The notes under the pieces were generated by a model, which was not told the origin of the DNA, made no database searches, and was given only the letters and a program-made list of their open reading frames with translations. This document shows, piece by piece, positions 1 to 64,000 of a stretch of 64,000 nt of DNA. The stretch is from Aquabacterium sp. OR-4 (GTDB lineage: Bacteria; Pseudomonadota; Gammaproteobacteria; Burkholderiales; Burkholderiaceae_C). Each line of letters starts with the position of its first letter. Within the stretch, counting starts at the first letter, position 1. Location: NCBI RefSeq assembly GCF_025290835.2, contig NZ_JAOCQD020000002.1, forward strand, positions 1,488,001 through 1,552,000. Reading direction: 5' to 3'. The translations under genes and the position numbers were made by a program.

Positions 1-176
1 ACACGGGCGGCGGCCACGGCATCCACGGCCGCGGCCTGGCGCAGGTGGTCGATGCCGGCCGCCACATGGCGGGTGAAGCCTTCCACGCCCAGCAGGTAGC
101 GCCGGCCCAGCTCGCAGCGGGCGCGCACATCGCCCTGTCGGGCCTGGGCCAGCAGTTGAATGTCCTGACGTCGCAT
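1..176 (-). CDS. Sel1-like repeat protein, N-terminal part (cut by window edge)
   Basis: The reading frame is open from the window edge to an ATG at 174-176, preceded by a good AAGGAAG ribosome site. The 58 visible residues begin MRRQDIQLLAQARQGD and contain the alternating Ala/Gly/Leu/Tyr pattern of a Sel1/TPR-like helical repeat (ARQGD, ELGRRYLLG, then a second helix). Such proteins are usually protein-interaction scaffolds. The function cannot be named from this fragment, and the C-terminal part lies outside the window. Confidence 0.55.
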   Translation of the reverse strand, partial: MRRQDIQLLAQARQGDVRARCELGRRYLLGVEGFTRHVAAGIDHLRQAAAVDAVAAAR

Positions 177-397
177 CGTGCTTCCTTGCATGTGGTGAGG
201 CCGCCACGCCCAAGGCCACCGGGTGGCGCTTTGCTTCGTGGCGGTGGGCCCGGTTGGGCATGCAGGGATGATGGAAACCAGGCCCTGTCGACAGACCGAC
301 CCGAAGATGACGATCCGGTCATCCAGCCGTCAGGCGGGCGCCATGCCGGGCCGCCACCGGCCGCCGAAAGGTGCCGCCCGCGGCCGCCCAGGAAAAA

Positions 398-425
398 GGG
401 CCGCACCCCTTGCGGAGTGCGGCCC
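398..425 (-). terminator. Rho-independent terminator of the porin gene
   Basis: Read on the minus strand, a perfect 9-bp stem (GGGCCGCAC with GTGCGGCCC) closes a 10-nt loop and is followed by five T (A-run at 393-397 on the plus strand). It lies about 80 bp past the porin stop. The rest of the 329-bp gap 177-505 shows no convincing gene. Confidence 0.85.
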
Positions 426-505
426 CTGGTCGGGAACCACCGATGCACTGCGCCCCCTGGCCCTGCCCGGCCCGAACGCCCGACAGGACCCGGCGGCGCC
501 GGCGA

Positions 506-1585
506 TCAGAAGGTGTGACGCATGCCCACGCCGAAGCCGGTGGACTTGGCGGCAACGGCGCTGCCCTGGCCGCCCACGGTCATGGCCGAATCGCCCTTGT
601 TCTTCAGCGAACCGGTCTGCGCGTACACGGCGGTGCGCTTGGACAGGTTGTACAGGTACTCCAGGCCCCACAGGGTGGCGTCGCTGTTGTTGAAGGCGCT
701 GGAACCGCCTTCGGCATTGCCCTTGCCCAGCGAGGCGCGGAACTCGCCCTGGCCCAGCGGCACGCCGGTGCTCAGCTCGTACGTGGTGTACTTGAGCGCG
801 CCGAACTTGCTCTGGTTGTACAGGCCGTAGACCTTGGCCACGCCGAAGTTGTAGGACACGCCGGCGTTGAAGGTCTTCAGCTTCTCGGCCGCGTACACGT
901 CGATCTGGCTGAACGACGTGGCCACATCCACCGGGCCGGCGGCGTAGCCCAGCAGGCCACCCTTGTAGCCGTTGCCCTGCACGCCTTCGGGCGCGGCGAT
1001 CTGCAGCTGGCCGTACAGGCCGCCCAGGTTCTTCGGCAGGAAGTAGCTGACCGCGTTGTTCACGCGCAGCGCGGTGGCCGCGCCGGTGGTGGTGGCGGTG
1101 CTGACCTTGTCGAACGGGCTCTTGTTGGCGTACAGGTTGCTGCCGTTGCCAAAGCCGTTGGCGCCGAAGGCGTCGAACTTGCCCGACACGTTGAAGTTGA
1201 CCGTGTAGTCGCGGCCCAGGCGCACTTCACCGAAGCCACCCGACAGGCTCAGCGTCGAACGGCGGTTGAAGAAGCCGGTGTTGGTGGTGCCCGAGCTGTT
1301 GTAGCCCGTGCCGCCGCCAGCGGCGCCGGTGTCGCCGCTCACGCCGGCTTCCAGCCAGAAGCCGGCCAGCAGGCCGCCGCCCAGGTCTTCGGTGCCGCGG
1401 AAACCGAGGCGGCTGGTGTTCAGGCCGGCGGTGTCCATAGAGCGGGTGGTGGTGCTGCCGTTCTTGACCTGGTTGGCGCTCAGGTCCATCACGCCGAACA
1501 CGGTGAGGGTGGATTGGGCGCTGGCCGAGGCCGCTGCGGTGGCGAGCACGGCGAGGGCGATGGTGTGCGGAACGAACTTTTTCAT
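506..1585 (-). CDS. Gram-negative outer-membrane porin (Omp32-like)
   Basis: A 359-residue protein with a classic signal peptide (MKKFVPHTIALAVLATAAASASA, then QSTLTVFG). It has the Burkholderiales porin hallmarks: an N-terminal first strand with LTVFGVMDLS, SRLGFRGTEDLGGGLLAGFWLE near residues 58-80, and a C-terminal strand ending in Phe (GVGMRHTF), the BAM recognition signal. It should form a 16-stranded trimeric channel for small, probably anionic, solutes. A GAAGGA ribosome site precedes the ATG, and a terminator lies 80 bp past the stop. The gene is monocistronic. Confidence 0.95.
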   Translation of the reverse strand: MKKFVPHTIALAVLATAAASASAQSTLTVFGVMDLSANQVKNGSTTTRSMDTAGLNTSRLGFRGTEDLGGGLLAGFWLEAGVSGDTGAAGGGTGYNSSGTTNTGFFNRRSTLSLSGGFGEVRLGRDYTVNFNVSGKFDAFGANGFGNGSNLYANKSPFDKVSTATTTGAATALRVNNAVSYFLPKNLGGLYGQLQIAAPEGVQGNGYKGGLLGYAAGPVDVATSFSQIDVYAAEKLKTFNAGVSYNFGVAKVYGLYNQSKFGALKYTTYELSTGVPLGQGEFRASLGKGNAEGGSSAFNNSDATLWGLEYLYNLSKRTAVYAQTGSLKNKGDSAMTVGGQGSAVAAKSTGFGVGMRHTF

Positions 1586-1772
1586 GATCTTCCTTCGCAG
1601 GGGGTTTCGAACATGTCCATGGCGTCAGCCTTGTCCATGGCTTGAACGGGACATGCGGCAGCTTAGGAAGAGCGGGCCGCCCGGCGCATCTGCGGTGACG
1701 CAACCACCGCACCCATGCGAGCAAAGGGGGGCCGAAACGGCACGCGGCCGTGTCGCGCGGGCCTCAGTCCCG

Positions 1773-1792
1773 CCCGCCCGGCGCCGGGCGGG
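1773..1792 (-). terminator. Perfect 20-bp GC palindrome after the sensor kinase gene
   Basis: CCCGCCCGGCGCCGGGCGGG is a perfect palindrome 11 bp beyond the kinase stop codon. It could act as a hairpin at the 3' end of the two-component operon, but there is no T-tract, so its role as a terminator is inferred. The remainder of 1586-1802 presumably holds the porin promoter; I could not pick clear -35/-10 boxes. Confidence 0.4.
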
Positions 1793-1802
1793 GTTGGCGC
1801 CG

Positions 1803-3416
1803 TCAGGCGGCGCTGGCCGGTGCCGGGAAGGCGAGCGTGAACACCGTGGGCTCGCCGGCCTGGCTGCGCACCGCCACGCTGCCGCCATGCAGCTCCATGA
1901 TCGAGTGCACGATGGCCAGGCCCAGGCCCGCGCCGCCGGCCGAATCGCTGCGCGAGGGGTCGGCGCGGAACATGCGCTCGAAGATGCGCTGGTGGTACTG
2001 CACCGGGATCGGCTCGCCCTCGTTGCCCACGGCGATGCGCGCCACGCCGCCCACGCCGGCCGCCAGGTGCAGGCTCAGCGTGCTGCCCGGGCGGGCATGG
2101 CGCAGGGCGTTGTTGAGCAGGTTGGACACCGCCCGCAGCAGCAGCGTGCGGTCGGCCCACAGCCGCGGTGCGGCGCCATGCGCCAGCCGCGTGCTGACGG
2201 TGGACGTGACCCTCAGCGCCAGGCCCAGGCCACGGTCCTCGGCCAGTGGCTCGAAGTAGTCGCGCAGGCGGTCGGCCAGATCGGCCACGTCGATCCATTC
2301 GGCACGCAGCATGGCCTCGCCCTCGTCGGCGCGGGCCAGGAACAGCAGGCTTTCGGTCAGGCGCACCAGGCGCTCGCAGTCTTCCACCGCCGACTCGATG
2401 ACCGCGCGGTACTCGCCGGCCGAACGCGGCCGCGACAAGGCCACCTGGGCCTCGCCGAGCAGGTTGTTGAGCGGCGTGCGCAGGTCGTGCGCCAGGTCCG
2501 ACGAGAACTGCGTCAGCCGCGTGAAGGCGGCGTCCAGCCGGTCGAGCATGTGGTTCAGCGCCTCGGCCGCGCCATGCAGCTCGGACGGCAGCGAGGGCAC
2601 GTCGAGCCGCTCGCTCAGGTCCTTGCCGCTGATGCGCGCGGCGGTGTCGCCCAGCTGCCGCGCCGCCACCACGATGCGCCGCGCCAGCCACACGCCGGCC
2701 AGTGCCGAGACCCCGGCCGAAACCGCCAGCAGGGCCGCCATGATCTGCGCGCTGTCGATCACCAGCTCGCGCGCGATGCCGGTGTCCATGGCCATCACCG
2801 CCCAGCCGGCCGGCTGCGGGTGCAGGCCGGGCAGCGACCAGATGCGCGCCATGGCCACCAGGTAGCGCGTGCCGTCGGCCGCCCGCACCTCGCGCGACAA
2901 GGGCCCCCAGCGCTCGCGCAGCACGCGCACCAGATGGGGGTCGATGCGCGGCGGCAGGGCCTCGTCGGGCACCGTGGCGCCGGGCAGCTCGGCCGCGCGC
3001 AGCGGAAAGCCCTGAGTGGCGGCCACGGTGCGGCGCTGCTCGTCCACCACCGCCACATGCAGGCTGCCCACCTGGGTGCCGATGCGCTCGGTCAGCGCGG
3101 CGGCCACCAGCGGCAGGTCGCCACGCGACTCGATCAGCTCGCGCTGCACCAGGGCCAGGTTGCCCAGCATCACCGCGTCGGCCACATCCAGCAGATCCTG
3201 CTTGGACAGGCGCAGGATCAGCCAGGTGCTGCCCGCCACCAGCAGCACCGAGATGGCCATCACCGACAGGCTGATCTGCAGCGTCATCGAGCCGCGCAGC
3301 AGGCCGCGGCACTGCGCCGGCGCATGGCACACGGCGCGCCAGGCCACCTGGACCGGCGCCTGCACCGACGCCTGTGCGGAGGCCTGCCCGCCCGACGCCT
3401 GCGGGCCGGGGCTCAC
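1803..3416 (-). CDS. Heavy-metal-type sensor histidine kinase (CusS/CzcS family)
   Basis: This 537-residue kinase follows the response regulator with a GTGA overlap, so I chose the GTG start; M44 (at 3287) is the alternative. An inner-membrane helix at about residues 53-68 and a second one near 235-255 flank a periplasmic sensor domain. HAMP follows, then the H-box [18 protein letters not shown], the N-box [10 protein letters not shown] and the G2-box [18 protein letters not shown]. The G1 position reads NEGEPIP, typical of the CusS branch. It should sense a periplasmic signal, perhaps Cu, Ag, Zn or Cd, and phosphorylate the neighbouring regulator. The ligand is not shown by the sequence, and no metal efflux pump is adjacent. 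Confidence 0.9.
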
Positions 3417-4087
3417 GGCTCGCGCGCCTCGAACACGTAGCCCACGCCGCGCAGCGTGTGGATCAGCTTGGGCTCGAAGTCGTCGTCGATCTTGGCGCGC
3501 AGGCGGCGCACGGCCACATCGACCACATTGGTGTCGCTGTCGAAGTTCATGTCCCACACATGCTCGGCGATCAGCGTGCGCGACAAGGCCACGCTCTGGT
3601 GGCGCACGAAGTAGTCGAGCAGCGCAAACTCCTTGGCGGTGAGCTCGATGCGCGTGGCCCCGCGGGCCACACGCCGGCGCACGAAGTCAATCTCGAAGTC
3701 GGCCACCCGCACCACCGTGGCCGGTTTGCCGGCCCCGCGCCGCAGCACGGTGTGGATGCGCGCCAGCAGCTCCGAGAACGCGAAGGGCTTGACCAGGTAG
3801 TCGTCGGCGCCCAGCTCGAGGCCGCGCACACGGTCGGGCACGGTGTCGCGGGCACTGAGCATGAACACCGGCGTGTCGCGCTGCAGGCGCAGGCGGCGCA
3901 GCAGCTCCAGCCCGTCCAGGCCCGGCAGCATCACGTCGAGCAGCACCAGGTCGTAGCTGCCATTGAGCGCCAGGTGCAGGCCGTCGAGCCCGTTGTCGGC
4001 CACGTCGACGATGAAGCCGTGCTCACCCAGGCCCTTGCGGACATAGGCGGCGGTCTTGGTTTCGTCCTCGACGATCAGGATGCGCAT
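3413..4087 (-). CDS. OmpR/CopR-type response regulator
   Basis: A 224-residue two-domain regulator. The receiver begins MRILIVEDE with phospho-acceptor D51 (VLLDVMLPG) and has the conserved Lys in YLVKPF. The C-terminal winged helix contains [17 protein letters not shown] and ends with the family signature [10 protein letters not shown]. An upstream in-frame start at 4162 would add 25 unrelated residues, so MRILIVEDE is preferred. The stop overlaps the kinase start by four bases. CopR/CusR/CzcR-type regulators usually activate metal efflux genes; here the neighbour upstream is a carbonic anhydrase. Confidence 0.92.
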
Positions 4088-4222
4088 GCGGGGCGGGATG
4101 ATAGCCGCGCAGCCCGGCCGTGCGCTCAGGCCTGCCCGCCGCCGGTGCCGCGGTGCCGGCAAACCAGCAGCCGGCGGGCCGCTGGCGGCACCGGCTGGGG
4201 GGGTGGCCGCCTCGGCCGGGGC

Positions 4223-5443
4223 CTAGTTGCTCTGCTTGATCAGGCGGCCAGCGGCCTGCTGGATCGGGCGCGCGTTCATCGGGTACATCTTCGAGAACAC
4301 GCCGATCTGGTCGCTGGACATCGGCACCGGCTGCTGCAGCACCATCCACAGAACCCCCTCGCTGCAGGGCGGCGTGGTGAGCGAGCCCATGTAGGTGTAG
4401 TAGCGCCGGTCGGCGGGCAGCAGGTGGTTCATGTCCATCTGCAGGCGCGCGCCCTGCTCCTGGCCTTTTTCAAGCGGCAGGTTGTTCCACACGGTCTGCA
4501 CCAGCGGGTGGGCGCTGCCGCGGTCGAGCAGCACCGCCACCACGGCCAGGCGGCCTTCGGGGTCCTTGTGCACCAGGTGCGCCACCATGTCCGACTGGCG
4601 GCCGTTGATGCGCTCTTCCGACGGCCGATGGAAGTGGAACTGCATCAGGTCATAGCGCCGGCCCGCCACCTCGATGGCGCTGCCGCCATGCAGGTTGACC
4701 TGGATGGTGTGGCCGTTGTCGACCACGCCGAAGCCGGTGGGCCGGTAGTCGAACTGGATCGGCTCCAGATCCACCTTGACGCCGCCGCGGATGTCGATCG
4801 GGCTCTGCCGCGTGCCACTGGCGCACTTGGCGAACTCGGGCTTCAGCTGGCCCCACTTTTCGGGCCCGCTGTCGCCGTCATAGCCCCAGTGCGCGCCATG
4901 GGCGCTGGCCTTGTGGCCGGCGGCGGCCTTGTCGGCGCGCAGCTTCTTGACCACGCTGCCGGTATCGCCATGGCCACCGGCGCCCTTGCCATCGCCATGG
5001 GCGGCATCGCCGGTCTTCGACACCACCCGCACCACATAGGGGCTGGGCGCGTCGGGGGCCTTGGTGGCGCCGAGCTTTTGCGCCAGCTTCTCGCGCAGCG
5101 TGTCCATCGGGTCGGTCGCCGCGCCTGCCTTGGGCATCGCCGCACCGCCCTTGGCGGTGTCGCCGTGCGCGTCGGCCGGCACCGCGGCCTTGGCCAGCGG
5201 CTTGGCCTTGGCATCGGCACCATGGGCGGCGGCAGGCGCCGCGCCGTGCACACCCGCAGGCGCCGCACCGTGGCCGGCAGCCGGCGCGGCGGCATGGCCG
5301 CCACCGGCCTTGGCTGCCGCTGCGCCAGCCGGCGCCGCCGCGTGGGCGTCGGCGGCACGCGCGGCAGGTGCCGCCAGCAGCAGGGCCGCCGCCAGCGCAG
5401 ACAGCGCGGGACGCAACAGGTTCAGGGCAACAGCAACGGTCAT
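4223..5443 (-). CDS. Alpha-carbonic anhydrase with long Ala/Gly/His-rich linker
   Basis: A 406-residue periplasmic enzyme for CO2/bicarbonate interconversion. A signal peptide (residues 1-30, cleaved after AARA) is followed by about 150 low-complexity residues rich in Ala, Gly and Lys with about 11 His (H34, H50, H58, H66, H74, H93 and others). The catalytic domain starts near residue 184 (HWGYDGDSGPEKWG). Zinc ligands are H270 and H272 (QFHFHRPSEE) and H289 (AHLVH). C207 and C360 can form the usual disulfide, and the SLTTPPCSEGV motif is intact. Most bacterial alpha-CAs lack this linker, which could buffer zinc or tether the enzyme. I took M15 of the longer frame as start because it begins the signal peptide. 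Confidence 0.92.
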   Translation of the reverse strand: MTVAVALNLLRPALSALAAALLLAAPAARAADAHAAAPAGAAAAKAGGGHAAAPAAGHGAAPAGVHGAAPAAAHGADAKAKPLAKAAVPADAHGDTAKGGAAMPKAGAATDPMDTLREKLAQKLGATKAPDAPSPYVVRVVSKTGDAAHGDGKGAGGHGDTGSVVKKLRADKAAAGHKASAHGAHWGYDGDSGPEKWGQLKPEFAKCASGTRQSPIDIRGGVKVDLEPIQFDYRPTGFGVVDNGHTIQVNLHGGSAIEVAGRRYDLMQFHFHRPSEERINGRQSDMVAHLVHKDPEGRLAVVAVLLDRGSAHPLVQTVWNNLPLEKGQEQGARLQMDMNHLLPADRRYYTYMGSLTTPPCSEGVLWMVLQQPVPMSSDQIGVFSKMYPMNARPIQQAAGRLIKQSN

Positions 5444-5559
5444 GGCTCGGGCCTCGGCACAGTGAAGCGGAGCCACGCCGCCCATGCGAGCGGGCAGACC
5501 CCGAGTCCTGGTCTATCGGCCCGCGGGCGGCCAACTTGAGCCGCGCCCGCCCGGGCGCA

Positions 5560-6765
5560 TCAGCCTGCCGTGCGATGCACCCCGAACCAGGCCACCAGAC
5601 CCACCGCCATCAGGCCCAGCGAGGCCAGCGCCAGCAGCACGGTCGAGTGCATCACCAGCGGCGCCAGCACGCCGGCCACCAGGCCGTTGGCGGCACTGCC
5701 CACGCAGGCCTGCAGCGACGAGGCCATGCCGCGCCGATCAGGCGCCAGGTCCAGCACCATCAGCGTGACCACCGGCACCATCAGCGACCAGCCGAACGAG
5801 TACAGCGCCACCGGCAGCAGCGCCCAGGCCGGGTGCGCGATGAAGGCCAGGTTCAGGCCCACGTTGGCCAGCGAGGTGGCCAGCATCACCGCAAAGCCCC
5901 AGTAGATCTGCCGGCGCGGCGCGATGCGGCCGGCCAGCCGGCCCGACAGGAAGGCCCCGCCCATGATGCCGGCGATCGACAGGCCGAAGAACCACACGAA
6001 CTGCGTGGGCCCCAGGCCCAGGTGGGTGCCCAGCCACTCGGGTGCCGACAGCACATACAGGAACATGCCGTTGAAGGGCACGCCGCTGGCAAACACCAGC
6101 AGCACGAAGCGCGGGTTGCGCAGCAGCTGCGCATAGCCTGCCATCAGCGGCCGCGCGGCAAAGGGCTGGCGCTGGTCGAGGTGCAGGGTCTCGGGCAGCA
6201 GGCGGGCGTTGAGCACCAGCAGCAGCGCGCCGATGCCGGCCAGCGCCCAGAAGATGGCATGCCAGTCGGCGTGCACGTACAGCCAGCCGCCCAGCACCGG
6301 CGCGATGGCCGGCGCCACGCCGAAGAAGATGGTCACCTGCGACATCAGGCGCTGCGCCTCGTCGGGCGGGCACATGTCGCGGATGATGGCCCGCGACACC
6401 ACCACGCCGGCACCGGCCGACATGCCCTGCAGCGTGCGGCAGGCCACCAGCATGGCGATCGAATCGCTCAGCGCGCAGCCTACCGAGGCCAGCGTGAACA
6501 CCACCAACCCGCCCAGCACCACTGGCCGGCGCCCGAAGCTGTCGGACAGCGCGCCATGAAACAGGTTCATCAGCGCAAAGCCGAACAGGTAGCCCGACAG
6601 GGTCTGCTGCATCTGCGCCGGCGTGGCGCCCAGCGAGGCCGCGATGCCCGAGAACGCGGGCAGGTAGGTGTCGATCGAGAACGGGCCCAGGGTGCCCAGC
6701 GAGGCCATCAGCATGGCCAGCGCCCAGCGCGGGTGGCGCCACAGTCTTGAAGCTTCGGGATTCAT
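5560..6765 (-). CDS. MFS multidrug efflux transporter, Bcr/CflA family
   Basis: A 401-residue, 12-helix proton-drug antiporter. The Bcr/CflA features are visible: the first helix motif SIDTYLPAFSGIAASLG, YLFGFALMNLFHGALSDSFGRRPV (motif A), and RTLQGMSAGAGVVVSRAIIRDM (motif C region). The frame continues upstream to 7029, but the extension is arginine-rich, runs into rnpB and is not homologous, so MNPEASRLW is taken as start. It could export bicyclomycin, sulfonamides or dipeptides; the substrate is unknown. Confidence 0.92.
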   Translation of the reverse strand: MNPEASRLWRHPRWALAMLMASLGTLGPFSIDTYLPAFSGIAASLGATPAQMQQTLSGYLFGFALMNLFHGALSDSFGRRPVVLGGLVVFTLASVGCALSDSIAMLVACRTLQGMSAGAGVVVSRAIIRDMCPPDEAQRLMSQVTIFFGVAPAIAPVLGGWLYVHADWHAIFWALAGIGALLLVLNARLLPETLHLDQRQPFAARPLMAGYAQLLRNPRFVLLVFASGVPFNGMFLYVLSAPEWLGTHLGLGPTQFVWFFGLSIAGIMGGAFLSGRLAGRIAPRRQIYWGFAVMLATSLANVGLNLAFIAHPAWALLPVALYSFGWSLMVPVVTLMVLDLAPDRRGMASSLQACVGSAANGLVAGVLAPLVMHSTVLLALASLGLMAVGLVAWFGVHRTAG

Positions 6766-6920
6766 GGGCGGGCCCGGTGCGGCAGCGCTCGTGGCGTGCG
6801 CACGGCCTTCTGGAGGTGGGTACGGCAGGAAGGGGGTGAGCCCGCAGTGTAGTGAGCGCTGAACACGCCTGCCGGCACAAGGCCATGGGCGGCGCGGGCT
6901 CAGCGCCCGGCGAAAAAAGT

Positions 6921-7355
6921 GTGAAGCGCGCCGATAGGCCGGATTCTGTGCACCGCGCCCCGGCTGCCCGGTGCGCGGCGTGACCGCCATTCCTCTGGGC
7001 CGGGGGTCGCCCACCCGGCTCGGTGCCACCTACCCGCCAGCTCATGCGAGCCGCATGTCATGCGGCCGCGGCCGAAACCGCAGCCGTTTGCACTGGCCTA
7101 TTTGGTGTTGCTGCGCGCAGAGATTGCCCGTTTCACCCTGGGCGGCAAAGCCGCCAGGGTGGCTGTGCGGTGCACGGCTTGCGCCGGTACCGCCCAGAAC
7201 ACCCCGAACGGTGGCCCGTCCAGACTCGTCTCTGTTGCTCTGATCCTCACCTCGCGGTGGAGAGTCGTTAACTCCTGCGCTGCCCTGTGCAGTCCGGACC
7301 TTCCTCCAGGACAGCCTTTCGGCCGATGTCCCAGCGGCGGTCTGGCGCGCTTCAC
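6921..7355 (-). ncRNA. rnpB: RNase P RNA, bacterial class A
   Basis: On the minus strand the conserved 5' core (GAGGAAGGTCCGGACTGCAC, complement at 7286-7306) and the 3' signature ACAGAATCCGGCCTAT (complement at 6934-6949) are both present. The ends are set by a perfect 12-bp P1 helix: GTGAAGCGCGCC at the 5' end pairs with GGCGCGCTTCAC at the 3' end. The T6 run at 6913-6918 after P1 probably completes termination. At about 435 nt it is somewhat longer than typical class A RNAs. It is the catalytic subunit that trims tRNA 5' leaders. Confidence 0.95.
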
Positions 7356-7361
7356 CGTGCG

Positions 7362-7367
7362 ATTATC
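7362..7367 (-). promoter_or_regulatory. -10 box of the rnpB promoter
   Basis: GATAAT on the minus strand, seven bases upstream of the inferred rnpB 5' end. I see no good -35 hexamer 16-18 bp further up. The region is shared with the divergent cysK leader. Confidence 0.5.
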
Positions 7368-7419
7368 AGGGCTGGCACACCACCCCCCGTTTTTTGCCGC
7401 ACAGGAGACACCCGCCGCC

Positions 7420-8340
<921 letters not shown>

Positions 8341-8360
8341 GCCGGGCACCGCCCAACCCG

Positions 8361-8441
8361 GCGGCCGCCGCGGAACCGGCCTTGCCGGGCCGCTGGCGGC
8401 ACCCCCTCGGGGGGAGGCGCCGCGGGCGCTTCGGGGGGGGG
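8361..8441 (-). repeat. Intergenic palindromic repeat, family A (copy 1)
   Basis: On the minus strand this begins directly after the pyrC stop: GCCCCCCCCCGAAGCGCC, then a GGCGCC-type hairpin, CCTCCCCCCGAGGGGG, CCAGCGGCCCGGC and a GCCGG arm. It matches the elements at 32688, 45053, 48188 and 63806. It lies between the convergent genes cysK and pyrC and may act as a terminator. Confidence 0.8.
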
Positions 8442-9488
8442 CTACGCCACCTGTCGCCAGGCGAGCGTCTCACCGCCACGCAGCGGCTTCAGCGTGGCGT
8501 CGCCGAAGGGCACGCCCTCGGGCAGCGTGAAGGGCTGCTTTTCCAGCGTCACGCTGCCGCTGTTGAGCGGCAGGCCGTAGAAGGCCGGGCCGTGGCGGCT
8601 GGCAAAGCCTTCCAGCTGCGCCAGCGCACCGGCGGCCTCGAAGGCCTCGGCATACAGCTCGAGCGCGCTCAGCGCCGTGAAGCAGCCGGCGCCGCAGACG
8701 CTGGCCTCCTTCAGCTGCGCGGCATGCGGCGCGCTGTCGGTGCCGAGAAAGAAGCGGTCGGAGCCCGAGGTGGCCGCGGCCACCAGCGCCTGGCGGTGGA
8801 TCTCGCGCTTGAGCACCGGCAGGCAGTAGTAGTGCGGCCGCAGCCCGCCCTGGAAGATGGCGTTGCGGTTGTACAGCAGGTGGTGGGCGGTGATGGTGGC
8901 CGCGGTGTGCGCGCCGGCCGTGGCCACGTAGTCGGCCGCCTCCTTGGTGGTGATGTGCTCGAACACCACCTTCAGCTCAGGAAAATCGGCCCGCAGCGGG
9001 CGCATCACGCGCTCGATGAACACCGCCTCGCGGTCGAACAGGTCCACCGCCGGGTCGGTCACCTCGCCATGCACCAGCAGCAGCAGGCCGGCCTTCTGCA
9101 TGGCCTCGAGCACCGGGTAGATCTTGCGCATGTCGGTCACGCCGGCATCGCTGTTGGTGGTGGCGCCAGCCGGGTAGAGCTTGCAGGCCACCACGCCATC
9201 GGCCTTGGCACGGGCGATTTCGTCAACCGCCAGGCGGTCGGTGAGGTACAGCGTCATCAGCGGCTCGAAGTCGGCCCCCGGCAGGCCGGCGGCCGGGCGC
9301 GCGGCCAGGATGCGCTCGCGGTAGGCCTGGGCCGCGGCCGCCGTGGTGATCGGCGGGCGCAGGTTGGGCATGATGATGGCGCGGCCGAACTGGCGCGCGG
9401 TGTAGGGCACCACGGCGGCCATGGCGGCACCATCGCGCACATGCAGGTGCCAGTCGTCGGGGCGAAGAAGGGTGAGGCGCTGGGTCAT
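8442..9488 (-). CDS. pyrC: Dihydroorotase, class II
   Basis: A 348-residue amidohydrolase that cyclises N-carbamoyl-L-aspartate to dihydroorotate in pyrimidine synthesis. Metal ligands H14 and H16 are in DWHLHVRDG. The carbamylated Lys is in [17 protein letters not shown], further His ligands are in LLVHGEV and FEHITT, and the catalytic Asp is in LGTDSAPH. Length and motifs fit the Escherichia coli-type PyrC. It is transcribed divergently from the amino-acid transporter, and an A-family repeat follows the stop. Confidence 0.95.
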
Positions 9489-9681
9489 GGCCGCGATTGT
9501 CCGGGATCGGCAGGCGAGGCCGCGATCCGCGGCCCCGGATGCTGGCCGGCCACTGCCGGGCCCAGCCCGTCAGACCCGCGCCAGACGGCCGCCAGGGGGC
9601 AGCTTGAAAGCGCCTTCACCATCCGGGCGAACCCGCAGCATGCGCGCCGCGCATGGCCCGATGCTACGTAGAACCTACATG

Positions 9682-9709
9682 TTGAGCACGCTTCTTGCCT
9701 GCCTATACT
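9682..9709 (+). promoter_or_regulatory. Sigma-70-type promoter of the aap operon
   Basis: TTGAGC (9682-9687), a 16-bp spacer and TATACT (9704-9709), about 70 bp before the aapJ start. It is the best match in the 291-bp pyrC-aapJ gap. Confidence 0.55.
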
Positions 9710-9779
9710 GCGCCGCACCTCACCGGGGCAACACCCCACGCAGGTGCGCAGAAATCAGTCCTACCAGGAGTCGACTCCC

Positions 9780-10817
9780 ATGACAAAACGATTTGCCCAG
9801 ACCCTCTTCGCCGCCACCTGCACCGCCATCGTGCTGGGTGCAACCGCCCTGCCCGCGCATGCCGGCAAGACCCTCGACGCCATCAAGGCGCGCGGCCAGC
9901 TGGTCTGCGGCGTGAACACCGGCCTGGCCGGCTTCTCGCAGGCCGACAGCCAGGGCAACTGGTCGGGCCTGGACGTCGACGTGTGCAAGGCCATCGCGGC
10001 CTCGGTGCTGGGTGATGCCGGCAAGGTGAAGTACGTGCCGCTGAACGCGCAGCAGCGCTTCACCGCGCTGCAGTCGGGCGAGATCGACATCCTGTCGCGC
10101 AACACCACCTGGACCCTGACCCGCGACGCCTCGCTGGGCATGCACTTCACCGGCGCCACCTACTACGACGGCCAGGGCTTCATGGTGCCCGCCAAGGGCA
10201 AGATCAAGAGCGCCAAGCAGCTCAAGGGCGCCACGGTCTGCGTGCAGTCGGGCACCACCACCGAGAAGAACCTCACCGACTTCTCGCGCGCCAACGGCCT
10301 GGCCATCAAGCCGGTGGTGTTCGAGAAGGTCGAGGCCGCCACCGGCGCCTACTTTGCCGGCCGCTGCCAGGCCTACACCACCGACGCCTCGGGCCTGGCC
10401 TCGGTGCGCAACAAGGAAGCCAAGAACCCGGCCGAGCACCTGATCCTGCCCGAGCTGATCTCGAAGGAGCCGCTGGGCCCCAGCGTGCGCCGTGGCGACG
10501 ACGAGTTCTACGCCATCGCCAAGTGGGTGATCTTCGCGCTGATCGAGGGCGAAGAGTTCGGCATCACCCAGGCCAACGTCGACCAGCAAAAGAGCAGCAC
10601 CGACCCGGTGGTGCAGCGCATCCTGGGCACCAGCGAAGACACCGGCAAGCTGCTGGGCCTGGACAAGGAATGGGCCGCCCGCGCCATCAAGGCCACCGGC
10701 AACTACGGCGAGATCTTCGAGCGCAACGTCGGCCCCAAGAGCCCGCTGGGCCTGCCGCGCGGCGTGAACAACCTCTGGAACAAGGGCGGCATCATGTACG
10801 CCCCGCCGGTGCGCTGA
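9780..10817 (+). CDS. aapJ: General L-amino-acid ABC transporter, periplasmic binding protein
   Basis: A 345-residue type II solute-binding protein with a signal peptide (residues 1-26, cleaved after LPAHA). The AapJ/BztA core is clear: KTLDAIKARGQLVCGVNTGLAGFS, DVDVCKAIAASVLGD, LQSGEIDILSRNTTWTLTRD and a long C-terminal lobe ending GGIMYAPPVR. It captures a broad range of L-amino acids and hands them to the AapQ/AapM permease. An AGGAG site precedes the ATG. It is first in the operon aapJ-Q-M-P. Confidence 0.95.
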   Translation: MTKRFAQTLFAATCTAIVLGATALPAHAGKTLDAIKARGQLVCGVNTGLAGFSQADSQGNWSGLDVDVCKAIAASVLGDAGKVKYVPLNAQQRFTALQSGEIDILSRNTTWTLTRDASLGMHFTGATYYDGQGFMVPAKGKIKSAKQLKGATVCVQSGTTTEKNLTDFSRANGLAIKPVVFEKVEAATGAYFAGRCQAYTTDASGLASVRNKEAKNPAEHLILPELISKEPLGPSVRRGDDEFYAIAKWVIFALIEGEEFGITQANVDQQKSSTDPVVQRILGTSEDTGKLLGLDKEWAARAIKATGNYGEIFERNVGPKSPLGLPRGVNNLWNKGGIMYAPPVR

Positions 10818-10832
10818 GCCACTGAGCGTTGA

Positions 10833-10867
10833 CGCAGGGGCCGGTCCACGTGGCACCGCCCCCTGCG
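10833..10867 (+). other. Intercistronic hairpin between aapJ and aapQ
   Basis: CGCAGGGGCCGGT pairs with ACCGCCCCCTGCG (one C-C mismatch) around a 9-nt loop, 15 bp after the aapJ stop. Hairpins here commonly protect the binding-protein mRNA or reduce downstream expression; that role is inferred. Confidence 0.6.
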
Positions 10868-10994
10868 CCCATCCTGACGACGGGGCGCGGCCGCAGCGCC
10901 CGCCCCGCCCTCCCCGTTGCCTTGCAATGTGATCCTCGGCAGCCCATTTGCGGCTGAAGGAGGTGGACCCCATGACGGCACCAACTGCCCCCCC

Positions 10995-12176
10995 GTGGCC
11001 CCCCGGGCCGCACCCACCAGGCAGCGCGACTGGTCGCTGCGCAGCCGCGCCATGCGCGGCCTGCTGTACCAGTTGCTGGCCCTTGGCCTGATCGTGCTGG
11101 CCGTCTGGTTTCTCGCGCACAACACGCTGGAGAACATGCGTGTGCGCGGCATCCAGAGCGGCTTCGACTTCCTCACCCAGCCGGCCGGCTTCGACATCGG
11201 CGAGCTGCTGATCCCCTACGAAAGCACCGACGCGTACTGGCGCGCCTTCGCGGTGGGCGTGGCCAACACGCTGCGCGTGGCCATCGTCGGCATCGTGCTC
11301 ACCACCCTGCTCGGCACGCTGGTGGGCGTGGGCCGCTTCTCGCCCAATGCGCTGGTGCGCGGCCTGTGCTATGCGTACGTGGAGCTGTTTCGCAACGTGC
11401 CGGTGCTGCTGCAGTTGCTGATGTGGTATCTGCTGATGACCGAGTGGCTGCCCGACCCGGGCGAGCCGATGCAGGCCTGGGGCCTGTTCTTCCTCAGCAA
11501 GGGCGGCTTCTCGTTCCCGATGCCGGTGTGGGGCCTGGGCCAGGGCCTGGCCACCATCGGCGCGCTGCTGGGTCTGGCTGCGGGCTGGTGGTGGGCACGA
11601 CGCGCCCATGCGCTGTTCGAGCGCACCGGCCAGGCCCGGCCGGTGCTGCTGCCCACGCTGGCCCTGGTGCTGCTGGGCGGGCTGATCGGCTGGGTGGCCG
11701 GCGGGGCGCCGAGCGAGTGGAACCTGCCCAAGGCCGCCGAGGTGTCGGTGGAAGGCGGCGGCGCCTGGACCCCCGAGTTCCTGTCGGTGCTGCTGGGCCT
11801 GACCTTCTACACCGCGGCCTTCGTGGCCGAGGTGGTGCGCGCCGGCATCGCGTCGGTGCCGCGGGGCCAGACCGAGGCCGCCGGCGCGGTGGGCCTGTCG
11901 CGTGGCCAGACCATGCGCCTGGTGGTGCTGCCGCAGGCACTGCGCGTGATCATCCCGCCGATGACCAACCAGTTCCTGAACCTGACCAAGAACTCCTCGC
12001 TGGCGGTGGCCATCGGTTACCCCGACGTGGTGTCGATCTCCAACACCGCCATCAACCAGACCGGCCGCGCGGTGGAGTGCATCGCGATCATCATGCTGGT
12101 GTACCTGAGCACCTCGCTGGCCACCTCGGGCCTGATGAACTGGTACAACAACCGCGCGGCGATCAAGGAGCGTTGA
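10995..12176 (+). CDS. aapQ: Amino-acid ABC transporter permease (start out of frame with its ribosome site)
   Basis: A 393-residue permease whose body matches AapQ: an N-terminal helix (RGLLYQLLALGLIVLAVWFL), VGVANTLRVAIVGIVLTTLLG, an EAA-type loop (EAAGAVGLSRGQTMRLVVLPQALR) and a C-terminal helix. The natural-looking start, ATG at 10972 behind a perfect AAGGAGGT, is in the wrong frame by one base: it opens MTAPTAP and then reads out of frame. A C7 run at 10988-10994 is the likely place; one more C would restore MTAPTAPPVAPRAAP leading into the body. As the sequence stands, usable in-frame starts are GTG 10995, TTG 10917 or ATG 11052. Assembly error, mutation and phase variation are all possible. 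Confidence 0.85.
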   Translation: MAPRAAPTRQRDWSLRSRAMRGLLYQLLALGLIVLAVWFLAHNTLENMRVRGIQSGFDFLTQPAGFDIGELLIPYESTDAYWRAFAVGVANTLRVAIVGIVLTTLLGTLVGVGRFSPNALVRGLCYAYVELFRNVPVLLQLLMWYLLMTEWLPDPGEPMQAWGLFFLSKGGFSFPMPVWGLGQGLATIGALLGLAAGWWWARRAHALFERTGQARPVLLPTLALVLLGGLIGWVAGGAPSEWNLPKAAEVSVEGGGAWTPEFLSVLLGLTFYTAAFVAEVVRAGIASVPRGQTEAAGAVGLSRGQTMRLVVLPQALRVIIPPMTNQFLNLTKNSSLAVAIGYPDVVSISNTAINQTGRAVECIAIIMLVYLSTSLATSGLMNWYNNRAAIKER

Positions 12177-12179
12177 ACC

Positions 12180-13286
12180 ATGGTCGCTGACAGCTTTCAA
12201 CCCATTGCGCCGCGCCCCGCGCCGGTGCGCACCGAGGGCCTGGTGCCCTGGATCCGCAGCAACCTGTTTGGCAATGTGCCGAGCTCGGTGGTCACGCTGC
12301 TGCTGCTGGGCGCTGCCGCCTGGTGGCTGCCGACCTTGTTCGACTGGGCGGTCGTCAAGGCGGTCTGGGCGGCCAATGCCGATGCCTGCCAGAACGCCCG
12401 CGGCGCCGGCGCCTGCTGGGGCGTGATCACCGAAAAGCACCGGCTGATCATCTTTGGCCGCTACCCCTTCGAGCAGCAGTGGCGCCCCGAAGTGGCCACG
12501 CTGGCGCTGGTGGCGCTGCTGGTGGCCAGCTGCATGCGCGCCTTCTGGAAGCCCTGGCTGGTGCTGCTGTGGGTGGCCGTGCTGGCGCTGTTTTTCTCGC
12601 TGATGGGCGGCGGCGTGGCCGGGCTCGAACCCGTGCCCACCGACCGCTGGGGCGGCCTGCCGCTGACCATCATGCTGGCCAGCCTGTCGATCGTCTGCGC
12701 CTTCCCATTGGCGGTGGCGGTGGCGCTGGGCCGGCGCAGCAAGATGCCGGCGATCAAGACGCTGTGCGTGGTGTACGTGGAGCTGATCCGCGGCGTGCCG
12801 CTGATCAGCGTGCTGTTCATGGCCAGCTTCATGTTCCCGCTGTTCATGCCGCCGGGCACCAGCATCGACGTGCTGCTGCGCGTGCTGGTGGGCATCACGC
12901 TGTTTGCCGCGGCCTACATGGCCGAGATCGTGCGCGGCGGCCTGCAGGCCATTCCCAAGGGCCAGCAGGAGGCCGCCGACACGCTGGGCCTCGGCTACTG
13001 GCAGGCCCAGCGCAAGATCATCCTGCCGCAGGCCCTGGCGCTGGTGGTGCCGGGCATCATGAACAACTTCATCGCGATCTTCAAGGACACCTCGCTGGTC
13101 ACCATCGTGAGCCTGTACGAGCTGACCGGCGCGATGGGCCTGGCGCTCAACTCCGACAGTGACTGGCGCCCTTTCAAGATCGAGGCCTACCTGTTCATCG
13201 CCCTCGTCTACTTCATCTTCTGCTTCTCGATGAGCCGCTACAGCCTGTGGATCGAGAAGCAGCTCGGCCGCTCCAAGAACCGGTGA
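12180..13286 (+). CDS. aapM: Amino-acid ABC transporter permease
   Basis: A 368-residue second permease subunit, three bases after aapQ. It shows a cytoplasmic N-terminus, a first helix at about 35-52, the inserted segment [25 protein letters not shown] typical of AapM, and the EAA loop [30 protein letters not shown]. It ends with [24 protein letters not shown]. With AapQ it forms the inner-membrane channel. No frame problem is seen here. Confidence 0.95.
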
Positions 13287-13293
13287 CAAGAAC

Positions 13294-14037
13294 ATGACCG
13301 AACCGATCATCACCTTCGACAAGGTCAACAAGTGGTACGGCAACAGCTACCACGTGTTGCGCGACATCGACCTCACCGTCGCCAAGGGCGAGCGCATCGT
13401 GATCTGCGGGCCTTCGGGCTCGGGCAAGAGCACGCTGATCCGCTGCATCAACCGGCTCGAAGAGCACCAGCAGGGCCACCTGATCGTTGACGGCACCGAG
13501 CTCACCGACGACATCAAGGCCATCGAGAAGGTGCGCAAGAACGTCGGCATGGTGTTCCAGCAGTTCAACCTGTTCCCGCACCTCACGGTGCTGGAGAACC
13601 TGACGCTGGCGCCGATGTGGGTGGGCAAGATGCCCAAGTCCGAGGCCGAAGAGCGTGCGATGGCGCAGTTGAAGCGCGTGCGCATTGCCGAGCAGGCGGG
13701 CAAGTACCCGCTGCAGCTCTCGGGCGGTCAGCAGCAGCGCGTGGCGATTGCGCGCGCGCTGTGCCTCACGCCCAAGATCATGCTGTTCGACGAGCCCACC
13801 TCGGCGCTCGACCCCGAGATGATCAAGGAAGTGCTCGACGTGATGATCGAGCTGGCCGCCGGCGGCATCACCATGCTGTGCGTCACGCACGAGATGGGCT
13901 TTGCCAAGGCGGTGGCCAACCGCGTGATCTTCATGGACCAGGGCCAGATCGTCGAGCAGAACTCGCCGCACGAGTTCTTCGACCATCCGAAGAGCGAGCG
14001 CACCAAGGACTTCCTGTCGAAGATCCTGGGCCACTGA
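13294..14037 (+). CDS. aapP: Amino-acid ABC transporter ATP-binding protein
   Basis: A 247-residue polar-amino-acid-class ATPase. It has Walker [10 protein letters not shown], the Q-loop [18 protein letters not shown], signature [15 protein letters not shown], Walker [15 protein letters not shown], and the H-loop His in CVTHEMGFA. It is the last gene of the aap operon; a pair of hairpins follows the stop. Confidence 0.96.
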
Positions 14038-14066
14038 CGCCGCGGGCCGCCCCAAGCCGGCCCACA

Positions 14067-14103
14067 ACCCGCTTGGCGGGTGGCCCTGCGCAGCCGCAGG
14101 GCC
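14067..14103. terminator. Two adjacent hairpins between convergent aapP and LysR genes
   Basis: ACCCGC-TTG-GCGGGT (14067-14081) is directly followed by GGCCCTGCG-cagc-CGCAGGGCC (14082-14103), a perfect 9-bp stem. There is no T-tract. The first hairpin recurs at 28810-28826, also between convergent genes. Confidence 0.55.
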
Positions 14104-14114
14104 GGGTGCCCCAA

Positions 14115-15029
14115 TCAGACGCCCTGGCGCAGGTGGTCCCAGAGTGCCTGCGCCGCCTGCTTGGGGTGGCGCGACAGTTCGGGCCGCTCGCGGTAGGCGC
14201 GGATCTCCATCGTCAGCTCGCCCACGCCGGGCGGCGCGGCCGGCACCAGGCGCCCGGCCTTGAGCTCCTGGCGCACCAGGCTCGAGGGCAGAAAGGCCAG
14301 GCCGTGGCCGGCCAGCGCCATGGCCTTCAGGCCCTCGGCCATGTCGGTCTCGTAGGTCGTCTCCAGCGGCGGCGGCACCGTCATCTGGCGGATGATCTGG
14401 TCGACCATGTGGCTCATGTAGGCGCCGGCCGCATAGGCCAGCAGCGGCACTGCCGGCCCGCCCGCCGCCAGCCGGAACATCGGGTGGCCGTTGGCATCGC
14501 CCTTGGCGTAGGCCGCCAGCGTCTCATGGCCCAGCGACAGCATCTCGTAGCGGTCGGGGCTGAGCTGCAGCGGCAGCGAGGCGTGGTGGAAGGCGATCAG
14601 CAGATCGCAGCCGCCTTCGGTGAGGCGCAGCATCGCGTCGTGCACGTTCAGCGCGTTCAGCCGCGACTTGAGCTGCGGAAAGCGCTCGCGCAGGGCCATC
14701 AGCCAATGCGGGAAGAACGTAAACGCCAGCGTGTGCGGCACGGCGAACTCGATCACGTCCTGACCGCTGGCGCGGTGCGCGCGCATCAGGTTGCGTGCCG
14801 ACTGCAGTGCCGACAGGATCTCCAGCGACTGCGCGTGCAGCGTCTCGCCGGCCGGCGTCAGCCGCGTGGGGTAACTCGAGCGGTCGACCAGGTCCACCCC
14901 GGCCCAGGCCTCGAGCGCCTGGATGCGCCGCGAGAACGCCGGCTGCGTCACGTGCCGCAACTGCGCCGAACGCGAGAAGCTGCGCGTCTCGGCCAGGCTG
15001 ACAAAGTCTTCAAGCCACTTGGTCTCCAC
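14115..15029 (-). CDS. LysR-family regulator, HypT-like
   Basis: A 304-residue regulator beginning with GTG. The helix-turn-helix is ETKWLEDFVSLAETRSFSRSAQLRHVTQPAFSRRIQALEAWAG, continuing into DLVDRSSYPTRLTPAGE. The ETKWLxDF opening and the RSSYPTRLT segment are those of the hypochlorite-responsive HypT/YjiE branch. The substrate-binding domain spans about 90-300. It converges on aapP and is divergent from the PEP-CTERM gene. Its target is unknown; control of the amino-acid transporter is possible but not shown. Confidence 0.88.
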   Translation of the reverse strand: METKWLEDFVSLAETRSFSRSAQLRHVTQPAFSRRIQALEAWAGVDLVDRSSYPTRLTPAGETLHAQSLEILSALQSARNLMRAHRASGQDVIEFAVPHTLAFTFFPHWLMALRERFPQLKSRLNALNVHDAMLRLTEGGCDLLIAFHHASLPLQLSPDRYEMLSLGHETLAAYAKGDANGHPMFRLAAGGPAVPLLAYAAGAYMSHMVDQIIRQMTVPPPLETTYETDMAEGLKAMALAGHGLAFLPSSLVRQELKAGRLVPAAPPGVGELTMEIRAYRERPELSRHPKQAAQALWDHLRQGV

Positions 15030-15229
15030 CCGCTTGAGTGTAGCGGCGGCCTGCAGCCCGCCCCGCCTGCACCGAAGTGGCCCTCAGTCAGGGTGATACC
15101 CCCCCTGAACGAAGGGCACAGCGTCATGTTGGCTCCATGTGCCCTTCGATACAGTCTGCCCATGAATTGCCGCACTGCACCAACCGGTGTGTGCCTGGCG
15201 GTTCCAACGAACCCGCAGGTGATCAGAAG

Positions 15230-15844
15230 ATGTCCCACGCAATCCGCTCCCTGGCCCTGGCCGCCGCCGTTGCGGTTCTGGCGCCGATGTCGGCCCAGGC
15301 CGCGGCCCTGACCTCGCTGAACGTCAACCTGGCCAACAATGGCTCGGTCAAGGACGGTGACGAGATCACCTCGCTGGCCCCTGGCGTCACCGTCAGCGGT
15401 GCCGAAGTGTTCATCGACAACGGCGACATCGGCCTGACCTTCTCGGGCAGCGGCCCGATCGTCATCAAGATCGACAGCAGCCAGTACAACCTGAACGCGC
15501 TGACCTTTTCTCGCTTCTCCGAGTTTGATCTGAACGCCTCGGTCAACGGCATCGACAGCCCCGAGCTGTCGGGTACCAGCAACGGCGCCTGGGTTGTTGC
15601 CCCGCTGCTGCGCAATTGCGACCCAGGCAATAACCAGTGCAATCCCGTCCAGCTGACGGACGGCAACGATCCGTGGATCACCGAGGTGACCTTCTCGACC
15701 ACCGCCATCGACTTCGCCGGCTTCAACAACCTCAGCTTCACCCAGATCGGCAGCAACTCGGTGCCCGAGCCGGCCGGTTATGGCCTGGCCGCGATGGCCC
15801 TGCTGGCCGCTGGTGCCGCCTCACGCCGCCGCAGCGCCCGCTGA
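15230..15844 (+). CDS. PEP-CTERM sorting-domain protein
   Basis: A 204-residue secreted protein. It has a signal peptide (MSHAIRSLALAAAVAVLAPMSAQA), a beta-rich middle rich in Asn, Ser and Thr, and a C-terminal PEP-CTERM tag: VPEPAGYGLA, a hydrophobic helix, then SRRRSAR. The tag is the substrate of exosortase EpsH/XrtA and is associated with exopolysaccharide-producing bacteria. The mature domain has no name I recognise; one Cys pair (NCDPGNNQCNP) is present. The exosortase is not in the window. I chose M52 of the longer frame because it begins the signal peptide. Confidence 0.85.
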   Translation: MSHAIRSLALAAAVAVLAPMSAQAAALTSLNVNLANNGSVKDGDEITSLAPGVTVSGAEVFIDNGDIGLTFSGSGPIVIKIDSSQYNLNALTFSRFSEFDLNASVNGIDSPELSGTSNGAWVVAPLLRNCDPGNNQCNPVQLTDGNDPWITEVTFSTTAIDFAGFNNLSFTQIGSNSVPEPAGYGLAAMALLAAGAASRRRSAR

Positions 15845-15891
15845 ACGGCTGGCCTGAGCGTCGGCCAGTGGCCGGCGTTGACAGACCATGA

Positions 15892-15915
15892 AAAGGCCCG
15901 CTTCGGCGGGCCTTT
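15892..15915. terminator. Bidirectional terminator with UUCG loop
   Basis: AAAGGCCCGC-TTCG-GCGGGCCTTT is a perfect 10-bp stem with a UUCG tetraloop and A/T ends on both sides. It lies between the convergent PEP-CTERM gene and the ABC exporter gene and should serve both. Confidence 0.9.
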
Positions 15916-15916
15916 G

Positions 15917-17764
15917 TCATGCTGGCGTGGCAGCTGGCTCGGCGTCGGGCGCGGGTTCGTCGCCAGCCTGCTGCAGGCGCCACATCTCGGCATAGCGGCC
16001 GCCACGGGCCAGCAGGTCGGCATGCGGGCCGCTTTCGACCACACGGCCACCATCGAGCACCACGATGGTGTGGGCATCGACCACCGTGGACAGGCGGTGC
16101 GCGATGACCAGCGCCGTCTTGCCCTGGGCCGCGCTTTTCAGCTCGGCCTGGATCGCCCGCTCATTGGCCGAATCGAGTGCCGAGGTGGCCTCGTCGAAGA
16201 TCATCACCGGCGGGTTCTTCAGCAGCGTGCGTGCAATCGCCACCCGCTGCTTCTCGCCGCCCGACAGCTTCAGGCCGCGCTCGCCCACCAACGTCTCGTA
16301 GCCCTTGGGCGTGGCGGCAATGAACTGGTGGATGTGCGCCGCCCGCGCAGCCGCCTCCACCGCCTCGCGCCCCACCCCGGGGCGGCCATAGGCGATGTTG
16401 TAGCCCACGGTGTCGTTGAACAGCACGGTGTCCTGCGGCACGATGCCGATGGCCCGGCGCAGGCTGGCCTGGGTGACCTGGCGGATGTCCTGGCCGTCGA
16501 TGGTGATGCGGCCTTCGCTCACGTCGTAGAAGCGGTACATCAACCGTGCCAACGTGCTCTTGCCCGCGCCCGAGGCACCCACCACCGCCAGGGTCTGGCC
16601 CGCCGGGATCTCGAAGCTCACGCCGTGCAGGATCGGGCGGCTGGGGTCGTAGGCAAAGCTCACGTTCTCGAAGCGCAGCACGCCGTGGCGCACCTGCAGG
16701 TCGGCGGCGCCGGGCGCATCGGCCACCTCGCGCTCGCGCTCGAGCAGGCCGAACACCTTGTCGAGGTCGGTCAGGCTCTGCTTGATCTCGCGGTACAGCA
16801 CGCCCAGGAAGTTGAGCGGCAGGTACAGCTGGATCAGGAAGGCGTTCACCATCACCAGGTCGCCCAGCGTCAGCCGCCCAGCCACCACGCCCTCGGTGGC
16901 GCGCCACAGCATGGCCACCAGGCTGGTGGCGATGATCAGCTGCTGGCCGGTGTTCAGCAGCGACAACGTGGTCTGGCTCTTGACCTGCGCGCGGCGAAAG
17001 GCCTCCAGGCCCTCGTCGTAGCGCTGCGCCTCGAAGGCCTCGTTGTTGAAGTACTTCACCGTCTCGAAGTTCAGCAGCGCGTCGATGGCGCGGCTGTGCG
17101 CCTTGGAGTCGAACTCGTTCATCTCGCGCCGGAAGCGCGAGCGCCATTCGGTCACGCCGACGGTGAAGCCGATGTAGAGCACCAGCGCCGTCAGCGTGAT
17201 CCATACATAGCCCAGGTCGAACTGGCTGCCCAGCACGGCCAGCACCAGGGCCACCTCCACCAGCGTGGGCACGATGGTGTAGAGCGAGTAGCTCACCAGC
17301 GACTGCAGCGCGCGCGTGCCACGCTCGATGTCGCGGGTCAGTCCGCCGGTCTGGCGCTCGAGGTGGAAGCGCAGGCTCAGGGAGTGCAGGTGGCCGAAGA
17401 CCTGCAGCGCGATCTGCTTGCTGGCGCCGAAGCTGACCTTGGCGAACACCAGCTCGCGCAGCTCGGTGAACACGCTGGTACTCAGGCGCAGGCCGGCATA
17501 GGCCAGCAGCAGACCCACCGGCACCACCAGCACCGCGCGCGGGTCGCCGGCCTTCAGGTCGAGCGCATCCACCAGGTGCTTCAGCAGCACCGGCACCGCC
17601 ACGTTGGCGGCCTTGGCGGCCACCAGAAAGCCCAGCGCCAGCATCACCCGCCAGCGCCAGGCCCACAGATAGGGCAACAGGCGGCGCAGCGTCTGCCAGT
17701 CGGAGCGGGGGCCGGCGGCCGGATCGGCGTGCGGCAGGTTCAGGGTGGGGGCAGATCGGCGCAT
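15917..17764 (-). CDS. ABC exporter, Atm1/HMT1 type (fused membrane and ATPase domains)
   Basis: A 615-residue half-transporter. The six-helix membrane domain (about 30-330) carries the Atm1 hallmark segments RDIERGTRALQSLVSYSLYTIVPTLVE and LLNFETVKYFNNE. The ATPase domain has Walker A GASGAGKST, Q-loop VPQDTVLFNDTVGYNI, signature LSGGEKQRVAIAR and Walker B VMIFDEATSALDS. Family members export glutathione-linked metal or sulfur species or confer heavy-metal tolerance. Start M42 of the longer frame was chosen because the upstream extension overlaps the divergent promoter region. Confidence 0.93.
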   Translation of the reverse strand: MRRSAPTLNLPHADPAAGPRSDWQTLRRLLPYLWAWRWRVMLALGFLVAAKAANVAVPVLLKHLVDALDLKAGDPRAVLVVPVGLLLAYAGLRLSTSVFTELRELVFAKVSFGASKQIALQVFGHLHSLSLRFHLERQTGGLTRDIERGTRALQSLVSYSLYTIVPTLVEVALVLAVLGSQFDLGYVWITLTALVLYIGFTVGVTEWRSRFRREMNEFDSKAHSRAIDALLNFETVKYFNNEAFEAQRYDEGLEAFRRAQVKSQTTLSLLNTGQQLIIATSLVAMLWRATEGVVAGRLTLGDLVMVNAFLIQLYLPLNFLGVLYREIKQSLTDLDKVFGLLEREREVADAPGAADLQVRHGVLRFENVSFAYDPSRPILHGVSFEIPAGQTLAVVGASGAGKSTLARLMYRFYDVSEGRITIDGQDIRQVTQASLRRAIGIVPQDTVLFNDTVGYNIAYGRPGVGREAVEAAARAAHIHQFIAATPKGYETLVGERGLKLSGGEKQRVAIARTLLKNPPVMIFDEATSALDSANERAIQAELKSAAQGKTALVIAHRLSTVVDAHTIVVLDGGRVVESGPHADLLARGGRYAEMWRLQQAGDEPAPDAEPAATPA

Positions 17765-17853
17765 GCTGGCGGTGGCTGGCAAAAGGGGGAACCCGGCACC
17801 GGGCCGGAGCGTGGACAGACAATCGAGCCGAACGAACCCTGAAGGTGATGCCG

Positions 17854-18288
17854 ATGACCGAGTCTTCCACCCCCACACCCGCCGCACCGGCGCTCACCGG
17901 CCCCCTGAGTTTGCCCGACGGCAGCGAGCTGGTGCTGCGCGTGATGCCGCTGCCGGCCGACGTGAACGGCAATGGCGACATCTTCGGTGGCTGGCTGATG
18001 GCCCAGGTGGATCTGGCCGGCGCGGTGCTGCCGGCTCGCATCGCCAAGGGCCGCATCGCCACCGTGGCGGTGAACCAGTTCATCTTCAAGCAGCCGGTCT
18101 CGGTGGGCGACCTGGTGAGCTTCTATGCCCGCGTGGAGCGCATCGGCAATACCTCGATCACCGTGCATGTGGCGGTGTATGCCGAGCGCAACCCGGCCAA
18201 CCTGCAGGTGGTGAAGGTGACCGAGGCCAACCTCACCTACGTGGCGATCGACCACCAGGGCAAGCCGCGCCCGGTGCCGCGCGGCTGA
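17854..18288 (+). CDS. Acyl-CoA thioesterase, YciA-like hotdog protein
   Basis: A 144-residue single-hotdog hydrolase of acyl-CoA. Motifs are RVMPLPADVNGNGDIFGGWLMAQVDLAGAV (the catalytic Asp and Gly-rich region of the YciA/BACH family) and TVAVNQFIFKQPVSVGDLVSFYARV. In-frame GTG (17845) and ATG (17848) lie just upstream, but the ATG at 17854 has the best spacing from GAAGG. It is divergent from the ABC exporter and probably monocistronic. Confidence 0.9.
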   Translation: MTESSTPTPAAPALTGPLSLPDGSELVLRVMPLPADVNGNGDIFGGWLMAQVDLAGAVLPARIAKGRIATVAVNQFIFKQPVSVGDLVSFYARVERIGNTSITVHVAVYAERNPANLQVVKVTEANLTYVAIDHQGKPRPVPRG

Positions 18289-18318
18289 GGCTGCGCCTGG
18301 CGCCTGAGCGCGCGCGGG

Positions 18319-19050
18319 CTACAGCCGCGCCCACACCGCGCCGGCGATGTGCGCCGCCAGCGCCTCGCCCCACAGACGGTACAGCGGCGCGCCGGGGTGG
18401 AAGCCATCGCGGGCCAGCAGCGTGGCGTCGTCCAGCGGCAGGTCGAAGGGCAGATGGCTCAGCTGCGGCTGCAGTGCCGCCCAGCGGCACAGCGCGGCCT
18501 CGTGGGCCGCGGCATCGCGCCCGGCCAGCCAGCGCAGCGGCTGCGGCAGGCCGGCAAAGCGGTGCATCGGCGGTACCGGCGTCATCACCACCTGACGCAC
18601 CCCGGCGCGCTGCTGCAGCGCCTGCACCAGGGCCTCGCGGTGGCGCAGCGCGGCAGCCGGCGAAACCTGGTCGACCACATCGTTGACGCCGGTGACCACC
18701 ACCGCCACATCGGCCGGCCGCGCATCGGCCAACAGGGCCAGGGCCTGCGCGCTGGTGACGCCCGAACGGGCACACAGCTGCCAGGCCACACGCCGGCCCA
18801 GCCGAGCGGCCAGCGCCCGGCTCAGGTAGCCCGCCAGCGCCTGGCGCTGGTGCTCGACCCCCACGCCGGCGGCCGACGAATCACCCAGGATCAGCAGCGA
18901 CAGGCCATGCTCGCCACGCCCGGCCATGCCCTGGCGCGGCCCGGCCGCCTCGGGCAGCCGCGGCAGGCGCCGCCGCGTGATCACCGCCTGCGGGATCACC
19001 AGCGGCGCCAGCGCCAGCTTCAGCGGCAGCGACCAGATGGCTGGCGTCAT
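18319..19050 (-). CDS. SGNH/GDSL-family hydrolase
   Basis: A 243-residue esterase or lipase-like protein with all four SGNH blocks: LLILGDSSAAGVG (nucleophile Ser), ARSGVTSAQAL (Gly), VVVTGVNDVVD (Asn) and DGFHPGAPLY (Asp and His). The N-terminus holds a short hydrophobic segment that may anchor it in the membrane. It is last in the minus-strand beta-oxidation operon, 30 bp after the enoyl-CoA hydratase stop. The substrate is unknown. Confidence 0.88.
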   Translation of the reverse strand: MTPAIWSLPLKLALAPLVIPQAVITRRRLPRLPEAAGPRQGMAGRGEHGLSLLILGDSSAAGVGVEHQRQALAGYLSRALAARLGRRVAWQLCARSGVTSAQALALLADARPADVAVVVTGVNDVVDQVSPAAALRHREALVQALQQRAGVRQVVMTPVPPMHRFAGLPQPLRWLAGRDAAAHEAALCRWAALQPQLSHLPFDLPLDDATLLARDGFHPGAPLYRLWGEALAAHIAGAVWARL

Positions 19051-19080
19051 GCAGGCCGTGCGCCCGGGCGGCAGCGCCGG

Positions 19081-19842
19081 TCAGAACCGGGTGAAGTCGG
19101 GCTTGCGCTTCTCGAAGAAGGCCTGGAAGGCCTCGCGGGCCTCGGGGCTGCGCAGGCGCTCGGCAAACAGGCGGTTCTCCTCGGCCATCACGGCCTGGAT
19201 CTGGGCGCGCTGCGGCGCGCGCATCAGGCGCTTGCCGTCGCGCACCGCACCCGGCGGCAGCGTGTTGAAGCGCTCGGCCATGCGGCGCGCGTGCGGCAGC
19301 ACCTCGGCGGCCGGCAGGACGGCATTGGCAATGCCGAACTCCACCGCCTGCTCGCCAGTGAAGGGGTCGCCCAGCAGCAGCTTCTCGGCGGCCTTCACAT
19401 GGCCCACCAGCTGCGTCATCAGCAAGCTGCTGGCGTACTCGGGCACCAGGCCCAGGCTCACGAAGGGCATGGCCAGGCGCGCCTCGTCGCTGACGTAGAC
19501 CAGGTCGCAATGGAACAGCAGCGTGGTGCCGATGCCCACCGCCGCGCCGGTGACGGCGGCCACCACCGGCTTCTCGCACTCCAGCAGCGCCTGCATGAAG
19601 CGGAACACCGGCGAATCGGGGCCGGCCGGGGGCCGCTGCATGAAATCCTCGAGGTCGTTGCCCGAGGTGAACACGCCGGGCTGGCCGGTGATCAGCAGCG
19701 CGCGCACGCTGGCATCGCTGCCGGCGTGGGTGATGGCCTCGGCCATCGCGGTGTACATCGCCGCGGTGAGTGCGTTCTTCTTTTCGGGCCGCGCGATCTC
19801 GATCGTCGCGACGCCGTTGACCACGCCGGTGCGGATGCTCAT
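19081..19842 (-). CDS. Enoyl-CoA hydratase/isomerase family protein
   Basis: A 253-residue crotonase. It has the N-terminal strand GVATIEIARPEKKNALTAAMY, the oxyanion-hole segments GVFTSGNDLEDF and AAVTGAAVGIGTTLLFHCDLVY, and the C-terminal KRKPDFTRF. At the position of the usual PEI glutamate it reads FVSLGLVPE, as in isomerase-like members, so hydratase versus isomerase is open. It sits 22 bp after the DUF1569 gene. Confidence 0.9.
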   Translation of the reverse strand: MSIRTGVVNGVATIEIARPEKKNALTAAMYTAMAEAITHAGSDASVRALLITGQPGVFTSGNDLEDFMQRPPAGPDSPVFRFMQALLECEKPVVAAVTGAAVGIGTTLLFHCDLVYVSDEARLAMPFVSLGLVPEYASSLLMTQLVGHVKAAEKLLLGDPFTGEQAVEFGIANAVLPAAEVLPHARRMAERFNTLPPGAVRDGKRLMRAPQRAQIQAVMAEENRLFAERLRSPEAREAFQAFFEKRKPDFTRF

Positions 19843-19864
19843 GGAAGGGGGTCTCCAGTCAGGT

Positions 19865-20413
19865 TCAGGTCGCGGACAGCACCTCGGACCAATGCTGGCC
19901 GATGTGCATCAGGTGCGCGCGGGTGTAGGCAGGCTTGTCGAGCGCACCATACGCGAAGTGCGGCTGCAGCACGCCGGCGTGGGCGTCAAAGGCATCGATG
20001 GCGGCCAGCAGCCGCGCCGCGGCGGCCGGCAGATCCACCCCGCCCGCCAGCGCAGGCGCACCGGGGATCGGCTCGTCCAGCGCATGGTGCATCGCGCCGC
20101 GCGCGTCGAACACCGCAAAGGCCACGCGCCCCAGGGTCTGCTGGAACAGCGCCGACCGCGGCACCGGATAGCCCTGCAGCGAGTACTCGATGCTCTGGGC
20201 CAGATGCACCAGCACCTGCGGCAGCGCCCAGGCGCCACTGCTGCGCGCACCCGGGGCGTGCGCCAGCGCCGCGATGGCCTGCCGCGCCGCGCCCAGCGAG
20301 GCAAAGACCCGGGGCACCCCGGCCTCGCAGCCGGCCAGCGGCACGGCCGCCAGCGCGCCCAGCGTCAGCAGCGCGCCGCGGCGCCCGGCCGCCGTGGGCC
20401 GCGGCGGGATCAC
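19865..20413 (-). CDS. DUF1569-type predicted lipoprotein
   Basis: 182 residues from a GTG that overlaps the thiolase stop. The N-terminus has twin Arg followed by LLTLGALAAVPLAGCE, a lipobox (LAGC) with possible Tat export. The rest matches the DUF1569 pattern, a DinB/YfiT-like four-helix bundle (HLAQSIEYSLQGYP, HFAYGALDKPAYTRAHLMHIGQHWSEV) with His residues placed as in metal-binding members. Its role in a beta-oxidation operon is unexplained. Confidence 0.75.
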   Translation of the reverse strand: MIPPRPTAAGRRGALLTLGALAAVPLAGCEAGVPRVFASLGAARQAIAALAHAPGARSSGAWALPQVLVHLAQSIEYSLQGYPVPRSALFQQTLGRVAFAVFDARGAMHHALDEPIPGAPALAGGVDLPAAAARLLAAIDAFDAHAGVLQPHFAYGALDKPAYTRAHLMHIGQHWSEVLSAT

Positions 20414-21609
20414 ACCCGCTCGAAGATGCCGGCCGCGCCCTGGCCGGTGCCCACGCACATCGTCACCATGCCGTACTTCAGGTTCTTGCGGCGCAGTGCA
20501 TGCACCACGGTGGCGGCACGGATGGCACCGGTGGCGCCCAGCGGGTGGCCCAGCGCAATGGCGCCGCCCATCGGGTTGACCTTGGACGGGTCGAGCTTCA
20601 GGTCGCGGATCACCGCCAGCGACTGCGCGGCAAAGGCCTCGTTCAGCTCGATCCAGTCGATCGCGTCCTGGCTCAGGCCGGCGTAGCCCAGTGCGGCAGG
20701 AATGGCCGCGATCGGGCCGATGCCCATGATCTCGGGCGGCACGCCGCGGCTGGCAAAGCTGACGAAGCGGGCCAGCGGCGTCAGGCCGAACTGCTTGACC
20801 GCCTTCTCGCTGGCCAGGATCAGCGCACCGGCGCCGTCGCTGGTCTGGCTCGAGTTGCCGGCCGTCACGCTGCCCTTGGCGGCAAACACCGGGCGCAGGC
20901 GGGCCAGGCCTTCCAGGCTGGTGTCGGGGCGGGCGCCTTCGTCCTGGGTCACGGTGCGGGTCTTGAGCGTGACCTCGCCGGTGGCCAGGTCGGGCACGCG
21001 GGTGATCACGTCCACCGGACAGGTCTCGTCGGCAAACTCGCCGGCGGCCTGGGCGGCCAGGGCCTTCTGGTGCGAGGCCAGCGCGAAGGCGTCCTGGTCT
21101 TCGCGGCTCACCTGCCACTGGGTGGCCACCTTCTCGGCGGTGAGGCCCATGCCGTAGGCGATGCCCACGTCTTCGTTGCGGGCGAACACGGCCGGGTTGA
21201 AGCTGGGCTTGTTGCCGCCCATCGGCACCAGGCTCATGCTCTCGGCACCGCCGGCGATCATCACATCGGCCTCGCCGATGCGGATGCGGTCGGCCGCCAT
21301 CTGGATGGCGGTCAGGCCCGAGGCGCAGAAGCGGTTGACGGTGACGCCGCCCACATTGTTGGGCAGGCCGGCCAGGGCCACGGCGATGCGGGCCATGTTC
21401 ATGCCCTGCTCACCCTCGGGGAAGCTGCAGCCGATGATGGCGTCTTCAATCGCCTTGGGGTCCAGCGTGGGCACCTGGGCCAGCGCGGCACGCAAGGCGG
21501 TGATCAGCAGGTCATCCGAGCGCGTGTTCTTGAAGTAGCCGCGGCCCGACTTGCCGATGGGCGTGCGGCTGGCCGCGACGATGTAGGCGTCTTGAACTTG
21601 TTTCGACAT
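20410..21609 (-). CDS. Acetyl-CoA acyltransferase (thiolase)
   Basis: A 399-residue thiolase that splits 3-ketoacyl-CoA to acetyl-CoA and a shortened acyl-CoA. The acylated Cys is C95 (NRFCASGLTA), and the other catalytic residues lie in NEAFAAQSLA, GGAIALGHPLGATG and CVGTGQGAAGIFE. It lies 15 bp downstream of the fadN-like gene and is probably its partner in the fatty-acid oxidation cycle. Confidence 0.95.
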   Translation of the reverse strand: MSKQVQDAYIVAASRTPIGKSGRGYFKNTRSDDLLITALRAALAQVPTLDPKAIEDAIIGCSFPEGEQGMNMARIAVALAGLPNNVGGVTVNRFCASGLTAIQMAADRIRIGEADVMIAGGAESMSLVPMGGNKPSFNPAVFARNEDVGIAYGMGLTAEKVATQWQVSREDQDAFALASHQKALAAQAAGEFADETCPVDVITRVPDLATGEVTLKTRTVTQDEGARPDTSLEGLARLRPVFAAKGSVTAGNSSQTSDGAGALILASEKAVKQFGLTPLARFVSFASRGVPPEIMGIGPIAAIPAALGYAGLSQDAIDWIELNEAFAAQSLAVIRDLKLDPSKVNPMGGAIALGHPLGATGAIRAATVVHALRRKNLKYGMVTMCVGTGQGAAGIFERV

Positions 21610-21624
21610 GGTTCGTCGCTCCGA

Positions 21625-24030
21625 TCAGTTGCGGACAGGCTTGCCGGTTTGCAGCAGACCCATGATCCGCTCTTGCGTCTTGGGGTTCTCGAGCAGGCTG
21701 CAGAAGTGCTTGCGCTCCAGCGCCATCAGGTATTCCTCGTTCACCAGGGTGCCGGCATCCACGTCGCCACCGGTCACCACGTCGGCGATCAGGCCGGCAA
21801 TGTGATAGTCGTGCGCGCTGATGAAGCCACCGTCGCGCATGCCCACCAGCTGGGCCTGGATGGTGGCCTTGGCATTGCGGCCAGCCACCGGGAACTGCTG
21901 TCGAAGCGGCGCGCGCCAGTTCGATGCAGCCATCGACTTGACCTGCTCGATGGCGATGAACAGCAGCTCGTCGCGGTGCGCCACGATCACGTCATCGCCC
22001 AGCAGGTAGCCCAGCTTGCGGCTCTCGATGGCGCTGGTGCCCACGGTGGCCATGGCGGCCGCCTGGAAGGCGTCCTTCAGGCCGGGCAGCAGATCGGCCG
22101 CGCCGGTGAGCGCCGCCTTCTCGGCCGCGCGGCGGGCGATGTAAGTCAGGCCGCCACTGCCCGGAATCAGGCCCACGCCCACTTCCACCAGGCCGATGTA
22201 GCTTTCCATGTGCGCCACGCGCCGCGCCGCAGCCACCGCGATCTCGCAGCCACCGCCCAGCGCCAGGCCACGCACGGCGGCCACGGTGGGCACGCTGGCG
22301 TAACGCAGGCGCAGCAGCGCGTCCTGCAGCTTCTTCACTTCCGGCGCGATGCCCTTGGCGCCCATCTTCATGAAGGTGGGCAGCATGGCCTCGAGGTTGG
22401 CACCGGCCGAGAAGGGCTCGTCTGGCGACCAGATCACCAGGCCGTCGTGGCTGGATTCGGCCAGCTCGATGCCCTTCAACAGGCCTTCCACGGTGCCCGG
22501 GCCGATGGTGTGCATCTTGCCGGTCAGCGTCAGGATCAGCACCTGGCCGTCCAGCGTCCACAGCCGGCACTCGTCGTTCTTGAAGACTTCGGTGCCGGCC
22601 GTGGCGGCCGCCGCACCGCCCTCACCCAGCAATTGCTCGGGGAACAGCTGGCGCGCATACACCGGCAGCTGGGCGCGGGCGATGTATTTGCCCTGGGCCG
22701 CGCTCCACGAGCCCTCGGGCGTGTGCACGCCCGCATTCTGGGCAACGGGGCCGTCGAACACCCAGGCCGGCAGCGGTGCATTGCACAGCGCCTTGCCGGC
22801 ATCGATGTCGGCCTTCACCCACTCGGCCACCTGGGCCCAGCCGGCGGCCTGCCACAGCTCGAACGGGCCCTGCTTCATGCCAAAGCCCCAGCGCATGGCC
22901 AGATCCACCTCGCGCGCCGTGTCGGCCACCTCGGCCAGGTTCACCGCCACGTAGTGGAAGCTGTTGCGGAAGATGGCCCACAGAAACTGCGCCTGCGGGT
23001 TGCTGGATTCGCGCAGCAGCTTCAGGCGCTCGGCCGCGGGCTTTTTCAGGATGCGATCAACCAGCGTGTCGGCCTTGCCGCCGGCGGGCACGTAGTCGCC
23101 CTTGCCGCCATTGGCGGCTGCGTCGAAGCGCAGCACGTCCTTGCCCACCTTCTTGTAGAAGCCGGCCTTGCTCTTCTGGCCCAGGGCGCCCGCGGCGATC
23201 AGCGTGCTCACCGCTGCCGGCGTGGCATAGCTGGCGTAGAAGGGGTCGGCCTGCAGGTTGTCCTGCATGGTCTTCATCACGTGGGCCATGGTGTCGATGC
23301 CCACCACGTCGGCCGTGCGGAAGGTGCCGCTGCTGGCGCGGCCCAGCTTCTTGCCAGTGAGGTCGTCGACCACGTCGTAGCTCAGGCCCGCCTTCTCGGC
23401 CTCGGCGATGGTGGCCAGCATGCCGGCGATGCCCACCCGGTTGGCCACGAAGTTGGGCGTGTCCTTCGCCCGCACGATGCCCTTGCCCAGCGTGCGCGTG
23501 GCAAAGGCTTCCAACTGGTCCAGCACGTCCGGACGGGTCGTCGGCGTGGGGATCAGCTCCACCAGCTGCATGTAGCGCGGCGGGTTGAAGAAGTGGATGC
23601 CGCAGAACTGCGGCTTCAGGCTCTCGGGCAGCACCTCGCTGAGCTTGGTGATGCTCAGGCCCGAGGTGTTGCTGGCCACGATGGCGCTGGGCGCCACATG
23701 CGGCGCGATCTTGGTGTAGAGGTCGAGCTTCCAGTCCATGCGCTCGGCAATGGCCTCGATCACCAGGTCGCAGCCGGCCAGCAGGGCCAGGTGCTCTTCG
23801 TAGTTGGCGGGCTCGATCAGCGCCACGTCGTCGGCCACGCCGATCGGGCTGGGCTTGAGCTTCTTCAAGCCCTCCAGCGCCTTCAGCACGATGCCGTTTT
23901 TCGGGCCTTCCTTGGCGGCCAGGTCGAACAATACGACCGGCACCTTCACGTTGACCAGGTGGGCGGCAATCTGCGCGCCCATCACGCCGGCACCCAGCAC
24001 GGCCACCTTGCGGACATTGAATCGGTTCAT
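21625..24030 (-). CDS. Bifunctional 3-hydroxyacyl-CoA dehydrogenase / enoyl-CoA hydratase (FadN type)
   Basis: 801 residues with the dehydrogenase first: NAD-binding VAVLGAGVMGAQIAAHL (residues 8-24), the HAD signature GIHFFNPPRYMQLVELIPTP, then a second HAD C-terminal domain. The crotonase domain is at the C-terminus (from about 490: VLILTLTGKMHTIGPG, PFSAGANLEAM, RGLALGGGCEIAVA, VEVGVGLIPGSGG). This order is opposite to E. coli FadB and as in Bacillus FadN. It does hydration and oxidation of enoyl-CoA. Spacing to the thiolase is 15 bp. Confidence 0.95.
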   Translation of the reverse strand: MNRFNVRKVAVLGAGVMGAQIAAHLVNVKVPVVLFDLAAKEGPKNGIVLKALEGLKKLKPSPIGVADDVALIEPANYEEHLALLAGCDLVIEAIAERMDWKLDLYTKIAPHVAPSAIVASNTSGLSITKLSEVLPESLKPQFCGIHFFNPPRYMQLVELIPTPTTRPDVLDQLEAFATRTLGKGIVRAKDTPNFVANRVGIAGMLATIAEAEKAGLSYDVVDDLTGKKLGRASSGTFRTADVVGIDTMAHVMKTMQDNLQADPFYASYATPAAVSTLIAAGALGQKSKAGFYKKVGKDVLRFDAAANGGKGDYVPAGGKADTLVDRILKKPAAERLKLLRESSNPQAQFLWAIFRNSFHYVAVNLAEVADTAREVDLAMRWGFGMKQGPFELWQAAGWAQVAEWVKADIDAGKALCNAPLPAWVFDGPVAQNAGVHTPEGSWSAAQGKYIARAQLPVYARQLFPEQLLGEGGAAAATAGTEVFKNDECRLWTLDGQVLILTLTGKMHTIGPGTVEGLLKGIELAESSHDGLVIWSPDEPFSAGANLEAMLPTFMKMGAKGIAPEVKKLQDALLRLRYASVPTVAAVRGLALGGGCEIAVAAARRVAHMESYIGLVEVGVGLIPGSGGLTYIARRAAEKAALTGAADLLPGLKDAFQAAAMATVGTSAIESRKLGYLLGDDVIVAHRDELLFIAIEQVKSMAASNWRAPLRQQFPVAGRNAKATIQAQLVGMRDGGFISAHDYHIAGLIADVVTGGDVDAGTLVNEEYLMALERKHFCSLLENPKTQERIMGLLQTGKPVRN

Positions 24031-24065
24031 GGGGTCTGCTTTCTCGTTGAATCAGACGGTCGAGA

Positions 24066-24503
24066 TCACTCGACGCGAAGCCACTGTTGATTGCGGAAGA
24101 ACGGGCCGATGTAGCCGCGCACCTCCAGCCTCTTGCCGCCGTCCAGCGGCCTCAGGCGCAGCTTGTAGACCTTGCCATTGTTGGGATCGAGGATGTCGCC
24201 GCCTTCCCAGTGCTCTTTCTTGTCGTCGGCGCGCGCGTTGCGAATGATCGTCATGCCGATCACCGGCTGGTCCTTGCGCGCATCGGTGCACTTGTCGCAC
24301 TTGGGCTCGGCCTGCTCGGGGTTGATCAGCTTCTCGATGCGCCCGCTGAGCGCGCCACCCGACTCGGTGATGCGCACATACGACTTCTCGGCCTTGGTCT
24401 CGTCGTCGATGGTCTTCCACAGCCCCACCGGCGTGGCCTGGGCCAGCGCGGCGCCATGGGCGGCGAATGCGAGGGCGAGTGCTGCGAGCAACTTCTTCTT
24501 CAT
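24066..24503 (-). CDS. DUF2147 periplasmic protein
   Basis: 145 residues: signal peptide MKKKLLAALALAFAAHGAALA, then the DUF2147 core TPVGLWKTIDDETKAEKSYV, EPKCDKCTDARKDQPVIGMTI, GGDILDPNNGKVYKLRL and FFRNQQWLRVE, a small beta-barrel. A CxxC pair (CDKC) is present. AGGAG lies just before the ATG. It sits inside the beta-oxidation operon between the acyl-CoA dehydrogenase and fadN-like genes. The biochemical role of the family is not known to me. Confidence 0.9.
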   Translation of the reverse strand: MKKKLLAALALAFAAHGAALAQATPVGLWKTIDDETKAEKSYVRITESGGALSGRIEKLINPEQAEPKCDKCTDARKDQPVIGMTIIRNARADDKKEHWEGGDILDPNNGKVYKLRLRPLDGGKRLEVRGYIGPFFRNQQWLRVE

Positions 24504-24565
24504 GCCTGTCTCCTGGGTTGGCGGATGAGTGGCGCGGCGGCCGCTGCCGCCGCGCCACGGCGGGG

Positions 24566-26356
24566 TCAGAACAGCGCTTCGTCCATCGCCATCAGCGGCG
24601 ACAGGCCGGCCCGCGCGGTGCGGATCAGCGTGGCCGTCTCGGGCAGCAGCTTGGCGAAGTAGAAGCGCGCGGTGTGCAGCTTGGCGGTGTAGAACGGATC
24701 GCCCGAGTCCTTCTTGGCCAGCGCAATCTGCGCCATGCGTGCAAACAGGTAGGCAAAGCACAGGTGGCCCACCACGCGCAGGTAGTCCACCGCCGCGGCG
24801 CCCACCTCGTCGGCATTGCCGAAGGCCTTCATGCCGATCTCGGTGCTGAGCTTGGTGACCTTGTCGCCCAGGTCGGCCAGCGGGTTGACGAACTCCTGCA
24901 TCTCCTCGCTGATGCCGTGCTCCTCGACGAACTCGGCAATCTCCTTGCCGAAGGCGCGCAGCTTGGCGCCGTTGTCGCCCAGCACCTTGCGGCCCAGCAG
25001 GTCGAGCGACTGCACGGTGTTCGTGCCTTCGTAGATCATGTTGATGCGCGAGTCGCGCACGAATTGCTCCATGCCCCACTCGTGGATGTAGCCGTGGCCG
25101 CCAAACACCTGCTGGCAGTGGCTGGTGGCGATCCAGCCGTTGTCGGTGATGAAGGCCTTGATGATCGGCGTGAGCAGGGCCACACGGTCGTCGGCGGCGC
25201 GGCGCTCGTCCTCATCGTCGGTGGCCAGGGCCACGTCGAGCTTCAGCGCGGTGTAGGCGGTGAGCGCACGGCCGGCCTCGGCGTAGGCGCGGGCCGTCAG
25301 CAGCATCTTGCGCACATCGGGGTGCACGATGATCGGATCGGCCGGCTTGTCGGGCGCCTTGGGGCCCGACAGTGCGCGCATCTGGATGCGGTCTTTCGCG
25401 TAGGCCACGGCGTTCTGGTAGGCCACCTCGGTCAGGCCCAGGCTCTGGTTGCCCACGCCCAGGCGCGCGGCGTTCATCATCACGAACATGGCCATCAGGC
25501 CCTTGTTCGGCTGGCCCACCAGCCAGCCGGTGGCGCCGTCGAGCAGCATCTGGCAGGTGGAGCTGCCGTGGATGCCCATCTTGTGCTCCAGGCCCGAGCA
25601 GAAGATGCCGTTGCGCGCACCCAGGCCGCCATCGGCCTGGGGGATGAACTTGGGCACCACGAACAGGCTGATGCCCTTGCTGCCCTCGGGCGCATCGGGC
25701 AGGCGGGCCAGCACCAGGTGCACGATGTTCTCGGCCAGGTCGTGCTCGCCGGCCGAGATGAAGATCTTCTGGCCGCTGATCTTGTAGCTGCCGTCGGCCA
25801 GCGGCTCGGCCTTGCTGCGCAGCAGGCCCAGGTCGGTGCCGCAGTGCGGCTCGGTCAGGCACATGGTGCCGGTCCACTCGCCGCTGGTCAGCTTGGGCAG
25901 GTACAGCGCCTTCTGCTCGGGCGTGCCATGGGCATGCAGGGCCTCGTAGGCGCCATGGCTCAGGCCGGGATACATGGTCCAGGCCTGGTTGGCGCTGTTG
26001 AGCATCTCGTAGAAGCACAGGTTCACCACATGCGGCAGGCCCTGGCCGCCAAAGGCGGGGTCGCAGCTCAGCGCCGGCCAGCCGCCTTCAACGTACTGCG
26101 CATAGGCCTGCTTGAAGCCCTTGGGCGCAGTGACCTCGTGGGTGGTCTTGTCGAGCGTGCAGCCCTCGCGGTCACCGCTCAGGTTCAGCGGCGCGGTCAC
26201 CTCGGCGGCGAACTTGCCGCCCTCTTCCAGCACCGCATTCACCGTGTCGGCATCGATCTCGGCATGGGCCGGCAGCTGGCGCAGCGTGCCTACGGTGTCG
26301 AGCAGTTCGTGCAGCACAAACTGCATGTCGCGCAGCGGCGGGGTGTACTGGGGCAT
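24566..26356 (-). CDS. Acyl-CoA dehydrogenase, DmdC/long FadE type
   Basis: A 596-residue flavoenzyme, longer than the usual 380 because of N- and C-terminal extensions, as in 3-(methylthio)propanoyl-CoA dehydrogenase DmdC and related long-chain enzymes. FAD/substrate motifs are CLTEPHCGTDLGLLR and YKISGQKIFISAGEHD, and the catalytic Glu is in INMIYEGTNTVQSLDLLGRKV. It is the first enzyme of the operon, 70 bp after the TetR gene. Fatty-acid oxidation is more likely than DMSP catabolism given the fadN/thiolase neighbours. Confidence 0.92.
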   Translation of the reverse strand: MPQYTPPLRDMQFVLHELLDTVGTLRQLPAHAEIDADTVNAVLEEGGKFAAEVTAPLNLSGDREGCTLDKTTHEVTAPKGFKQAYAQYVEGGWPALSCDPAFGGQGLPHVVNLCFYEMLNSANQAWTMYPGLSHGAYEALHAHGTPEQKALYLPKLTSGEWTGTMCLTEPHCGTDLGLLRSKAEPLADGSYKISGQKIFISAGEHDLAENIVHLVLARLPDAPEGSKGISLFVVPKFIPQADGGLGARNGIFCSGLEHKMGIHGSSTCQMLLDGATGWLVGQPNKGLMAMFVMMNAARLGVGNQSLGLTEVAYQNAVAYAKDRIQMRALSGPKAPDKPADPIIVHPDVRKMLLTARAYAEAGRALTAYTALKLDVALATDDEDERRAADDRVALLTPIIKAFITDNGWIATSHCQQVFGGHGYIHEWGMEQFVRDSRINMIYEGTNTVQSLDLLGRKVLGDNGAKLRAFGKEIAEFVEEHGISEEMQEFVNPLADLGDKVTKLSTEIGMKAFGNADEVGAAAVDYLRVVGHLCFAYLFARMAQIALAKKDSGDPFYTAKLHTARFYFAKLLPETATLIRTARAGLSPLMAMDEALF

Positions 26357-26426
26357 GGTGTGCTCCTCTGGCTAACTGAAAAGGCGAAGGGAAGGGACGA
26401 AACAACGACAGCAGCAAACCGCCGAC

Positions 26427-27119
26427 TCAGCGCACAGCCTGCCGCGGCAGCGGCGGGGGCGGTGCGCTGACGTCGACGCCAACGACGTAATGGGCCACGA
26501 TGCGGTCGAAGGCCACGCGGGCGCGATCCACCGCGCCGGGCAGGCGCAGAAAGCGCGCATCGTGGTGCAGCGCCAGGATCAGGCCGTGCACCTCGAACAG
26601 CATCTGCAGCGGATCGGTGTCGGCACGCAGATGGCCTTCGGCGATCGACAGGCGGATGGCGCGCTCCAGCGCGGCCTGCCAGGCGCGCACCATCGAGGCC
26701 AGCGCATCGCGCACCGGCCCCGGCCGGTCGTCGAACTCGACCGCGCCGCTGATGTAGATGCAGCCCGAGTCCACCTCCACCGACACGCGGCGCAGCCAGT
26801 GCTCGAACAGCGCGCGCAGCCGCGGCAGGCCGCGCGCCTCGCGCACGGCCGGAAAGAACACTTCGTCCTCGAAGCGCGCGTGGTACTCGCGGATCACGGC
26901 GATCTGCAGCTCTTCGCGCGAGCCGAAGTGGGCGAACACGCCCGACTTGCTCATCTGGGTCAGGTCGGCCAGCGCACCGATCGACAACCCCTCCAGGCCC
27001 ATGTGCGCGGCCTGGCCCAGCGCCGCATCCAGGATGATGGCGCGCGTCTGCTGGCCCTTTTGCAGTGCGCGGGGCGAAACAGCACGTTTGCGGGCAGCTG
27101 GCAGCGGGGTGACGGACAC
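26427..27119 (-). CDS. TetR/AcrR-family regulator of the beta-oxidation operon
   Basis: A 230-residue repressor starting at GTG. The N-terminal helix-turn-helix is TRAIILDAALGQAAHMGLEGLSIGALADLTQMSKSGVFAHFGSREEL; the C-terminal domain (about 90-215) binds an effector, probably an acyl-CoA. A perfect palindrome lies 22 bp upstream of the start. The gene is first in a run of eight same-strand genes to 18319, with gaps of 0-70 bp, so it probably represses itself and the whole operon. Confidence 0.9.
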   Translation of the reverse strand: MSVTPLPAARKRAVSPRALQKGQQTRAIILDAALGQAAHMGLEGLSIGALADLTQMSKSGVFAHFGSREELQIAVIREYHARFEDEVFFPAVREARGLPRLRALFEHWLRRVSVEVDSGCIYISGAVEFDDRPGPVRDALASMVRAWQAALERAIRLSIAEGHLRADTDPLQMLFEVHGLILALHHDARFLRLPGAVDRARVAFDRIVAHYVVGVDVSAPPPPLPRQAVR

Positions 27120-27141
27120 GGCGTGGCGGCAGGAAAGAAAC

Positions 27142-27153
27142 GAACGATCGTTC
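27142..27153. promoter_or_regulatory. Predicted TetR operator
   Basis: GAACGATCGTTC, a perfect 12-bp palindrome in AT-richer surroundings, lies 22 bp upstream of the TetR start. The rest of the 378-bp gap 27120-27497 is GC-rich with no convincing gene; it should hold the operon promoter and the leader of the HNH gene. Confidence 0.65.
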
Positions 27154-27497
27154 TATTCTGCAGAAGTTTGCCGCCGCCGTGACGTGAAATCGGTGCGGTA
27201 TTTCTAGGGTTCGGCCACTATTCGGCCGCCAACCGTCGGCGAACGTCGCCAATTTGCCGGCGCAGCCTCGGTGACGGCCGCCACGCCGGCGGTCGCGGCC
27301 GGCGGCGGCCGACGCGCGTGGCGCCGCCTCGGTTTAATGGCCCGCCTACCCACCAGGCCAGCGGCGCAGGGCCTGTTGGCGCCCGATGCGCGGCCCTGAT
27401 GCACCTTCGGCACGCCAGCGCAATGCGGGTTGTGCTGCCATACGCCGGTCGCGCAGATCGGCTACCCTAGCGCTGCCGGTCAGGAGGTGGACGTTCC

Positions 27498-28055
27498 GTG
27501 GACGTGTTGCAGCTCGATGTCTCAGGCCGCCCGCAGGCGTGGATCACGCCGCGCGAGGCCGCGGTGATCTACGCCAGCGATGGTGTGGCGTGGACGCTGG
27601 GCCGCGCCTTCCGCGTGCTGCGCGGCGGCATCCAGCGGGCCACGGGCCTGCAGTCGCGCATCGAGCTGCACCCGATCATCGCGGTCAAGGGCGCCATGCC
27701 CAGCCGGGCCTGGCATGTCACGCCCACAATCACCAACCCCAAGCTGTTCGTGCGCGACCGCCACATCTGCGCCTACTGCGGCCGGCGCTTCGGCTTCGAC
27801 CTGCTGACGCGCGAGCACATCGTGCCCACCAGCCGGGGCGGGCGCGACACCTGGATGAACTGCATCACCGCCTGCCGCGGCTGCAACGGCAGCAAGGGCA
27901 ACCGGCTGCCCGACGAGGCGCGCATGACGCTGATGTACCTGCCCTACGTGCCCAGCCTGCACGAGGACATGATCCTGCGTGGTCGCCGCATCCTGGCCGA
28001 CCAGATGGAGTTTCTGCTGGCCAGCGTGCCACGCAGCAGCCGGCTGCACGACTGA
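27498..28055 (+). CDS. HNH endonuclease family protein
   Basis: 185 residues from a GTG ten bases after a perfect AGGAGGT. The C-terminal half holds an HNH nuclease fold: a zinc Cys pair CAYCG, the metal-binding motif TREHIVPTSRGG, the Asn in TWMNCITAC, and a second Cys pair CITACRGCN. This is the widespread small bacterial HNH protein type; its target is unknown. No toxin, intein, phage or restriction partner is adjacent. Confidence 0.88.
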   Translation: MDVLQLDVSGRPQAWITPREAAVIYASDGVAWTLGRAFRVLRGGIQRATGLQSRIELHPIIAVKGAMPSRAWHVTPTITNPKLFVRDRHICAYCGRRFGFDLLTREHIVPTSRGGRDTWMNCITACRGCNGSKGNRLPDEARMTLMYLPYVPSLHEDMILRGRRILADQMEFLLASVPRSSRLHD

Positions 28056-28080
28056 CCGCGCCGGGCCGCGCCAGGCGCCC

Positions 28081-28125
28081 CGCGCCACACGCGCCACACG
28101 CGCCACACGCGCCACACGCGCCACG
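28081..28125 (+). repeat. Tandem 9-bp repeat, five units
   Basis: CGCGCCACA is repeated five times (the last unit ends in G), 26 bp after the HNH stop. It is not in a gene. Confidence 0.95.
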
Positions 28126-28247
28126 ATTCTTTACCCGCCTGTCGGAACCGGCCGGACGCGCGACCACTCCAATCGCGCTTCAGCGGGTCAACGCCCTGGC
28201 CACGGCCGCCGTTGAACCAGTTCCAGACTCTGCGAAGACACACCACC

Positions 28248-28748
28248 ATGCTCCGTACCACCCTCGCCCTGGCGCTGGCCGCCTCGCTGGCCGCCTGCGC
28301 CACCAGCAGCCCCGACGTCATCAGCCGCAACGACGCGCAGCGCATGTCCAGCGTGGTGGATGCCACCGTGCTCACCGTGCGCCCGGTGGTGGTGGACGGC
28401 TCGCAAAGCGGTGCCGGTGCCGCCACCGGTGCGGTGCTGGGCGGCATTGCCGGCTCGTCGATGGGTGGCCGGCGCGAATCGGTGGCCGTGGGCGTGCTGG
28501 GCGCGGTGGCAGGTGCCGTGGCCGGCAACGCGATCGAGCGTGCCAGCACGCGCGAGGAGTCGTACGAGATCCTGGTGCAGCTCAAGAACGGCGACCGCCG
28601 CGCCATCGTGCAGGCCAAGGGCAACGAGAGCTTCAAGCCCGGCGATGCGGTGATCCTGGTCACCACCGGCGGCAAGGTGCGTGTGTCGCTGAACCCGGTG
28701 CCCGCCCCGGCCGGCAAGCCGGCCCCGGTGCAGGGCGAGCGCTCCTGA
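28248..28748 (+). CDS. Glycine-zipper outer-membrane lipoprotein (SlyB/Pcp-like)
   Basis: 166 residues with a lipoprotein signal (LALAASLAACATSS, acylated C23). A glycine-zipper segment GAGAATGAVLGGIAGSSMGG and GVLGAVAGAVAGNAIERA follows, then a small beta domain. SlyB-like proteins help stabilise the outer membrane. Here the C-terminus has a Pro/Ala tail (PVPAPAGKPAPVQGERS). M13 of the longer frame was chosen because it begins the signal. Confidence 0.9.
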   Translation: MLRTTLALALAASLAACATSSPDVISRNDAQRMSSVVDATVLTVRPVVVDGSQSGAGAATGAVLGGIAGSSMGGRRESVAVGVLGAVAGAVAGNAIERASTREESYEILVQLKNGDRRAIVQAKGNESFKPGDAVILVTTGGKVRVSLNPVPAPAGKPAPVQGERS

Positions 28749-28809
28749 CGCACCGCGGCGCTCGTAGTCAGCGCAAGCCGGCCGGGCGCACGGCCGCCTG
28801 ACGCCGACC

Positions 28810-28826
28810 CACCCGCTTGGCGGGTG
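28810..28826. terminator. Hairpin between convergent lipoprotein and LuxR genes
   Basis: CACCCGC-TTG-GCGGGTG, a 7-bp stem, with the same core as the hairpin at 14067. There is no T-tract, so the terminator role is inferred from position. Confidence 0.45.
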
Positions 28827-28855
28827 CTGCCCGCGGCCGGCACCGGCTGTGCCGC

Positions 28856-31606
28856 CTAACGGATGACCGACAGCCGCCGCGCCACCGCCACCGCCTGCGT
28901 GCGGCTGTGTGAACCGAGCTTGGTGTTGATGTTGCGCAGGTGGGTGCGCACCGTGCTGTCGCTGACGAACAGCTTCTCGGCCAGGGCGCTGTTGCTGTAG
29001 CCCTCGGCCAGCAGCTGCAGCACGCGGATCTCCTTGCGCGTGAGCGTCTCGGGCGATGGCGCATCGCCCTGCGCCGCCGGAGCGGCCTCGTCGTCCAGTG
29101 CCACCGGGCCGCCGGCGGCGGCCAGCAGGCGCTGCACCAGATCGGCCAGGATCGGGTCGGCGGGCCGGCTGCCTTCGTCGGCCGCGGCCTGCACGCGCTG
29201 CAGCAAGGCCGCCACCGGCGGGCCTTCGTCGAGGATCAGGCGCACAAAGCCTTCGCGGCAGGCACTGGCCAGCACCGTGGCCAGCAGCGCCGTGGCCTGG
29301 GCCGCCTGGCCGGCACGGCGCCAGGCCAGCGCCAGCAGCACCTGCAGCTTGAGCGCGCGGTAGGCGCGGCCGCTGCGCTGCGCCTCGTGCAGCGCCTGCT
29401 CCAGCCGCGGCACGGCGGCGCGTGCGTCGCCGAAGTGGATGTCCCAGCGCAGGCGGCCGATGGCCATGTCGTCGAGCTCCTGGGCCGGCAGGTGCTGGCC
29501 CTCGCAGCGCGCCCACACGGCAGGATCGTCGGCGCGCTGCAGCTCGGCCAGTGCGCCGGGGCCATTGCCCTGCAGGCCCAGCAGGCGCGCGCGCTCGAGC
29601 CGGGCGCTGGCCACCACGCGCGGCAGCTGGCGGTGGTGGCCCAGGTATTCCAGCTCGGCCAGGATCTCGAAGGCCAGGTCGATGTCGCCCTGGCCAAAGG
29701 CGATGCGCGCGCGCATGCGGTGGCTGGCGATCATGTGGTCGGGCAGGCCCACGTCGCGCGCCAGCGGCAGGTAGACATTGAGCAGGCGCTCGGCGGCCTC
29801 GAGCTCGTTGGCCTCGTACACCACGCCGGCATACAGCACGCCGGCCCAGGCATTGCCGTTGGTGTGGTGGTACGACACCACCGCCTGCGGCGTGGCCGCC
29901 ACCGCCAGGCGCAGCCGCGCCGTGGCCTGGCGCAGGCGGCCCTGCTTGAGGTCGAGCACACCTTCCAGCGACTCGGTGTACATGCGGTTGAAGGCGCTGT
30001 CGCGGTGCGCCCGGCGGGCGGCATCGAGCAGGCGCTGCGGCTGGTGCTGATCGCCCAGCACCGACAGCACATGGGCCGAGGCATTGAGCAGCACGCTGTC
30101 GGCAAAGGGGCTGGCGGTGGGCAGGGCGGCCAGGCTGGCGCGGCCGATGTCCACCGCCTCCTCGGGCCGGTCCATCATGGCCAGCAGCAGCGGACGCAGC
30201 GCATTGACATGGGCCTGCACGCCGGCATCGGCCACCTCGGCCAGCCCAGAGCGTTCGAGCAGGGCCATGGCCTCCCAGGGCCCGTGGGTGAAGGCCTGGG
30301 CCCACACGGCCACGGCCTGCAGCGCCGGCTGGGCACGCACCAGATCGGCCGGCAGGGCCGAGAACCAGCGCGCCAGCAGGCGCATGCGGCCCTGCTCTAG
30401 AAAGGTCGTGGCGTGCTGGGCCAGCAGCGTGAGCGCATGCGGGTGGTCGCCGCCGTCGATGGCATGGTCGATGGCCGGCACCGGACGGCCTTGCGACTCG
30501 TACCAGCCCGAGGCGGCCAGGTGCAGGCGGGCCAGCTCGTCGGGGTGTTCGCGTTCGAGCTGGGCGCGCAGGAAGGCCGCGAACATGCTGTGATAACGGT
30601 AGCTGTGCGCGTCCTCGCCGATCGGGGTGAGAAACAGGTTGGCCGCCTCCAGCCGCTCGAGCAGGCGCGCGCAGTCCATGCGCGGCAGCAGGGCCTTGCA
30701 CACCGGCGCCGACAGATGGCGCAGGATGCTGGTGCGCAGCAGGAAGTCGCGCACCTCGGGCGGCTGGTGGGCCAGCACGTCCTCGGCCAGGTAGTCGGCC
30801 ACGGCGCGGTTCGAGCCCGAGAAGCGCTCGACGAAATCGCCGCCGCCGGCATGGCGCTCGAGCGCCAGCGACACCAGCCACAGCGCGGCCACCCAGCCCT
30901 CGGTCTTGCCATGCAGGCGCGCCACGGTGCCGGCCGGCAGGGCCTCGCGACCACGCTGCTGGGCCAGCGCAAAAAAGGCCACCGCCTCGGGCAGCGTGAA
31001 GCGCAGTGCCTCGGCGTCGATCTCGAGCAGCTGGCCGCGCGCGCGCAGGCGGCCCAGGCCCAGCGGCGGCAGGCTGCGCGAGCCGATCACCAGCTGGCCG
31101 CGGCGCGGCAGGCGGTCGATGATCTCGCTGACCAGGCCCAGCACCGCGGTCTCCTGCACGCGCTCGAAGTCATCGACAAACAGCGCGAAGGGCGGGCCCT
31201 CGTGGGCCAGCGCGGCCACCGCATCGAGCGGCGCACCCAGCGGCCGGGCCTCGTCGCGGTCCAGCCCGGCCACGGCCGCGCCAAGGCTGCCCAGAAAGCG
31301 CGGCAGGTCGTTGTCGGCGCGGTCCAGCGTCAGCCAGGCGGTGGCCACGCCGCCCTCATGCAGCCGCTCGCGCAACTGCAGCATGGCGGTGGTCTTGCCA
31401 AAGCCGGCCGGCGCGCGCACCAGCACCACCTTCACCGCGCCAGCGGCCACAACCCGCTCGGTGACCGCATGGCGTGGCACCAGCGCGGCACGGCGGCCGG
31501 GCGGCAGCAGCTTGGCGGCCAGGCCCGCAGCCGTTGCGGCGGCCGGCGCAGCAACCGGTGCGGCAGCCGGTGCGGCGGGGGCGGGATCGGGCGGGCGGGT
31601 GGTCAT
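28856..31606 (-). CDS. MalT/AlkS-type LuxR-family ATP-dependent regulator
   Basis: A 916-residue STAND regulator. An N-terminal NTPase has Walker A RAPAGFGKTT (about residues 63-72) and a Walker-B-like LFVDDFERV. The middle is a long helical TPR-like sensor region (about 380-830), and the C-terminal LuxR helix-turn-helix reads LTRKEIRVLQLLAEGYSNSALAEKLFVSDSTVRTHLRNINTKLG. Members activate genes on binding a small effector: MalT with maltotriose, AlkS with alkanes. The M at 31606 starts a 9-kDa-shorter, better-matching protein than the upstream extension. It faces the SDR-thiolase operon, and a palindrome in the shared promoter region recurs at two other operons, so it is the likely master regulator of 31.9-53.1 kb. 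Confidence 0.92.
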   Translation of the reverse strand: MTTRPPDPAPAAPAAAPVAAPAAATAAGLAAKLLPPGRRAALVPRHAVTERVVAAGAVKVVLVRAPAGFGKTTAMLQLRERLHEGGVATAWLTLDRADNDLPRFLGSLGAAVAGLDRDEARPLGAPLDAVAALAHEGPPFALFVDDFERVQETAVLGLVSEIIDRLPRRGQLVIGSRSLPPLGLGRLRARGQLLEIDAEALRFTLPEAVAFFALAQQRGREALPAGTVARLHGKTEGWVAALWLVSLALERHAGGGDFVERFSGSNRAVADYLAEDVLAHQPPEVRDFLLRTSILRHLSAPVCKALLPRMDCARLLERLEAANLFLTPIGEDAHSYRYHSMFAAFLRAQLEREHPDELARLHLAASGWYESQGRPVPAIDHAIDGGDHPHALTLLAQHATTFLEQGRMRLLARWFSALPADLVRAQPALQAVAVWAQAFTHGPWEAMALLERSGLAEVADAGVQAHVNALRPLLLAMMDRPEEAVDIGRASLAALPTASPFADSVLLNASAHVLSVLGDQHQPQRLLDAARRAHRDSAFNRMYTESLEGVLDLKQGRLRQATARLRLAVAATPQAVVSYHHTNGNAWAGVLYAGVVYEANELEAAERLLNVYLPLARDVGLPDHMIASHRMRARIAFGQGDIDLAFEILAELEYLGHHRQLPRVVASARLERARLLGLQGNGPGALAELQRADDPAVWARCEGQHLPAQELDDMAIGRLRWDIHFGDARAAVPRLEQALHEAQRSGRAYRALKLQVLLALAWRRAGQAAQATALLATVLASACREGFVRLILDEGPPVAALLQRVQAAADEGSRPADPILADLVQRLLAAAGGPVALDDEAAPAAQGDAPSPETLTRKEIRVLQLLAEGYSNSALAEKLFVSDSTVRTHLRNINTKLGSHSRTQAVAVARRLSVIR

Positions 31607-31660
31607 GGGTGGCAGGGCAGGCGCTGGATTCTGGGCCCTGGCTGCCGAGTCCGGCCAGCC

Positions 31661-31680
31661 CCTGTCGCTGCGGCGACAGG
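31661..31680 (-). other. Perfect hairpin in the LuxR gene leader
   Basis: CCTGTCGC-tgcg-GCGACAGG, 55 bp upstream of the regulator start. It may be a leader hairpin or a second, weaker operator: its GTCGC half resembles the nearby 31714 motif. Confidence 0.4.
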
Positions 31681-31713
31681 CCGCGCCGCCACAGGCCGCG
31701 CCATGCCGGCCGG

Positions 31714-31731
31714 TTCGTCGCTTCCGACGAT
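31714..31731. promoter_or_regulatory. Predicted LuxR operator, site 1
   Basis: TTCGTCG-CTTC-CGACGAT lies in the divergent region between the LuxR regulator and the SDR operon. A TAGACT -10-like hexamer follows at 31754-31759 toward the SDR. The same element is at 40781 and 48285. Confidence 0.6.
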
Positions 31732-31903
31732 GGCCGCGGGCCGGGGGCCTGCCTAGACTGGTGGTGCAGCCCGGTGCGCACAGCGCCCGCGCGCGCCGAT
31801 CCACCGTGGCCGACCAGCCTGCGCAGGTGCCCGCAAGCGCCCGACCCGGCCGGCGCAGGCCCTGCGCCCCGTTTCTCACAACGCCTCTTCAAGGACCCGA
31901 TCC

Positions 31904-32686
31904 ATGCAGCTCGATTCGTCGATCACCGCCGTCGTCACCGGTGGCGCCTCCGGCCTGGGTGCCGCCACCGCCCGGCGCCTGGCGTCCAAGGGCGTGAAGG
32001 TGGCCTTGTTCGACCTGAACGAGGCCGCCGGCGAGGCCCTGGCCCAAGAGATCGGCGGCGTGTTCTGCAAGGTCGATGTCACCAGCGAGGAGCAGGTGGC
32101 CGCCGGTTTTGCCAAGGCCCGCGCCGCGCTCGGCCAGGAGCGCGTACTGGTCAACTGCGCCGGCACCGGCAACGCAGTCAAGACCGCCAGCCGCGACAAG
32201 ACCAGCGGCGAGATCAAGCACTTTCCGCTGGCCAACTTCGACCGCATCATCCAGATCAACCTGGTGGGCACCTTCCGCTGCATCGCCCACTCGGCTGCCG
32301 GCATGCTGACCCTGGCACCGCTGGCCGATGGCGAGCGCGGCGCCATGGTGTGCACCGCCAGCGTGGCCGCGGTGGATGGCCAGATGGGCCAGGCGTCCTA
32401 TTCGGCCAGCAAGGCCGGCATCGTGGGCATGACGCTGCCGATCGCCCGCGACCTGATGGGCGAAGGCATCCGCATCAACACCATCCTGCCGGGCATCTTC
32501 AACACCCCGCTGCTGCAGGGCGCGCCCGACAACGTGAAGGCCGCGCTGGCGGCCTCGGTGCCCTTCCCCAAGCGCCTGGGCAACCCCGACGAATACGCCC
32601 AGCTGGCCGAGACCATGCTCAGCAACGGCTACTTCAATGGCGAGAGCGTGCGCCTGGACGGCGCCATCCGCATGGCTCCGAGATAA
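31904..32686 (+). CDS. Short-chain dehydrogenase, 3-hydroxyacyl-CoA (HSD17B10-like)
   Basis: 260 residues. NAD binding is at VVTGGASGLGAATARRL. The NNAG motif is NCAG. The catalytic Ser is in VCTASVAAVDGQMGQ and YxxxK in ASYSASKAG. The insertion ASRDKTSGEIKHFPLANFDRII and the end segment PFPKRLGNPDEYAQL are those of the 3-hydroxy-2-methylbutyryl-CoA / 17beta-HSD type 10 group. It would oxidise a hydroxyacyl-CoA, perhaps 2-methyl-branched, with NAD+. An AAGGA site precedes the ATG. It is first gene of the operon facing the regulator. Confidence 0.9.
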   Translation: MQLDSSITAVVTGGASGLGAATARRLASKGVKVALFDLNEAAGEALAQEIGGVFCKVDVTSEEQVAAGFAKARAALGQERVLVNCAGTGNAVKTASRDKTSGEIKHFPLANFDRIIQINLVGTFRCIAHSAAGMLTLAPLADGERGAMVCTASVAAVDGQMGQASYSASKAGIVGMTLPIARDLMGEGIRINTILPGIFNTPLLQGAPDNVKAALAASVPFPKRLGNPDEYAQLAETMLSNGYFNGESVRLDGAIRMAPR

Positions 32687-32687
32687 G

Positions 32688-32770
32688 TCCCCCCCGAAGC
32701 GGCTGCGCCGCCTCCCCCCCAGGGGGCATCGCCAGCGGCCCGGCAGAGCCGGATCCGCGGCGATTGCTTG
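32688..32770 (+). repeat. Intergenic palindromic repeat, family A (copy 2)
   Basis: It starts one base after the SDR stop: CCCCCCGAAGCGGCTGCGCC, then CCAGCGGCCCGGC with a GCCGG arm. It separates the SDR from the thiolase. Confidence 0.85.
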
Positions 32771-32819
32771 GTTTGACCGAGGCATGCATCGAATGCCTCG
32801 CTTCTTGAAAGGATCTGCA

Positions 32820-34010
32820 ATGTCCGAAGCCTTCATCGTCGCCACCGCCCGCACCGCTGGTGGCCGCAAGGGTGGCCGCCTGTCGGGCTGGCACCCGGCC
32901 GATCTGGCCGGCCAGGTGCTCAACGCCCTGCTCGACCGCAGCGGCATCGACCCCGCCGCGGTGGACGATGTGATCATGGGCTGCGTGGGCCAGGCCGGCG
33001 AGCAGGCCACCAACATCGCGCGCAATGCGGTGCTGGCCAGCCGCCTGCCCGAGAGCGTGCCGGCCACCTCGGTGGACCGCCAGTGCGGCTCGTCGCAGCA
33101 GGCGCTGCACTTTGCCGCCCAGGCGGTGATGAGCGGCACGATGGACTGCGTGATCGCCGCCGGCGTGGAGAGCATGAGCCGCGTGCCCATGGGCCTGCCC
33201 AGCACGCTGGCGCGCAAGGCCGGCTTCGGCTTCTACATGAGCCCGGCCATGCAGGCGCGCTACCCCGGCATCGAGTTCAGCCAGTTCATGGGTGCCGAGA
33301 TGCTGGCCAGCAAGCACGGCCTCAGCCGCGAGGAGCTCGACCGCTTTGCGCTGCTGAGCCACCAGCGTGCCATCGCCGCCACCGAGGCCGGCCGCTTCAA
33401 GGGCGAGATCGTGCCGGTGGCCATGAAGCGCGTGGACAAGGACGGCGTCTACAGCGAAGACGGCAGCCTGCACACCGCCGACGAAGGCATCCGCCACGAC
33501 GCCACCTACGAGAGCATTGCCGGCGTCAAGCTGCTGCAGGAAGGGGGCCGCCTCACCGCCGCCAGCGCCAGCCAGATCTGCGACGGCGCCACCGGCGTGA
33601 TGGTGGTCAACGAGCGCGGCCTGAAGGCTCTGGGCCTGAAGCCACTGGCCCGCGTGCACCACATGACCGTGACCGGCGGCGACCCGGTGGTGATGCTCGA
33701 GGCCCCGATCGCCGCCACGCAAAAGGCCCTGGCCCGCGCCGGCATGTCGATCAACGACATCGACCTGTACGAGGTCAACGAGGCCTTTGCCTCGGTGCCT
33801 GTGGCCTGGCTGAAGGTGCTGGGTGCCGACCCCGCGCGCCTGAACATCCACGGCGGCGCCATCGCGCTGGGCCATCCGCTGGGCGGCTCGGGCACCAAGC
33901 TGATGACCACCCTGGTCAACGCGCTGCAGCAGACCGGCAAGCGCTACGGCCTGCAGACCATGTGCGAAGGCGGCGGCATGGCCAACGTGACCATCGTCGA
34001 ACGCCTGTAA
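32820..34010 (+). CDS. Acetyl-CoA C-acyltransferase (thiolase)
   Basis: A 396-residue thiolase. The nucleophile is C89 (VDRQCGSSQQALH), followed by VNEAFASVPVAW, HGGAIALGHPLGGSG and TMCEGGGMANVTIVE. The SVDRQCGSSQ type is common in thiolases of aromatic- or steroid-type degradation clusters. The ATG at 32820 follows GAAAGGA. It cleaves the ketoacyl-CoA made by the SDR upstream. The next gene starts 19 bp downstream. Confidence 0.94.
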   Translation: MSEAFIVATARTAGGRKGGRLSGWHPADLAGQVLNALLDRSGIDPAAVDDVIMGCVGQAGEQATNIARNAVLASRLPESVPATSVDRQCGSSQQALHFAAQAVMSGTMDCVIAAGVESMSRVPMGLPSTLARKAGFGFYMSPAMQARYPGIEFSQFMGAEMLASKHGLSREELDRFALLSHQRAIAATEAGRFKGEIVPVAMKRVDKDGVYSEDGSLHTADEGIRHDATYESIAGVKLLQEGGRLTAASASQICDGATGVMVVNERGLKALGLKPLARVHHMTVTGGDPVVMLEAPIAATQKALARAGMSINDIDLYEVNEAFASVPVAWLKVLGADPARLNIHGGAIALGHPLGGSGTKLMTTLVNALQQTGKRYGLQTMCEGGGMANVTIVERL

Positions 34011-34029
34011 GGCAGGCCGCCCGCCCGCC

Positions 34030-35106
34030 ATGGCCAGCGCCTTCACGCCGGCCTCCGCCACCACGCAGGCCTCCGCCTCCACGCAGGCCCCCGCTAGCGC
34101 GCTGGCCGATGGCCTGGCGCGCACGCTGGGCGGCCGCATCACGCGGCTGCGCCGGCTGTCGGGCGGCGCCAGCCAGGAGACCTGGGCCTTGGCGCTGCAA
34201 TGCGCTGACAGCGCGGCCGTCGACCTGATCCTGCGCCGCCAGCCACCGGGTGGCCAGCAGCGCTCGGCCGCCAACGCCGGCCTGGCCGCCGAAGCCGCGC
34301 TGATCACGCTGGCCGGCCGCCACGGTGTGCCGGTGCCGGCCATCCACCAGGTGCTGACGCCCGCCGATGCGCTGGGCCAGGGCTTCGTGATGCAGTGCCT
34401 GCAGGGCGAGACCCTGGGCCGGCGCATCGCCACCGACCCCGCGCTGGCCGAGGCCCGCGCCACGCTGGCCTGGCAGTGCGGCCAGACGCTGGCGCGCCTG
34501 CACGCCATCGCGCCACAGCAGCTGCCCGCGGGCCTGCGCCGCGCCGGCCCGGCCGACGAGCTGGCGCACTACCGCGCCTGGCACCAGGGCCACGGCACGG
34601 CGCGCCCGGTGTTCCAGCTGGCCTTTGACTGGCTGGCCCGGCGCCTGCCGGCCGACACCGCCGCGCCGGTGCTGGTGCATGGCGACTTTCGCAATGGCAA
34701 CCTGATGATCGATGCCCAGGGCCTGCGCGGCGTGCTCGACTGGGAGCTGGCCCATGTGGGCGACCCGATGGAAGACCTGGGCTGGCTGTGCGTGCCCAGC
34801 TGGCGCTTCGGCCAGGTCGCGCTGCCGGTCGGCGGCTTCGGCACGCTGGATCAGCTGCTGGCCGGCTATCAATCCGCCGGGGGTCGGGCCGACCGCGAAC
34901 GCATCCGCTGGTGGACGGTGATGGGCGCGCTGAAGTGGGGCGTGATCTGCGAGAGCATGCTGCAGGCCTGGCTGAGCGGCGCCGAGCGCGAGGTCGAAAA
35001 AGCCGCCATCGGCCGCCGCGCCAGCGAGGCCGAGATCGACCTGCTGACGCTGATCGTGCCCGAGGCCAACCCGCACCACGCCCCAGGCGCGCAGCACCAT
35101 GCATGA
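34030..35106 (+). CDS. Phosphotransferase family protein (APH/ACAD10-like)
   Basis: A 358-residue kinase-like fold protein: Gly-rich LSGGASQETWAL, catalytic loop VLVHGDFRNGNLMID, metal-binding GVLDWELAHVGDPMEDLGW. Relatives form the N-terminal part of human ACAD10/11, which phosphorylate 4-hydroxyacyl-CoA during beta-oxidation. By that analogy it may activate a 4-hydroxyacyl-CoA here. Its stop region overlaps the next gene. Confidence 0.85.
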   Translation: MASAFTPASATTQASASTQAPASALADGLARTLGGRITRLRRLSGGASQETWALALQCADSAAVDLILRRQPPGGQQRSAANAGLAAEAALITLAGRHGVPVPAIHQVLTPADALGQGFVMQCLQGETLGRRIATDPALAEARATLAWQCGQTLARLHAIAPQQLPAGLRRAGPADELAHYRAWHQGHGTARPVFQLAFDWLARRLPADTAAPVLVHGDFRNGNLMIDAQGLRGVLDWELAHVGDPMEDLGWLCVPSWRFGQVALPVGGFGTLDQLLAGYQSAGGRADRERIRWWTVMGALKWGVICESMLQAWLSGAEREVEKAAIGRRASEAEIDLLTLIVPEANPHHAPGAQHHA

Positions 35107-35533
35107 CGCCCCCAGCCCGGCGCAGATCACCGAGGCCGCCACGCTGTTTCTGCGCGAGCGGGTGATGCCCGCGCTGGGCAGCGGCCAGGCCGCCCCACCC
35201 GAGGCCCAGGCCGCCGCCAGCGCCATGGCCGCGGCCACCGCCCACCATGCCCGCGTGGCCGCCAACCTGCTGGACATCGCGCGCCGCCAGCTGCTGGAAG
35301 ACCCGGCCGTGGCCGCCGCCGAAGTGCAGCGCCTGCAGGCCTTGCTGGACCGCACCGACACCGACCTGGCCACACTGAACCAGGCCCTGGCCGAGGCCAT
35401 TGCCGAGGGCCGCCTGGGCCTGGCCACACCCGGCCTGGCCGGGCATCTGTGGCACACCACGCTGGCCAAGCTGGCGGTGGACCAGCCGAACTACGCCACC
35501 TACCGCCACGCGCTGCACGGGGCAGCGGGCTGA
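35099..35533 (+). CDS. DUF6285-type small protein
   Basis: 144 residues, mostly helical and Ala-rich (HDAPSPAQITEAATLFLRERVMP, TLAKLAVDQPNYATYRH). It overlaps the phosphotransferase gene by eight bases. Small proteins of this pattern are regularly found next to ACAD10-like phosphotransferases and may be partners. The family name is from memory of the pattern, not from a search. Confidence 0.7.
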   Translation: MHDAPSPAQITEAATLFLRERVMPALGSGQAAPPEAQAAASAMAAATAHHARVAANLLDIARRQLLEDPAVAAAEVQRLQALLDRTDTDLATLNQALAEAIAEGRLGLATPGLAGHLWHTTLAKLAVDQPNYATYRHALHGAAG

Positions 35534-35569
35534 GCCGCCCTGCCGGCGCGGCCGCTTCCGGAGACACCC

Positions 35570-36409
35570 ATGACCGAACCCGCAGCCCCCCACACCGCCC
35601 CCCTGCGCGAGGAGCGCGATGGCGATGTGGCCATCCTGGTGCTGGCCGATGCCAAGCGCCTGAACCCGCTGGGCCAGCCCTTGCAGAACGCCTTGCGCGA
35701 ACGCCTGCGCGCGCTGGCCGCCGACCGCAGCGTGCGCGCCCTGGTGATCACCGCCGATGGCCGCGGCTTCTGCGTGGGCGCCGACCTCAGCGCGATGAAC
35801 AGCGCGCTGGCCGGCGAGGCATCGACCGACACGCGCACGCTGGGCAACAAGACGGCCGACACCATGCACGCGGCCTCCAACCGGCTGATCTCGGACATCC
35901 GCCGCCTGCCCTTTCCGGTGCTGAGCGCGATCAACGGCGCCTGTGCCGGGGCGGGCGTGGGCCTGGCGCTGGCGGCCGACATCGTGATCGCCGCGCGCTC
36001 GGCCTACTTCTACCTGCCCTTCATGGCCAAGCTGGGCATCGTGCCCGACCTGGGCACCACCTGGTTTCTGGAGCGTCTGGTGGGCCGCGGCCGTGCCACC
36101 GCATTGACGCTGCTGGGCGAGAAACTGCCCGCCGAGAAGGCCACCGAATGGGGCATTGCCTGGGCCTGTGTGGACGACGACGCTCTGCGTGATGAGGCCT
36201 TGAAGCTGGCTCACCGCCTGGCTGCCCTGCCCCCGCAAGCCGCGCTGGAAACCCGCCGCGCCTACGACGCCGCCGCGCACAACAGCCTCGACGCCCAGAT
36301 GGGCTACGAGGCCGAGCGGCAGCGTGAACTGATCGATGCGCCGAGTTTTGCGGAAGGGGTGCAGGCCTTCATTGGGAAGCGGGAGCCGCGTTTTTCTGGG
36401 CGGTCTTGA
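35570..36409 (+). CDS. Enoyl-CoA hydratase/isomerase, PaaG-like
   Basis: A 279-residue crotonase: GRGFCVGADLSAM and SAINGACAGAGVGLALAADIVIAA form the oxyanion hole, FMAKLGIVPDLGTTWFLERLVGR is the PaaG-type active-site stretch, and the C-terminus is KREPRFSGR. PaaG isomerises and hydrates unsaturated ring-derived acyl-CoA; hydration of a normal enoyl-CoA is equally possible. Last gene of the SDR operon. CGGAG precedes the ATG. Confidence 0.9.
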   Translation: MTEPAAPHTAPLREERDGDVAILVLADAKRLNPLGQPLQNALRERLRALAADRSVRALVITADGRGFCVGADLSAMNSALAGEASTDTRTLGNKTADTMHAASNRLISDIRRLPFPVLSAINGACAGAGVGLALAADIVIAARSAYFYLPFMAKLGIVPDLGTTWFLERLVGRGRATALTLLGEKLPAEKATEWGIAWACVDDDALRDEALKLAHRLAALPPQAALETRRAYDAAAHNSLDAQMGYEAERQRELIDAPSFAEGVQAFIGKREPRFSGRS

Positions 36410-36455
36410 GTTTGCTACTTCAGTTGGCAGTCGAAGGTCTGCGCATGGCCAAGGC

Positions 36456-36544
36456 CGCCGGGTAACCGCCCGGCTCCATGTCCCCCGCCGAGGTGCTCTC
36501 GCACCTCGGCTCCTCCTTTACTTACGCCGGGCGGTCACCCGACG
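36456..36544. repeat. Nested palindrome: 19-bp outer arms around a perfect 10-bp hairpin
   Basis: Arms at 36456-36474 and 36526-36544 match as inverted repeats at 17 of 19 positions. They flank GCCGAGGTGC-tctc-GCACCTCGGC (36487-36510). It lies 47 bp past the PaaG-like stop. It may be a terminator or a mobile palindromic repeat. Confidence 0.7.
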
Positions 36545-36597
36545 TCCTCGTCCCGAGGCACCGTGGCATACCGCCATCCGCATGCCTCGACCGTGCG

Positions 36598-36839
36598 GCC
36601 AAGCCGTGCCCGGGTGTCTGGCGCAGCGAATCTGCGCTGGCGAGGAGCGCAGCAGGCGTGGCGGCGGGCGTGAGCCCGCATCGACCTCTGACTCGCATCG
36701 CCTGTTCGAGCACAGTGAGCGTCAGCGAACGGAGCGAGTTGCGATGCGCCGCCACGCCTGCGAGCACCGCAGCGAAGTCCGATGCAACGCATCGGACCAG
36801 CGCAGTTGAGCGAAGCCGGACACCCGGGCACGGCTTGGC
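36598..36839. repeat. MITE-like 242-bp element with 25-bp terminal inverted repeats
   Basis: The ends 36598-36622 and 36815-36839 are inverted repeats matching at 24 of 25 positions. Inner arms also pair in part (AGGCGTGGCGGC with GCCGCCACGCCT, CTGCGCTGG with CCAGCGCAG). It fills the convergent gap 36410-36881, which contains no convincing gene. No transposase lies nearby. Confidence 0.7.
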
Positions 36840-36881
36840 TTGCTCAACACCCAGCAAGCCCAACCCAGCAAGAGCCAAACG

Positions 36882-38450
36882 CTATCGAGGCGCCCAGACG
36901 TTCCGCACGCCATCGTTCGTCACCACACCCCGACGCCCGATGAAGTCCTCCGCCTGCATCGCCTCGAACAAGGATGCGTCAACAGGCGTGTTGGCGATGA
37001 AGCGCGTGCCATCGAGCAGGCGGCCGAACAACACCCCTGCCGACGGCCCCGAGCGCTCATGCATCACGGTATAGGTCTCGACCACCGCCTCACCCGCTGC
37101 CAACGCGGCAAACACGGGTGAAGGAATCGAGGCGTTCAACCGCGATTGCAAGAGAGAAGGCGGCTCCGGTGCAAAGGCACGCGATGGACGCTCGGTGGAA
37201 TAGATGCCCGCCGAATGCTTGGTGAGGTAGTTGCCGTTGGCCGTGACCAGACCATACGACGCACGATCACCGCGCAGCACCTGCATCATCTGCGCGATCG
37301 CGTGCGTCACGTAGTTGTTGCCCGGCCCGCCGAAGTAGGGCAGACCGCCCGTCACGGTGAGGCCGCGCGGGTCATCGGGCTGCAGTCCCAGCGCGCCATA
37401 GGCCACCGCCACCGCCGACGAGAAGCAGCTGTAGATGTCCAGGTGCCGCATGTCGGCCACCTGCTTGCCGGCCATCGCGAACGCCTGCTCGAACACCGCC
37501 GCCATGGCCGGTGCACTGTGAAAGTCGCGCCGCTGGCTCACATGCCAGTGGTCGTGCGCATCGGCGCAGCCGTGCAGGAACACCCAGCGGTCTTCGGGCA
37601 CGCCCAGTGCGCGGGCCAGGGCCACGCTGGTCAGGATGACGGCCGCGCCCTGGTCGATGTAGGCATTGGCACTCATCAGCCGCGTGTAGGGCCAGCCGAT
37701 CCAGGGGTTGTCGGGGCCGGGCGTGGCGATCTGCGCGGCATCAAAGCCTGCGCGCCGGTCGGCCAGCGGGTTGGCGGCGGCCACCTTGGCAAAGGGTTCA
37801 AGCCAGCGGCCCATCGCGGCCTGGTGCGCGCCGATGCTGCGGCCCAGGTGGTGGCGGATCGCGTTCTCGAACATCGGGTACATCACGATGGCCGCGCGGG
37901 CGCCGTGGGCGTTTTCCACATCCGACCAGCCGCGCCGCGCATCGCCCCAGGCCTCGGGTGTGCCGCCGGCATCCTCGTGCCAGCCCAGCGGCACCTGCGC
38001 GCGCTGGCCCATGCGCCAGGTGGCCAGGGCCTCGGCGCCCACCACCAGCGCGGCCTGCAGGCGGCCGGCGGCCACCTGTTCGGCCAGGCGGTTGATGCTC
38101 CACTGCGGCATGTTGCCGCCGGGGTGGGTGTAGACGAGCTGCTGCGCCGCCTCGGCGCCCAGGCGCTGCGCCACGCTGCGCGGCAGGTTGGTGAAGCGGC
38201 CTGCGGGATCGACGAAGCGCGGGCTGGTGTCGGCAAACAGGCGGATCACCACCACGGCCTGCAGCGCGGCCAGCAGGGCCGTCGCCGGGCCGGCATCCGC
38301 GGCCGCGGCGCGCGCCGCATCCACCATCAGCGGCAGCGGGCCGCGTGCGGTGCGCGGATCGCCGCCCCGCTCGGGCCGCTGCGTGATCTGGCCGGCGCCC
38401 ACCAGCACCGGCGTGCGGGCATCCGCATCGCCGGTGTGGACGCTCACCAT
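36882..38450 (-). CDS. Thiolase-like acetyl-CoA acetyltransferase with C-terminal extension
   Basis: 522 residues of the SCP2-thiolase-like family, longer than classical thiolases by an added C-terminal domain of about 80 residues. Visible are TPVLVGAGQITQRPE, ARRLDIYSCFSSAVAVA-type active Cys (LDIYSCFSSA), PYFGGPGNNYVTH and VTANGNYLTKHSAGIYST. The classical GHPxG motif is absent, so it may be a thiolase-like protein working with a partner. Start M18 of the longer frame was chosen because the upstream part is repeat sequence. It follows the 38545 hydratase. Confidence 0.85.
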   Translation of the reverse strand: MVSVHTGDADARTPVLVGAGQITQRPERGGDPRTARGPLPLMVDAARAAAADAGPATALLAALQAVVVIRLFADTSPRFVDPAGRFTNLPRSVAQRLGAEAAQQLVYTHPGGNMPQWSINRLAEQVAAGRLQAALVVGAEALATWRMGQRAQVPLGWHEDAGGTPEAWGDARRGWSDVENAHGARAAIVMYPMFENAIRHHLGRSIGAHQAAMGRWLEPFAKVAAANPLADRRAGFDAAQIATPGPDNPWIGWPYTRLMSANAYIDQGAAVILTSVALARALGVPEDRWVFLHGCADAHDHWHVSQRRDFHSAPAMAAVFEQAFAMAGKQVADMRHLDIYSCFSSAVAVAYGALGLQPDDPRGLTVTGGLPYFGGPGNNYVTHAIAQMMQVLRGDRASYGLVTANGNYLTKHSAGIYSTERPSRAFAPEPPSLLQSRLNASIPSPVFAALAAGEAVVETYTVMHERSGPSAGVLFGRLLDGTRFIANTPVDASLFEAMQAEDFIGRRGVVTNDGVRNVWAPR

Positions 38451-38463
38451 GGCGACAAGCTTG

Positions 38464-38544
38464 GGCGCAGTCCCGCCCGGCCGCCCCAAGGGACTGCGCA
38501 CCCCCTCGGGGGGCAGCGAACGCGGTTCGCGTGGGGGTGGACAG
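38464..38544 (-). repeat. Intergenic palindromic repeat, family C (copy 1)
   Basis: On the minus strand, directly after the hydratase stop: CCCCCACGCGAACCGC, CCCCCCGAGGGGG, then the core hairpin GCGCAGTCCC...GGGACTGCGC around TTGGGGCGGCCGGGC. Related elements are at 51029 and 62762. Confidence 0.75.
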
Positions 38545-39333
38545 TCATCGTCCCACCCAGCGCGGTGCGCGCTTCTCGATGAAGGCCAGCGGGCCTTCCT
38601 TGAAGTCTTCGCTCTGCATGTTGCGCGCCTGGCCTTCTTCGGACATCTGGCGCAGCTCGGCGTCGGTCTTGTCGAAGGCGGCGCGGGCCACGGCCAGGCT
38701 TTCGCGCACGGCCACCGGCGCGTTGACGGTGATGCGCGCGGCCATGGCCTGCGCGGCCTCGATCAGCCGCGCCGGCTCGCACAAGGCGTTGACCATGCCG
38801 AACGCGTGCGCCTGCTCGGCCGTGATCGGCTCACCGGTGAGGATGGCCTCGCGGGCGATGGCCGGCGGCAGGGCGCGCGGCAGCCGGTACAGGCCACCGG
38901 CCGAGGCGATGAGCCCGCGCTTGACCTCGGGCACGCCAAAGCGCGTGCCGGTGGCGGCCACGATCAGGTCGCAGGCCAGCGCGATCTCGCAGCCCCCGGC
39001 CAGCGCCGGGCCGTTGACCGCGGCGATCCAGGGCTTGCGCCTGGGCGCGTGCACAAAGCCGGCGAAGCCGCCGCGGTCGGTGCGCAGCTCGTGGCCGCGG
39101 CCGGCCGAGATGGCCTTCAGGTCGGCGCCGGCGCAAAAGGCCTCGCTGCCCGTGCCGGTGAGGATCACGGCCCAGATGTCGTCGTCGGCCTCGGTGACAT
39201 CGATGGCCGCCTCCAGGCCGCGCGCCACGTCGCCGTTGACGGCATTGCGCGCCTCGGGGCGCACAAGGGTCACCAGCGCCACATGGCCGGGCAGGATGTC
39301 GAGGTGGATGGCGGGGGTCAGTTCACGGGGCAT
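38545..39333 (-). CDS. Enoyl-CoA hydratase (crotonase family)
   Basis: 262 residues with the full hydratase pattern: GHVALVTLVRPEARNAVN, GSEAFCAGADLKAIS, AAVNGPALAGGCEIALACDL, FGVPEVKRGLIASAGGLYRLP with the conserved PE glutamate, and the C-terminal KRAPRWVGR. MPRELTP was taken as start; the frame runs upstream through the GGTT repeat. It is the middle gene of a minus-strand trio with the binding protein and the thiolase-like protein. Confidence 0.92.
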   Translation of the reverse strand: MPRELTPAIHLDILPGHVALVTLVRPEARNAVNGDVARGLEAAIDVTEADDDIWAVILTGTGSEAFCAGADLKAISAGRGHELRTDRGGFAGFVHAPRRKPWIAAVNGPALAGGCEIALACDLIVAATGTRFGVPEVKRGLIASAGGLYRLPRALPPAIAREAILTGEPITAEQAHAFGMVNALCEPARLIEAAQAMAARITVNAPVAVRESLAVARAAFDKTDAELRQMSEEGQARNMQSEDFKEGPLAFIEKRAPRWVGR

Positions 39334-39355
39334 GTGGGTGGTGTTCCGTTGAGAG

Positions 39356-39377
39356 GGTTGGTTGGTTGGTTGGTTGG
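39356..39377 (+). repeat. GGTT tandem repeat, (GGTT)5GG
   Basis: Five GGTT units plus GG, just upstream of the 38545 hydratase start, on the strand opposite to its coding strand. Six GG runs with TT spacers could form a two-tier G-quadruplex. Confidence 0.95.
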
Positions 39378-39380
39378 GTG

Positions 39381-39504
39381 AGGGCTTGAGCGGCTTTCGT
39401 CGCAAGCGGGCTCAGGGTGGTTCGAGCAACGCAGCCGTACACCCGTACGGCGAGTCGCGCGGGGCCGCCATGTGCCCGCGCAGCAGAAAAACGCCAAGCG
39501 CTCA
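39381..39504 (-). repeat. 124-bp palindromic repeat, family B (copy 1)
   Basis: Near-identical to 57643-57766. On the minus strand it begins at the stop codon of the binding-protein gene (TGAGCGCTTG). The ends are inverted repeats (GCTTGGCGTTTTTC / GAAAGCCGCTCAAGC), with an internal GCCGTAC-GGGT-GTACGGC hairpin. Confidence 0.9.
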
Positions 39505-40683
39505 GCGGTACTCGCTGATCACCTTCCAGCGCCCGTCCTTGATCTGCGACAGGCGCGATTGCGTGGAGCCCAGGCGCTGCGTGGCCGTCCAGGTGAGCGG
39601 CGGCGCGCCAAAGATGTCGGGCGCGATGGTGCCCATGGTCTCCATCGCCTTCACGAAGCTCTCGGTGCTGAGGTTGGGGCCGGCCTTCTGCGCCGCGCGG
39701 GCAAAGATGTCCACCGCCTGGTAGGTGCCCACGGCATAGGTCGACGGGTCTTCGTTGAAGCGGGTCTTGTACTTGGTGGCCCAGAAGCGAACCGGTTGCG
39801 GGCTGTCGTCCAGGTAGGGAAACGGGATGGTCATCACCGCGTACAGGCCCTCGGTGGCCTTGCCGCCCAGCTTGTGGATCAGGTCGGTGTAGGCCGCCAC
39901 GCTGGCCAGGAAGCTGGGCTTCCAGCCCACCTTGGCGGCCTCGGCCATGGCGCCCACGGTCTCGCGGATGATGGTGCCCAGCACCACGAAGTCGCAGCCG
40001 GCCGACTTCATCTTGGCCACCTGCGAGCTGAAGTCGGTGGCGCCGCGCTTGTAGCTGGTCTTCTCGGCCAGTTCCAGGCCCAGGCTCTTCATGCCCGATT
40101 CGGCGCCGCGCAACACCTCGAGGCCGTAGTCGTCGTCCTGGTACAGCGCGCAGGGCTTCTTGGCGCCCAGCTGCTTGTACAGCTCGGGCGCGTGCACCTT
40201 CAGCGTGTCGTGGTACGAGGCCACGTTGGCGAACTTGAGCTTGTGCACCGGGTCGAACATCTCGCGCCCGGCCGACAGCGGCATGAAGTTGACGACGTTC
40301 TTCTCGAACTGGATCGGCATGGCCGCGTTGTTCTGCGGCGTGCCGATGTGCGAGGTGATCAGAAACACCTTGTCCTGGTTCACCAGCTTTTGTGCGGCCA
40401 GCACCGCACGCTTGGGGTCGTAGGCCGAGTCCTCCACCACCAGGCGCAGCTTGCGACCGTGGATGCCGCCCTGCTCGTTGATCTCGTCCACCCGCAGCTG
40501 CGCGCCGTTGCGCGCCTGCTTGCCATAGGCCGACACCGGGCCCGACAAGTCCTGGATGGTGCCGATCACGATCTCGGTCTTGCTCACGCCCTGGGTCTGG
40601 GCGTGCGACGGGGCGGTGGCCATCGCCAGCACCAGTGCGGCGAGGGTGCACGCCAGCACGGCGGGCTTGCTGCTCGGGGTCAT
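39502..40683 (-). CDS. Branched-chain-amino-acid-type ABC solute-binding protein (orphan)
   Basis: A 393-residue type I periplasmic binding protein: signal peptide to SHAQ, then EIVIGTIQDLSGPVSAYGKQARNGAQLRVDEIN, GRKLRLVVEDSAYDPKRAV, and two lobes to KDGRWKVISEYR. In catabolic clusters such proteins often bind aromatic or fatty carboxylates rather than Leu/Ile/Val. No permease or ATPase lies nearby. M19 of the longer frame begins the signal, and AGGAG precedes it. The promoter carries the shared palindrome. Confidence 0.92.
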   Translation of the reverse strand: MTPSSKPAVLACTLAALVLAMATAPSHAQTQGVSKTEIVIGTIQDLSGPVSAYGKQARNGAQLRVDEINEQGGIHGRKLRLVVEDSAYDPKRAVLAAQKLVNQDKVFLITSHIGTPQNNAAMPIQFEKNVVNFMPLSAGREMFDPVHKLKFANVASYHDTLKVHAPELYKQLGAKKPCALYQDDDYGLEVLRGAESGMKSLGLELAEKTSYKRGATDFSSQVAKMKSAGCDFVVLGTIIRETVGAMAEAAKVGWKPSFLASVAAYTDLIHKLGGKATEGLYAVMTIPFPYLDDSPQPVRFWATKYKTRFNEDPSTYAVGTYQAVDIFARAAQKAGPNLSTESFVKAMETMGTIAPDIFGAPPLTWTATQRLGSTQSRLSQIKDGRWKVISEYR

Positions 40684-40751
40684 GCCTGTCTCCTGCTCGT
40701 TATGGGGAACTCCGGATGGCACAGCGCGCAAACACACCGCCGCGCCGGCCG

Positions 40752-40757
40752 ATGCTA
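40752..40757 (-). promoter_or_regulatory. -10-like box for the minus-strand binding-protein gene
   Basis: TAGCAT on the minus strand, 23 bases downstream of operator site 2, the same arrangement as TAGACT after site 1. Confidence 0.4.
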
Positions 40758-40780
40758 GGAAACCCGTGACGCCGCCCTCA

Positions 40781-40798
40781 ATCGTCGGAAGCGACGAT
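40781..40798. promoter_or_regulatory. Predicted LuxR operator, site 2 (perfect palindrome)
   Basis: ATCGTCGGAAGCGACGAT, 7-bp arms and a GAAG centre, in the 222-bp region between two divergent binding-protein genes. -10-like boxes lie 21-23 bases away on both sides. Confidence 0.65.
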
Positions 40799-40819
40799 GT
40801 TGCCGCGCCCCCCCCTGCC

Positions 40820-40825
40820 TACCAT
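40820..40825 (+). promoter_or_regulatory. -10-like box for the plus-strand binding-protein operon
   Basis: TACCAT in CCTGCCTACCATCGTGG, close in sequence and spacing to CCTGCCTAGACTGGTGG after site 1. Confidence 0.4.
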
Positions 40826-40905
40826 CGTGGCGCAGGGTGCCCGCACTTCGGCCGGCGCTCTTTCCTCCCCCCGTTGAACCCAACGTCCGCCGTCTGGAGA
40901 ACCGA

Positions 40906-42123
40906 ATGTCTGCCCCCCTGTCGCGCCGCCACCTGATCGCCGCCGTGGCCGCCGCCTCCGCCCTGGCTGCTGCCCTGCCGGCGCAGGCCCAGAAGAAGTA
41001 CTCCACCGGCGCCACCGACACCGAGATCAAGCTCGGTCACATCGTGCCGTACTCGGGCCCCGTGTCGGCCTACGGCACCATCGGCAAGACCATCAGCGCC
41101 TACTTCACCAAGGTCAATGCCGAAGGCGGTGTGAACGGCCGCAAGGTCAAGGTCATCTCGCTGGACGACGCCTACAACCCGGCCAAGACCGTGGAGGTGA
41201 CACGCAAGCTGGTGGAAGAAGAAGAGGTGCTGGCCATGTTCGCGCCGCTGGGCACGGCCCAGAACGCCGCCATCCAGAAGTACATGAACGCCAAGAAGGT
41301 GCCGCACCTGTTTCTGGCCACCGGCGCCTCGCGCTGGGGCAACCCCAAGGAGTTTCCTTGGACCATCGGCTGGCAGCCCACCTACACGGCCGAGGGCCGC
41401 GCCTACGCCCGCCAGATCCTGGAGACCAAGCCCAACGCCAGGATCGCCATCCTGATGCAGAACGACGACTTCGGCAAAGACTACCTGCGCGGCTTCATGG
41501 AGGTGCTGGGCGACAAGGCCAAGACCATGGTGGTGGCCAGCCTCACCTACGAGACCAGCGACCCCACCATTGACAGCCAGCTGCTCAGCCTGAAGGCCAG
41601 CGGCGCCGACGTGTTCTTCGACATCACCACGCCCAAGTTCGCGGCCCAGGCCATCCGCAAGGTGGCCGAGCTGGGCTGGAAGCCCACGCACTACCTGGCC
41701 AGCGTGTCGCAGTCGGCGGCCGCGGTGCTCAAGCCCGCGGGCTTTGACAACGCCACCGGCGTCATCAGCTCGGCCTATCTGCGCGACCCGTCCGACCCGG
41801 CCCACGCCGGCACCAAGGAACTGGCCGACTACCTGGCCTTCATGAAGCAGTACTACCCGGCCGGCGACCCCAACGACACGCTCAACGTCATCGGCTACTC
41901 GCTGTCGCAGACCATGGTGCACACGCTCAGGCAGTGCGGCGACAACCTCACGCACGAGAACCTGATGAAGCAGGCCGCCAACCTGAGCCTGACGCTGCCC
42001 ATGCTCTACCCCGGCATCGAGGTCAAGACCACGCCGGAAGACTTCTACCCGGTCAGCCGCATCCAGCTGATCCGCTTCAACGGCAGCCGCTACGAGCCCA
42101 TCGGCAAGGTGCTGCCGGGCTGA
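40906..42123 (+). CDS. Branched-chain-amino-acid-type ABC solute-binding protein (orphan)
   Basis: A 405-residue type I binding protein with a Tat-like signal (SRRHLIAAVAAASALAAALPAQAQ). The core is EIKLGHIVPYSGPVSAYGTIGKTISAYFTKVNAEGGVNGRKV, ILMQNDDFGKDYLRGF and a C-terminal lobe ending RYEPIGKVLPG. It begins the plus-strand operon to the ligase, two dehydrogenases, thioesterase and hydratase, and probably supplies its substrate. It is divergent from a second binding protein of the same family. Confidence 0.92.
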   Translation: MSAPLSRRHLIAAVAAASALAAALPAQAQKKYSTGATDTEIKLGHIVPYSGPVSAYGTIGKTISAYFTKVNAEGGVNGRKVKVISLDDAYNPAKTVEVTRKLVEEEEVLAMFAPLGTAQNAAIQKYMNAKKVPHLFLATGASRWGNPKEFPWTIGWQPTYTAEGRAYARQILETKPNARIAILMQNDDFGKDYLRGFMEVLGDKAKTMVVASLTYETSDPTIDSQLLSLKASGADVFFDITTPKFAAQAIRKVAELGWKPTHYLASVSQSAAAVLKPAGFDNATGVISSAYLRDPSDPAHAGTKELADYLAFMKQYYPAGDPNDTLNVIGYSLSQTMVHTLRQCGDNLTHENLMKQAANLSLTLPMLYPGIEVKTTPEDFYPVSRIQLIRFNGSRYEPIGKVLPG

Positions 42124-42195
42124 AGCCGGCCCCCGGCGCACCCGCCGCGGCCCGCCCTGCCGGCCTGCACAACACCCCCACCCGGAGACACCCCC

Positions 42196-43833
42196 ATGCT
42201 GGGCCTGATGCAAGACCGTCCGCTGCTGATCTCGTCGCTGATCGAGCACGCGGCCACCTTCCACCCGACAACAGAGATCGTCAGCCGCCTGCCCGAAGGC
42301 CAGGTGCACCGCAGCACCTGGCGCGGCGTGCGCGACACGGCCAAGCAGGTGGCCCATGCGCTGCAGGGCCTGGGCATCCAGAGCGGTGACCGCGTGGGCA
42401 CGCTGGCCTGGAACTCGTACCGCCACCTGGCGCTGTACTTCGGCGTGTCGGGCTCCGGCGCGGTGCTGCACACGGTCAACCCGCGGCTGTTTCCGGAACA
42501 GATCGACTACATCGTCAACCATGCCGAAGACCAGCTGCTGTTCTTCGACATCACGTTTGCGCCACTGGTCGAGAAGATCGCCCCGCTGCTCAAGACGGTG
42601 AAGCACTTCATCGCGATGACCGACCGCGCCCACATGCCGGCCATCGAGGTGCCCAACTTGCTGTGCTGGGACGAGCTGATCGGCGCGCAGAGCACGCACT
42701 ACACCTGGCCCGAATTTGACGAGCGCACGGCCAGCAGCCTTTGCTACACCTCGGGCACCACCGGCAACCCCAAGGGTGTGCTGTACAGCCACCGCTCGAC
42801 GATGCTGCACACGCTGATGGAGCTGGCGCCCGACACCTTTGGCGTCAGCAGCGAAGAGACCATCATGCTGATCGTGCCGATGTTCCATGCCAATGCCTGG
42901 GGCACGCCCTACGCGGCGGCCATGGTGGGCACCAAGCTCGTGCTGCCCGGGCCGCACCTGGATGGCGCCAGCGTGTATGCGCTGATGCGCGACGAGCGCG
43001 TCACCTTCTCGCAGGGCGTGCCCACGGTGTGGATGATGCTGTTTGGCTACGTGGATGCGAACCCCGGCCTCGACCCGCGCGAGCTGGGCCTCAAGCGCGT
43101 GGGCATCGGCGGCGCCGCCGTGTCGCGCGCCATGCTCGAGCGCTTTGAAACCCAGTTCGGCGCCGAGGTGGTGCAGGGCTGGGGCATGACCGAAACCAGC
43201 CCCATCGGCGTGATCAGCAAGCTGCTCAAGAAGCATGCCGCGCTGCCCGAAGAAGAGCTGGTGAAGATCAAGCTCAAGCAGGGCCGCGGCGTGTGGGGGG
43301 TCGATCTGAAGATCGTCGACGAAGCCGGCCAGGCCCTGCCCTGGGACGGCGTGGCCTATGGCCACCTGCATGTGCGCGGCCCCTGGATCACCAGCGGCTA
43401 CTTCAAGAGCGAGGGCGGCCCGGTGCTCGATGCCGAGGGCTACTTTCCCACCGGCGATGTGGCCACCATCGACCCCGACGGCTTTCTGCAGCTGGTGGAC
43501 CGTGCCAAGGACGTGATCAAGAGCGGCGGCGAGTGGATCAGCTCGATCGACCTCGAGAACGCCGCGATGAGCCACCCCGCCGTGGCCGAGGCCGCGGTGA
43601 TCGGCATTGCCCACCCCAAGTGGCAGGAGCGGCCGCTGCTGGTGGTGGTGAAGCGCGCAGGGCAGGACGTGACGCGCGAGCAGATGCTGGAGCACCTGGG
43701 CGCGCGCGTGGCCAAGTGGTGGCTGCCCGACGACGTGGCCTTCGTGGCCGAGCTGCCGCACACCGCCACCGGCAAGATCCTCAAGACCCGGCTGCGCGAG
43801 CAGTTCAAGCAGCACGTGCTGCCGACGATCTGA
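42196..43833 (+). CDS. Acyl-CoA synthetase (AMP-forming), long-chain type
   Basis: A 545-residue ligase that activates a carboxylic acid with ATP and CoA. The AMP-binding motif is LCYTSGTTGNPKGVLYSHRS. Others are VPMFHANAWGTPYAAAM, GWGMTETSPIG, the YFPTGDVATIDPDGFLQLVDRAKDVIKSGGEWIS hinge, and the catalytic Lys in HTATGKILKTRLRE. Length and motifs fit the medium/long-chain FadD-like group; the substrate is unknown. CGGAG precedes the ATG. Confidence 0.94.
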   Translation: MLGLMQDRPLLISSLIEHAATFHPTTEIVSRLPEGQVHRSTWRGVRDTAKQVAHALQGLGIQSGDRVGTLAWNSYRHLALYFGVSGSGAVLHTVNPRLFPEQIDYIVNHAEDQLLFFDITFAPLVEKIAPLLKTVKHFIAMTDRAHMPAIEVPNLLCWDELIGAQSTHYTWPEFDERTASSLCYTSGTTGNPKGVLYSHRSTMLHTLMELAPDTFGVSSEETIMLIVPMFHANAWGTPYAAAMVGTKLVLPGPHLDGASVYALMRDERVTFSQGVPTVWMMLFGYVDANPGLDPRELGLKRVGIGGAAVSRAMLERFETQFGAEVVQGWGMTETSPIGVISKLLKKHAALPEEELVKIKLKQGRGVWGVDLKIVDEAGQALPWDGVAYGHLHVRGPWITSGYFKSEGGPVLDAEGYFPTGDVATIDPDGFLQLVDRAKDVIKSGGEWISSIDLENAAMSHPAVAEAAVIGIAHPKWQERPLLVVVKRAGQDVTREQMLEHLGARVAKWWLPDDVAFVAELPHTATGKILKTRLREQFKQHVLPTI

Positions 43834-43853
43834 CTCACAGGAGCATCCAGCCC

Positions 43854-45050
43854 ATGCAGGATCTGCTGACGCCCGAAGAACAGGCCTTCCGCGACGAGGT
43901 GCGCGCCTTTCTGGCCGAGCACCTCACGCCCGCACTGCGCGAGGCCGGCCGGCGCTGCTCGGGCATCTTTGCCGAGTACCCGCAGGGCAATGACTGGCAC
44001 CGCGTGCTGGCCGGCCGGGGCTGGAGCGTGCCGCAGTGGCCGGTGGCCTTTGGCGGCTGCGACTGGACACCGATGCAGCACTACCTGTTTGCCGCCGAGC
44101 TGGCCGCCGCCGACGCACCGCCGCGCGCGCCCATGGGCCCCGGCATGGTGGCGCCGGTGCTCATCGCCTTCGGCACACCCGCGCAGCAGCAGCGCTGGCT
44201 GCCGGGCATCCGCGATGGCAGCGACTACTGGTGCCAGGGCTACAGCGAGCCGGGCTCGGGCTCCGATCTGGCCAGCCTGCAGTGCAAGGCCCGGCGCGAT
44301 GGCGACCACTGGGTGATCGACGGCACCAAGATCTGGACCACGCATGCGCAGTTTGCCAACCGCATGTTCTGCCTGGTGCGCACTTCCAGCGCCGGAAAGC
44401 CGCAGACCGGCATCAGCTTTCTGTGCTTTGACATCGCCACGCCGGGCATCACCATCCGGCCGATCCACAGCCTGTCGGGTGACCACGAGCTGAACCAGGT
44501 GTTCTTCGACAACGTGCGCGTGCCGCTGGACAGCCTGATCGGCCAGGAGAACCAGGGCTGGACCATCGCCAAGTATCTGCTGCAGCACGAGCGTGGCGGC
44601 GCCTACTCGCCCAGCCTGCGCGGCCGCTGGCGCCGCGTGGCGCAGGCCCTGGATGCCGCCTTCAGCGGCCACCGGGCGGCCGCGCCTGAAGCGCAGCAGC
44701 TGCGGCTCGAACTGGCCGATCTGCACTGCCAGCTCGATGCGCTGCAGGCGCTCGAGCTGCGCACGCTGCGCGCCCAGGCCGCGGGGGCCGAGCGCGGCAT
44801 CTCGCCCTCGATGGGCAAGCTGCTGGGCACCGAACTGAAGCAGGCCCTCACCGCCCTGCATGTGCGCATTGCCGGCAACGCTGCCGTGCCGCACGCCCCG
44901 CTGCACCAGGCCGGCGCACATGCGCTGGCGCTCAGCGAAGACGGCCTGTTCGCCATCTCGTCCTACCTCAACGACCGCGCGGCCTCGATCTACGCCGGCA
45001 CCAACGAAGTGCAGCGCAACATCATCGCCGCTCACCTGCTGGCGGGATGA
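43854..45050 (+). CDS. Acyl-CoA dehydrogenase, large subunit-like
   Basis: 398 residues: N-terminal helices (LTPEEQAFRDEVRAFLAEHL), FAD segment YSEPGSGSDLASLQ, VIDGTKIWTTHAQFANRMFCLVRT, and C-terminus AASIYAGTNEVQRNIIAAHLL. The usual Glu of YEGTxE is Ala (YAGT), as in one subunit of the alpha2beta2 dehydrogenases of actinobacterial steroid catabolism. The next gene is a second dehydrogenase, so a heterotetramer is plausible. It follows the ligase by 20 bp with a CAGGAG site. Confidence 0.9.
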   Translation: MQDLLTPEEQAFRDEVRAFLAEHLTPALREAGRRCSGIFAEYPQGNDWHRVLAGRGWSVPQWPVAFGGCDWTPMQHYLFAAELAAADAPPRAPMGPGMVAPVLIAFGTPAQQQRWLPGIRDGSDYWCQGYSEPGSGSDLASLQCKARRDGDHWVIDGTKIWTTHAQFANRMFCLVRTSSAGKPQTGISFLCFDIATPGITIRPIHSLSGDHELNQVFFDNVRVPLDSLIGQENQGWTIAKYLLQHERGGAYSPSLRGRWRRVAQALDAAFSGHRAAAPEAQQLRLELADLHCQLDALQALELRTLRAQAAGAERGISPSMGKLLGTELKQALTALHVRIAGNAAVPHAPLHQAGAHALALSEDGLFAISSYLNDRAASIYAGTNEVQRNIIAAHLLAG

Positions 45051-45052
45051 GC

Positions 45053-45134
45053 GCCCCCCGAAGCGCCTTCGGCGCCTCACCCCAGGGGGCACCGCCAGCG
45101 GCCCGTCCAAGCCGGTTCCGCGGCGGTCGCTGGC
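45053..45134 (+). repeat. Intergenic palindromic repeat, family A (copy 3)
   Basis: It begins two bases after the dehydrogenase stop: CCCCCCGAAGCGCCTTCGGC with CCAGCGG and CGCTGG arms. It lies between the two paired dehydrogenase genes. Confidence 0.85.
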
Positions 45135-45186
45135 TTGCCGCCCTGCCCTGCCGCCCCTGTGCTGCTTTGCCAACCGGACGACCCAC

Positions 45187-46347
45187 ATGACTGCCCCACG
45201 AGACGACGCCACCGACGCCCTGCGCGACAGCCTGGCGCGCTGGCTGGCCGACCGCATCGACCTGAACCACCACGCCCGCGCCGATGCGCCGCCGGCCGGC
45301 CCCGCCTGGGCCGGCCTGGCCAGCGATCTGGGCCTGCTGGGTGCCGGCTTCACAGAAGGCGCTGGCGGCCTGGCCGCCGATGCCGCCGAGGCCTGGCGCA
45401 ACCACCTGGCGATCTGCGAGACCCTGGGCGAATGGCTCAGCGCCGAGCCCTACATCGGCAGCGCGGTGGTGGGCGGCGGCCTGCTGCAGCGCGCCGGCAC
45501 GGCCACCGCGCAGGCGGTGCTGGCCGAGCTGATCGACGGCCGCGCCCTGCTGGCCTGGGCCCATGCCGAACCTGGCGCGCGCGGCGACCCGGCCGATGTC
45601 TCGGCGGCGCTGCTGCCCGGTGAAGGCCGGGCCGAATGGCTGCTGCATGGCCGCAAGACGGCGGTGGTGGCCGCGCCCTGGGCCACGCACCTGGTCGTCA
45701 GCGCGCGCCGTGCCGGCCAGGCGGGCGATGCGGCGGGCCTCGACCTGATCCTGCTGCCGCTCAACGCCGCCGGCATCAGCCGCCGCGACACGCGCACGCT
45801 GGACTGCGGCGTGGCCAGCGAAATCGCCTTCGACGGCGTGGCCGTGGCCCAGGCCGATCTGCTGGCGCCTGCGGGCCAGGCCGGCCCGGCGATCGCCCGC
45901 GCGCTGGACGAGGCCGCGCTGGCCCTGTGCGCCGAAAGCCTGGGCACCACGCGGCGCCTGTTCGATGCCACGCGCAGCCACCTGCGCGAGCGCCAGCAGT
46001 TCGGCCAGCCGCTGGCCGCGTTCCAGGTGCTGCAGCACCGCCTGGCCGACATGCACATCGCGCGCGAGCTGGCCGCCGCGCTGGTGGCCGCGGTGGGCGT
46101 GCAGATCGCCGACGCGACGCTCACGCCCGAGGCGCGGGCGCTGGCCGTGTCATCGGCCAAGGTGGCGGTGGGCAAGGCCTGCCAGCGCGTGGGCGAGCAG
46201 GCGGTGCAGATGCACGGCGGCATGGGCGTGACCGAAGAGCTGGCAGTGGGCCGCTTCTTCCGCCGTGCGCTGCAGATCGAGCGCAGTGCCGGCAGCAGCG
46301 GGCAGCACCTCTTGCGCATCGTGTCGCTTCAGCACTCGTCGCCATGA
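45187..46347 (+). CDS. Acyl-CoA dehydrogenase, small subunit-like
   Basis: A 386-residue dehydrogenase that lacks much of the usual N-terminal FAD region (there is no clear TEPxxGSD) but keeps the C-terminal helical domain: LCAESLGTTRRLFDATRSHLRERQQFGQPLAAFQVLQHRLADM and QMHGGMGVTEELAVGRFFRR. This division is typical of the second subunit in two-gene acyl-CoA dehydrogenases. It is translationally coupled to the thioesterase (ATGA overlap). Confidence 0.88.
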   Translation: MTAPRDDATDALRDSLARWLADRIDLNHHARADAPPAGPAWAGLASDLGLLGAGFTEGAGGLAADAAEAWRNHLAICETLGEWLSAEPYIGSAVVGGGLLQRAGTATAQAVLAELIDGRALLAWAHAEPGARGDPADVSAALLPGEGRAEWLLHGRKTAVVAAPWATHLVVSARRAGQAGDAAGLDLILLPLNAAGISRRDTRTLDCGVASEIAFDGVAVAQADLLAPAGQAGPAIARALDEAALALCAESLGTTRRLFDATRSHLRERQQFGQPLAAFQVLQHRLADMHIARELAAALVAAVGVQIADATLTPEARALAVSSAKVAVGKACQRVGEQAVQMHGGMGVTEELAVGRFFRRALQIERSAGSSGQHLLRIVSLQHSSP

Positions 46348-47309
46348 AACGCGAAGCCTGGCGCCGTGATCCGGCGGCCTACCCGTTCCAGACCGAGATC
46401 GCCCCACGCTGGTCGGATGTGGACACGCTGCGCCACCTGAACAATGTGGCGCTGATGGGCCTGCATGGCGAAGCCCGCATGCGCTGGCTGGCCGCCTGCC
46501 TGGGCCACAGCGGTGTGGACGCCGACCAGCCGGCGCTGCGCCCGGTGAGCGTGGCCACCGACTTTGTGGCCCAGGCGCACTACCCCACGCCGCTGCAGGC
46601 CGGCGTGCGCCTGCGCGCGGTGGACGCACAAGGCTTCGAGCTGGCCACCGCGCTGTTCCAGCAGGGCCATTGCGTGGGCCTGGCGGCCACGCGCATGGCG
46701 GCCTGGCAGGACGGCCAGCCCGGCCGGCTGCCCAACGCGCTTCATGCGCGGCTCAATCAATGCCTGGCCGATCAGGCCGCCCTGCCGCCGCCGCCCGCCG
46801 GGCACACGCAGGCGCAGGCGCACGACGCGGTGATCGACCACCATGCCGCGCCGGCCGACCGCGATCACGCGCCGCCGCACTGGCATGGCATGACCACGCG
46901 CTACGCCGACCTCGATGCGCACCAGGGCCTCAGCGAGCTGGCGCTGGCACGCCTGGTGGAGCACACCCGGCTGCGCCTGCTGCGCCGCGGCACCACACAC
47001 CGGCCGGGCGCGGGCAACAGCGCGCCGGCGCTGAGCTTTCTGGTGGCGCACCTGCGGCTGCAGCTGCTGGCGCCCGGCTGGGCCGGCGGTGGTGCCTGGC
47101 AGATCGGCGCCGGCGTGGCCGAGCTGGGCCGCAGCGCGATCCGCCTGCGCAGCTGGGTGCGCGATCCCAACGACCTGGTGGCCGTGGCCGACAGCGTGCT
47201 GGTGTGCACCGACCCGGTCTCGCAGCGCCCCGCGCCGCTGGACGAGTCCACACGCCAGGCCATGCAGGCCCTGGCCATGGTGCCGGCGGCCCACCCGGCG
47301 CCGGGCTGA
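46344..47309 (+). CDS. Double-hotdog acyl-CoA thioesterase family protein
   Basis: 321 residues with two hotdog halves: PFQTEIAPRWSDVDTLRHLNNVALMGL in the first (the Asp-His-Asn pattern of 4-HBT-like thioesterases) and HGMTTRYADLDAHQGLSELALARLVEHTR in the second. It would hydrolyse or bind an acyl-CoA intermediate. The start overlaps the preceding stop by four bases. Confidence 0.85.
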   Translation: MKREAWRRDPAAYPFQTEIAPRWSDVDTLRHLNNVALMGLHGEARMRWLAACLGHSGVDADQPALRPVSVATDFVAQAHYPTPLQAGVRLRAVDAQGFELATALFQQGHCVGLAATRMAAWQDGQPGRLPNALHARLNQCLADQAALPPPPAGHTQAQAHDAVIDHHAAPADRDHAPPHWHGMTTRYADLDAHQGLSELALARLVEHTRLRLLRRGTTHRPGAGNSAPALSFLVAHLRLQLLAPGWAGGGAWQIGAGVAELGRSAIRLRSWVRDPNDLVAVADSVLVCTDPVSQRPAPLDESTRQAMQALAMVPAAHPAPG

Positions 47310-47374
47310 CATCCCGGGCTTCGTTCGCTGCCATTTCCACATGCCGGGCCCCCCGGCCCTCACCGGAGACAAGC

Positions 47375-48187
47375 ATGGCCCACGCCGCCGACGACCTGCT
47401 GTTCGAGCGCCAGCCAGACGGCCTGGCCATCCTCACCCTCAACCGCCCGGCGCGCCTGAATGCGCTGACCGGCGACACCGTGCGCGCGCTGTGCGCCCGG
47501 CTCGATGCCGTGGCCGCCGACTCCACGCTGCGGGTGCTGATCATCACTGGCGCCGGCCGCGGCTTCTGCGCCGGCTGGGACCTCACCAGCGGCTCGGCCT
47601 CGGGCAGCGGTGGCAGCGACGACGTGACCGGCTACATGGCCGGGCAAGAGCTGTTTGCCGGCATGGTCAAGCGCGTGCGCGCGCTCGACAAGGTGGTGAT
47701 CGCCGCGGTCAACGGCGTGGCCGTGGGCGCCGGCCTGGCGCTCACGCTGGCCAGCGACATCCGCCTCGCGGCGCGCTCGGCCAGCTTCCACATCGGGGCC
47801 ATCCGCATCGGCCTGACGGCGGGTGAATGTGGCATCAGCTACCACCTGCCACGCCTGGTGGGCGCGGCGCGCGCCTTCGAGCTGATGCTCACCGGCCGCC
47901 CGGTGCCAGCCGATGAGGCCGGCCAGATCGGCCTGGTGGCCCGCGTGGTGGACGACGCCGCGCTGCTGGCCGAGGCCCTGGCCATGGCCCGGGCCGTGCT
48001 GCGCAACAGCCCCTATGCCACGCGCCACACCAAGCAGCTGATGTGGGCCAACCTCGAGGCGCCCAGCCTCGATGCCGCCATCGAGCTGGAAAACCGAGCC
48101 CAGGTATTGGCCCTGTGCACGCAGGATTTCAAGGAGGCCGCCAAGGCCTTTGCCGAGAAACGCCCGCCGGTGTTCACCGGGCGTTGA
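47375..48187 (+). CDS. Enoyl-CoA hydratase/isomerase family protein
   Basis: 270 residues: [39 protein letters not shown] and the distinctive [23 protein letters not shown], which is also found in the 52351 paralogue as FIRIGLTACDMGVSYFLPRMVGA. The C-terminus is KRPPVFTGR. It ends the binding-protein operon. CGGAG precedes the ATG. Confidence 0.92.
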
Positions 48188-48272
48188 CCCACCCCCGTAG
48201 CGCCTGCGGCGCCTCCCCCTCAAGGGGGCGCCGCCAGTGGCCCGGCGAAGCCGGTTCCACGACGGCCGCTGG
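48188..48272 (+). repeat. Intergenic palindromic repeat, family A (copy 4)
   Basis: Directly after the hydratase stop: CCCACCCCCGTAGCGCCTGC, then CCAGTGG and CCGCTGG arms (a G-T wobble keeps the pairing). Operator site 3 follows within 15 bp. Confidence 0.85.
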
Positions 48273-48284
48273 GTCAACAGTCAC

Positions 48285-48302
48285 TTCGTCTCTTCCGACG
48301 AT
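48285..48302. promoter_or_regulatory. Predicted LuxR operator, site 3
   Basis: TTCGTCT-CTTC-CGACGAT, one arm imperfect, 55 bp upstream of the racemase start. An AACATC stretch lies 23 bases downstream at the -10 position. Confidence 0.5.
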
Positions 48303-48357
48303 GGCCGGCGCCGCCGGTCTTTTGCAACATCGGGCACTGACTGACAGGAGAGCCACG

Positions 48358-49443
48358 ATGGCAGGTTCCGCCGCTGGGCCATTGGCCGGGGTGAAGGTGA
48401 TCGAGATGGCCGGCATCGGCCCGGGCCCGTTTGCGGCCATGGTGCTGGCCGATCTGGGCGCCGATGTGCTGCGCATCACGCGCCCGGGCACACCGCTGCA
48501 GCCCAGTGACATCACCACCCGCAGCCGCCGCCAGCTGGCGCTCGATCTGCGCCAGCCCGAGGCGGTGGCGTCGCTGCTGCAACTGGTGGCCCAGGCCGAT
48601 CTGCTGATCGAGGGCTTTCGCCCCGGCGTGATGGAGCGCCTGGGCCTGGGCCCCGAGGTGTGCGCCGCGCGCAACCCCAGGCTGGTGTTCGGCCGCATGA
48701 CCGGCTGGGGACAGCATGGCCCGCTGGCCCAGGCCGCCGGGCACGACATCAACTACATCGCCATCACCGGGGCGCTGCATGCCATCGGCCGCAGTGGTGA
48801 ATCGCCGGTGCCGCCGCTGAACTACGTGGGCGATTTCGGCGGCGGCGGCATGCTGCTGCTGGTGGGCGTGCTGGCCGCGCTGCACGAGGCCCGCGCCTCC
48901 GGCCGGGGCCAGGTGGTGGACGCCGCGATGACCGACGGCACCTCGCTGCTGTCGGCCTTCATGTACGGCTTTCATGCCGCCGGCCGCTGGAGCAACCAGC
49001 GCGGCGAGAACATGCTCGACGGCGGGGCGCACTTCTACGACACCTACGCCTGCGCCGATGGCAAGTACGTGGCCGTGGGCGCCATCGAGCCGCAGTTTTA
49101 TGCTGAGCTGCGCCAGCGCTGCGGCATCGACGACCCGATGTTCGACGGCCAGATGGATGCGGCGCGCTGGCCGCTGCTGAAGCTGCGCCTGGCCGACGTG
49201 TTTCGCACCAAGACCCGCGACGAGTGGTGCGCGCTGCTCGAAGGCAGCGACGCCTGCTTTGCCCCGGTGCTCGACTGGGACGAGGCGCCGCAGCATGCGC
49301 ACAACCGGGCGCGGGAGACGTTTGTCACCGTGGGTGGGGTGGTGCAGCCGGCGCCGGCGCCGCGCTTCTCGCGCACGGCTTCTGCCACGCCGACGGCGCC
49401 CGTGGCCACCTCGCTGGAAGACGCATTGGCGAGCTGGCGCTGA
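48358..49443 (+). CDS. Alpha-methylacyl-CoA racemase (CaiB/BaiF family)
   Basis: A 361-residue enzyme that epimerises 2-methyl-branched acyl-CoA so that beta-oxidation can proceed. The three catalytic positions of the family are intact: H129 in [15 protein letters not shown]159 in [10 protein letters not shown] and E244 in [25 protein letters not shown] and [13 protein letters not shown] are also typical, which argues for a racemase rather than a CoA-transferase. AGGAG precedes the ATG. It heads the operon of ligase, dehydrogenase and hydratase. Confidence 0.93.
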
Positions 49444-49459
49444 AATCAAAGGCACAACC

Positions 49460-51028
49460 ATGTACCTGACCCAAGCCGTCCACAAGGGCGTACGCGAACG
49501 CCCCAACGACATTGCCGCCGTCTTCGGCACCGAGCAGCTCAGCCGCAGACAGCTCGCTGAACGCGTGGCCCGGCTCGCCGGCGCGCTGCAATCCCAGGGT
49601 GTGCAGCCCGGTGACCGCGTCGGCATGCTGGGCCTCAACAGCATCCGCTACCTCGAGTTCTTCTACGGCACCTGGTGGGCCGGCGGCGCGGTGAACCCGG
49701 TCAACATCCGCTGGAGCCCGGCCGAGGTGGCCTACTCGCTCGACGACTGCGACACCCGCATCCTGCTGGTCGACGATGCTTTTGCCGCCATGGTGCCGGC
49801 ACTGCGCGCGCAGAGCCGCTCGCTGACGACCGTGATCCACTGCGGCACCGGCCCCACGCCCGAAGGCGCACTGAGCTACGAGGCGCTGATGGCCGCGGCC
49901 ACGCCGGTGCCCGATGCCTGCCGCCACGACGCCGACCTGGCCGCCATCATGTACACCGGTGGCACCACCGGCCGGCCCAAGGGCGTGATGCTGAGCCACG
50001 GCAACCTGTTCGTGAACGCGCTGTCGGGCTCGGCGGCCATACCGCGCGCGCCCTTCACCAGCGGCCTGGTGGTCTCGCCGATGTTCCATGTGGCCGGCTG
50101 CGGCCTCAGCATCATCCTGATGATGCGCCTGGGCACCGCGGTGATCGTGCCGGGCTTCGACGAGCTGGCCATCCTGCAGGCCGTGCAGCAGCACCGGCCG
50201 GCCGAGATGTTTCTGGTGCCGATGATGATCCGGCGGCTGATCGAGCACCCGCGCTTTGCGCAGTTCGATCTCTCGTGCATCCAGCTGGTGCTGTATGGCG
50301 CCGCGCCCATCGAGGCCGCGCTGCTCGAGGCCGCGATGGCCGCGCTGCCCAATGCCGGCTTCGCCCAGGCCTACGGCATGACCGAGCTGTCGCCCACCAT
50401 CACGCTGCTGAGCCCGAAAGACCACCTGCCCGGCCCGGAGGGTTCGCAACTTCAGGCCACGCGCCTGCGCGCCGCCGGCCGGCCGGTGCCGATTGCCGAG
50501 GTGCGCATCGTCGACCCCGACGACAACGAAGTACCCATCGGCCAGGTGGGCGAGATCTGCGCCCGCGGCCCGATGGTGATGCAGGGCTACTGGAACAAGC
50601 CGGCCGAGACCGCCGCCGCGCTGAAGGGCGGCTGGATGCACACCGGCGACGGCGGCCGGCTCGATGCCGACGGCTACCTCTACGTGGTGGACCGCATCAA
50701 GGACATGATCGTCACCGGCGGCGAGAACGTGTACTCGGCCGAGGTGGAAAACGCGCTGGCCAGCCTGGACGGCGTGCAGCAGTGCGCCGTGATCGGCGTG
50801 CCCGACGAGCAATGGGGCGAGCGCGTGCACGCGGTGATCGTGCGGCGCGAGGGCAGCGATGTCAGCGAGGCCAGCGTCATCGCCCACTGCAAGACCCTGA
50901 TTGCCGGCTACAAGTGCCCGCGCAGCGTGGAGTTTCGAACCGAGATGCCGATGTCGGCCGCCGGCAAGCTGCAGAAGTTTGCGCTGCGCGAGCCCTACTG
51001 GGCCGGCAAGAACCGTCGCGTGAACTAG
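49460..51028 (+). CDS. Acyl-CoA synthetase (AMP-forming)
   Basis: A 522-residue ligase: AIMYTGGTTGRPKGVMLSHGN, VSPMFHVAGCGLSIILMMRLG, AYGMTELSPTITLLS, MHTGDGGRLDADGYLYVVDRIKDMIVTGGENVYS, and catalytic Lys in MSAAGKLQKFALRE. It is similar in build to the 42196 ligase but clearly a different subfamily. It starts 16 bp after the racemase and lacks a strong ribosome site, so coupling is likely. Confidence 0.94.
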   Translation: MYLTQAVHKGVRERPNDIAAVFGTEQLSRRQLAERVARLAGALQSQGVQPGDRVGMLGLNSIRYLEFFYGTWWAGGAVNPVNIRWSPAEVAYSLDDCDTRILLVDDAFAAMVPALRAQSRSLTTVIHCGTGPTPEGALSYEALMAAATPVPDACRHDADLAAIMYTGGTTGRPKGVMLSHGNLFVNALSGSAAIPRAPFTSGLVVSPMFHVAGCGLSIILMMRLGTAVIVPGFDELAILQAVQQHRPAEMFLVPMMIRRLIEHPRFAQFDLSCIQLVLYGAAPIEAALLEAAMAALPNAGFAQAYGMTELSPTITLLSPKDHLPGPEGSQLQATRLRAAGRPVPIAEVRIVDPDDNEVPIGQVGEICARGPMVMQGYWNKPAETAAALKGGWMHTGDGGRLDADGYLYVVDRIKDMIVTGGENVYSAEVENALASLDGVQQCAVIGVPDEQWGERVHAVIVRREGSDVSEASVIAHCKTLIAGYKCPRSVEFRTEMPMSAAGKLQKFALREPYWAGKNRRVN

Positions 51029-51088
51029 GGCCCCACCGTGGGGGGAAGCTCAGTTCCTTGGGTCGGCCCGGCGGAACCGAGTCCCGCC
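51029..51088 (+). repeat. Intergenic palindromic repeat, family C (copy 2)
   Basis: Directly after the ligase stop: CCCCACCGTGGGG, then CTCAGTTCC...GGAACCGAG around TTGGGTCGGCCCGGC. The TTCC/GGAA pair replaces TCCC/GGGA of the other copies, a compensatory change. Confidence 0.7.
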
Positions 51089-51097
51089 GACAACATC

Positions 51098-51141
51098 ACC
51101 ACAACACCCCCAACCACAACACCCCCAACCACAACACCCCA
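51098..51141 (+). repeat. Tandem 15-bp repeat, three units
   Basis: ACCACAACACCCCCA, two full units and a third that diverges at its end, stopping 7 bp before the dehydrogenase ATG. It leaves no room for a Shine-Dalgarno site. Confidence 0.95.
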
Positions 51142-51148
51142 AAGCACC

Positions 51149-52318
51149 ATGGCACTGGACCTGAAGCGCTCCTGGAGCGACCCCGACCTCGACCAGTTTC
51201 GCGACACCGCGGCGCGCTTCGTCGACAGCGAGCTGGTGCCCGACGACGAGGCCGCGCGCCAGCGTGGCAACGTGGGCCATGCCGTGTGGCGCAAGGCCGG
51301 CGAGCTGGGCCTGCTGTGCACCGACATCCCCGAGCAGTACGGCGGCGGCGGTGGCGATTTCCGCCACGAGGCCACGATCACCGAAGAATGTGCGCGCCGC
51401 GGCATCAGCGGCTGGGCTCACTCGGTGCACTCGATCGTGGCCCACTACTTTCTGAACCACGGCACCGAGGCCCAGAAGCAGAAGTACCTGCCCCGCCTGG
51501 CCCGCGGCGAGCTGGTGGGCGCCATCGCCATGACCGAGCCCGGCGCCGGCAGCGATCTGCAGGGCATCCGCGCCCGCGCCGACCAGGTGGACGGCGGCTA
51601 TCTGCTCAACGGCAGCAAGACCTTCATCACCAACGGCTTCCTGGCCGGCGTGGTGCTGGTGGTGTGCAAGACCGACCCCACCCTGGGCGCCAAGGGCACC
51701 TCGATCCTGATCGTCGAGACCGGCCGCCACGCCGGTGGCCCGGGCGACACGCCGGGTTTCCGCGTCGGCCGCGTGCTCGACAAGATGGGCATGAAGAGCC
51801 AGGACACCTCGGAGCTGTTTTTTGCCGATGTGCGCCTCTCGGACGACGCTTTGCTGGGCGGCAAGCCCGGCCAGGGCTTCTTCCAGCTGATGGGCGACCT
51901 GCCGTATGAGCGGCTGTTCATCGGCGTGGGCGCCGTGGCCGGCATGGAGGGTGCCTACGAGGCCACGCTGGCCTATGTGCGCGAGCGCAAGGCCTTTGGC
52001 CAGACGGTGGCCGACTTCCAGAACACCAAGTTCAAGCTGGCCGAGGTGGCCACGCAAATCGCCGTGGGCCGCGCCTTCATGGACAAGTGCGTGGAGCAGA
52101 TCGTGGCCGGCACGCTGGACACCGCCACCGCCAGCATGGCCAAGCTGTGGGGCGCCGAGACGCAGGGGCGGGTGCTGGACGAGCTGCTGCAGCTGCACGG
52201 CGGCTACGGCTTCATGAACGAGTACCTGGTGACCCGCATGTATGCCGACGCCCGCGTGCAGCGCATCTACGGCGGCACCAGCGAGATCATGAAGGAAGTG
52301 ATCTCCCGCGCGCTCTGA
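51149..52318 (+). CDS. Acyl-CoA dehydrogenase, LCAD-like
   Basis: 389 residues: AMTEPGAGSDLQGIRARA, NGSKTFITNGFLAGVVLVV, QDTSELFFADVRL. As in long-chain and isovaleryl-type enzymes, the C-terminal motif is IYGGTSEIMKEVISR, without the Glu of YEGT; the catalytic Glu should instead be in ERLFIGVGAVAGMEGAYEATLAYVRERKAFG. M38 of the longer frame was taken as start because the upstream part is tandem repeat. Confidence 0.93.
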   Translation: MALDLKRSWSDPDLDQFRDTAARFVDSELVPDDEAARQRGNVGHAVWRKAGELGLLCTDIPEQYGGGGGDFRHEATITEECARRGISGWAHSVHSIVAHYFLNHGTEAQKQKYLPRLARGELVGAIAMTEPGAGSDLQGIRARADQVDGGYLLNGSKTFITNGFLAGVVLVVCKTDPTLGAKGTSILIVETGRHAGGPGDTPGFRVGRVLDKMGMKSQDTSELFFADVRLSDDALLGGKPGQGFFQLMGDLPYERLFIGVGAVAGMEGAYEATLAYVRERKAFGQTVADFQNTKFKLAEVATQIAVGRAFMDKCVEQIVAGTLDTATASMAKLWGAETQGRVLDELLQLHGGYGFMNEYLVTRMYADARVQRIYGGTSEIMKEVISRAL

Positions 52319-52350
52319 TCATCCATCGGCACCAGAACCCAGGCTTCAAA

Positions 52351-53139
52351 ATGAGCGTTCTTCTTGTCCACGAGGAAGGCCAGGTCGCCTGGCTGACGAT
52401 GAACCGGCCGGAGCGCCTGAACGCGATGGACGAGAGCCTGGTGACCGCGCTGCGCGAGTACATGCAGGCGCTCTACCAGCGGCCCGAGATCCGCGTGGTG
52501 GTGCTGCAGGGCGCGGGCCGCGCCTTCTGCGCCGGGCTCGACCTGAAAGAGCGCGCGCCCGCCGGGCGCCGCGGCGCAGCCGATGTGCTGAAGCACCAGC
52601 GCAGCATCCGCGACATCATGCTGGCCATGCGGCGCTGCCCGCAGCCCATCATCAGCGTGGTGCAGGGCGCGGCCTCGGGCGGCGGCTTCGGCCTGGCGCT
52701 GGCCAGTGACATCCGCCTGGCCACGCCCGAGGCGCGCTTCAACGCCGCCTTCATCCGCATCGGCCTCACCGCCTGCGACATGGGCGTGAGCTACTTTCTG
52801 CCGCGCATGGTGGGTGCTTCAGTGGCGGCTGAGCTGATGCTCACCGGGCGCTTTCTCGGTGCCCAGCGCGCGCTGGCGCTGGGCCTGGTGAGCCAAGTGG
52901 CCGAGCTGCCCGAGTTGCAGGCCGAAGCCCGCTCACTGGTGGCCGACATGCTGCGCACCACGCCGATGGGCTTGTCGCTCACCAAGGACTGCCTGAACTT
53001 CAGCATCGACGCGCCCAGCTTCGATGCGGCCATCGCGATGGAAGACCGCAACCAGGTGCTCAGCAGCCAGAGCGAGGATTTCCAGGAAGGCATGCGTGCC
53101 TTCCTCGACAAGCGCGAACCGCGCTACCAGGGGCGCTGA
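52351..53139 (+). CDS. Enoyl-CoA hydratase/isomerase family protein
   Basis: 262 residues: [76 protein letters not shown], and C-terminal KREPRYQGR. It is a clear paralogue of the 47375 gene. It begins 32 bp after the dehydrogenase stop and ends the racemase operon. Confidence 0.92.
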   Translation: MSVLLVHEEGQVAWLTMNRPERLNAMDESLVTALREYMQALYQRPEIRVVVLQGAGRAFCAGLDLKERAPAGRRGAADVLKHQRSIRDIMLAMRRCPQPIISVVQGAASGGGFGLALASDIRLATPEARFNAAFIRIGLTACDMGVSYFLPRMVGASVAAELMLTGRFLGAQRALALGLVSQVAELPELQAEARSLVADMLRTTPMGLSLTKDCLNFSIDAPSFDAAIAMEDRNQVLSSQSEDFQEGMRAFLDKREPRYQGR

Positions 53140-53218
53140 GCCCGCCACGGCCCGCGCACTGGCGCCGGCCGCGTGGCCGCACGCCCGCGCGGCGCACTGG
53201 CACGGTGCTTGCTGCCCC

Positions 53219-54427
53219 GTGGCCGTGCAGTTTGCCCCCACCCTTGCCGCCGACAGCGCCCCGCCCGAGCGCGGCGATGCCTCGCGCCGCCTCTCGCTGC
53301 TGCTGGACAGCACCGGCGAGGGGATCTACGGCATCGACATGCACGGCTGCTGCACCTTCGTGAACCGCGCCGCCTGCCAGATGCTGGGCTGGCGCCCCGA
53401 AGCGGTGCTGGGCCGCAACATGCATGCGCTGATCCACCACCACCATGCCGACCAGCGCCACTATGCCGAGTGCGACTGCCCGATCTACCACGCCTTTCGC
53501 CGCGGCGAGCCCTGCCGCATCGACGGTGAGGTGTTCTGGCGCGCCGATGGCAGCGCCTTTCCGGCCGAGTACTCCAGCTATCCCATGCTCGAAGCCGGCC
53601 AGGTGACCGGCGCGGTGATCACCTTCACCGACATCTCGGCGCGCAAACAGGCCGAGGAGCTGCTGCGCCGCAGCCGCGACGAGCTCGAGCAGCGCGTGGC
53701 CGAGCGCACCGCGCAGCTGCGCGAACTGGCCGCGCACATGGAGCTGCTGCGCGAAACCGAGCGCAAGCGCATCGCGCGCGAGATCCACGACGAGCTGGGC
53801 AGCCTGCTGGTGGCGCTGAAGATGGACCTGGCCTGGATGGGCCGCCGCGTGGGCCATCCCGAGCAGCAGGCGCCGCTGCAGGCCAAGTGCCGCCACATGG
53901 GCAGCCTGGTGGACACGGCGGTGGACGCGGTGGGCCGCATCATCACCGACCTGCGCCCCAGCATCCTGGACCACCAGGGCCTGTGGGCCGCGCTCGAATG
54001 GCAGGCGCAGGAGTTTCGCGATGCCGGCGCCGACGAGCGCGAGGTCGACTTCCGCATGGTCATCGCCGCCGATGTGCCGCCGCCGGGCGGCGGGCTGGCG
54101 ATTGCGGTGTTCCGCATCTTCCAGGAGGTGCTGAGCAACATCGCGCGGCATGCCGGCGCACGCCACGTGACCATCCGCATCGACGTGGACGCACCGCCCG
54201 CGCCGGTGCTCTACCTGCAGGTGCGCGACGACGGCGTGGGCGCGGCGCCCGAGGCGCTGAACGCCCCCGACAGCTGGGGCGTGATGGGCCTGCGCGAGCG
54301 TGCGGCGCACTTTGGCGGGCGCATCGGCATCGAGAGCCGGCCGGGCGGCGGCACCACGGTGCGGCTGGTGCTGCCCTTGGCGCCGGACGGGCCGGATGGT
54401 CCGGATGGCAGCGGAGACTGCGCATGA
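53219..54427 (+). CDS. PAS-domain sensor histidine kinase, NarL-partner type
   Basis: 402 residues, taken from GTG 53219 (GTG 53225 is equally possible). There is no membrane helix, so it is cytoplasmic. A PAS domain (about 20-145, ending ITFTDISARKQAEE) contains a His-rich loop HHHHADQRHYAECDCPIYHAF. A coiled coil follows, then the HisKA_3 box ERKRIAREIHDELGSLLVALKMDL, the ATPase N-box FQEVLSNIARHAGARHV and G-boxes DDGVG and GVMGLRERAAHFGG. It is followed by its regulator with an ATGA overlap. The signal is unknown. Confidence 0.88.
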   Translation: MAVQFAPTLAADSAPPERGDASRRLSLLLDSTGEGIYGIDMHGCCTFVNRAACQMLGWRPEAVLGRNMHALIHHHHADQRHYAECDCPIYHAFRRGEPCRIDGEVFWRADGSAFPAEYSSYPMLEAGQVTGAVITFTDISARKQAEELLRRSRDELEQRVAERTAQLRELAAHMELLRETERKRIAREIHDELGSLLVALKMDLAWMGRRVGHPEQQAPLQAKCRHMGSLVDTAVDAVGRIITDLRPSILDHQGLWAALEWQAQEFRDAGADEREVDFRMVIAADVPPPGGGLAIAVFRIFQEVLSNIARHAGARHVTIRIDVDAPPAPVLYLQVRDDGVGAAPEALNAPDSWGVMGLRERAAHFGGRIGIESRPGGGTTVRLVLPLAPDGPDGPDGSGDCA

Positions 54428-55098
54428 TCAGAGTGCTGATCTGCGACGACCACCAGATCGTGCGCCAGGGCCTCAAGCAGATCCTGGCCGACGCTGGCGA
54501 CCTGGCCCTGGCCGGCGAGGCGGCCAGCGGCCCCGAGTTGATCGGCCAGCTGCGCACGCTGCTGGCGGCCGATGCCGGCCTGCCGCTGCAGGCCCTGCCG
54601 GTGGTGCTGCTGGACATCGCGATGCCGCAGCGCGACGGGCTCGACATCCTGAAGGCGCTCAAGACCGAGTGGCCCAGGTTGCCGGTGCTGATGCTCAGCA
54701 CCTACCCCGACCGCCAGTACGCGGTGCGCAGCCTGAAGCTGGGCGCGGCCGGCTACCTGAACAAGAGCGCCGATGCCGAGCAGATGGTGGCCGCGGTGCG
54801 CAGGCTGGCCGGCGGTGGCCTGTTCATCACGCCGGCGGTGGCCGAGCAGCTGGCGCACACCCTGGGCGGTGGCGGTGGCGGTGGCGAACGGCCGGCACAC
54901 GAGCTGCTGTCGCACCGCGAGCACCAGGTCTACCGGCTGCTGGCCACCGGCGCCAGCGTGGGCGAGATCGCCGAGCAGCTGGTGCTCTCGCCCAACACGG
55001 TGAGCACCTACCGCGCGCGCATCCTCGAGAAAACCGGCGTGCGCAACGATGTGGAACTGGCGCTGTACGCCGTGCGCCAGGAGGCCGGCTCAGCCTGA
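54424..55098 (+). CDS. NarL/LuxR-type response regulator
   Basis: 224 residues. The receiver has the acidic pair D8-D9 and phospho-acceptor D64 (VVLLDIAMPQRDG). A run of seven Gly forms the linker, and the LuxR helix-turn-helix is LSHREHQVYRLLATGASVGEIAEQLVLSPNTVSTYRARILEKTG. It partners the PAS kinase; the target genes may include the adjacent catabolic operon, but no site was found. Confidence 0.93.
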   Translation: MIRVLICDDHQIVRQGLKQILADAGDLALAGEAASGPELIGQLRTLLAADAGLPLQALPVVLLDIAMPQRDGLDILKALKTEWPRLPVLMLSTYPDRQYAVRSLKLGAAGYLNKSADAEQMVAAVRRLAGGGLFITPAVAEQLAHTLGGGGGGGERPAHELLSHREHQVYRLLATGASVGEIAEQLVLSPNTVSTYRARILEKTGVRNDVELALYAVRQEAGSA

Positions 55099-55140
55099 GC
55101 GCTTGAGCGGTTTCTTGCTGCGCGGGCACATGGCGGCCCG
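55096..55140 (+). repeat. Family B repeat, partial (copy 3)
   Basis: TGAGCGCTTGAGCGGTTTCTT and GCTGCGCGGGCACATGGCGG match the first third of the 124-bp element and include the stop codon of the response regulator. The remainder is absent. Confidence 0.8.
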
Positions 55141-55147
55141 GAGTCAC

Positions 55148-56452
55148 TCAGGCCGCGGCGGGCAAGCGCACCGTGATCGGCATGGCGCTGGTCTTGATGC
55201 GCAGCAGCGACTCGGCGTCGGCCGGCGCAGCCAGCGGCAAGGGCCGGCCGGTGATGGCCGCCGCAATGGCCGCCGCCTGGCGCGTGATGGGCGCGATGAA
55301 GCGGCTGGCGCGGCCCTGCTCCACCACGCAATCGCCCAGCGCATGGATGCCGGCCACGCTGGTGGCCGCCGTGGCGGGGTTGATCACGATGCCGCCGGCC
55401 GCGGCGTCGAAGGCCAGGCCGGCGCTGCGCGCCAGCCGGTCGGGCGCGCGCAGGCCGGTGGCGGCGATCACCTGGTCCACGGCCAGCACCCGGCCATCGG
55501 CCAGGCGCAGCTGCCAGCGCGCGGCCGCGGCCGGCGGGCCGGGCTCGACACCGGCCACCGCCACGCCGCCCTCGAAGCAGATTGGCAGGCCCTGCGTCTG
55601 CCAGGCATCCAGCAGGCGCTGCGACACCTCGGCCGCCACCTGGGTCGCCAGCGGTCGGGCGGCCTGGTCGAGCAGGCTCACGGCATGGCCGGCCAGCGCC
55701 AGATCATTGGCCAGCTCGCAGCCCACCAGGCCCGCGCCCACGATGGCCAGGCGCTGCGGCGCGCCCGCCAAGGCCGCACGCATCTTCTGATAGGCCGGCA
55801 AGTCGTTCACCCGCCACACCCGGCCCGGCGGCAGGCAGGCCGGCAACGCCGGCTGCGCGCCATGGGCCAAGACCAGGTGCTGCCAGCGCAGCGTGCCGCG
55901 CGTGGTGCGCAGGCGCCGCGCCAGCGGATCAATGGCCACAGCCACCGCGTCGGTGATCAGCTGCACGCGCCAGCGCGCGGCGGCCACGGCCGCCGGCTCG
56001 CGCACCAGGGCCTGCGGGTCGAGCCCGCGCGCCACGGCCACGCTGAGCTGCGGCTTGTCGTACACATCGCCGGGGCAGGCCGTCACCAGGCTCAAGGGGC
56101 CGGCCCAGCCGGCCTCGCGCAGCGCCTGCACCACCTGCCAGCCGGCGCGGCCCGCGCCGACGATCACCACGCCAGGCTGGCGTGAGGGCGGCAGCCCGGT
56201 GACCGATGGCGCCGACGCCAACGCCGCAGCCACCGCCGGCTGCGCGTCACCGATCGGCTCGAACTCGGCCTTGCCCACGCCGCACACCGGGCAGGCCCAG
56301 TCGTCGGGAATGGCCTCGAAGCGCGTGCCGGGCGCCAGGCCACCATCGGGGTCGCCCAGCGCCTCGTCGTAGACGATGCCGCACACGCGGCACAGAAAGC
56401 GCCGCCAGGGCAGCGCCGCCGCCGCATCCATCGCCACGGCCGCTGCGCTCAT
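55148..56452 (-). CDS. Rubredoxin-rubredoxin reductase fusion
   Basis: A 434-residue fusion. The rubredoxin domain (about 15-65) has iron ligands C21, C24, C54 and C57 (CRVCG, CPVCG). The rest is an NAD(P)H-dependent FAD reductase: FAD site [15 protein letters not shown] site [21 protein letters not shown], and [11 protein letters not shown]. It would move electrons from NADH to rubredoxin and then to an oxygenase. These are usually separate genes. Its start overlaps the stop of the acyl-CoA-dehydrogenase-fold gene by four bases, so that enzyme is the likely partner. Confidence 0.92.
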
Positions 56453-57597
56453 GCCGGCAGCTCCGGTGCCGATAGGCGCGCGATCTCCTTGCGCAGGTGC
56501 TTGATGGCCGGCGAGACGATGGCCACGAAGTGCGATTCACGCACGCGCCGCTGCACATCGCTGGACAGCAGGTAGCCACGCGCGCCGGCATGCATCAGCG
56601 CCGATTGCGCGGCGCGCAGCGCCAGCTCGCTGGCATGGGCGCGGGCATCGAGCACGTCGATGAAAAACTCGTTGCCCGGCGCGAAGGGCGTGCGCGCCAG
56701 CAGCTCGATGCGCGCCCACAGCGCATCCAGCTCAGCCTGCAGCGCATCGGGGCGGTCGTCGAGGAAGCGGTTCACATGGCCCAGCGCCGGCTCCACGCGC
56801 CACATCGAGGCAATGGCGCCCTGCGCCACGCCCAGGCCGAAGCCGCACTGCAGCAGGATGAAGCCCGCGCGCACCCGGCCCACCCAGGGCCGCGCCGGGC
56901 GGGCGATGAGATCGGCATCGCCGATGAACAGCTCGTTGCAGCGGATGGCCCAGGTGCCGGTGCCCTCCATGGCGCTGAAGCTGGGGCACTCACGCAGCTG
57001 CACGCCGGGTGCATCGCAGCGCAGCAGGAACATCAGCTCCTCGCCGCTGCCTTCCACCGCGGCCAGCGTGCCGAAGTAGTGGTCGGGCCCCAGGTTGCTC
57101 ACCCACGGCAGCGTGCCGTTGATGCGCCAGCCGCCGTCCACCGGCCTGGCCTTCAGCAGCAGGGGCTCGATGCCGGCATAGGCCTTCATCGGGTTGCTCA
57201 TGCCGGTGCCACCCAGGCGCCGGCCGGCGGCATGCTCGGCCAGCACCGTGCCGGTGAGCGCCGGGTTGCCGCTTTGCTGCAGGTACAGCCCGCACACCTG
57301 CTGGCACCACACCATGAAGCCGGTGGCACCGCACACCGCCGACACCTCGGCCATGGCGCGGATGGCGGCGGCATAGTCGCCCGCCGCATCGCCCGGGCCC
57401 AGGTGGGCGGCATGGGCGCCCACCGCGCCGAGTGACTGCAGCACCTCGCGCGGGTAGCGGCCGCGGTCGATGACATCGGCCTGCTCGGCCAGCGGGCCGT
57501 GGGCGATGGCGCGCACCGCATCGAGCATCGCGGCCATGCGGTCGGCGGCGGCGGGTGGCGCCGGGATCGGCGGTGCCAGGGTGTCGGCCAGGGCCAC
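56449..57597 (-). CDS. Acyl-CoA-dehydrogenase-fold flavoprotein, atypical (oxygenase or desulfurase candidate)
   Basis: 382 residues from GTG 57597, seven bases after AAGGAG; a TTG six bases upstream is too close to that site. The fold shows in [37 protein letters not shown] and [18 protein letters not shown]. The catalytic Glu motif (YEGT) and the QFGxxxxxFQ segment are missing. DszC/SfnB-like flavin monooxygenases share this fold. It is coupled to the rubredoxin reductase fusion. The reaction is unknown. Confidence 0.85.
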
Positions 57598-57642
57598 GGG
57601 CAAGCTCCTTGTTGCGTTGGATTGCTGAAGGCGCGGGGCGCA

Positions 57643-57766
57643 GAGCTTGAGCGGTTTTCGTCGCGAGCGGGCTCAGGGTGGTTCGAGCAACGCAGCCGTA
57701 CACCCGTACGGCGAGTAGCGCAGGGCCGCCATGTGCCCGCGCAGCAGAAAAACGCTCAAGCTCTCA
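57643..57766 (-). repeat. 124-bp palindromic repeat, family B (copy 2)
   Basis: On the minus strand it begins at the OsmC stop codon (TGAGAGCTTGAGCG) and ends CGCTCAAGCTC; the ends are inverted repeats. The internal GCCGTAC-GGGT-GTACGGC hairpin is identical to copy 1. Confidence 0.9.
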
Positions 57767-58312
57767 GGCCAGCGCGATGTCGAAGGCGATCGGGTTGCGC
57801 ATCGAGTTGGCCACCGGCGAGTAGGCGTTGGCGTGCTTCACGATCTCGTCGAGCACCTCGCGCGGCGCCTCGCCTTCCAGCACCACCTTCACGCGGATGG
57901 CCTGGAAGCCCATCTGCGGCGGCAGCATCTCGGCGCCGCCGGCGCCCCAGGCGGCGGGGTTGCCGATGTCGCCCTCGAGAAACAGCTCGAGCTTGCTGAG
58001 CTTGACCTGCTTCCAGGTGGCCACCGCGGTGATGCCCACCGCCAGGCAGCCACCCAATGCCGACAGCACGATCTCGCCGGGTGCCGGCGCGGTGTTCTCG
58101 CCAAACAGGTGCAGCGGCTCGTCCACCACCACCGGTGCATGCTCGCCCACGTAGCTGAGCGTGCGGTACTGGCCCTCGGTGACGGTGTGGACCTTGTTGG
58201 TGCCGCGCTTGGCCGGGTTGTCTCGGCCAGCGGCGGCAAACTTCATCAGGCCGTCGCGGTCGATCGGGCGCAGCCAGGTCTTCACGGTGGTGGGTTCGGC
58301 AATTTCGCTCAT
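57764..58312 (-). CDS. OsmC/Ohr-family protein with a single cysteine
   Basis: 182 residues. The OsmC core is visible (PAPGEIVLSALGGCLAVGITAVA and LDEIVKHANAYSPVANSMRNP). OsmC/Ohr peroxidases use two cysteines; only C89 is present here, and the second position, usually Cys in a CPVxxS-type motif, reads SPVANS. A peroxidase cycle would need an outside thiol, or the protein does something else such as sulfur handling. GGAGGAG precedes the ATG. It lies between rhodanese and the flavoprotein. Confidence 0.88.
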   Translation of the reverse strand: MSEIAEPTTVKTWLRPIDRDGLMKFAAAGRDNPAKRGTNKVHTVTEGQYRTLSYVGEHAPVVVDEPLHLFGENTAPAPGEIVLSALGGCLAVGITAVATWKQVKLSKLELFLEGDIGNPAAWGAGGAEMLPPQMGFQAIRVKVVLEGEAPREVLDEIVKHANAYSPVANSMRNPIAFDIALA

Positions 58313-58357
58313 AAGCTCCTCCAGCAGGGGGTCAGGTGGGTTGAAAGAAGAAGGAGA

Positions 58358-59236
58358 TCACGCCGCCATCGCCAGCGGCGGCGCGTCGTCGATCGGCAGC
58401 GCGGGGTCACGCGACCACTCGTTCCACGAGCCGAAGTACATGCGCACGTCCGAGAAGCCGGCCTGCTTCAGCGCCAGAAAGGTGTTCGACGCGCGCGCGC
58501 CCTTGAAGCAGTACAGGTACACGGTGTCGCTCGGCTTGATGCCGGCGGTGGCGCATTCGGCCTGCACCTCCAGCGGGCTCTTCATCTGCGGGCCGCCGGC
58601 GCCGGGCTTCATGAAGCGGTACCACTCGATCCACTTGGCGCCCGGCAGCCGGCCCTTGCGCGGCGCGAAGTCGCGGCCGTAGGGGCTGGAGCTCTCGCCC
58701 GTCCACTCGTCCACGTCGCGCACGTCCAGCAGCGTGATGGCGGGCTTGCCGAGGGCGGCCAGCACATCGTCCTTGGTGAGCATCACGTCGGCCAGCGCGG
58801 CCGCCGGAAACTGGGCGGCCGGCGCGGCCACGGCCTCGGTGCTCACCGGCAGGCCGGCCTTCTGCCAGGCCGGAAAGCCGCCGGCCAGCACCTTGATCTT
58901 CGGGTAGCCCAGCCAGGTGAGCAGGTAGTAGCCGCGGCAGCTCTGGCCGTAGCCGTTGTTCAGCGCATCTTCGTAGAACACCGCGGTCTCGGCACCCGAC
59001 AGGCCCACCGCGCCAAAGGCGCTGGTGAACCGGCTCTGCAGCGCTTGCAGGCCCTCGGCCGTGCTCTCGGCCAGAAAGGTGAAGATCTCGCGCAGGTTGG
59101 CCGCGCCGGGCAGGTGGCCGGCGGCATAGGTGTCGGCATCGCGGGTGTCGATGAGCACCACCGGCTCGGCGTTCATCAAGGCCTGCAGTTCGGCCGGCGA
59201 GATCAGGACCGAGGAGGACAGGATCGGGGAAGACAT
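58358..59236 (-). CDS. Two-domain rhodanese (thiosulfate/3-mercaptopyruvate sulfurtransferase)
   Basis: 292 residues with tandem rhodanese domains: VVLIDTRDADTYAAGHLPGA in the first and ITLLDVRDVDEWTGE in the second. The active Cys is C243 in the loop CFKGARA, an unusual loop compared with CxTxxRS or CGSGVTA. It would transfer sulfane sulfur to cyanide or a thiol acceptor. AGGAG precedes the ATG. It is first of the minus-strand group 59.2-55.1 kb. Confidence 0.9.
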   Translation of the reverse strand: MSSPILSSSVLISPAELQALMNAEPVVLIDTRDADTYAAGHLPGAANLREIFTFLAESTAEGLQALQSRFTSAFGAVGLSGAETAVFYEDALNNGYGQSCRGYYLLTWLGYPKIKVLAGGFPAWQKAGLPVSTEAVAAPAAQFPAAALADVMLTKDDVLAALGKPAITLLDVRDVDEWTGESSSPYGRDFAPRKGRLPGAKWIEWYRFMKPGAGGPQMKSPLEVQAECATAGIKPSDTVYLYCFKGARASNTFLALKQAGFSDVRMYFGSWNEWSRDPALPIDDAPPLAMAA

Positions 59237-59437
59237 GGCAGCGGACTCCTGGTGGCGGGCCCGACGCTGGACCCGGCGGATCCAGGGCAAGGCGCATGCC
59301 AGCGCCGTGCGGCCGCTGGCCGAGGCCTGGCCACCCAGGGCAGCGGCCGGCCATGGCGCCTGCAGCCGGGGCCGGGCGCGGGCGGCGGGCGCACGCAATG
59401 TCGACAATGTGTTCGGCTTTGTCGACATTTTGGCCGC

Positions 59438-61114
59438 TCACAATCCGTGTTTGGCGCAACGGTAGCTGAACTGCCGCAGCGTCAGCCCCAGGCGCTGCGC
59501 GGCACGGGTGCGGTTGCCGCCGGCCTCGGCCAGCGCGGCGGCCAGTTGATCGCGCGGGTGCGATTCGGCGCGGCGGTAGTCGCGCACCGCGGGCCAGCCG
59601 GCGGGCGGCTGGGTGGCGGGTGCAGCCACCGGGCCGGCCGGCACCGGTGCGCCGGCACTGGCCACGGCCCGCCCGGGCATGCCGCGCAGCAGGTGGGCCA
59701 CGGTGGCCGCATCCACCTGCGGCACCTCGCTCAGCAGCACCAGGCGCTCGATCAGGTTGCCCAGCTCGCGGATGTTGCCGGGCCAGTCGTGCCGGGCCAG
59801 GGCCTGCAGCGCATCGGGCGCCAGGATCACGTTGCGCTGGTGCGCCTGGTTGGCGCGGTTGAGAAAGTGCGCGGCCAGCAGCGCAATGTCATCGCGCCGC
59901 TCGCGCAGCGCCGGCAGCCGGATCGGGATCACGAACAGGCGGTAGAACAGATCGCGCCGGAAGCGCCCGGCCGCGGCCTCGGCCTCCAGGTCGCGGTGGG
60001 TGGCGGCCACCAGGCGCACATCCACCCGGCGCTCACGCTGGCCGCCCAGGCGCACCACCGTGCCCTCTTGCAGCGTGCGCAGCAGCTTGGTCTGCAGGGC
60101 CAGCGGCAGCTCGCCGATCTCGTCAAGAAAGATCGTGCCGCCATGCGCCAGCTCGAACCAGCCGGCGCGCTCGCCCTGCGCGCCGGTGAAGGCGCCGCGC
60201 TCGTGGCCGAACAGCTCGCTCTCGAACAGCGTGTCGGGGATGGCGGCGCAGTTCACCTTCACAAAGGCCTTGTCGCGGCGCGGGCTGGCCAGGTGCAGCG
60301 CGCGGGCGAACAGCTCCTTGCCGGTGCCCGATTCACCCAGCAGCAGCACCGTGGCCTGGGCGGCCGACACACGTTCGAGCTCGCCGATGGCGTTGAGCAG
60401 TGCCGGCGCGCTGCCCACGATGCCGTAGCGCGCCGCGCTGCCGCGCAGCGCCTGGGTAAGCACCTCGTTGCGTTGCTGCAGGCCGCGTGTGGCCTCGGCC
60501 ACCAGGCGCTCCAGTTGCAGCAGGCGGCCGGCCAGCGTGGCCAGGATGCCCAGCACCGCCACATCGTCGGCCAGCGGCCGGCTGCGGCTGCGGATGCGGT
60601 GGCAGGCCAGCACGCCCAGCGTGCGGCCCTCCAGCTCGATGGGCAGGGCGATGAAGGCCACCGTCTCGGGCGGCAGGCGGTGCCGCGGCACGCAGCGGAA
60701 GAGGAAGGCCGGCTCGGCATCCACGTCCTGCACCACGGCCGGCTGGCCGGTGGCCAGCACGCGGCCGGTGACGCCCTCGCCCGGCGCGTACATGCCGCGC
60801 GTGATCTCGGCCGCCGTCAGCCCGTAGGCATGGGCAATGCGCCCGGCCGGCGGCTGCGGGCCGCGGGGGGCGGGCGCGCCGCCTGCGGCCGGTGCCGCCT
60901 CGGCCAGCACGATGCGGCCGCGGTTCAGGCCCAGCAGCTCGCTCATCAGGTGCAGCATCTCGCGCAGCACCGGCCGGCTGTCGACGCCGCGGCCCACCTG
61001 GCGCATCACCTGGGCCAGCAGCAGCATCTCCTGCGCGCGCCAGTCGATGCCCTCGCCCCGAGACCTCGGCATCGCCGGCGGCAGGCTCTTGGGGGCGGCA
61101 ACTCGCGGCGGCAT
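59438..61114 (-). CDS. Sigma-54-dependent activator with GAF domain (NifA-like build)
   Basis: 558 residues (start 61114; 61126 is possible). An N-terminal GAF-like sensor domain (about 35-190) is followed by an AAA+ domain with Walker A GESGTGKE, the sigma-54 contact loop ERGAFTGA, and [20 protein letters not shown]. The Fis-type helix-turn-helix at the C-terminus is [21 protein letters not shown]. It would activate sigma-54 promoters, presumably those of the divergent ABC transporter and of the rhodanese group. The ligand of the GAF domain is unknown. Confidence 0.92.
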
Positions 61115-61172
61115 GCACGCCAGCATGCGCCAGCCGCGCGCCGCGGTGCAGCGCGCGCGCGGCGATAGCGTT

Positions 61173-61190
61173 GTAGTGCCAGCCCTACAC
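61173..61190. promoter_or_regulatory. Candidate activator site in the divergent sigma-54-regulator/ABC promoter region
   Basis: TGTAGTGCCAGCCCTACA, with 5-bp perfect arms (TGTAG/CTACA), in the 174-bp region between the activator and the transporter. NifA-type activators bind TGT-N10-ACA; here the spacing is 12, so this is only a candidate. I found no -24/-12 box with correct spacing. Confidence 0.35.
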
Positions 61191-61288
61191 GCTGCCGCGC
61201 CGGCACCACGGCAAAAGGGCCGGCAGCGTGATTGGCCGCCGCGGGGGCGGCTCTCAAGATCGGGCCCATCCCGACCGGAGCCCCCGCC

Positions 61289-62761
61289 ATGCGCCCTGCC
61301 GACTTGCCCGCCCCGCTGCCTGCCGCCCCGCACGACGACGCCTACGACCCGTATGACGCCGAGCGCCCGCTGCTGGCGCGCTGCGGGTGCGGTGGCGACC
61401 ATGCGCCGCAGCAGCACAACGGCCTTGCGGCGCTGCGTGCCGCACAGCAGCCGGGCCCGGCCACGCCCAGCGTGCAGCGCGCCGATGGCAGCACCGACCC
61501 CGAGGCCCTGGGCCGGCGCTTCATCGAGGCCAGCCTGGTGAAGGCGCTGTTTCCGCACGAGCCGGTGCGCCGCGCCTTTCTGCGGGCGGTGGGCCGGCGC
61601 AGCGCCATGGCGGCGATTGCCAGCGTGCTGCCGGCCGGCGCGCTGACCAGCCTGCAGGCCATGGCGCAAGAGAAGAAGCCGCTCGAAAAGAAGGAGCTGA
61701 AGATCGGCTTCATCCCCATCACCTGCGCCAGCCCGCTGATCATGGCCCACCCGCTGGGCTTCTACCGCCAGCAGGGGCTGGAGGTGTCGCTGATGAAGAC
61801 CGCCGGCTGGGCGCTGATCCGCGACAAGATCATGAACCGCGAGTACGACGCCACGCACTTCCTGAGCCCCATGCCGCTGGCCATCAGCCTGGGCCTGGGC
61901 AGCCAGGCGATGCCGATGAACGTGGCCACGATCCAGAACATCAACGGCCAGGCCATCGTGCTGGCCAACAAGCACAAGAACAACCGCGACCCGAAGAACT
62001 GGAAGGGCTTCAAGTTCGCGATCCCGTTCGAGCACAGCATCCACAACTTTCTGCTGCGCTACTACCTGGCCGAGCACGGCATCCACCCCGACACCGACGT
62101 GCAGCTGCGTGTGACGCCGCCGGCCGAGATGGTGGCCAACCTGCGCGCCGGCAACATCGACGGCTTTCTCGGCCCCGATCCGTTCAACCAGCGCGCGGTG
62201 TTCGACGAGGTGGGTTTCATCCACATCCTCAGCCGCGAGATCTGGGACGGCCACCCCTGCTGTGCCTTCGGCGTGCCCACCGCCTTCATCGAGAGCAACC
62301 CCAACAGCTTTGCCGCGCTGTACCGCGCGGTGCTCACCGCCGCGGCCATGGCACGCCAGCCCAAGGACCGCGAGCTGATCGCCAAGGTGATCAGCCCCGC
62401 GCAGTACCTCAACCAGCCCGAGGGCGTGCTGACCCAGGTGCTGACCGGCAAGTTTGCCGATGGCCTGGGCAATGTGCGCAACGTGCCCGAGCGCGCCGAT
62501 TTCGACCCCGTGCCCTGGCAGAGCATGGCCGTGTGGATGCTGACGCAGATGAAGCGCTGGGGCTACCTGAAGGGCGAGGTGAACTACAAGCAGGTGGCCG
62601 AGAAGGTGTTCCTGATCACCGAGGCCAAGAAGCACATGAAGGAGCTTGGCCAGCCGGTGCCCGAGGGTGCGTACAAAAAGTTCAAGGTGCTGGGCAAGGA
62701 GTTCGATCCGGCCAGGCCCGACGACTACCTGAAGGGCTTTGCCATCAGCAAGGCGGCCTGA
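61289..62761 (+). CDS. NrtA/SsuA-like ABC solute-binding protein with N-terminal extension
   Basis: 490 residues. The binding domain (from about 135) has [31 protein letters not shown] and [23 protein letters not shown] Tat-like signal ([27 protein letters not shown]) sits at about residues 105-131, after a 100-residue N-terminal part with the motif [15 protein letters not shown]. This build is seen in nitrate/nitrite/cyanate-type binding proteins; taurine or sulfonate is also possible. GGAG precedes the ATG. First gene of the transporter operon. Confidence 0.9.
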
Positions 62762-62880
62762 GCTCATGCCGCCCCCACGTCGCTTCGCGCCTGCCCCCGC
62801 GGCACCGCACGGGGCCGCTTCGCGTCCCTGGGGCGCTCAGTCCCCTGGGGCGGCCCGGCGGGACTGAGGTCCCGGCCCAC
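62762..62880 (+). repeat. Intergenic palindromic repeat, family C (copy 3)
   Basis: Directly after the binding-protein stop: CCCCCACGTCGCTTCGCG, GGGGCCGCTTCGCGTCCC, then CTCAGTCCC...GGGACTGAG around CTGGGGCGGCCCGGC. Confidence 0.75.
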
Positions 62881-62893
62881 GCCCCACACCACC

Positions 62894-63805
62894 ATGAACA
62901 CCCCACCCACCCGCGCCGAGCGGCTGAAATCCACGCTGCTGTCGCTGCTGCTGCTGGCGCTGCTGCTGGCCATCTGGCACCTGGCCACGCTGAAGCCCGC
63001 GGCCCTGCCCGCCCCCGCCGCCGCCACGCTGACGCCCGAGCAGATCGAATACGCCAGGCTGATGGGCAAGGACCCGGCCACGCTGGCCGCCGCCAGCAGC
63101 GGCAGCGGCGCCGTCAGCGGCAAGAGCGGCTTTCCCACGCTGGGCCAGATGGCCGGCGCGCTGCGCGAGAACCTGTCGCGCCCGTTCTACGACAACGGCC
63201 CCAACGACAAGGGCCTGGGCCTGCAGCTGGCGCATTCATTGGGCCGGGTGGCGCTGGGCTATGGCATTGCGGCGCTGGTGGCCATACCGCTGGGCTTCGT
63301 GATCGGCATGAGCCCGCTGCTGTGGCGTGCACTCGACCCGTTCATCCAGGTGCTCAAGCCCATCTCGCCGCTGGCCTGGATGCCGCTGGCGCTCTACACC
63401 ATCAAGGACAGCGACGTCAGCGGCATCTTCGTGATCTTCATCTGCAGCATCTGGCCGATGCTGATCAACACCGCCTTCGGCGTGGCCGGCGTGCGGCGCG
63501 ACTGGCTGAACGTGGCGCGCACGCTGGAGGTGCCACCGCTGCGCCGCGCCTTCGAGGTGATCCTGCCGGCCGCGGCACCCACCATCCTGACCGGCATGCG
63601 CATCAGCATGGGCATTGCGTGGCTGGTGATCGTGGCCGCCGAGATGCTGGTGGGCGGCACCGGCATCGGCTACTTCGTTTGGAACGAGTGGAACAACCTG
63701 AGCCTGCCCAACATGATCGTGGCCATCGGCGTGATCGGCGTGGTGGGCATGGGCCTGGATGCGCTGTTCGGGCGCCTGCAACGGGCCGTGACCTATGTGG
63801 ATTGA
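62894..63805 (+). CDS. ABC transporter permease, NtrB/SsuC family
   Basis: 303 residues: an N-terminal helix (STLLSLLLLALLLAIWHLA), a periplasmic insert of about 70 residues, then five helices. The EAA-type loop reads WLNVARTLEVPPLRRAFEVILPAAAPTILTGMRISMGIAWLVIVAAEMLVGG. The long insert after helix 1 resembles the nitrate branch NtrB rather than SsuC. It forms the channel for the binding protein upstream. Confidence 0.92.
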   Translation: MNTPPTRAERLKSTLLSLLLLALLLAIWHLATLKPAALPAPAAATLTPEQIEYARLMGKDPATLAAASSGSGAVSGKSGFPTLGQMAGALRENLSRPFYDNGPNDKGLGLQLAHSLGRVALGYGIAALVAIPLGFVIGMSPLLWRALDPFIQVLKPISPLAWMPLALYTIKDSDVSGIFVIFICSIWPMLINTAFGVAGVRRDWLNVARTLEVPPLRRAFEVILPAAAPTILTGMRISMGIAWLVIVAAEMLVGGTGIGYFVWNEWNNLSLPNMIVAIGVIGVVGMGLDALFGRLQRAVTYVD

Positions 63806-63893
63806 TCCCCCCCGAAGCGCCTGCGGCGCCTCCCCCCGAGGGGGCGTCGCCAGCGGCCCGGCAAAGCCGGTTCCACGGCGACCGCTGGCCTGG
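63806..63893 (+). repeat. Intergenic palindromic repeat, family A (copy 5)
   Basis: Directly after the permease stop: CCCCCCCGAAGCGCCTGCGG, CCTCCCCCCGAGGGGG, then CCAGCGG...CCGCTGG enclosing CCGGC-aaa-GCCGG. It is the most regular copy. Confidence 0.9.
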
Positions 63894-63916
63894 ATCAGCG
63901 CCATGCGAGGTGCAGC

Positions 63917-64000
63917 ATGAGCGGGCACGACTTTCTCAAGGTGGAAGGTCTGGGCAAGACCTACCCCGGCGCCGCCGAGCCGGTGTTCGACGAGGTCAAC
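63917..64000 (+). CDS. ABC transporter ATP-binding protein, N-terminal fragment (cut by window edge)
   Basis: The frame is open to the window edge. The 28 visible residues (MSGHDFLKVEGLGKTYPGAA, then EPVFDEVN) match the first strands of an ABC ATPase before Walker A. GAGG precedes the ATG. By position it is the ATPase of the Nrt/Ssu-type transporter. Confidence 0.8.
   Translation, partial: MSGHDFLKVEGLGKTYPGAAEPVFDEVN

Follow-up and report, generated by a model that had tools for sequence, protein, structure and literature searches.

The question raised by this locus is which protein recognizes an inverted repeat found in three promoter regions of Aquabacterium sp. OR-4, and with what effect. 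A sequence-only reading of a 64,000-nucleotide stretch of this genome, which is the window referred to throughout, had noted a perfect palindrome at 40781 with near-copies at 31714 and 48285 and had ascribed them to a LuxR/MalT-type regulon. All three copies were located at these positions (Table 1), and the analyses described below support the regulon as a prediction from sequence. We consider it highly probable that the palindrome is the operator at which the MalT-type regulator encoded beside site 1 binds and activates operons for acyl-CoA catabolism.

TABLE 1. Features of the window; operator sites, -10 hexamers and operons are predicted.
Feature	Position	Strand	Sequence or content	Remark
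MalT-type LuxR regulator (LAL)	28856..31606	-	916 aa	start codon is the author's choice
Operator site 1	31714-31731	+	TTCGTCGCTTCCGACGAT	between the divergent regulator and SDR genes
-10 hexamer	31754-31759	+	TAGACT	22 bases from the site 1 18-mer
Site-1 operon	31904..36409	+	SDR (3-hydroxyacyl-CoA dehydrogenase-like), thiolase, APH-family phosphotransferase, DUF6285, enoyl-CoA hydratase	
Site-2 leftward operon	36882..40683	-	periplasmic binding protein BP1, enoyl-CoA hydratase, thiolase-like type 1 protein	
-10 hexamer, leftward operon	40752-40757	-	TAGCAT	23 bases from site 2
Operator site 2	40781-40798	.	ATCGTCGGAAGCGACGAT	perfect 7-base arms; between two divergent operons
-10 hexamer, rightward operon	40820-40825	+	TACCAT	21 bases from site 2
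Site-2 rightward operon	40906..48187	+	periplasmic binding protein BP2, acyl-CoA ligase, two acyl-CoA dehydrogenases, 4HBT_2, enoyl-CoA hydratase	
Operator site 3	48285-48302	+	TTCGTCTCTTCCGACGAT	
-10 hexamer	48325-48330	+	CAACAT	weak; 22 bases from site 3
Site-3 operon	48358..53139	+	alpha-methylacyl-CoA racemase-like family III CoA-transferase, acyl-CoA ligase, acyl-CoA dehydrogenase, enoyl-CoA hydratase	

The MalT-type Regulator

The regulator combines an NTPase part with a Walker A motif, a MalT-type TPR region (PF17874, 99.8 bits vs. a cut-off of 45) and a C-terminal GerE helix-turn-helix (PF00196, 62.4 bits vs. a cut-off of 23.5) whose recognition helix reads STVRTHLR, and these three parts point to a predicted member of the LAL, or MalT-type STAND LuxR, proteins. 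The Walker A motif APAGFGKTT lies near the N-terminus, at residues 65-73, and is retained with small changes in an alignment of 16 sequences; the Pfam NTPase matches fall under their cut-offs. The best solved relative is a MalT structure (chain 8bob_C, E 8.3e-74), which spans profile positions 4-401. MalT controls maltodextrin genes. The regulator was rejected as MalT itself, as it scored 337.9 bits against NCBIfam model NF003420 with a cut-off of 537, and acyl-CoA genes, not maltodextrin operons, lie behind its predicted sites.

Predicted Operator Sites and Their Occurrence in the Genome

When oriented alike, with site 2 read on the minus strand, the three window sites have the consensus TCGTC-K-CTTCC-GACGA in common, and the shared asymmetric core CTTCC is their distinguishing mark. 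The arms alone are not distinctive: at up to three mismatches they match 19 times in the window vs. 2.5 expected, and a match with a single mismatch lies at 50507, within a ligase reading frame. The arms were dropped as a test criterion because they are too frequent in coding DNA.

The 16-mer TCGTCGCTTCCGACGA occurs at four places in the 6.63 Mb genome when at most one mismatch is allowed, namely as two exact matches, both in the window, and two one-mismatch matches at 48286 and at position 837502 of contig C3. The C3 site lies outside the window and upstream of an acyl-CoA dehydrogenase gene. Random scatter across the genome had been named as an outcome that would count against the regulon, and the near-exact sites are not so scattered, as each of the four precedes acyl-CoA catabolism genes. 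Three matches with two mismatches were found on contigs C1 and C3, two of them inside predicted reading frames and the third with no nearby reading frame that passed the filter. At up to three mismatches there was no genome-wide excess (133 matches vs. 206 for the reversed control), so conclusions on the window genome are restricted to matches with at most one mismatch.

Predicted Target Operons

The operons of the window were predicted from gene order. The sequence-only reading had the regulator control about 17 genes between 31.9 and 53.1 kb; such control is supported as a prediction, and its extent is to be revised, because the window part of the predicted regulon comprises 18 Pfam-supported genes and the regulon appears to extend past the window via the fourth site, on contig C3. 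The 4HBT_2 protein of the site-2 rightward operon is thioesterase-like. Most of the solved relatives of BP1 and BP2 belong to the leucine/branched-chain amino acid type of binding protein, from which no firm ligand follows. At 854.9 bits, the site-2 ligase exceeds the cut-off (822) of the NCBIfam model for 3-(methylthio)propionyl-CoA ligase. Across loci, the recurrent targets are 3-hydroxyacyl-CoA dehydrogenase, thiolase, alpha-methylacyl-CoA racemase and acyl-CoA dehydrogenase, and the genes behind the site differ in some other genomes.

Predicted Promoter Geometry

The -10-like hexamers TAGACT, TACCAT and TAGCAT, previously placed 21-23 bases from the palindromes, are present at 22, 21 and 23 bases, respectively. 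For AACATC near 48285, the weak hexamer region was confirmed and the hexamer itself was not, as CAACAT, one base to the left, fits better; the hexamers of both site 3 and the C3 site start with C. At 17 bases before each of the window's three rightward hexamers, the sequences read TGGCCG, ATGTTG and TGGCCG, unlike TTGACA. The spacing is also found beyond the window. In a set of 355 flanks, which holds both sides of every site, weaker sites included, TANNNT stands 22 or 23 bases from the 16-mer in 96 and is absent there from the other 259, vs. 45 matches summed over 58 other offsets, a background of 0.8 per offset. With this fixed spacing, the dyad would be centered near -42.5, as the sites of class II activators are. 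The sites are thus predicted to belong to class II activator-dependent promoters, in which the site is centered at about -40 to -43 and adjoins or overlies the -35 region, and the activator geometry proposed earlier is borne out to that degree.

Conservation Beside Orthologous Regulators

Loss of the motif beside orthologous regulators and genes would likewise have counted against the regulon, and the motif is kept both near the regulators and upstream of orthologous genes. Among 32 ortholog loci, which span 620 kb and belong to 28 genomes, 31 have the motif, with 57 sites in all, whereas 40 shuffled palindromes gave a mean of 0.9 sites in the same loci (highest 15, next 4). Many of the ortholog loci, here and in the counts that follow, belong to close relatives and cannot be taken as independent. 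The sites recur near the regulator in Variovorax, Hydrogenophaga, Noviherbaspirillum, Cupriavidus, Marinobacter and Pseudomonas migulae, among others. The looser dyad TCGTCNNWWNNGACGA was also used for the site set of the ortholog loci, which holds 178 sites with weaker ones among them, as does the flank set; the distant loci L085 and L087-L089 stand outside it.

At up to two mismatches, the presence of the site follows the identity of the regulator: 43/44 loci at ≥55%, 23/27 at 44-55%, 7/14 at 36-44% and 2/19 below 36%. With regulators at least 44% identical, 66 of 71 loci have a site and five do not, and the fuller count is 66/73 when L098 and L138, two short contigs without a site, are included. 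Below 44% identity, the site accompanies the recognition helix T[VI]R[TS]HLR in 8 of 10 loci vs. 1 of 23 for other helices (Fisher p 2.7e-5). When a motif was built solely from the window genome (TCGTCNCTTCCGACGA), 5 of the 28 other family genomes with the regulator contained it vs. 3 of the 270 without the regulator (p 2.4e-4). A looser motif occurs in 7 of these 270, which is background level given that its reversed control occurs in 10 of them; one ortholog-less genome of the same genus (G227) has two copies of the looser motif.

It should be noted that the apparent duplicates L092, L093, L102, L104, L121, L128 and L143, together with L098, were omitted from the site set, the TetR/kinase comparison given below and the identity and helix counts. 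L138 was omitted from the latter two, L108, L078 and L079 from the TetR/kinase comparison, and L078 and L079 also from the identity and helix counts. The helix table lacks L077, whose regulator is cut off before the helix, and the boundaries of L070, L071 and L078 were chosen so that a site found earlier in the TCGTCNCTTCCGACGA scan fell within them.

Proposed Mechanism and Alternatives

LAL regulators are expected to need ATP and an inducer, and multimerization that depends on both is a trait of the class. In the scheme that we propose, the divergently encoded regulator, together with ATP and inducer, would bind the dyad (T/C)CGTC-N6-GACGA, whose center would lie some 42 to 43 bases before the start of transcription, and would activate promoters that have a -10 hexamer and lack a recognizable -35 (class II activation), so that the C3 operon would be switched on along with those at the three window sites. 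What the sequence itself shows is where the sites lie, how rare they are in the genome, that they are conserved near orthologs, that they go with the type of recognition helix and that their spacing to the -10 is fixed; binding, activation, ATP dependence and the inducer are what we infer.

The palindrome might instead be the operator of another regulator, such as a FadP-like TetR repressor or a two-component system with the histidine kinase near 53 kb, and the MalT-type gene a mere neighbor. The window does have genes for a TetR protein (26427) and a histidine kinase (53024), and, as far as the available portion of PMC5343134 goes, TetR and GntR proteins are in charge of the Proteobacterial fatty-acid regulons described so far. 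However, a comparison with 86 ortholog loci, each of about 20 kb, found no counterpart of either the TetR or the kinase (E up to 1e-20 over half the length), and a FadP/AtuR-type repressor regulon run by this TetR was rejected because the protein is not conserved with the operator in these loci. Moreover, the presence of the site tracks the recognition helix of the MalT-type protein, and the 22-23 base spacing to the -10 suits an activator; we regard control by another protein as improbable. Slightly less probable again is that the MalT-type protein binds the site and mainly represses or autoregulates. Some LuxR-type proteins act as repressors, and site 1 is 108 bases from the regulator start, but the dyad is centered near -42.5, upstream of the -10, where TANNNT is present, and the regulator side of site 1 has no TANNNT at the 22-23 base spacing. 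Matches due to chance or codon bias in a G+C-rich genome, to which the recurrence of the arms in coding DNA (with one mismatch at 50507) and the lack of excess at three mismatches would lend some color, are contradicted by the conservation, the spacing and the rarity at up to one mismatch in the whole genome, and their likelihood is negligible.

For activation by the MalT-type regulator, a possible inducer, to judge from the recurrent target enzymes, is a 2-methyl-branched acid of the isoprenoid type or the CoA ester of such an acid; we hold this only tentatively, as the site-2 ligase fits a 3-(methylthio)propionyl-CoA ligase and the genes behind the site vary elsewhere.

Comparison With Known Systems

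MalT of Escherichia coli and the LAL (large ATP-binding LuxR-type) regulators, AlkS among them, resemble the present protein in NTPase, MalT-type TPR and GerE domain and in length (about 900 aa). They differ in their targets, which are maltodextrin genes for MalT, alkane hydroxylase genes for AlkS and acyl-CoA catabolism genes here, and in their sites, which for MalT take the form of arrays of short asymmetric boxes and here of a 16-18 base inverted repeat. LuxR/TraR boxes are 18-20 base dyads bound by GerE domains and centered near -42.5 at class II promoters. The present dyad is like them in size and in its predicted binding domain and position and differs in sequence, and the sensor is an NTPase with a TPR region rather than an acyl-homoserine-lactone domain.

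FadR, PsrA, FadP, LiuR and LiuQ share the catabolic role of the predicted regulon and differ in regulator family; LiuR is of the MerR type, and these regulators act mainly by repression. Their regulons cover fatty-acid and branched-chain amino acid catabolism across many genomes, with FadR a GntR-type and PsrA and FadP TetR-type regulators, and no mention of LuxR or MalT was found in the available portion of that source (PMC5343134). AtuR/RdmA of Pseudomonas (acyclic terpene and DSF degradation) is similar in its inverted repeats near the promoter and in the catabolism of branched or unusual acyl-CoAs. It is, however, a TetR-family repressor with the 13-base repeats AGCAAGCGCTTGG and CCAAGCGCTTGCT, according to the part of PMC9973270 that was accessible, whereas the present regulator is a predicted activator of the MalT type. 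In the open-access literature, as far as its text was available and with subscription journals outside the scope, we found no report of such a motif or of a LAL regulator of this kind, and no match to the motif string.

These regulons may represent a new family, in which a MalT-class, ATP-driven receptor for a 2-methyl-branched or isoprenoid-type acyl compound would exert positive control over beta-oxidation through one conserved dyad in Beta-, Gamma- and perhaps some Alphaproteobacteria, and in which the helix T[VI]R[TS]HLR would predict the operator. Our belief in this combined proposal is a shade weaker than in the inducer by itself and was lowered from an initial level already short of even, because the proposal includes the substrate and the ligase model speaks for another.

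The analysis ties regulator, operator, promoter geometry and target genes together over many genomes. To our knowledge, few LAL regulators have a known operator. If the proposal is true, the recognition helix and the dyad would form a readable link that could lead to the targets of MalT-type regulators not yet studied. The proposal would also contrast with what has been described for such beta-oxidation cycles, namely control by TetR and GntR regulators, and would provide a handle on how environmental bacteria turn on the breakdown of branched or otherwise unusual acids.

The Regulator and Its Candidate Operator

The three palindromic sites that the sequence-only reading claimed for the window were all found in their places. 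When site 2 was taken on the minus strand, all three shared TCGTC-K-CTTCC-GACGA. Their likeness thus exceeds that of the dyad alone, as the central CTTCC is also conserved. A scan of the Aquabacterium sp. OR-4 genome (6,634,285 bases, 7 contigs) with TCGTCGCTTCCGACGA returned two exact matches, a further two that differ at one base and three that differ at two. This genome-wide search, which the same reading had proposed, upheld the motif, in that close matches (at most one mismatch) fell at four places only, the three window sites and one on contig C3. Downstream of the C3 site lie two successive acyl-CoA dehydrogenase genes and then one for an FMN oxidoreductase; CAGCAT stands 22 bases past the 18-mer. 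At up to three mismatches, the genome showed no motif excess (133 matches vs. 206 for the reversed control), and the signal is therefore confined to the close matches.

Features of the proposed regulon (operon membership in the window is predicted from gene order)
Feature	Position	Strand	Description
Regulator	28856-31606	minus	916 aa; start codon picked by us
Site 1	31714-31731		Operon: SDR, thiolase, APH-like, DUF6285, enoyl-CoA hydratase
APH/DUF6285 pair	34030-35533		In site-1 operon
Site 2	40781-40798		Leftward operon: binding protein (BP1), enoyl-CoA hydratase, thiolase-like protein; rightward operon: binding protein (BP2), ligase, two acyl-CoA dehydrogenases, 4HBT_2 protein, enoyl-CoA hydratase
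Site-2 ligase	42196-43833
Site 3	48285-48302		Operon: racemase, ligase, acyl-CoA dehydrogenase, enoyl-CoA hydratase
Histidine kinase gene	53024-54427		PAS + HisKA_3; directly after site-3 operon
Fourth site, TTCGTCACTTCCGACGAT	C3:837502-837517		82 bases upstream of acyl-CoA dehydrogenase gene
Genes in other genomes	L077:5053-6219, L078:6569-7951, L137:3658-5109		Rieske ring-hydroxylase subunit and DUF1329 proteins, preceded by dyad

By domain content, the regulator belongs to the LAL/MalT family: its MalT-type TPR region and GerE domain both exceeded the Pfam cut-offs, a Walker A motif is present in its NTPase part and its top solved relative is MalT (8bob, E 8.3e-74). It is not MalT itself, as it scored below the cut-off of the NCBIfam MalT model, and its candidate operator is a dyad, whereas that of MalT consists of MalT boxes. 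A match to the regulator (E up to 1e-60) was obtained in 45 of 299 family genomes; 29 genomes, including that of the window, had one at no less than 46% identity.

Conservation of the Site with the Regulator

The surroundings of regulator orthologs, each region no longer than 20 kb, were searched for the 16-mer core of the window dyad with two mismatches allowed. It occurred 57 times and was found in 31 of 32 loci (28 genomes, 620 kb), three of which (L070, L071, and L078) were positioned to include an already known site; the motif thus stands beside orthologous regulators, where the sequence-only reading would look for it. Forty shuffled palindromes averaged 0.9 occurrences in the same loci (top 15, then 4), and at the same threshold the 16-mer was absent from all three loci of distant regulators (32-33% identity by tblastn). 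A pattern derived from the window genome only was present in 5 of the 28 other ortholog-bearing genomes vs. 3 of 270 without an ortholog (p 2.4e-4). The broader pattern TCGTCGCWTCNGACGA, picked after the loci had been inspected, was present in 18/29 vs. 7/270 (p 3.8e-16), and the latter count is at background level, given that its reversed control was found in 12 of the 299 genomes, 10 of them within the 270. Among the best 80 loci of named genomes, the site extended to Variovorax, Pseudacidovorax, Hydrogenophaga, Noviherbaspirillum, Ramlibacter, Roseateles, Cupriavidus, Marinobacter, Pseudomonas migulae, and Zhongshania, and Steroidobacter and Bradyrhizobium had two-mismatch sites only.

When both locus sets were pooled (104 loci), the site was found in 43/44 loci with a regulator identity of at least 55%, 23/27 at 44-55%, 7/14 at 36-44% and 2/19 below 36%. 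Below 44% identity, site presence tracked the recognition helix, being 8/10 for T[VI]R[TS]HLR vs. 1/23 for other helices, which ties the DNA site to the DNA-binding part of the regulator. An exact site was found at L156 despite a regulator only 33% identical (helix TTVRTHLR), and the site was missing at the loci of all four relatives with 40-41% identity whose helix reads TVKSHLR or TVKFHLR. The TetR and histidine kinase genes of the window had no match (E up to 1e-20, half length) within 86 ortholog loci. The proposed regulator-operator scheme is well supported by comparison.

It should be noted that another genome of the window's genus (G227) contains two copies of TCGTCGCATCCGACGA (contigs C8:68960 and C54:181376), but the regulator search (E up to 1e-60) gave no match in it; it may have a diverged regulator.

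Promoter Geometry and Predicted Target Operons

In a set of 65 sites (130 flanks), TANNNT was separated from the 16-mer by 22 or 23 bases in 32 flanks; elsewhere it was seen once at 21, once at 24 and at four other places (offsets 0-53). In a larger set (178 sites), which includes both sides of every site, 51 of the 355 flanks had it at 22 and 45 at 23, compared to 45 at the other 58 offsets together, and 259 lacked it at 22-23. The commonest bases in the 96 hexamer-bearing flanks were (T/C)CGTCG-(C/G)-(T/A)(T/A)-C-(C/G)-GACGA-T. With the hexamer taken as -12 to -7, the dyad would be centred on -42.5 or -43.5. LuxR-type proteins use the same arrangement of site and -10 element in class II activation, and the regulator should act likewise. 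No TTGACA-like -35 element precedes the three rightward -10 hexamers of the window: at a distance of 17 bases the sequences read TGGCCG, ATGTTG, and TGGCCG. Site 2 is flanked by hexamers on both sides (left 24, right 22 bases from the 16-mer) and should therefore drive both divergent operons. In five Cupriavidus loci (L123, L126, L127, L130, and L149), paired dyads 67-81 bases apart (near 7946-8170) sit between divergent acyl-CoA dehydrogenase-like and ligase-like genes, which suggests that binding could be cooperative at some promoters.

Within the 86 ortholog loci, the SDR was matched at no less than 70% identity in 41, and at least 55% identity was found for the thiolase in 37, the site-3-operon acyl-CoA dehydrogenase in 34, the racemase in 33, the site-2-operon ligase in 13 and BP2 in 8; APH and DUF6285 reached this identity in 1 each, and a match to the pair was found in only 2 (APH) and 1 (DUF6285) of the loci. 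Relatives of the SDR, thiolase, racemase, site-2 ligase, and BP2 were directly preceded by sites. In several loci the site stands directly before a long protein, and the one checked (L060) is a multifunctional 3-hydroxyacyl-CoA dehydrogenase.

Candidate Inducer and Substrates

In a large proteobacterial regulon comparison, the portion consulted describes fatty-acid degradation regulators of TetR and GntR types (FadP, PsrA, and FadR), with no mention of LuxR or MalT found there (PMC5343134), and no description of this regulon was found in the part of the open-access literature covered.

The top solved relatives of the predicted target enzymes are 3-hydroxyacyl-CoA dehydrogenases, including type II (SDR), alpha-methylacyl-CoA racemase (racemase, E 1e-129) and long-chain acyl-CoA dehydrogenase (acyl-CoA dehydrogenase, E 2e-102). 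Since enzymes of these types act together on 2-methyl-branched acyl-CoAs, we tentatively propose as inducer a branched, isoprenoid-type acid or its CoA ester, a possibility that we hold somewhat doubtful. Its weight is lowered by the site-2 ligase, which passed the NCBIfam 3-(methylthio)propionyl-CoA ligase model (854.9 bits, cut-off 822), a match with no obvious fit to a branched-acid pathway. A further point against it is that, in other genomes, the genes behind the site included those for a Rieske oxygenase, DUF1329 proteins, a TRAP binding protein, a nitroreductase, and a nitronate monooxygenase. The substrate may thus differ between species, and the Rieske and DUF1329 genes behind the dyad are consistent with a regulator that may serve different hydrophobic substrates.
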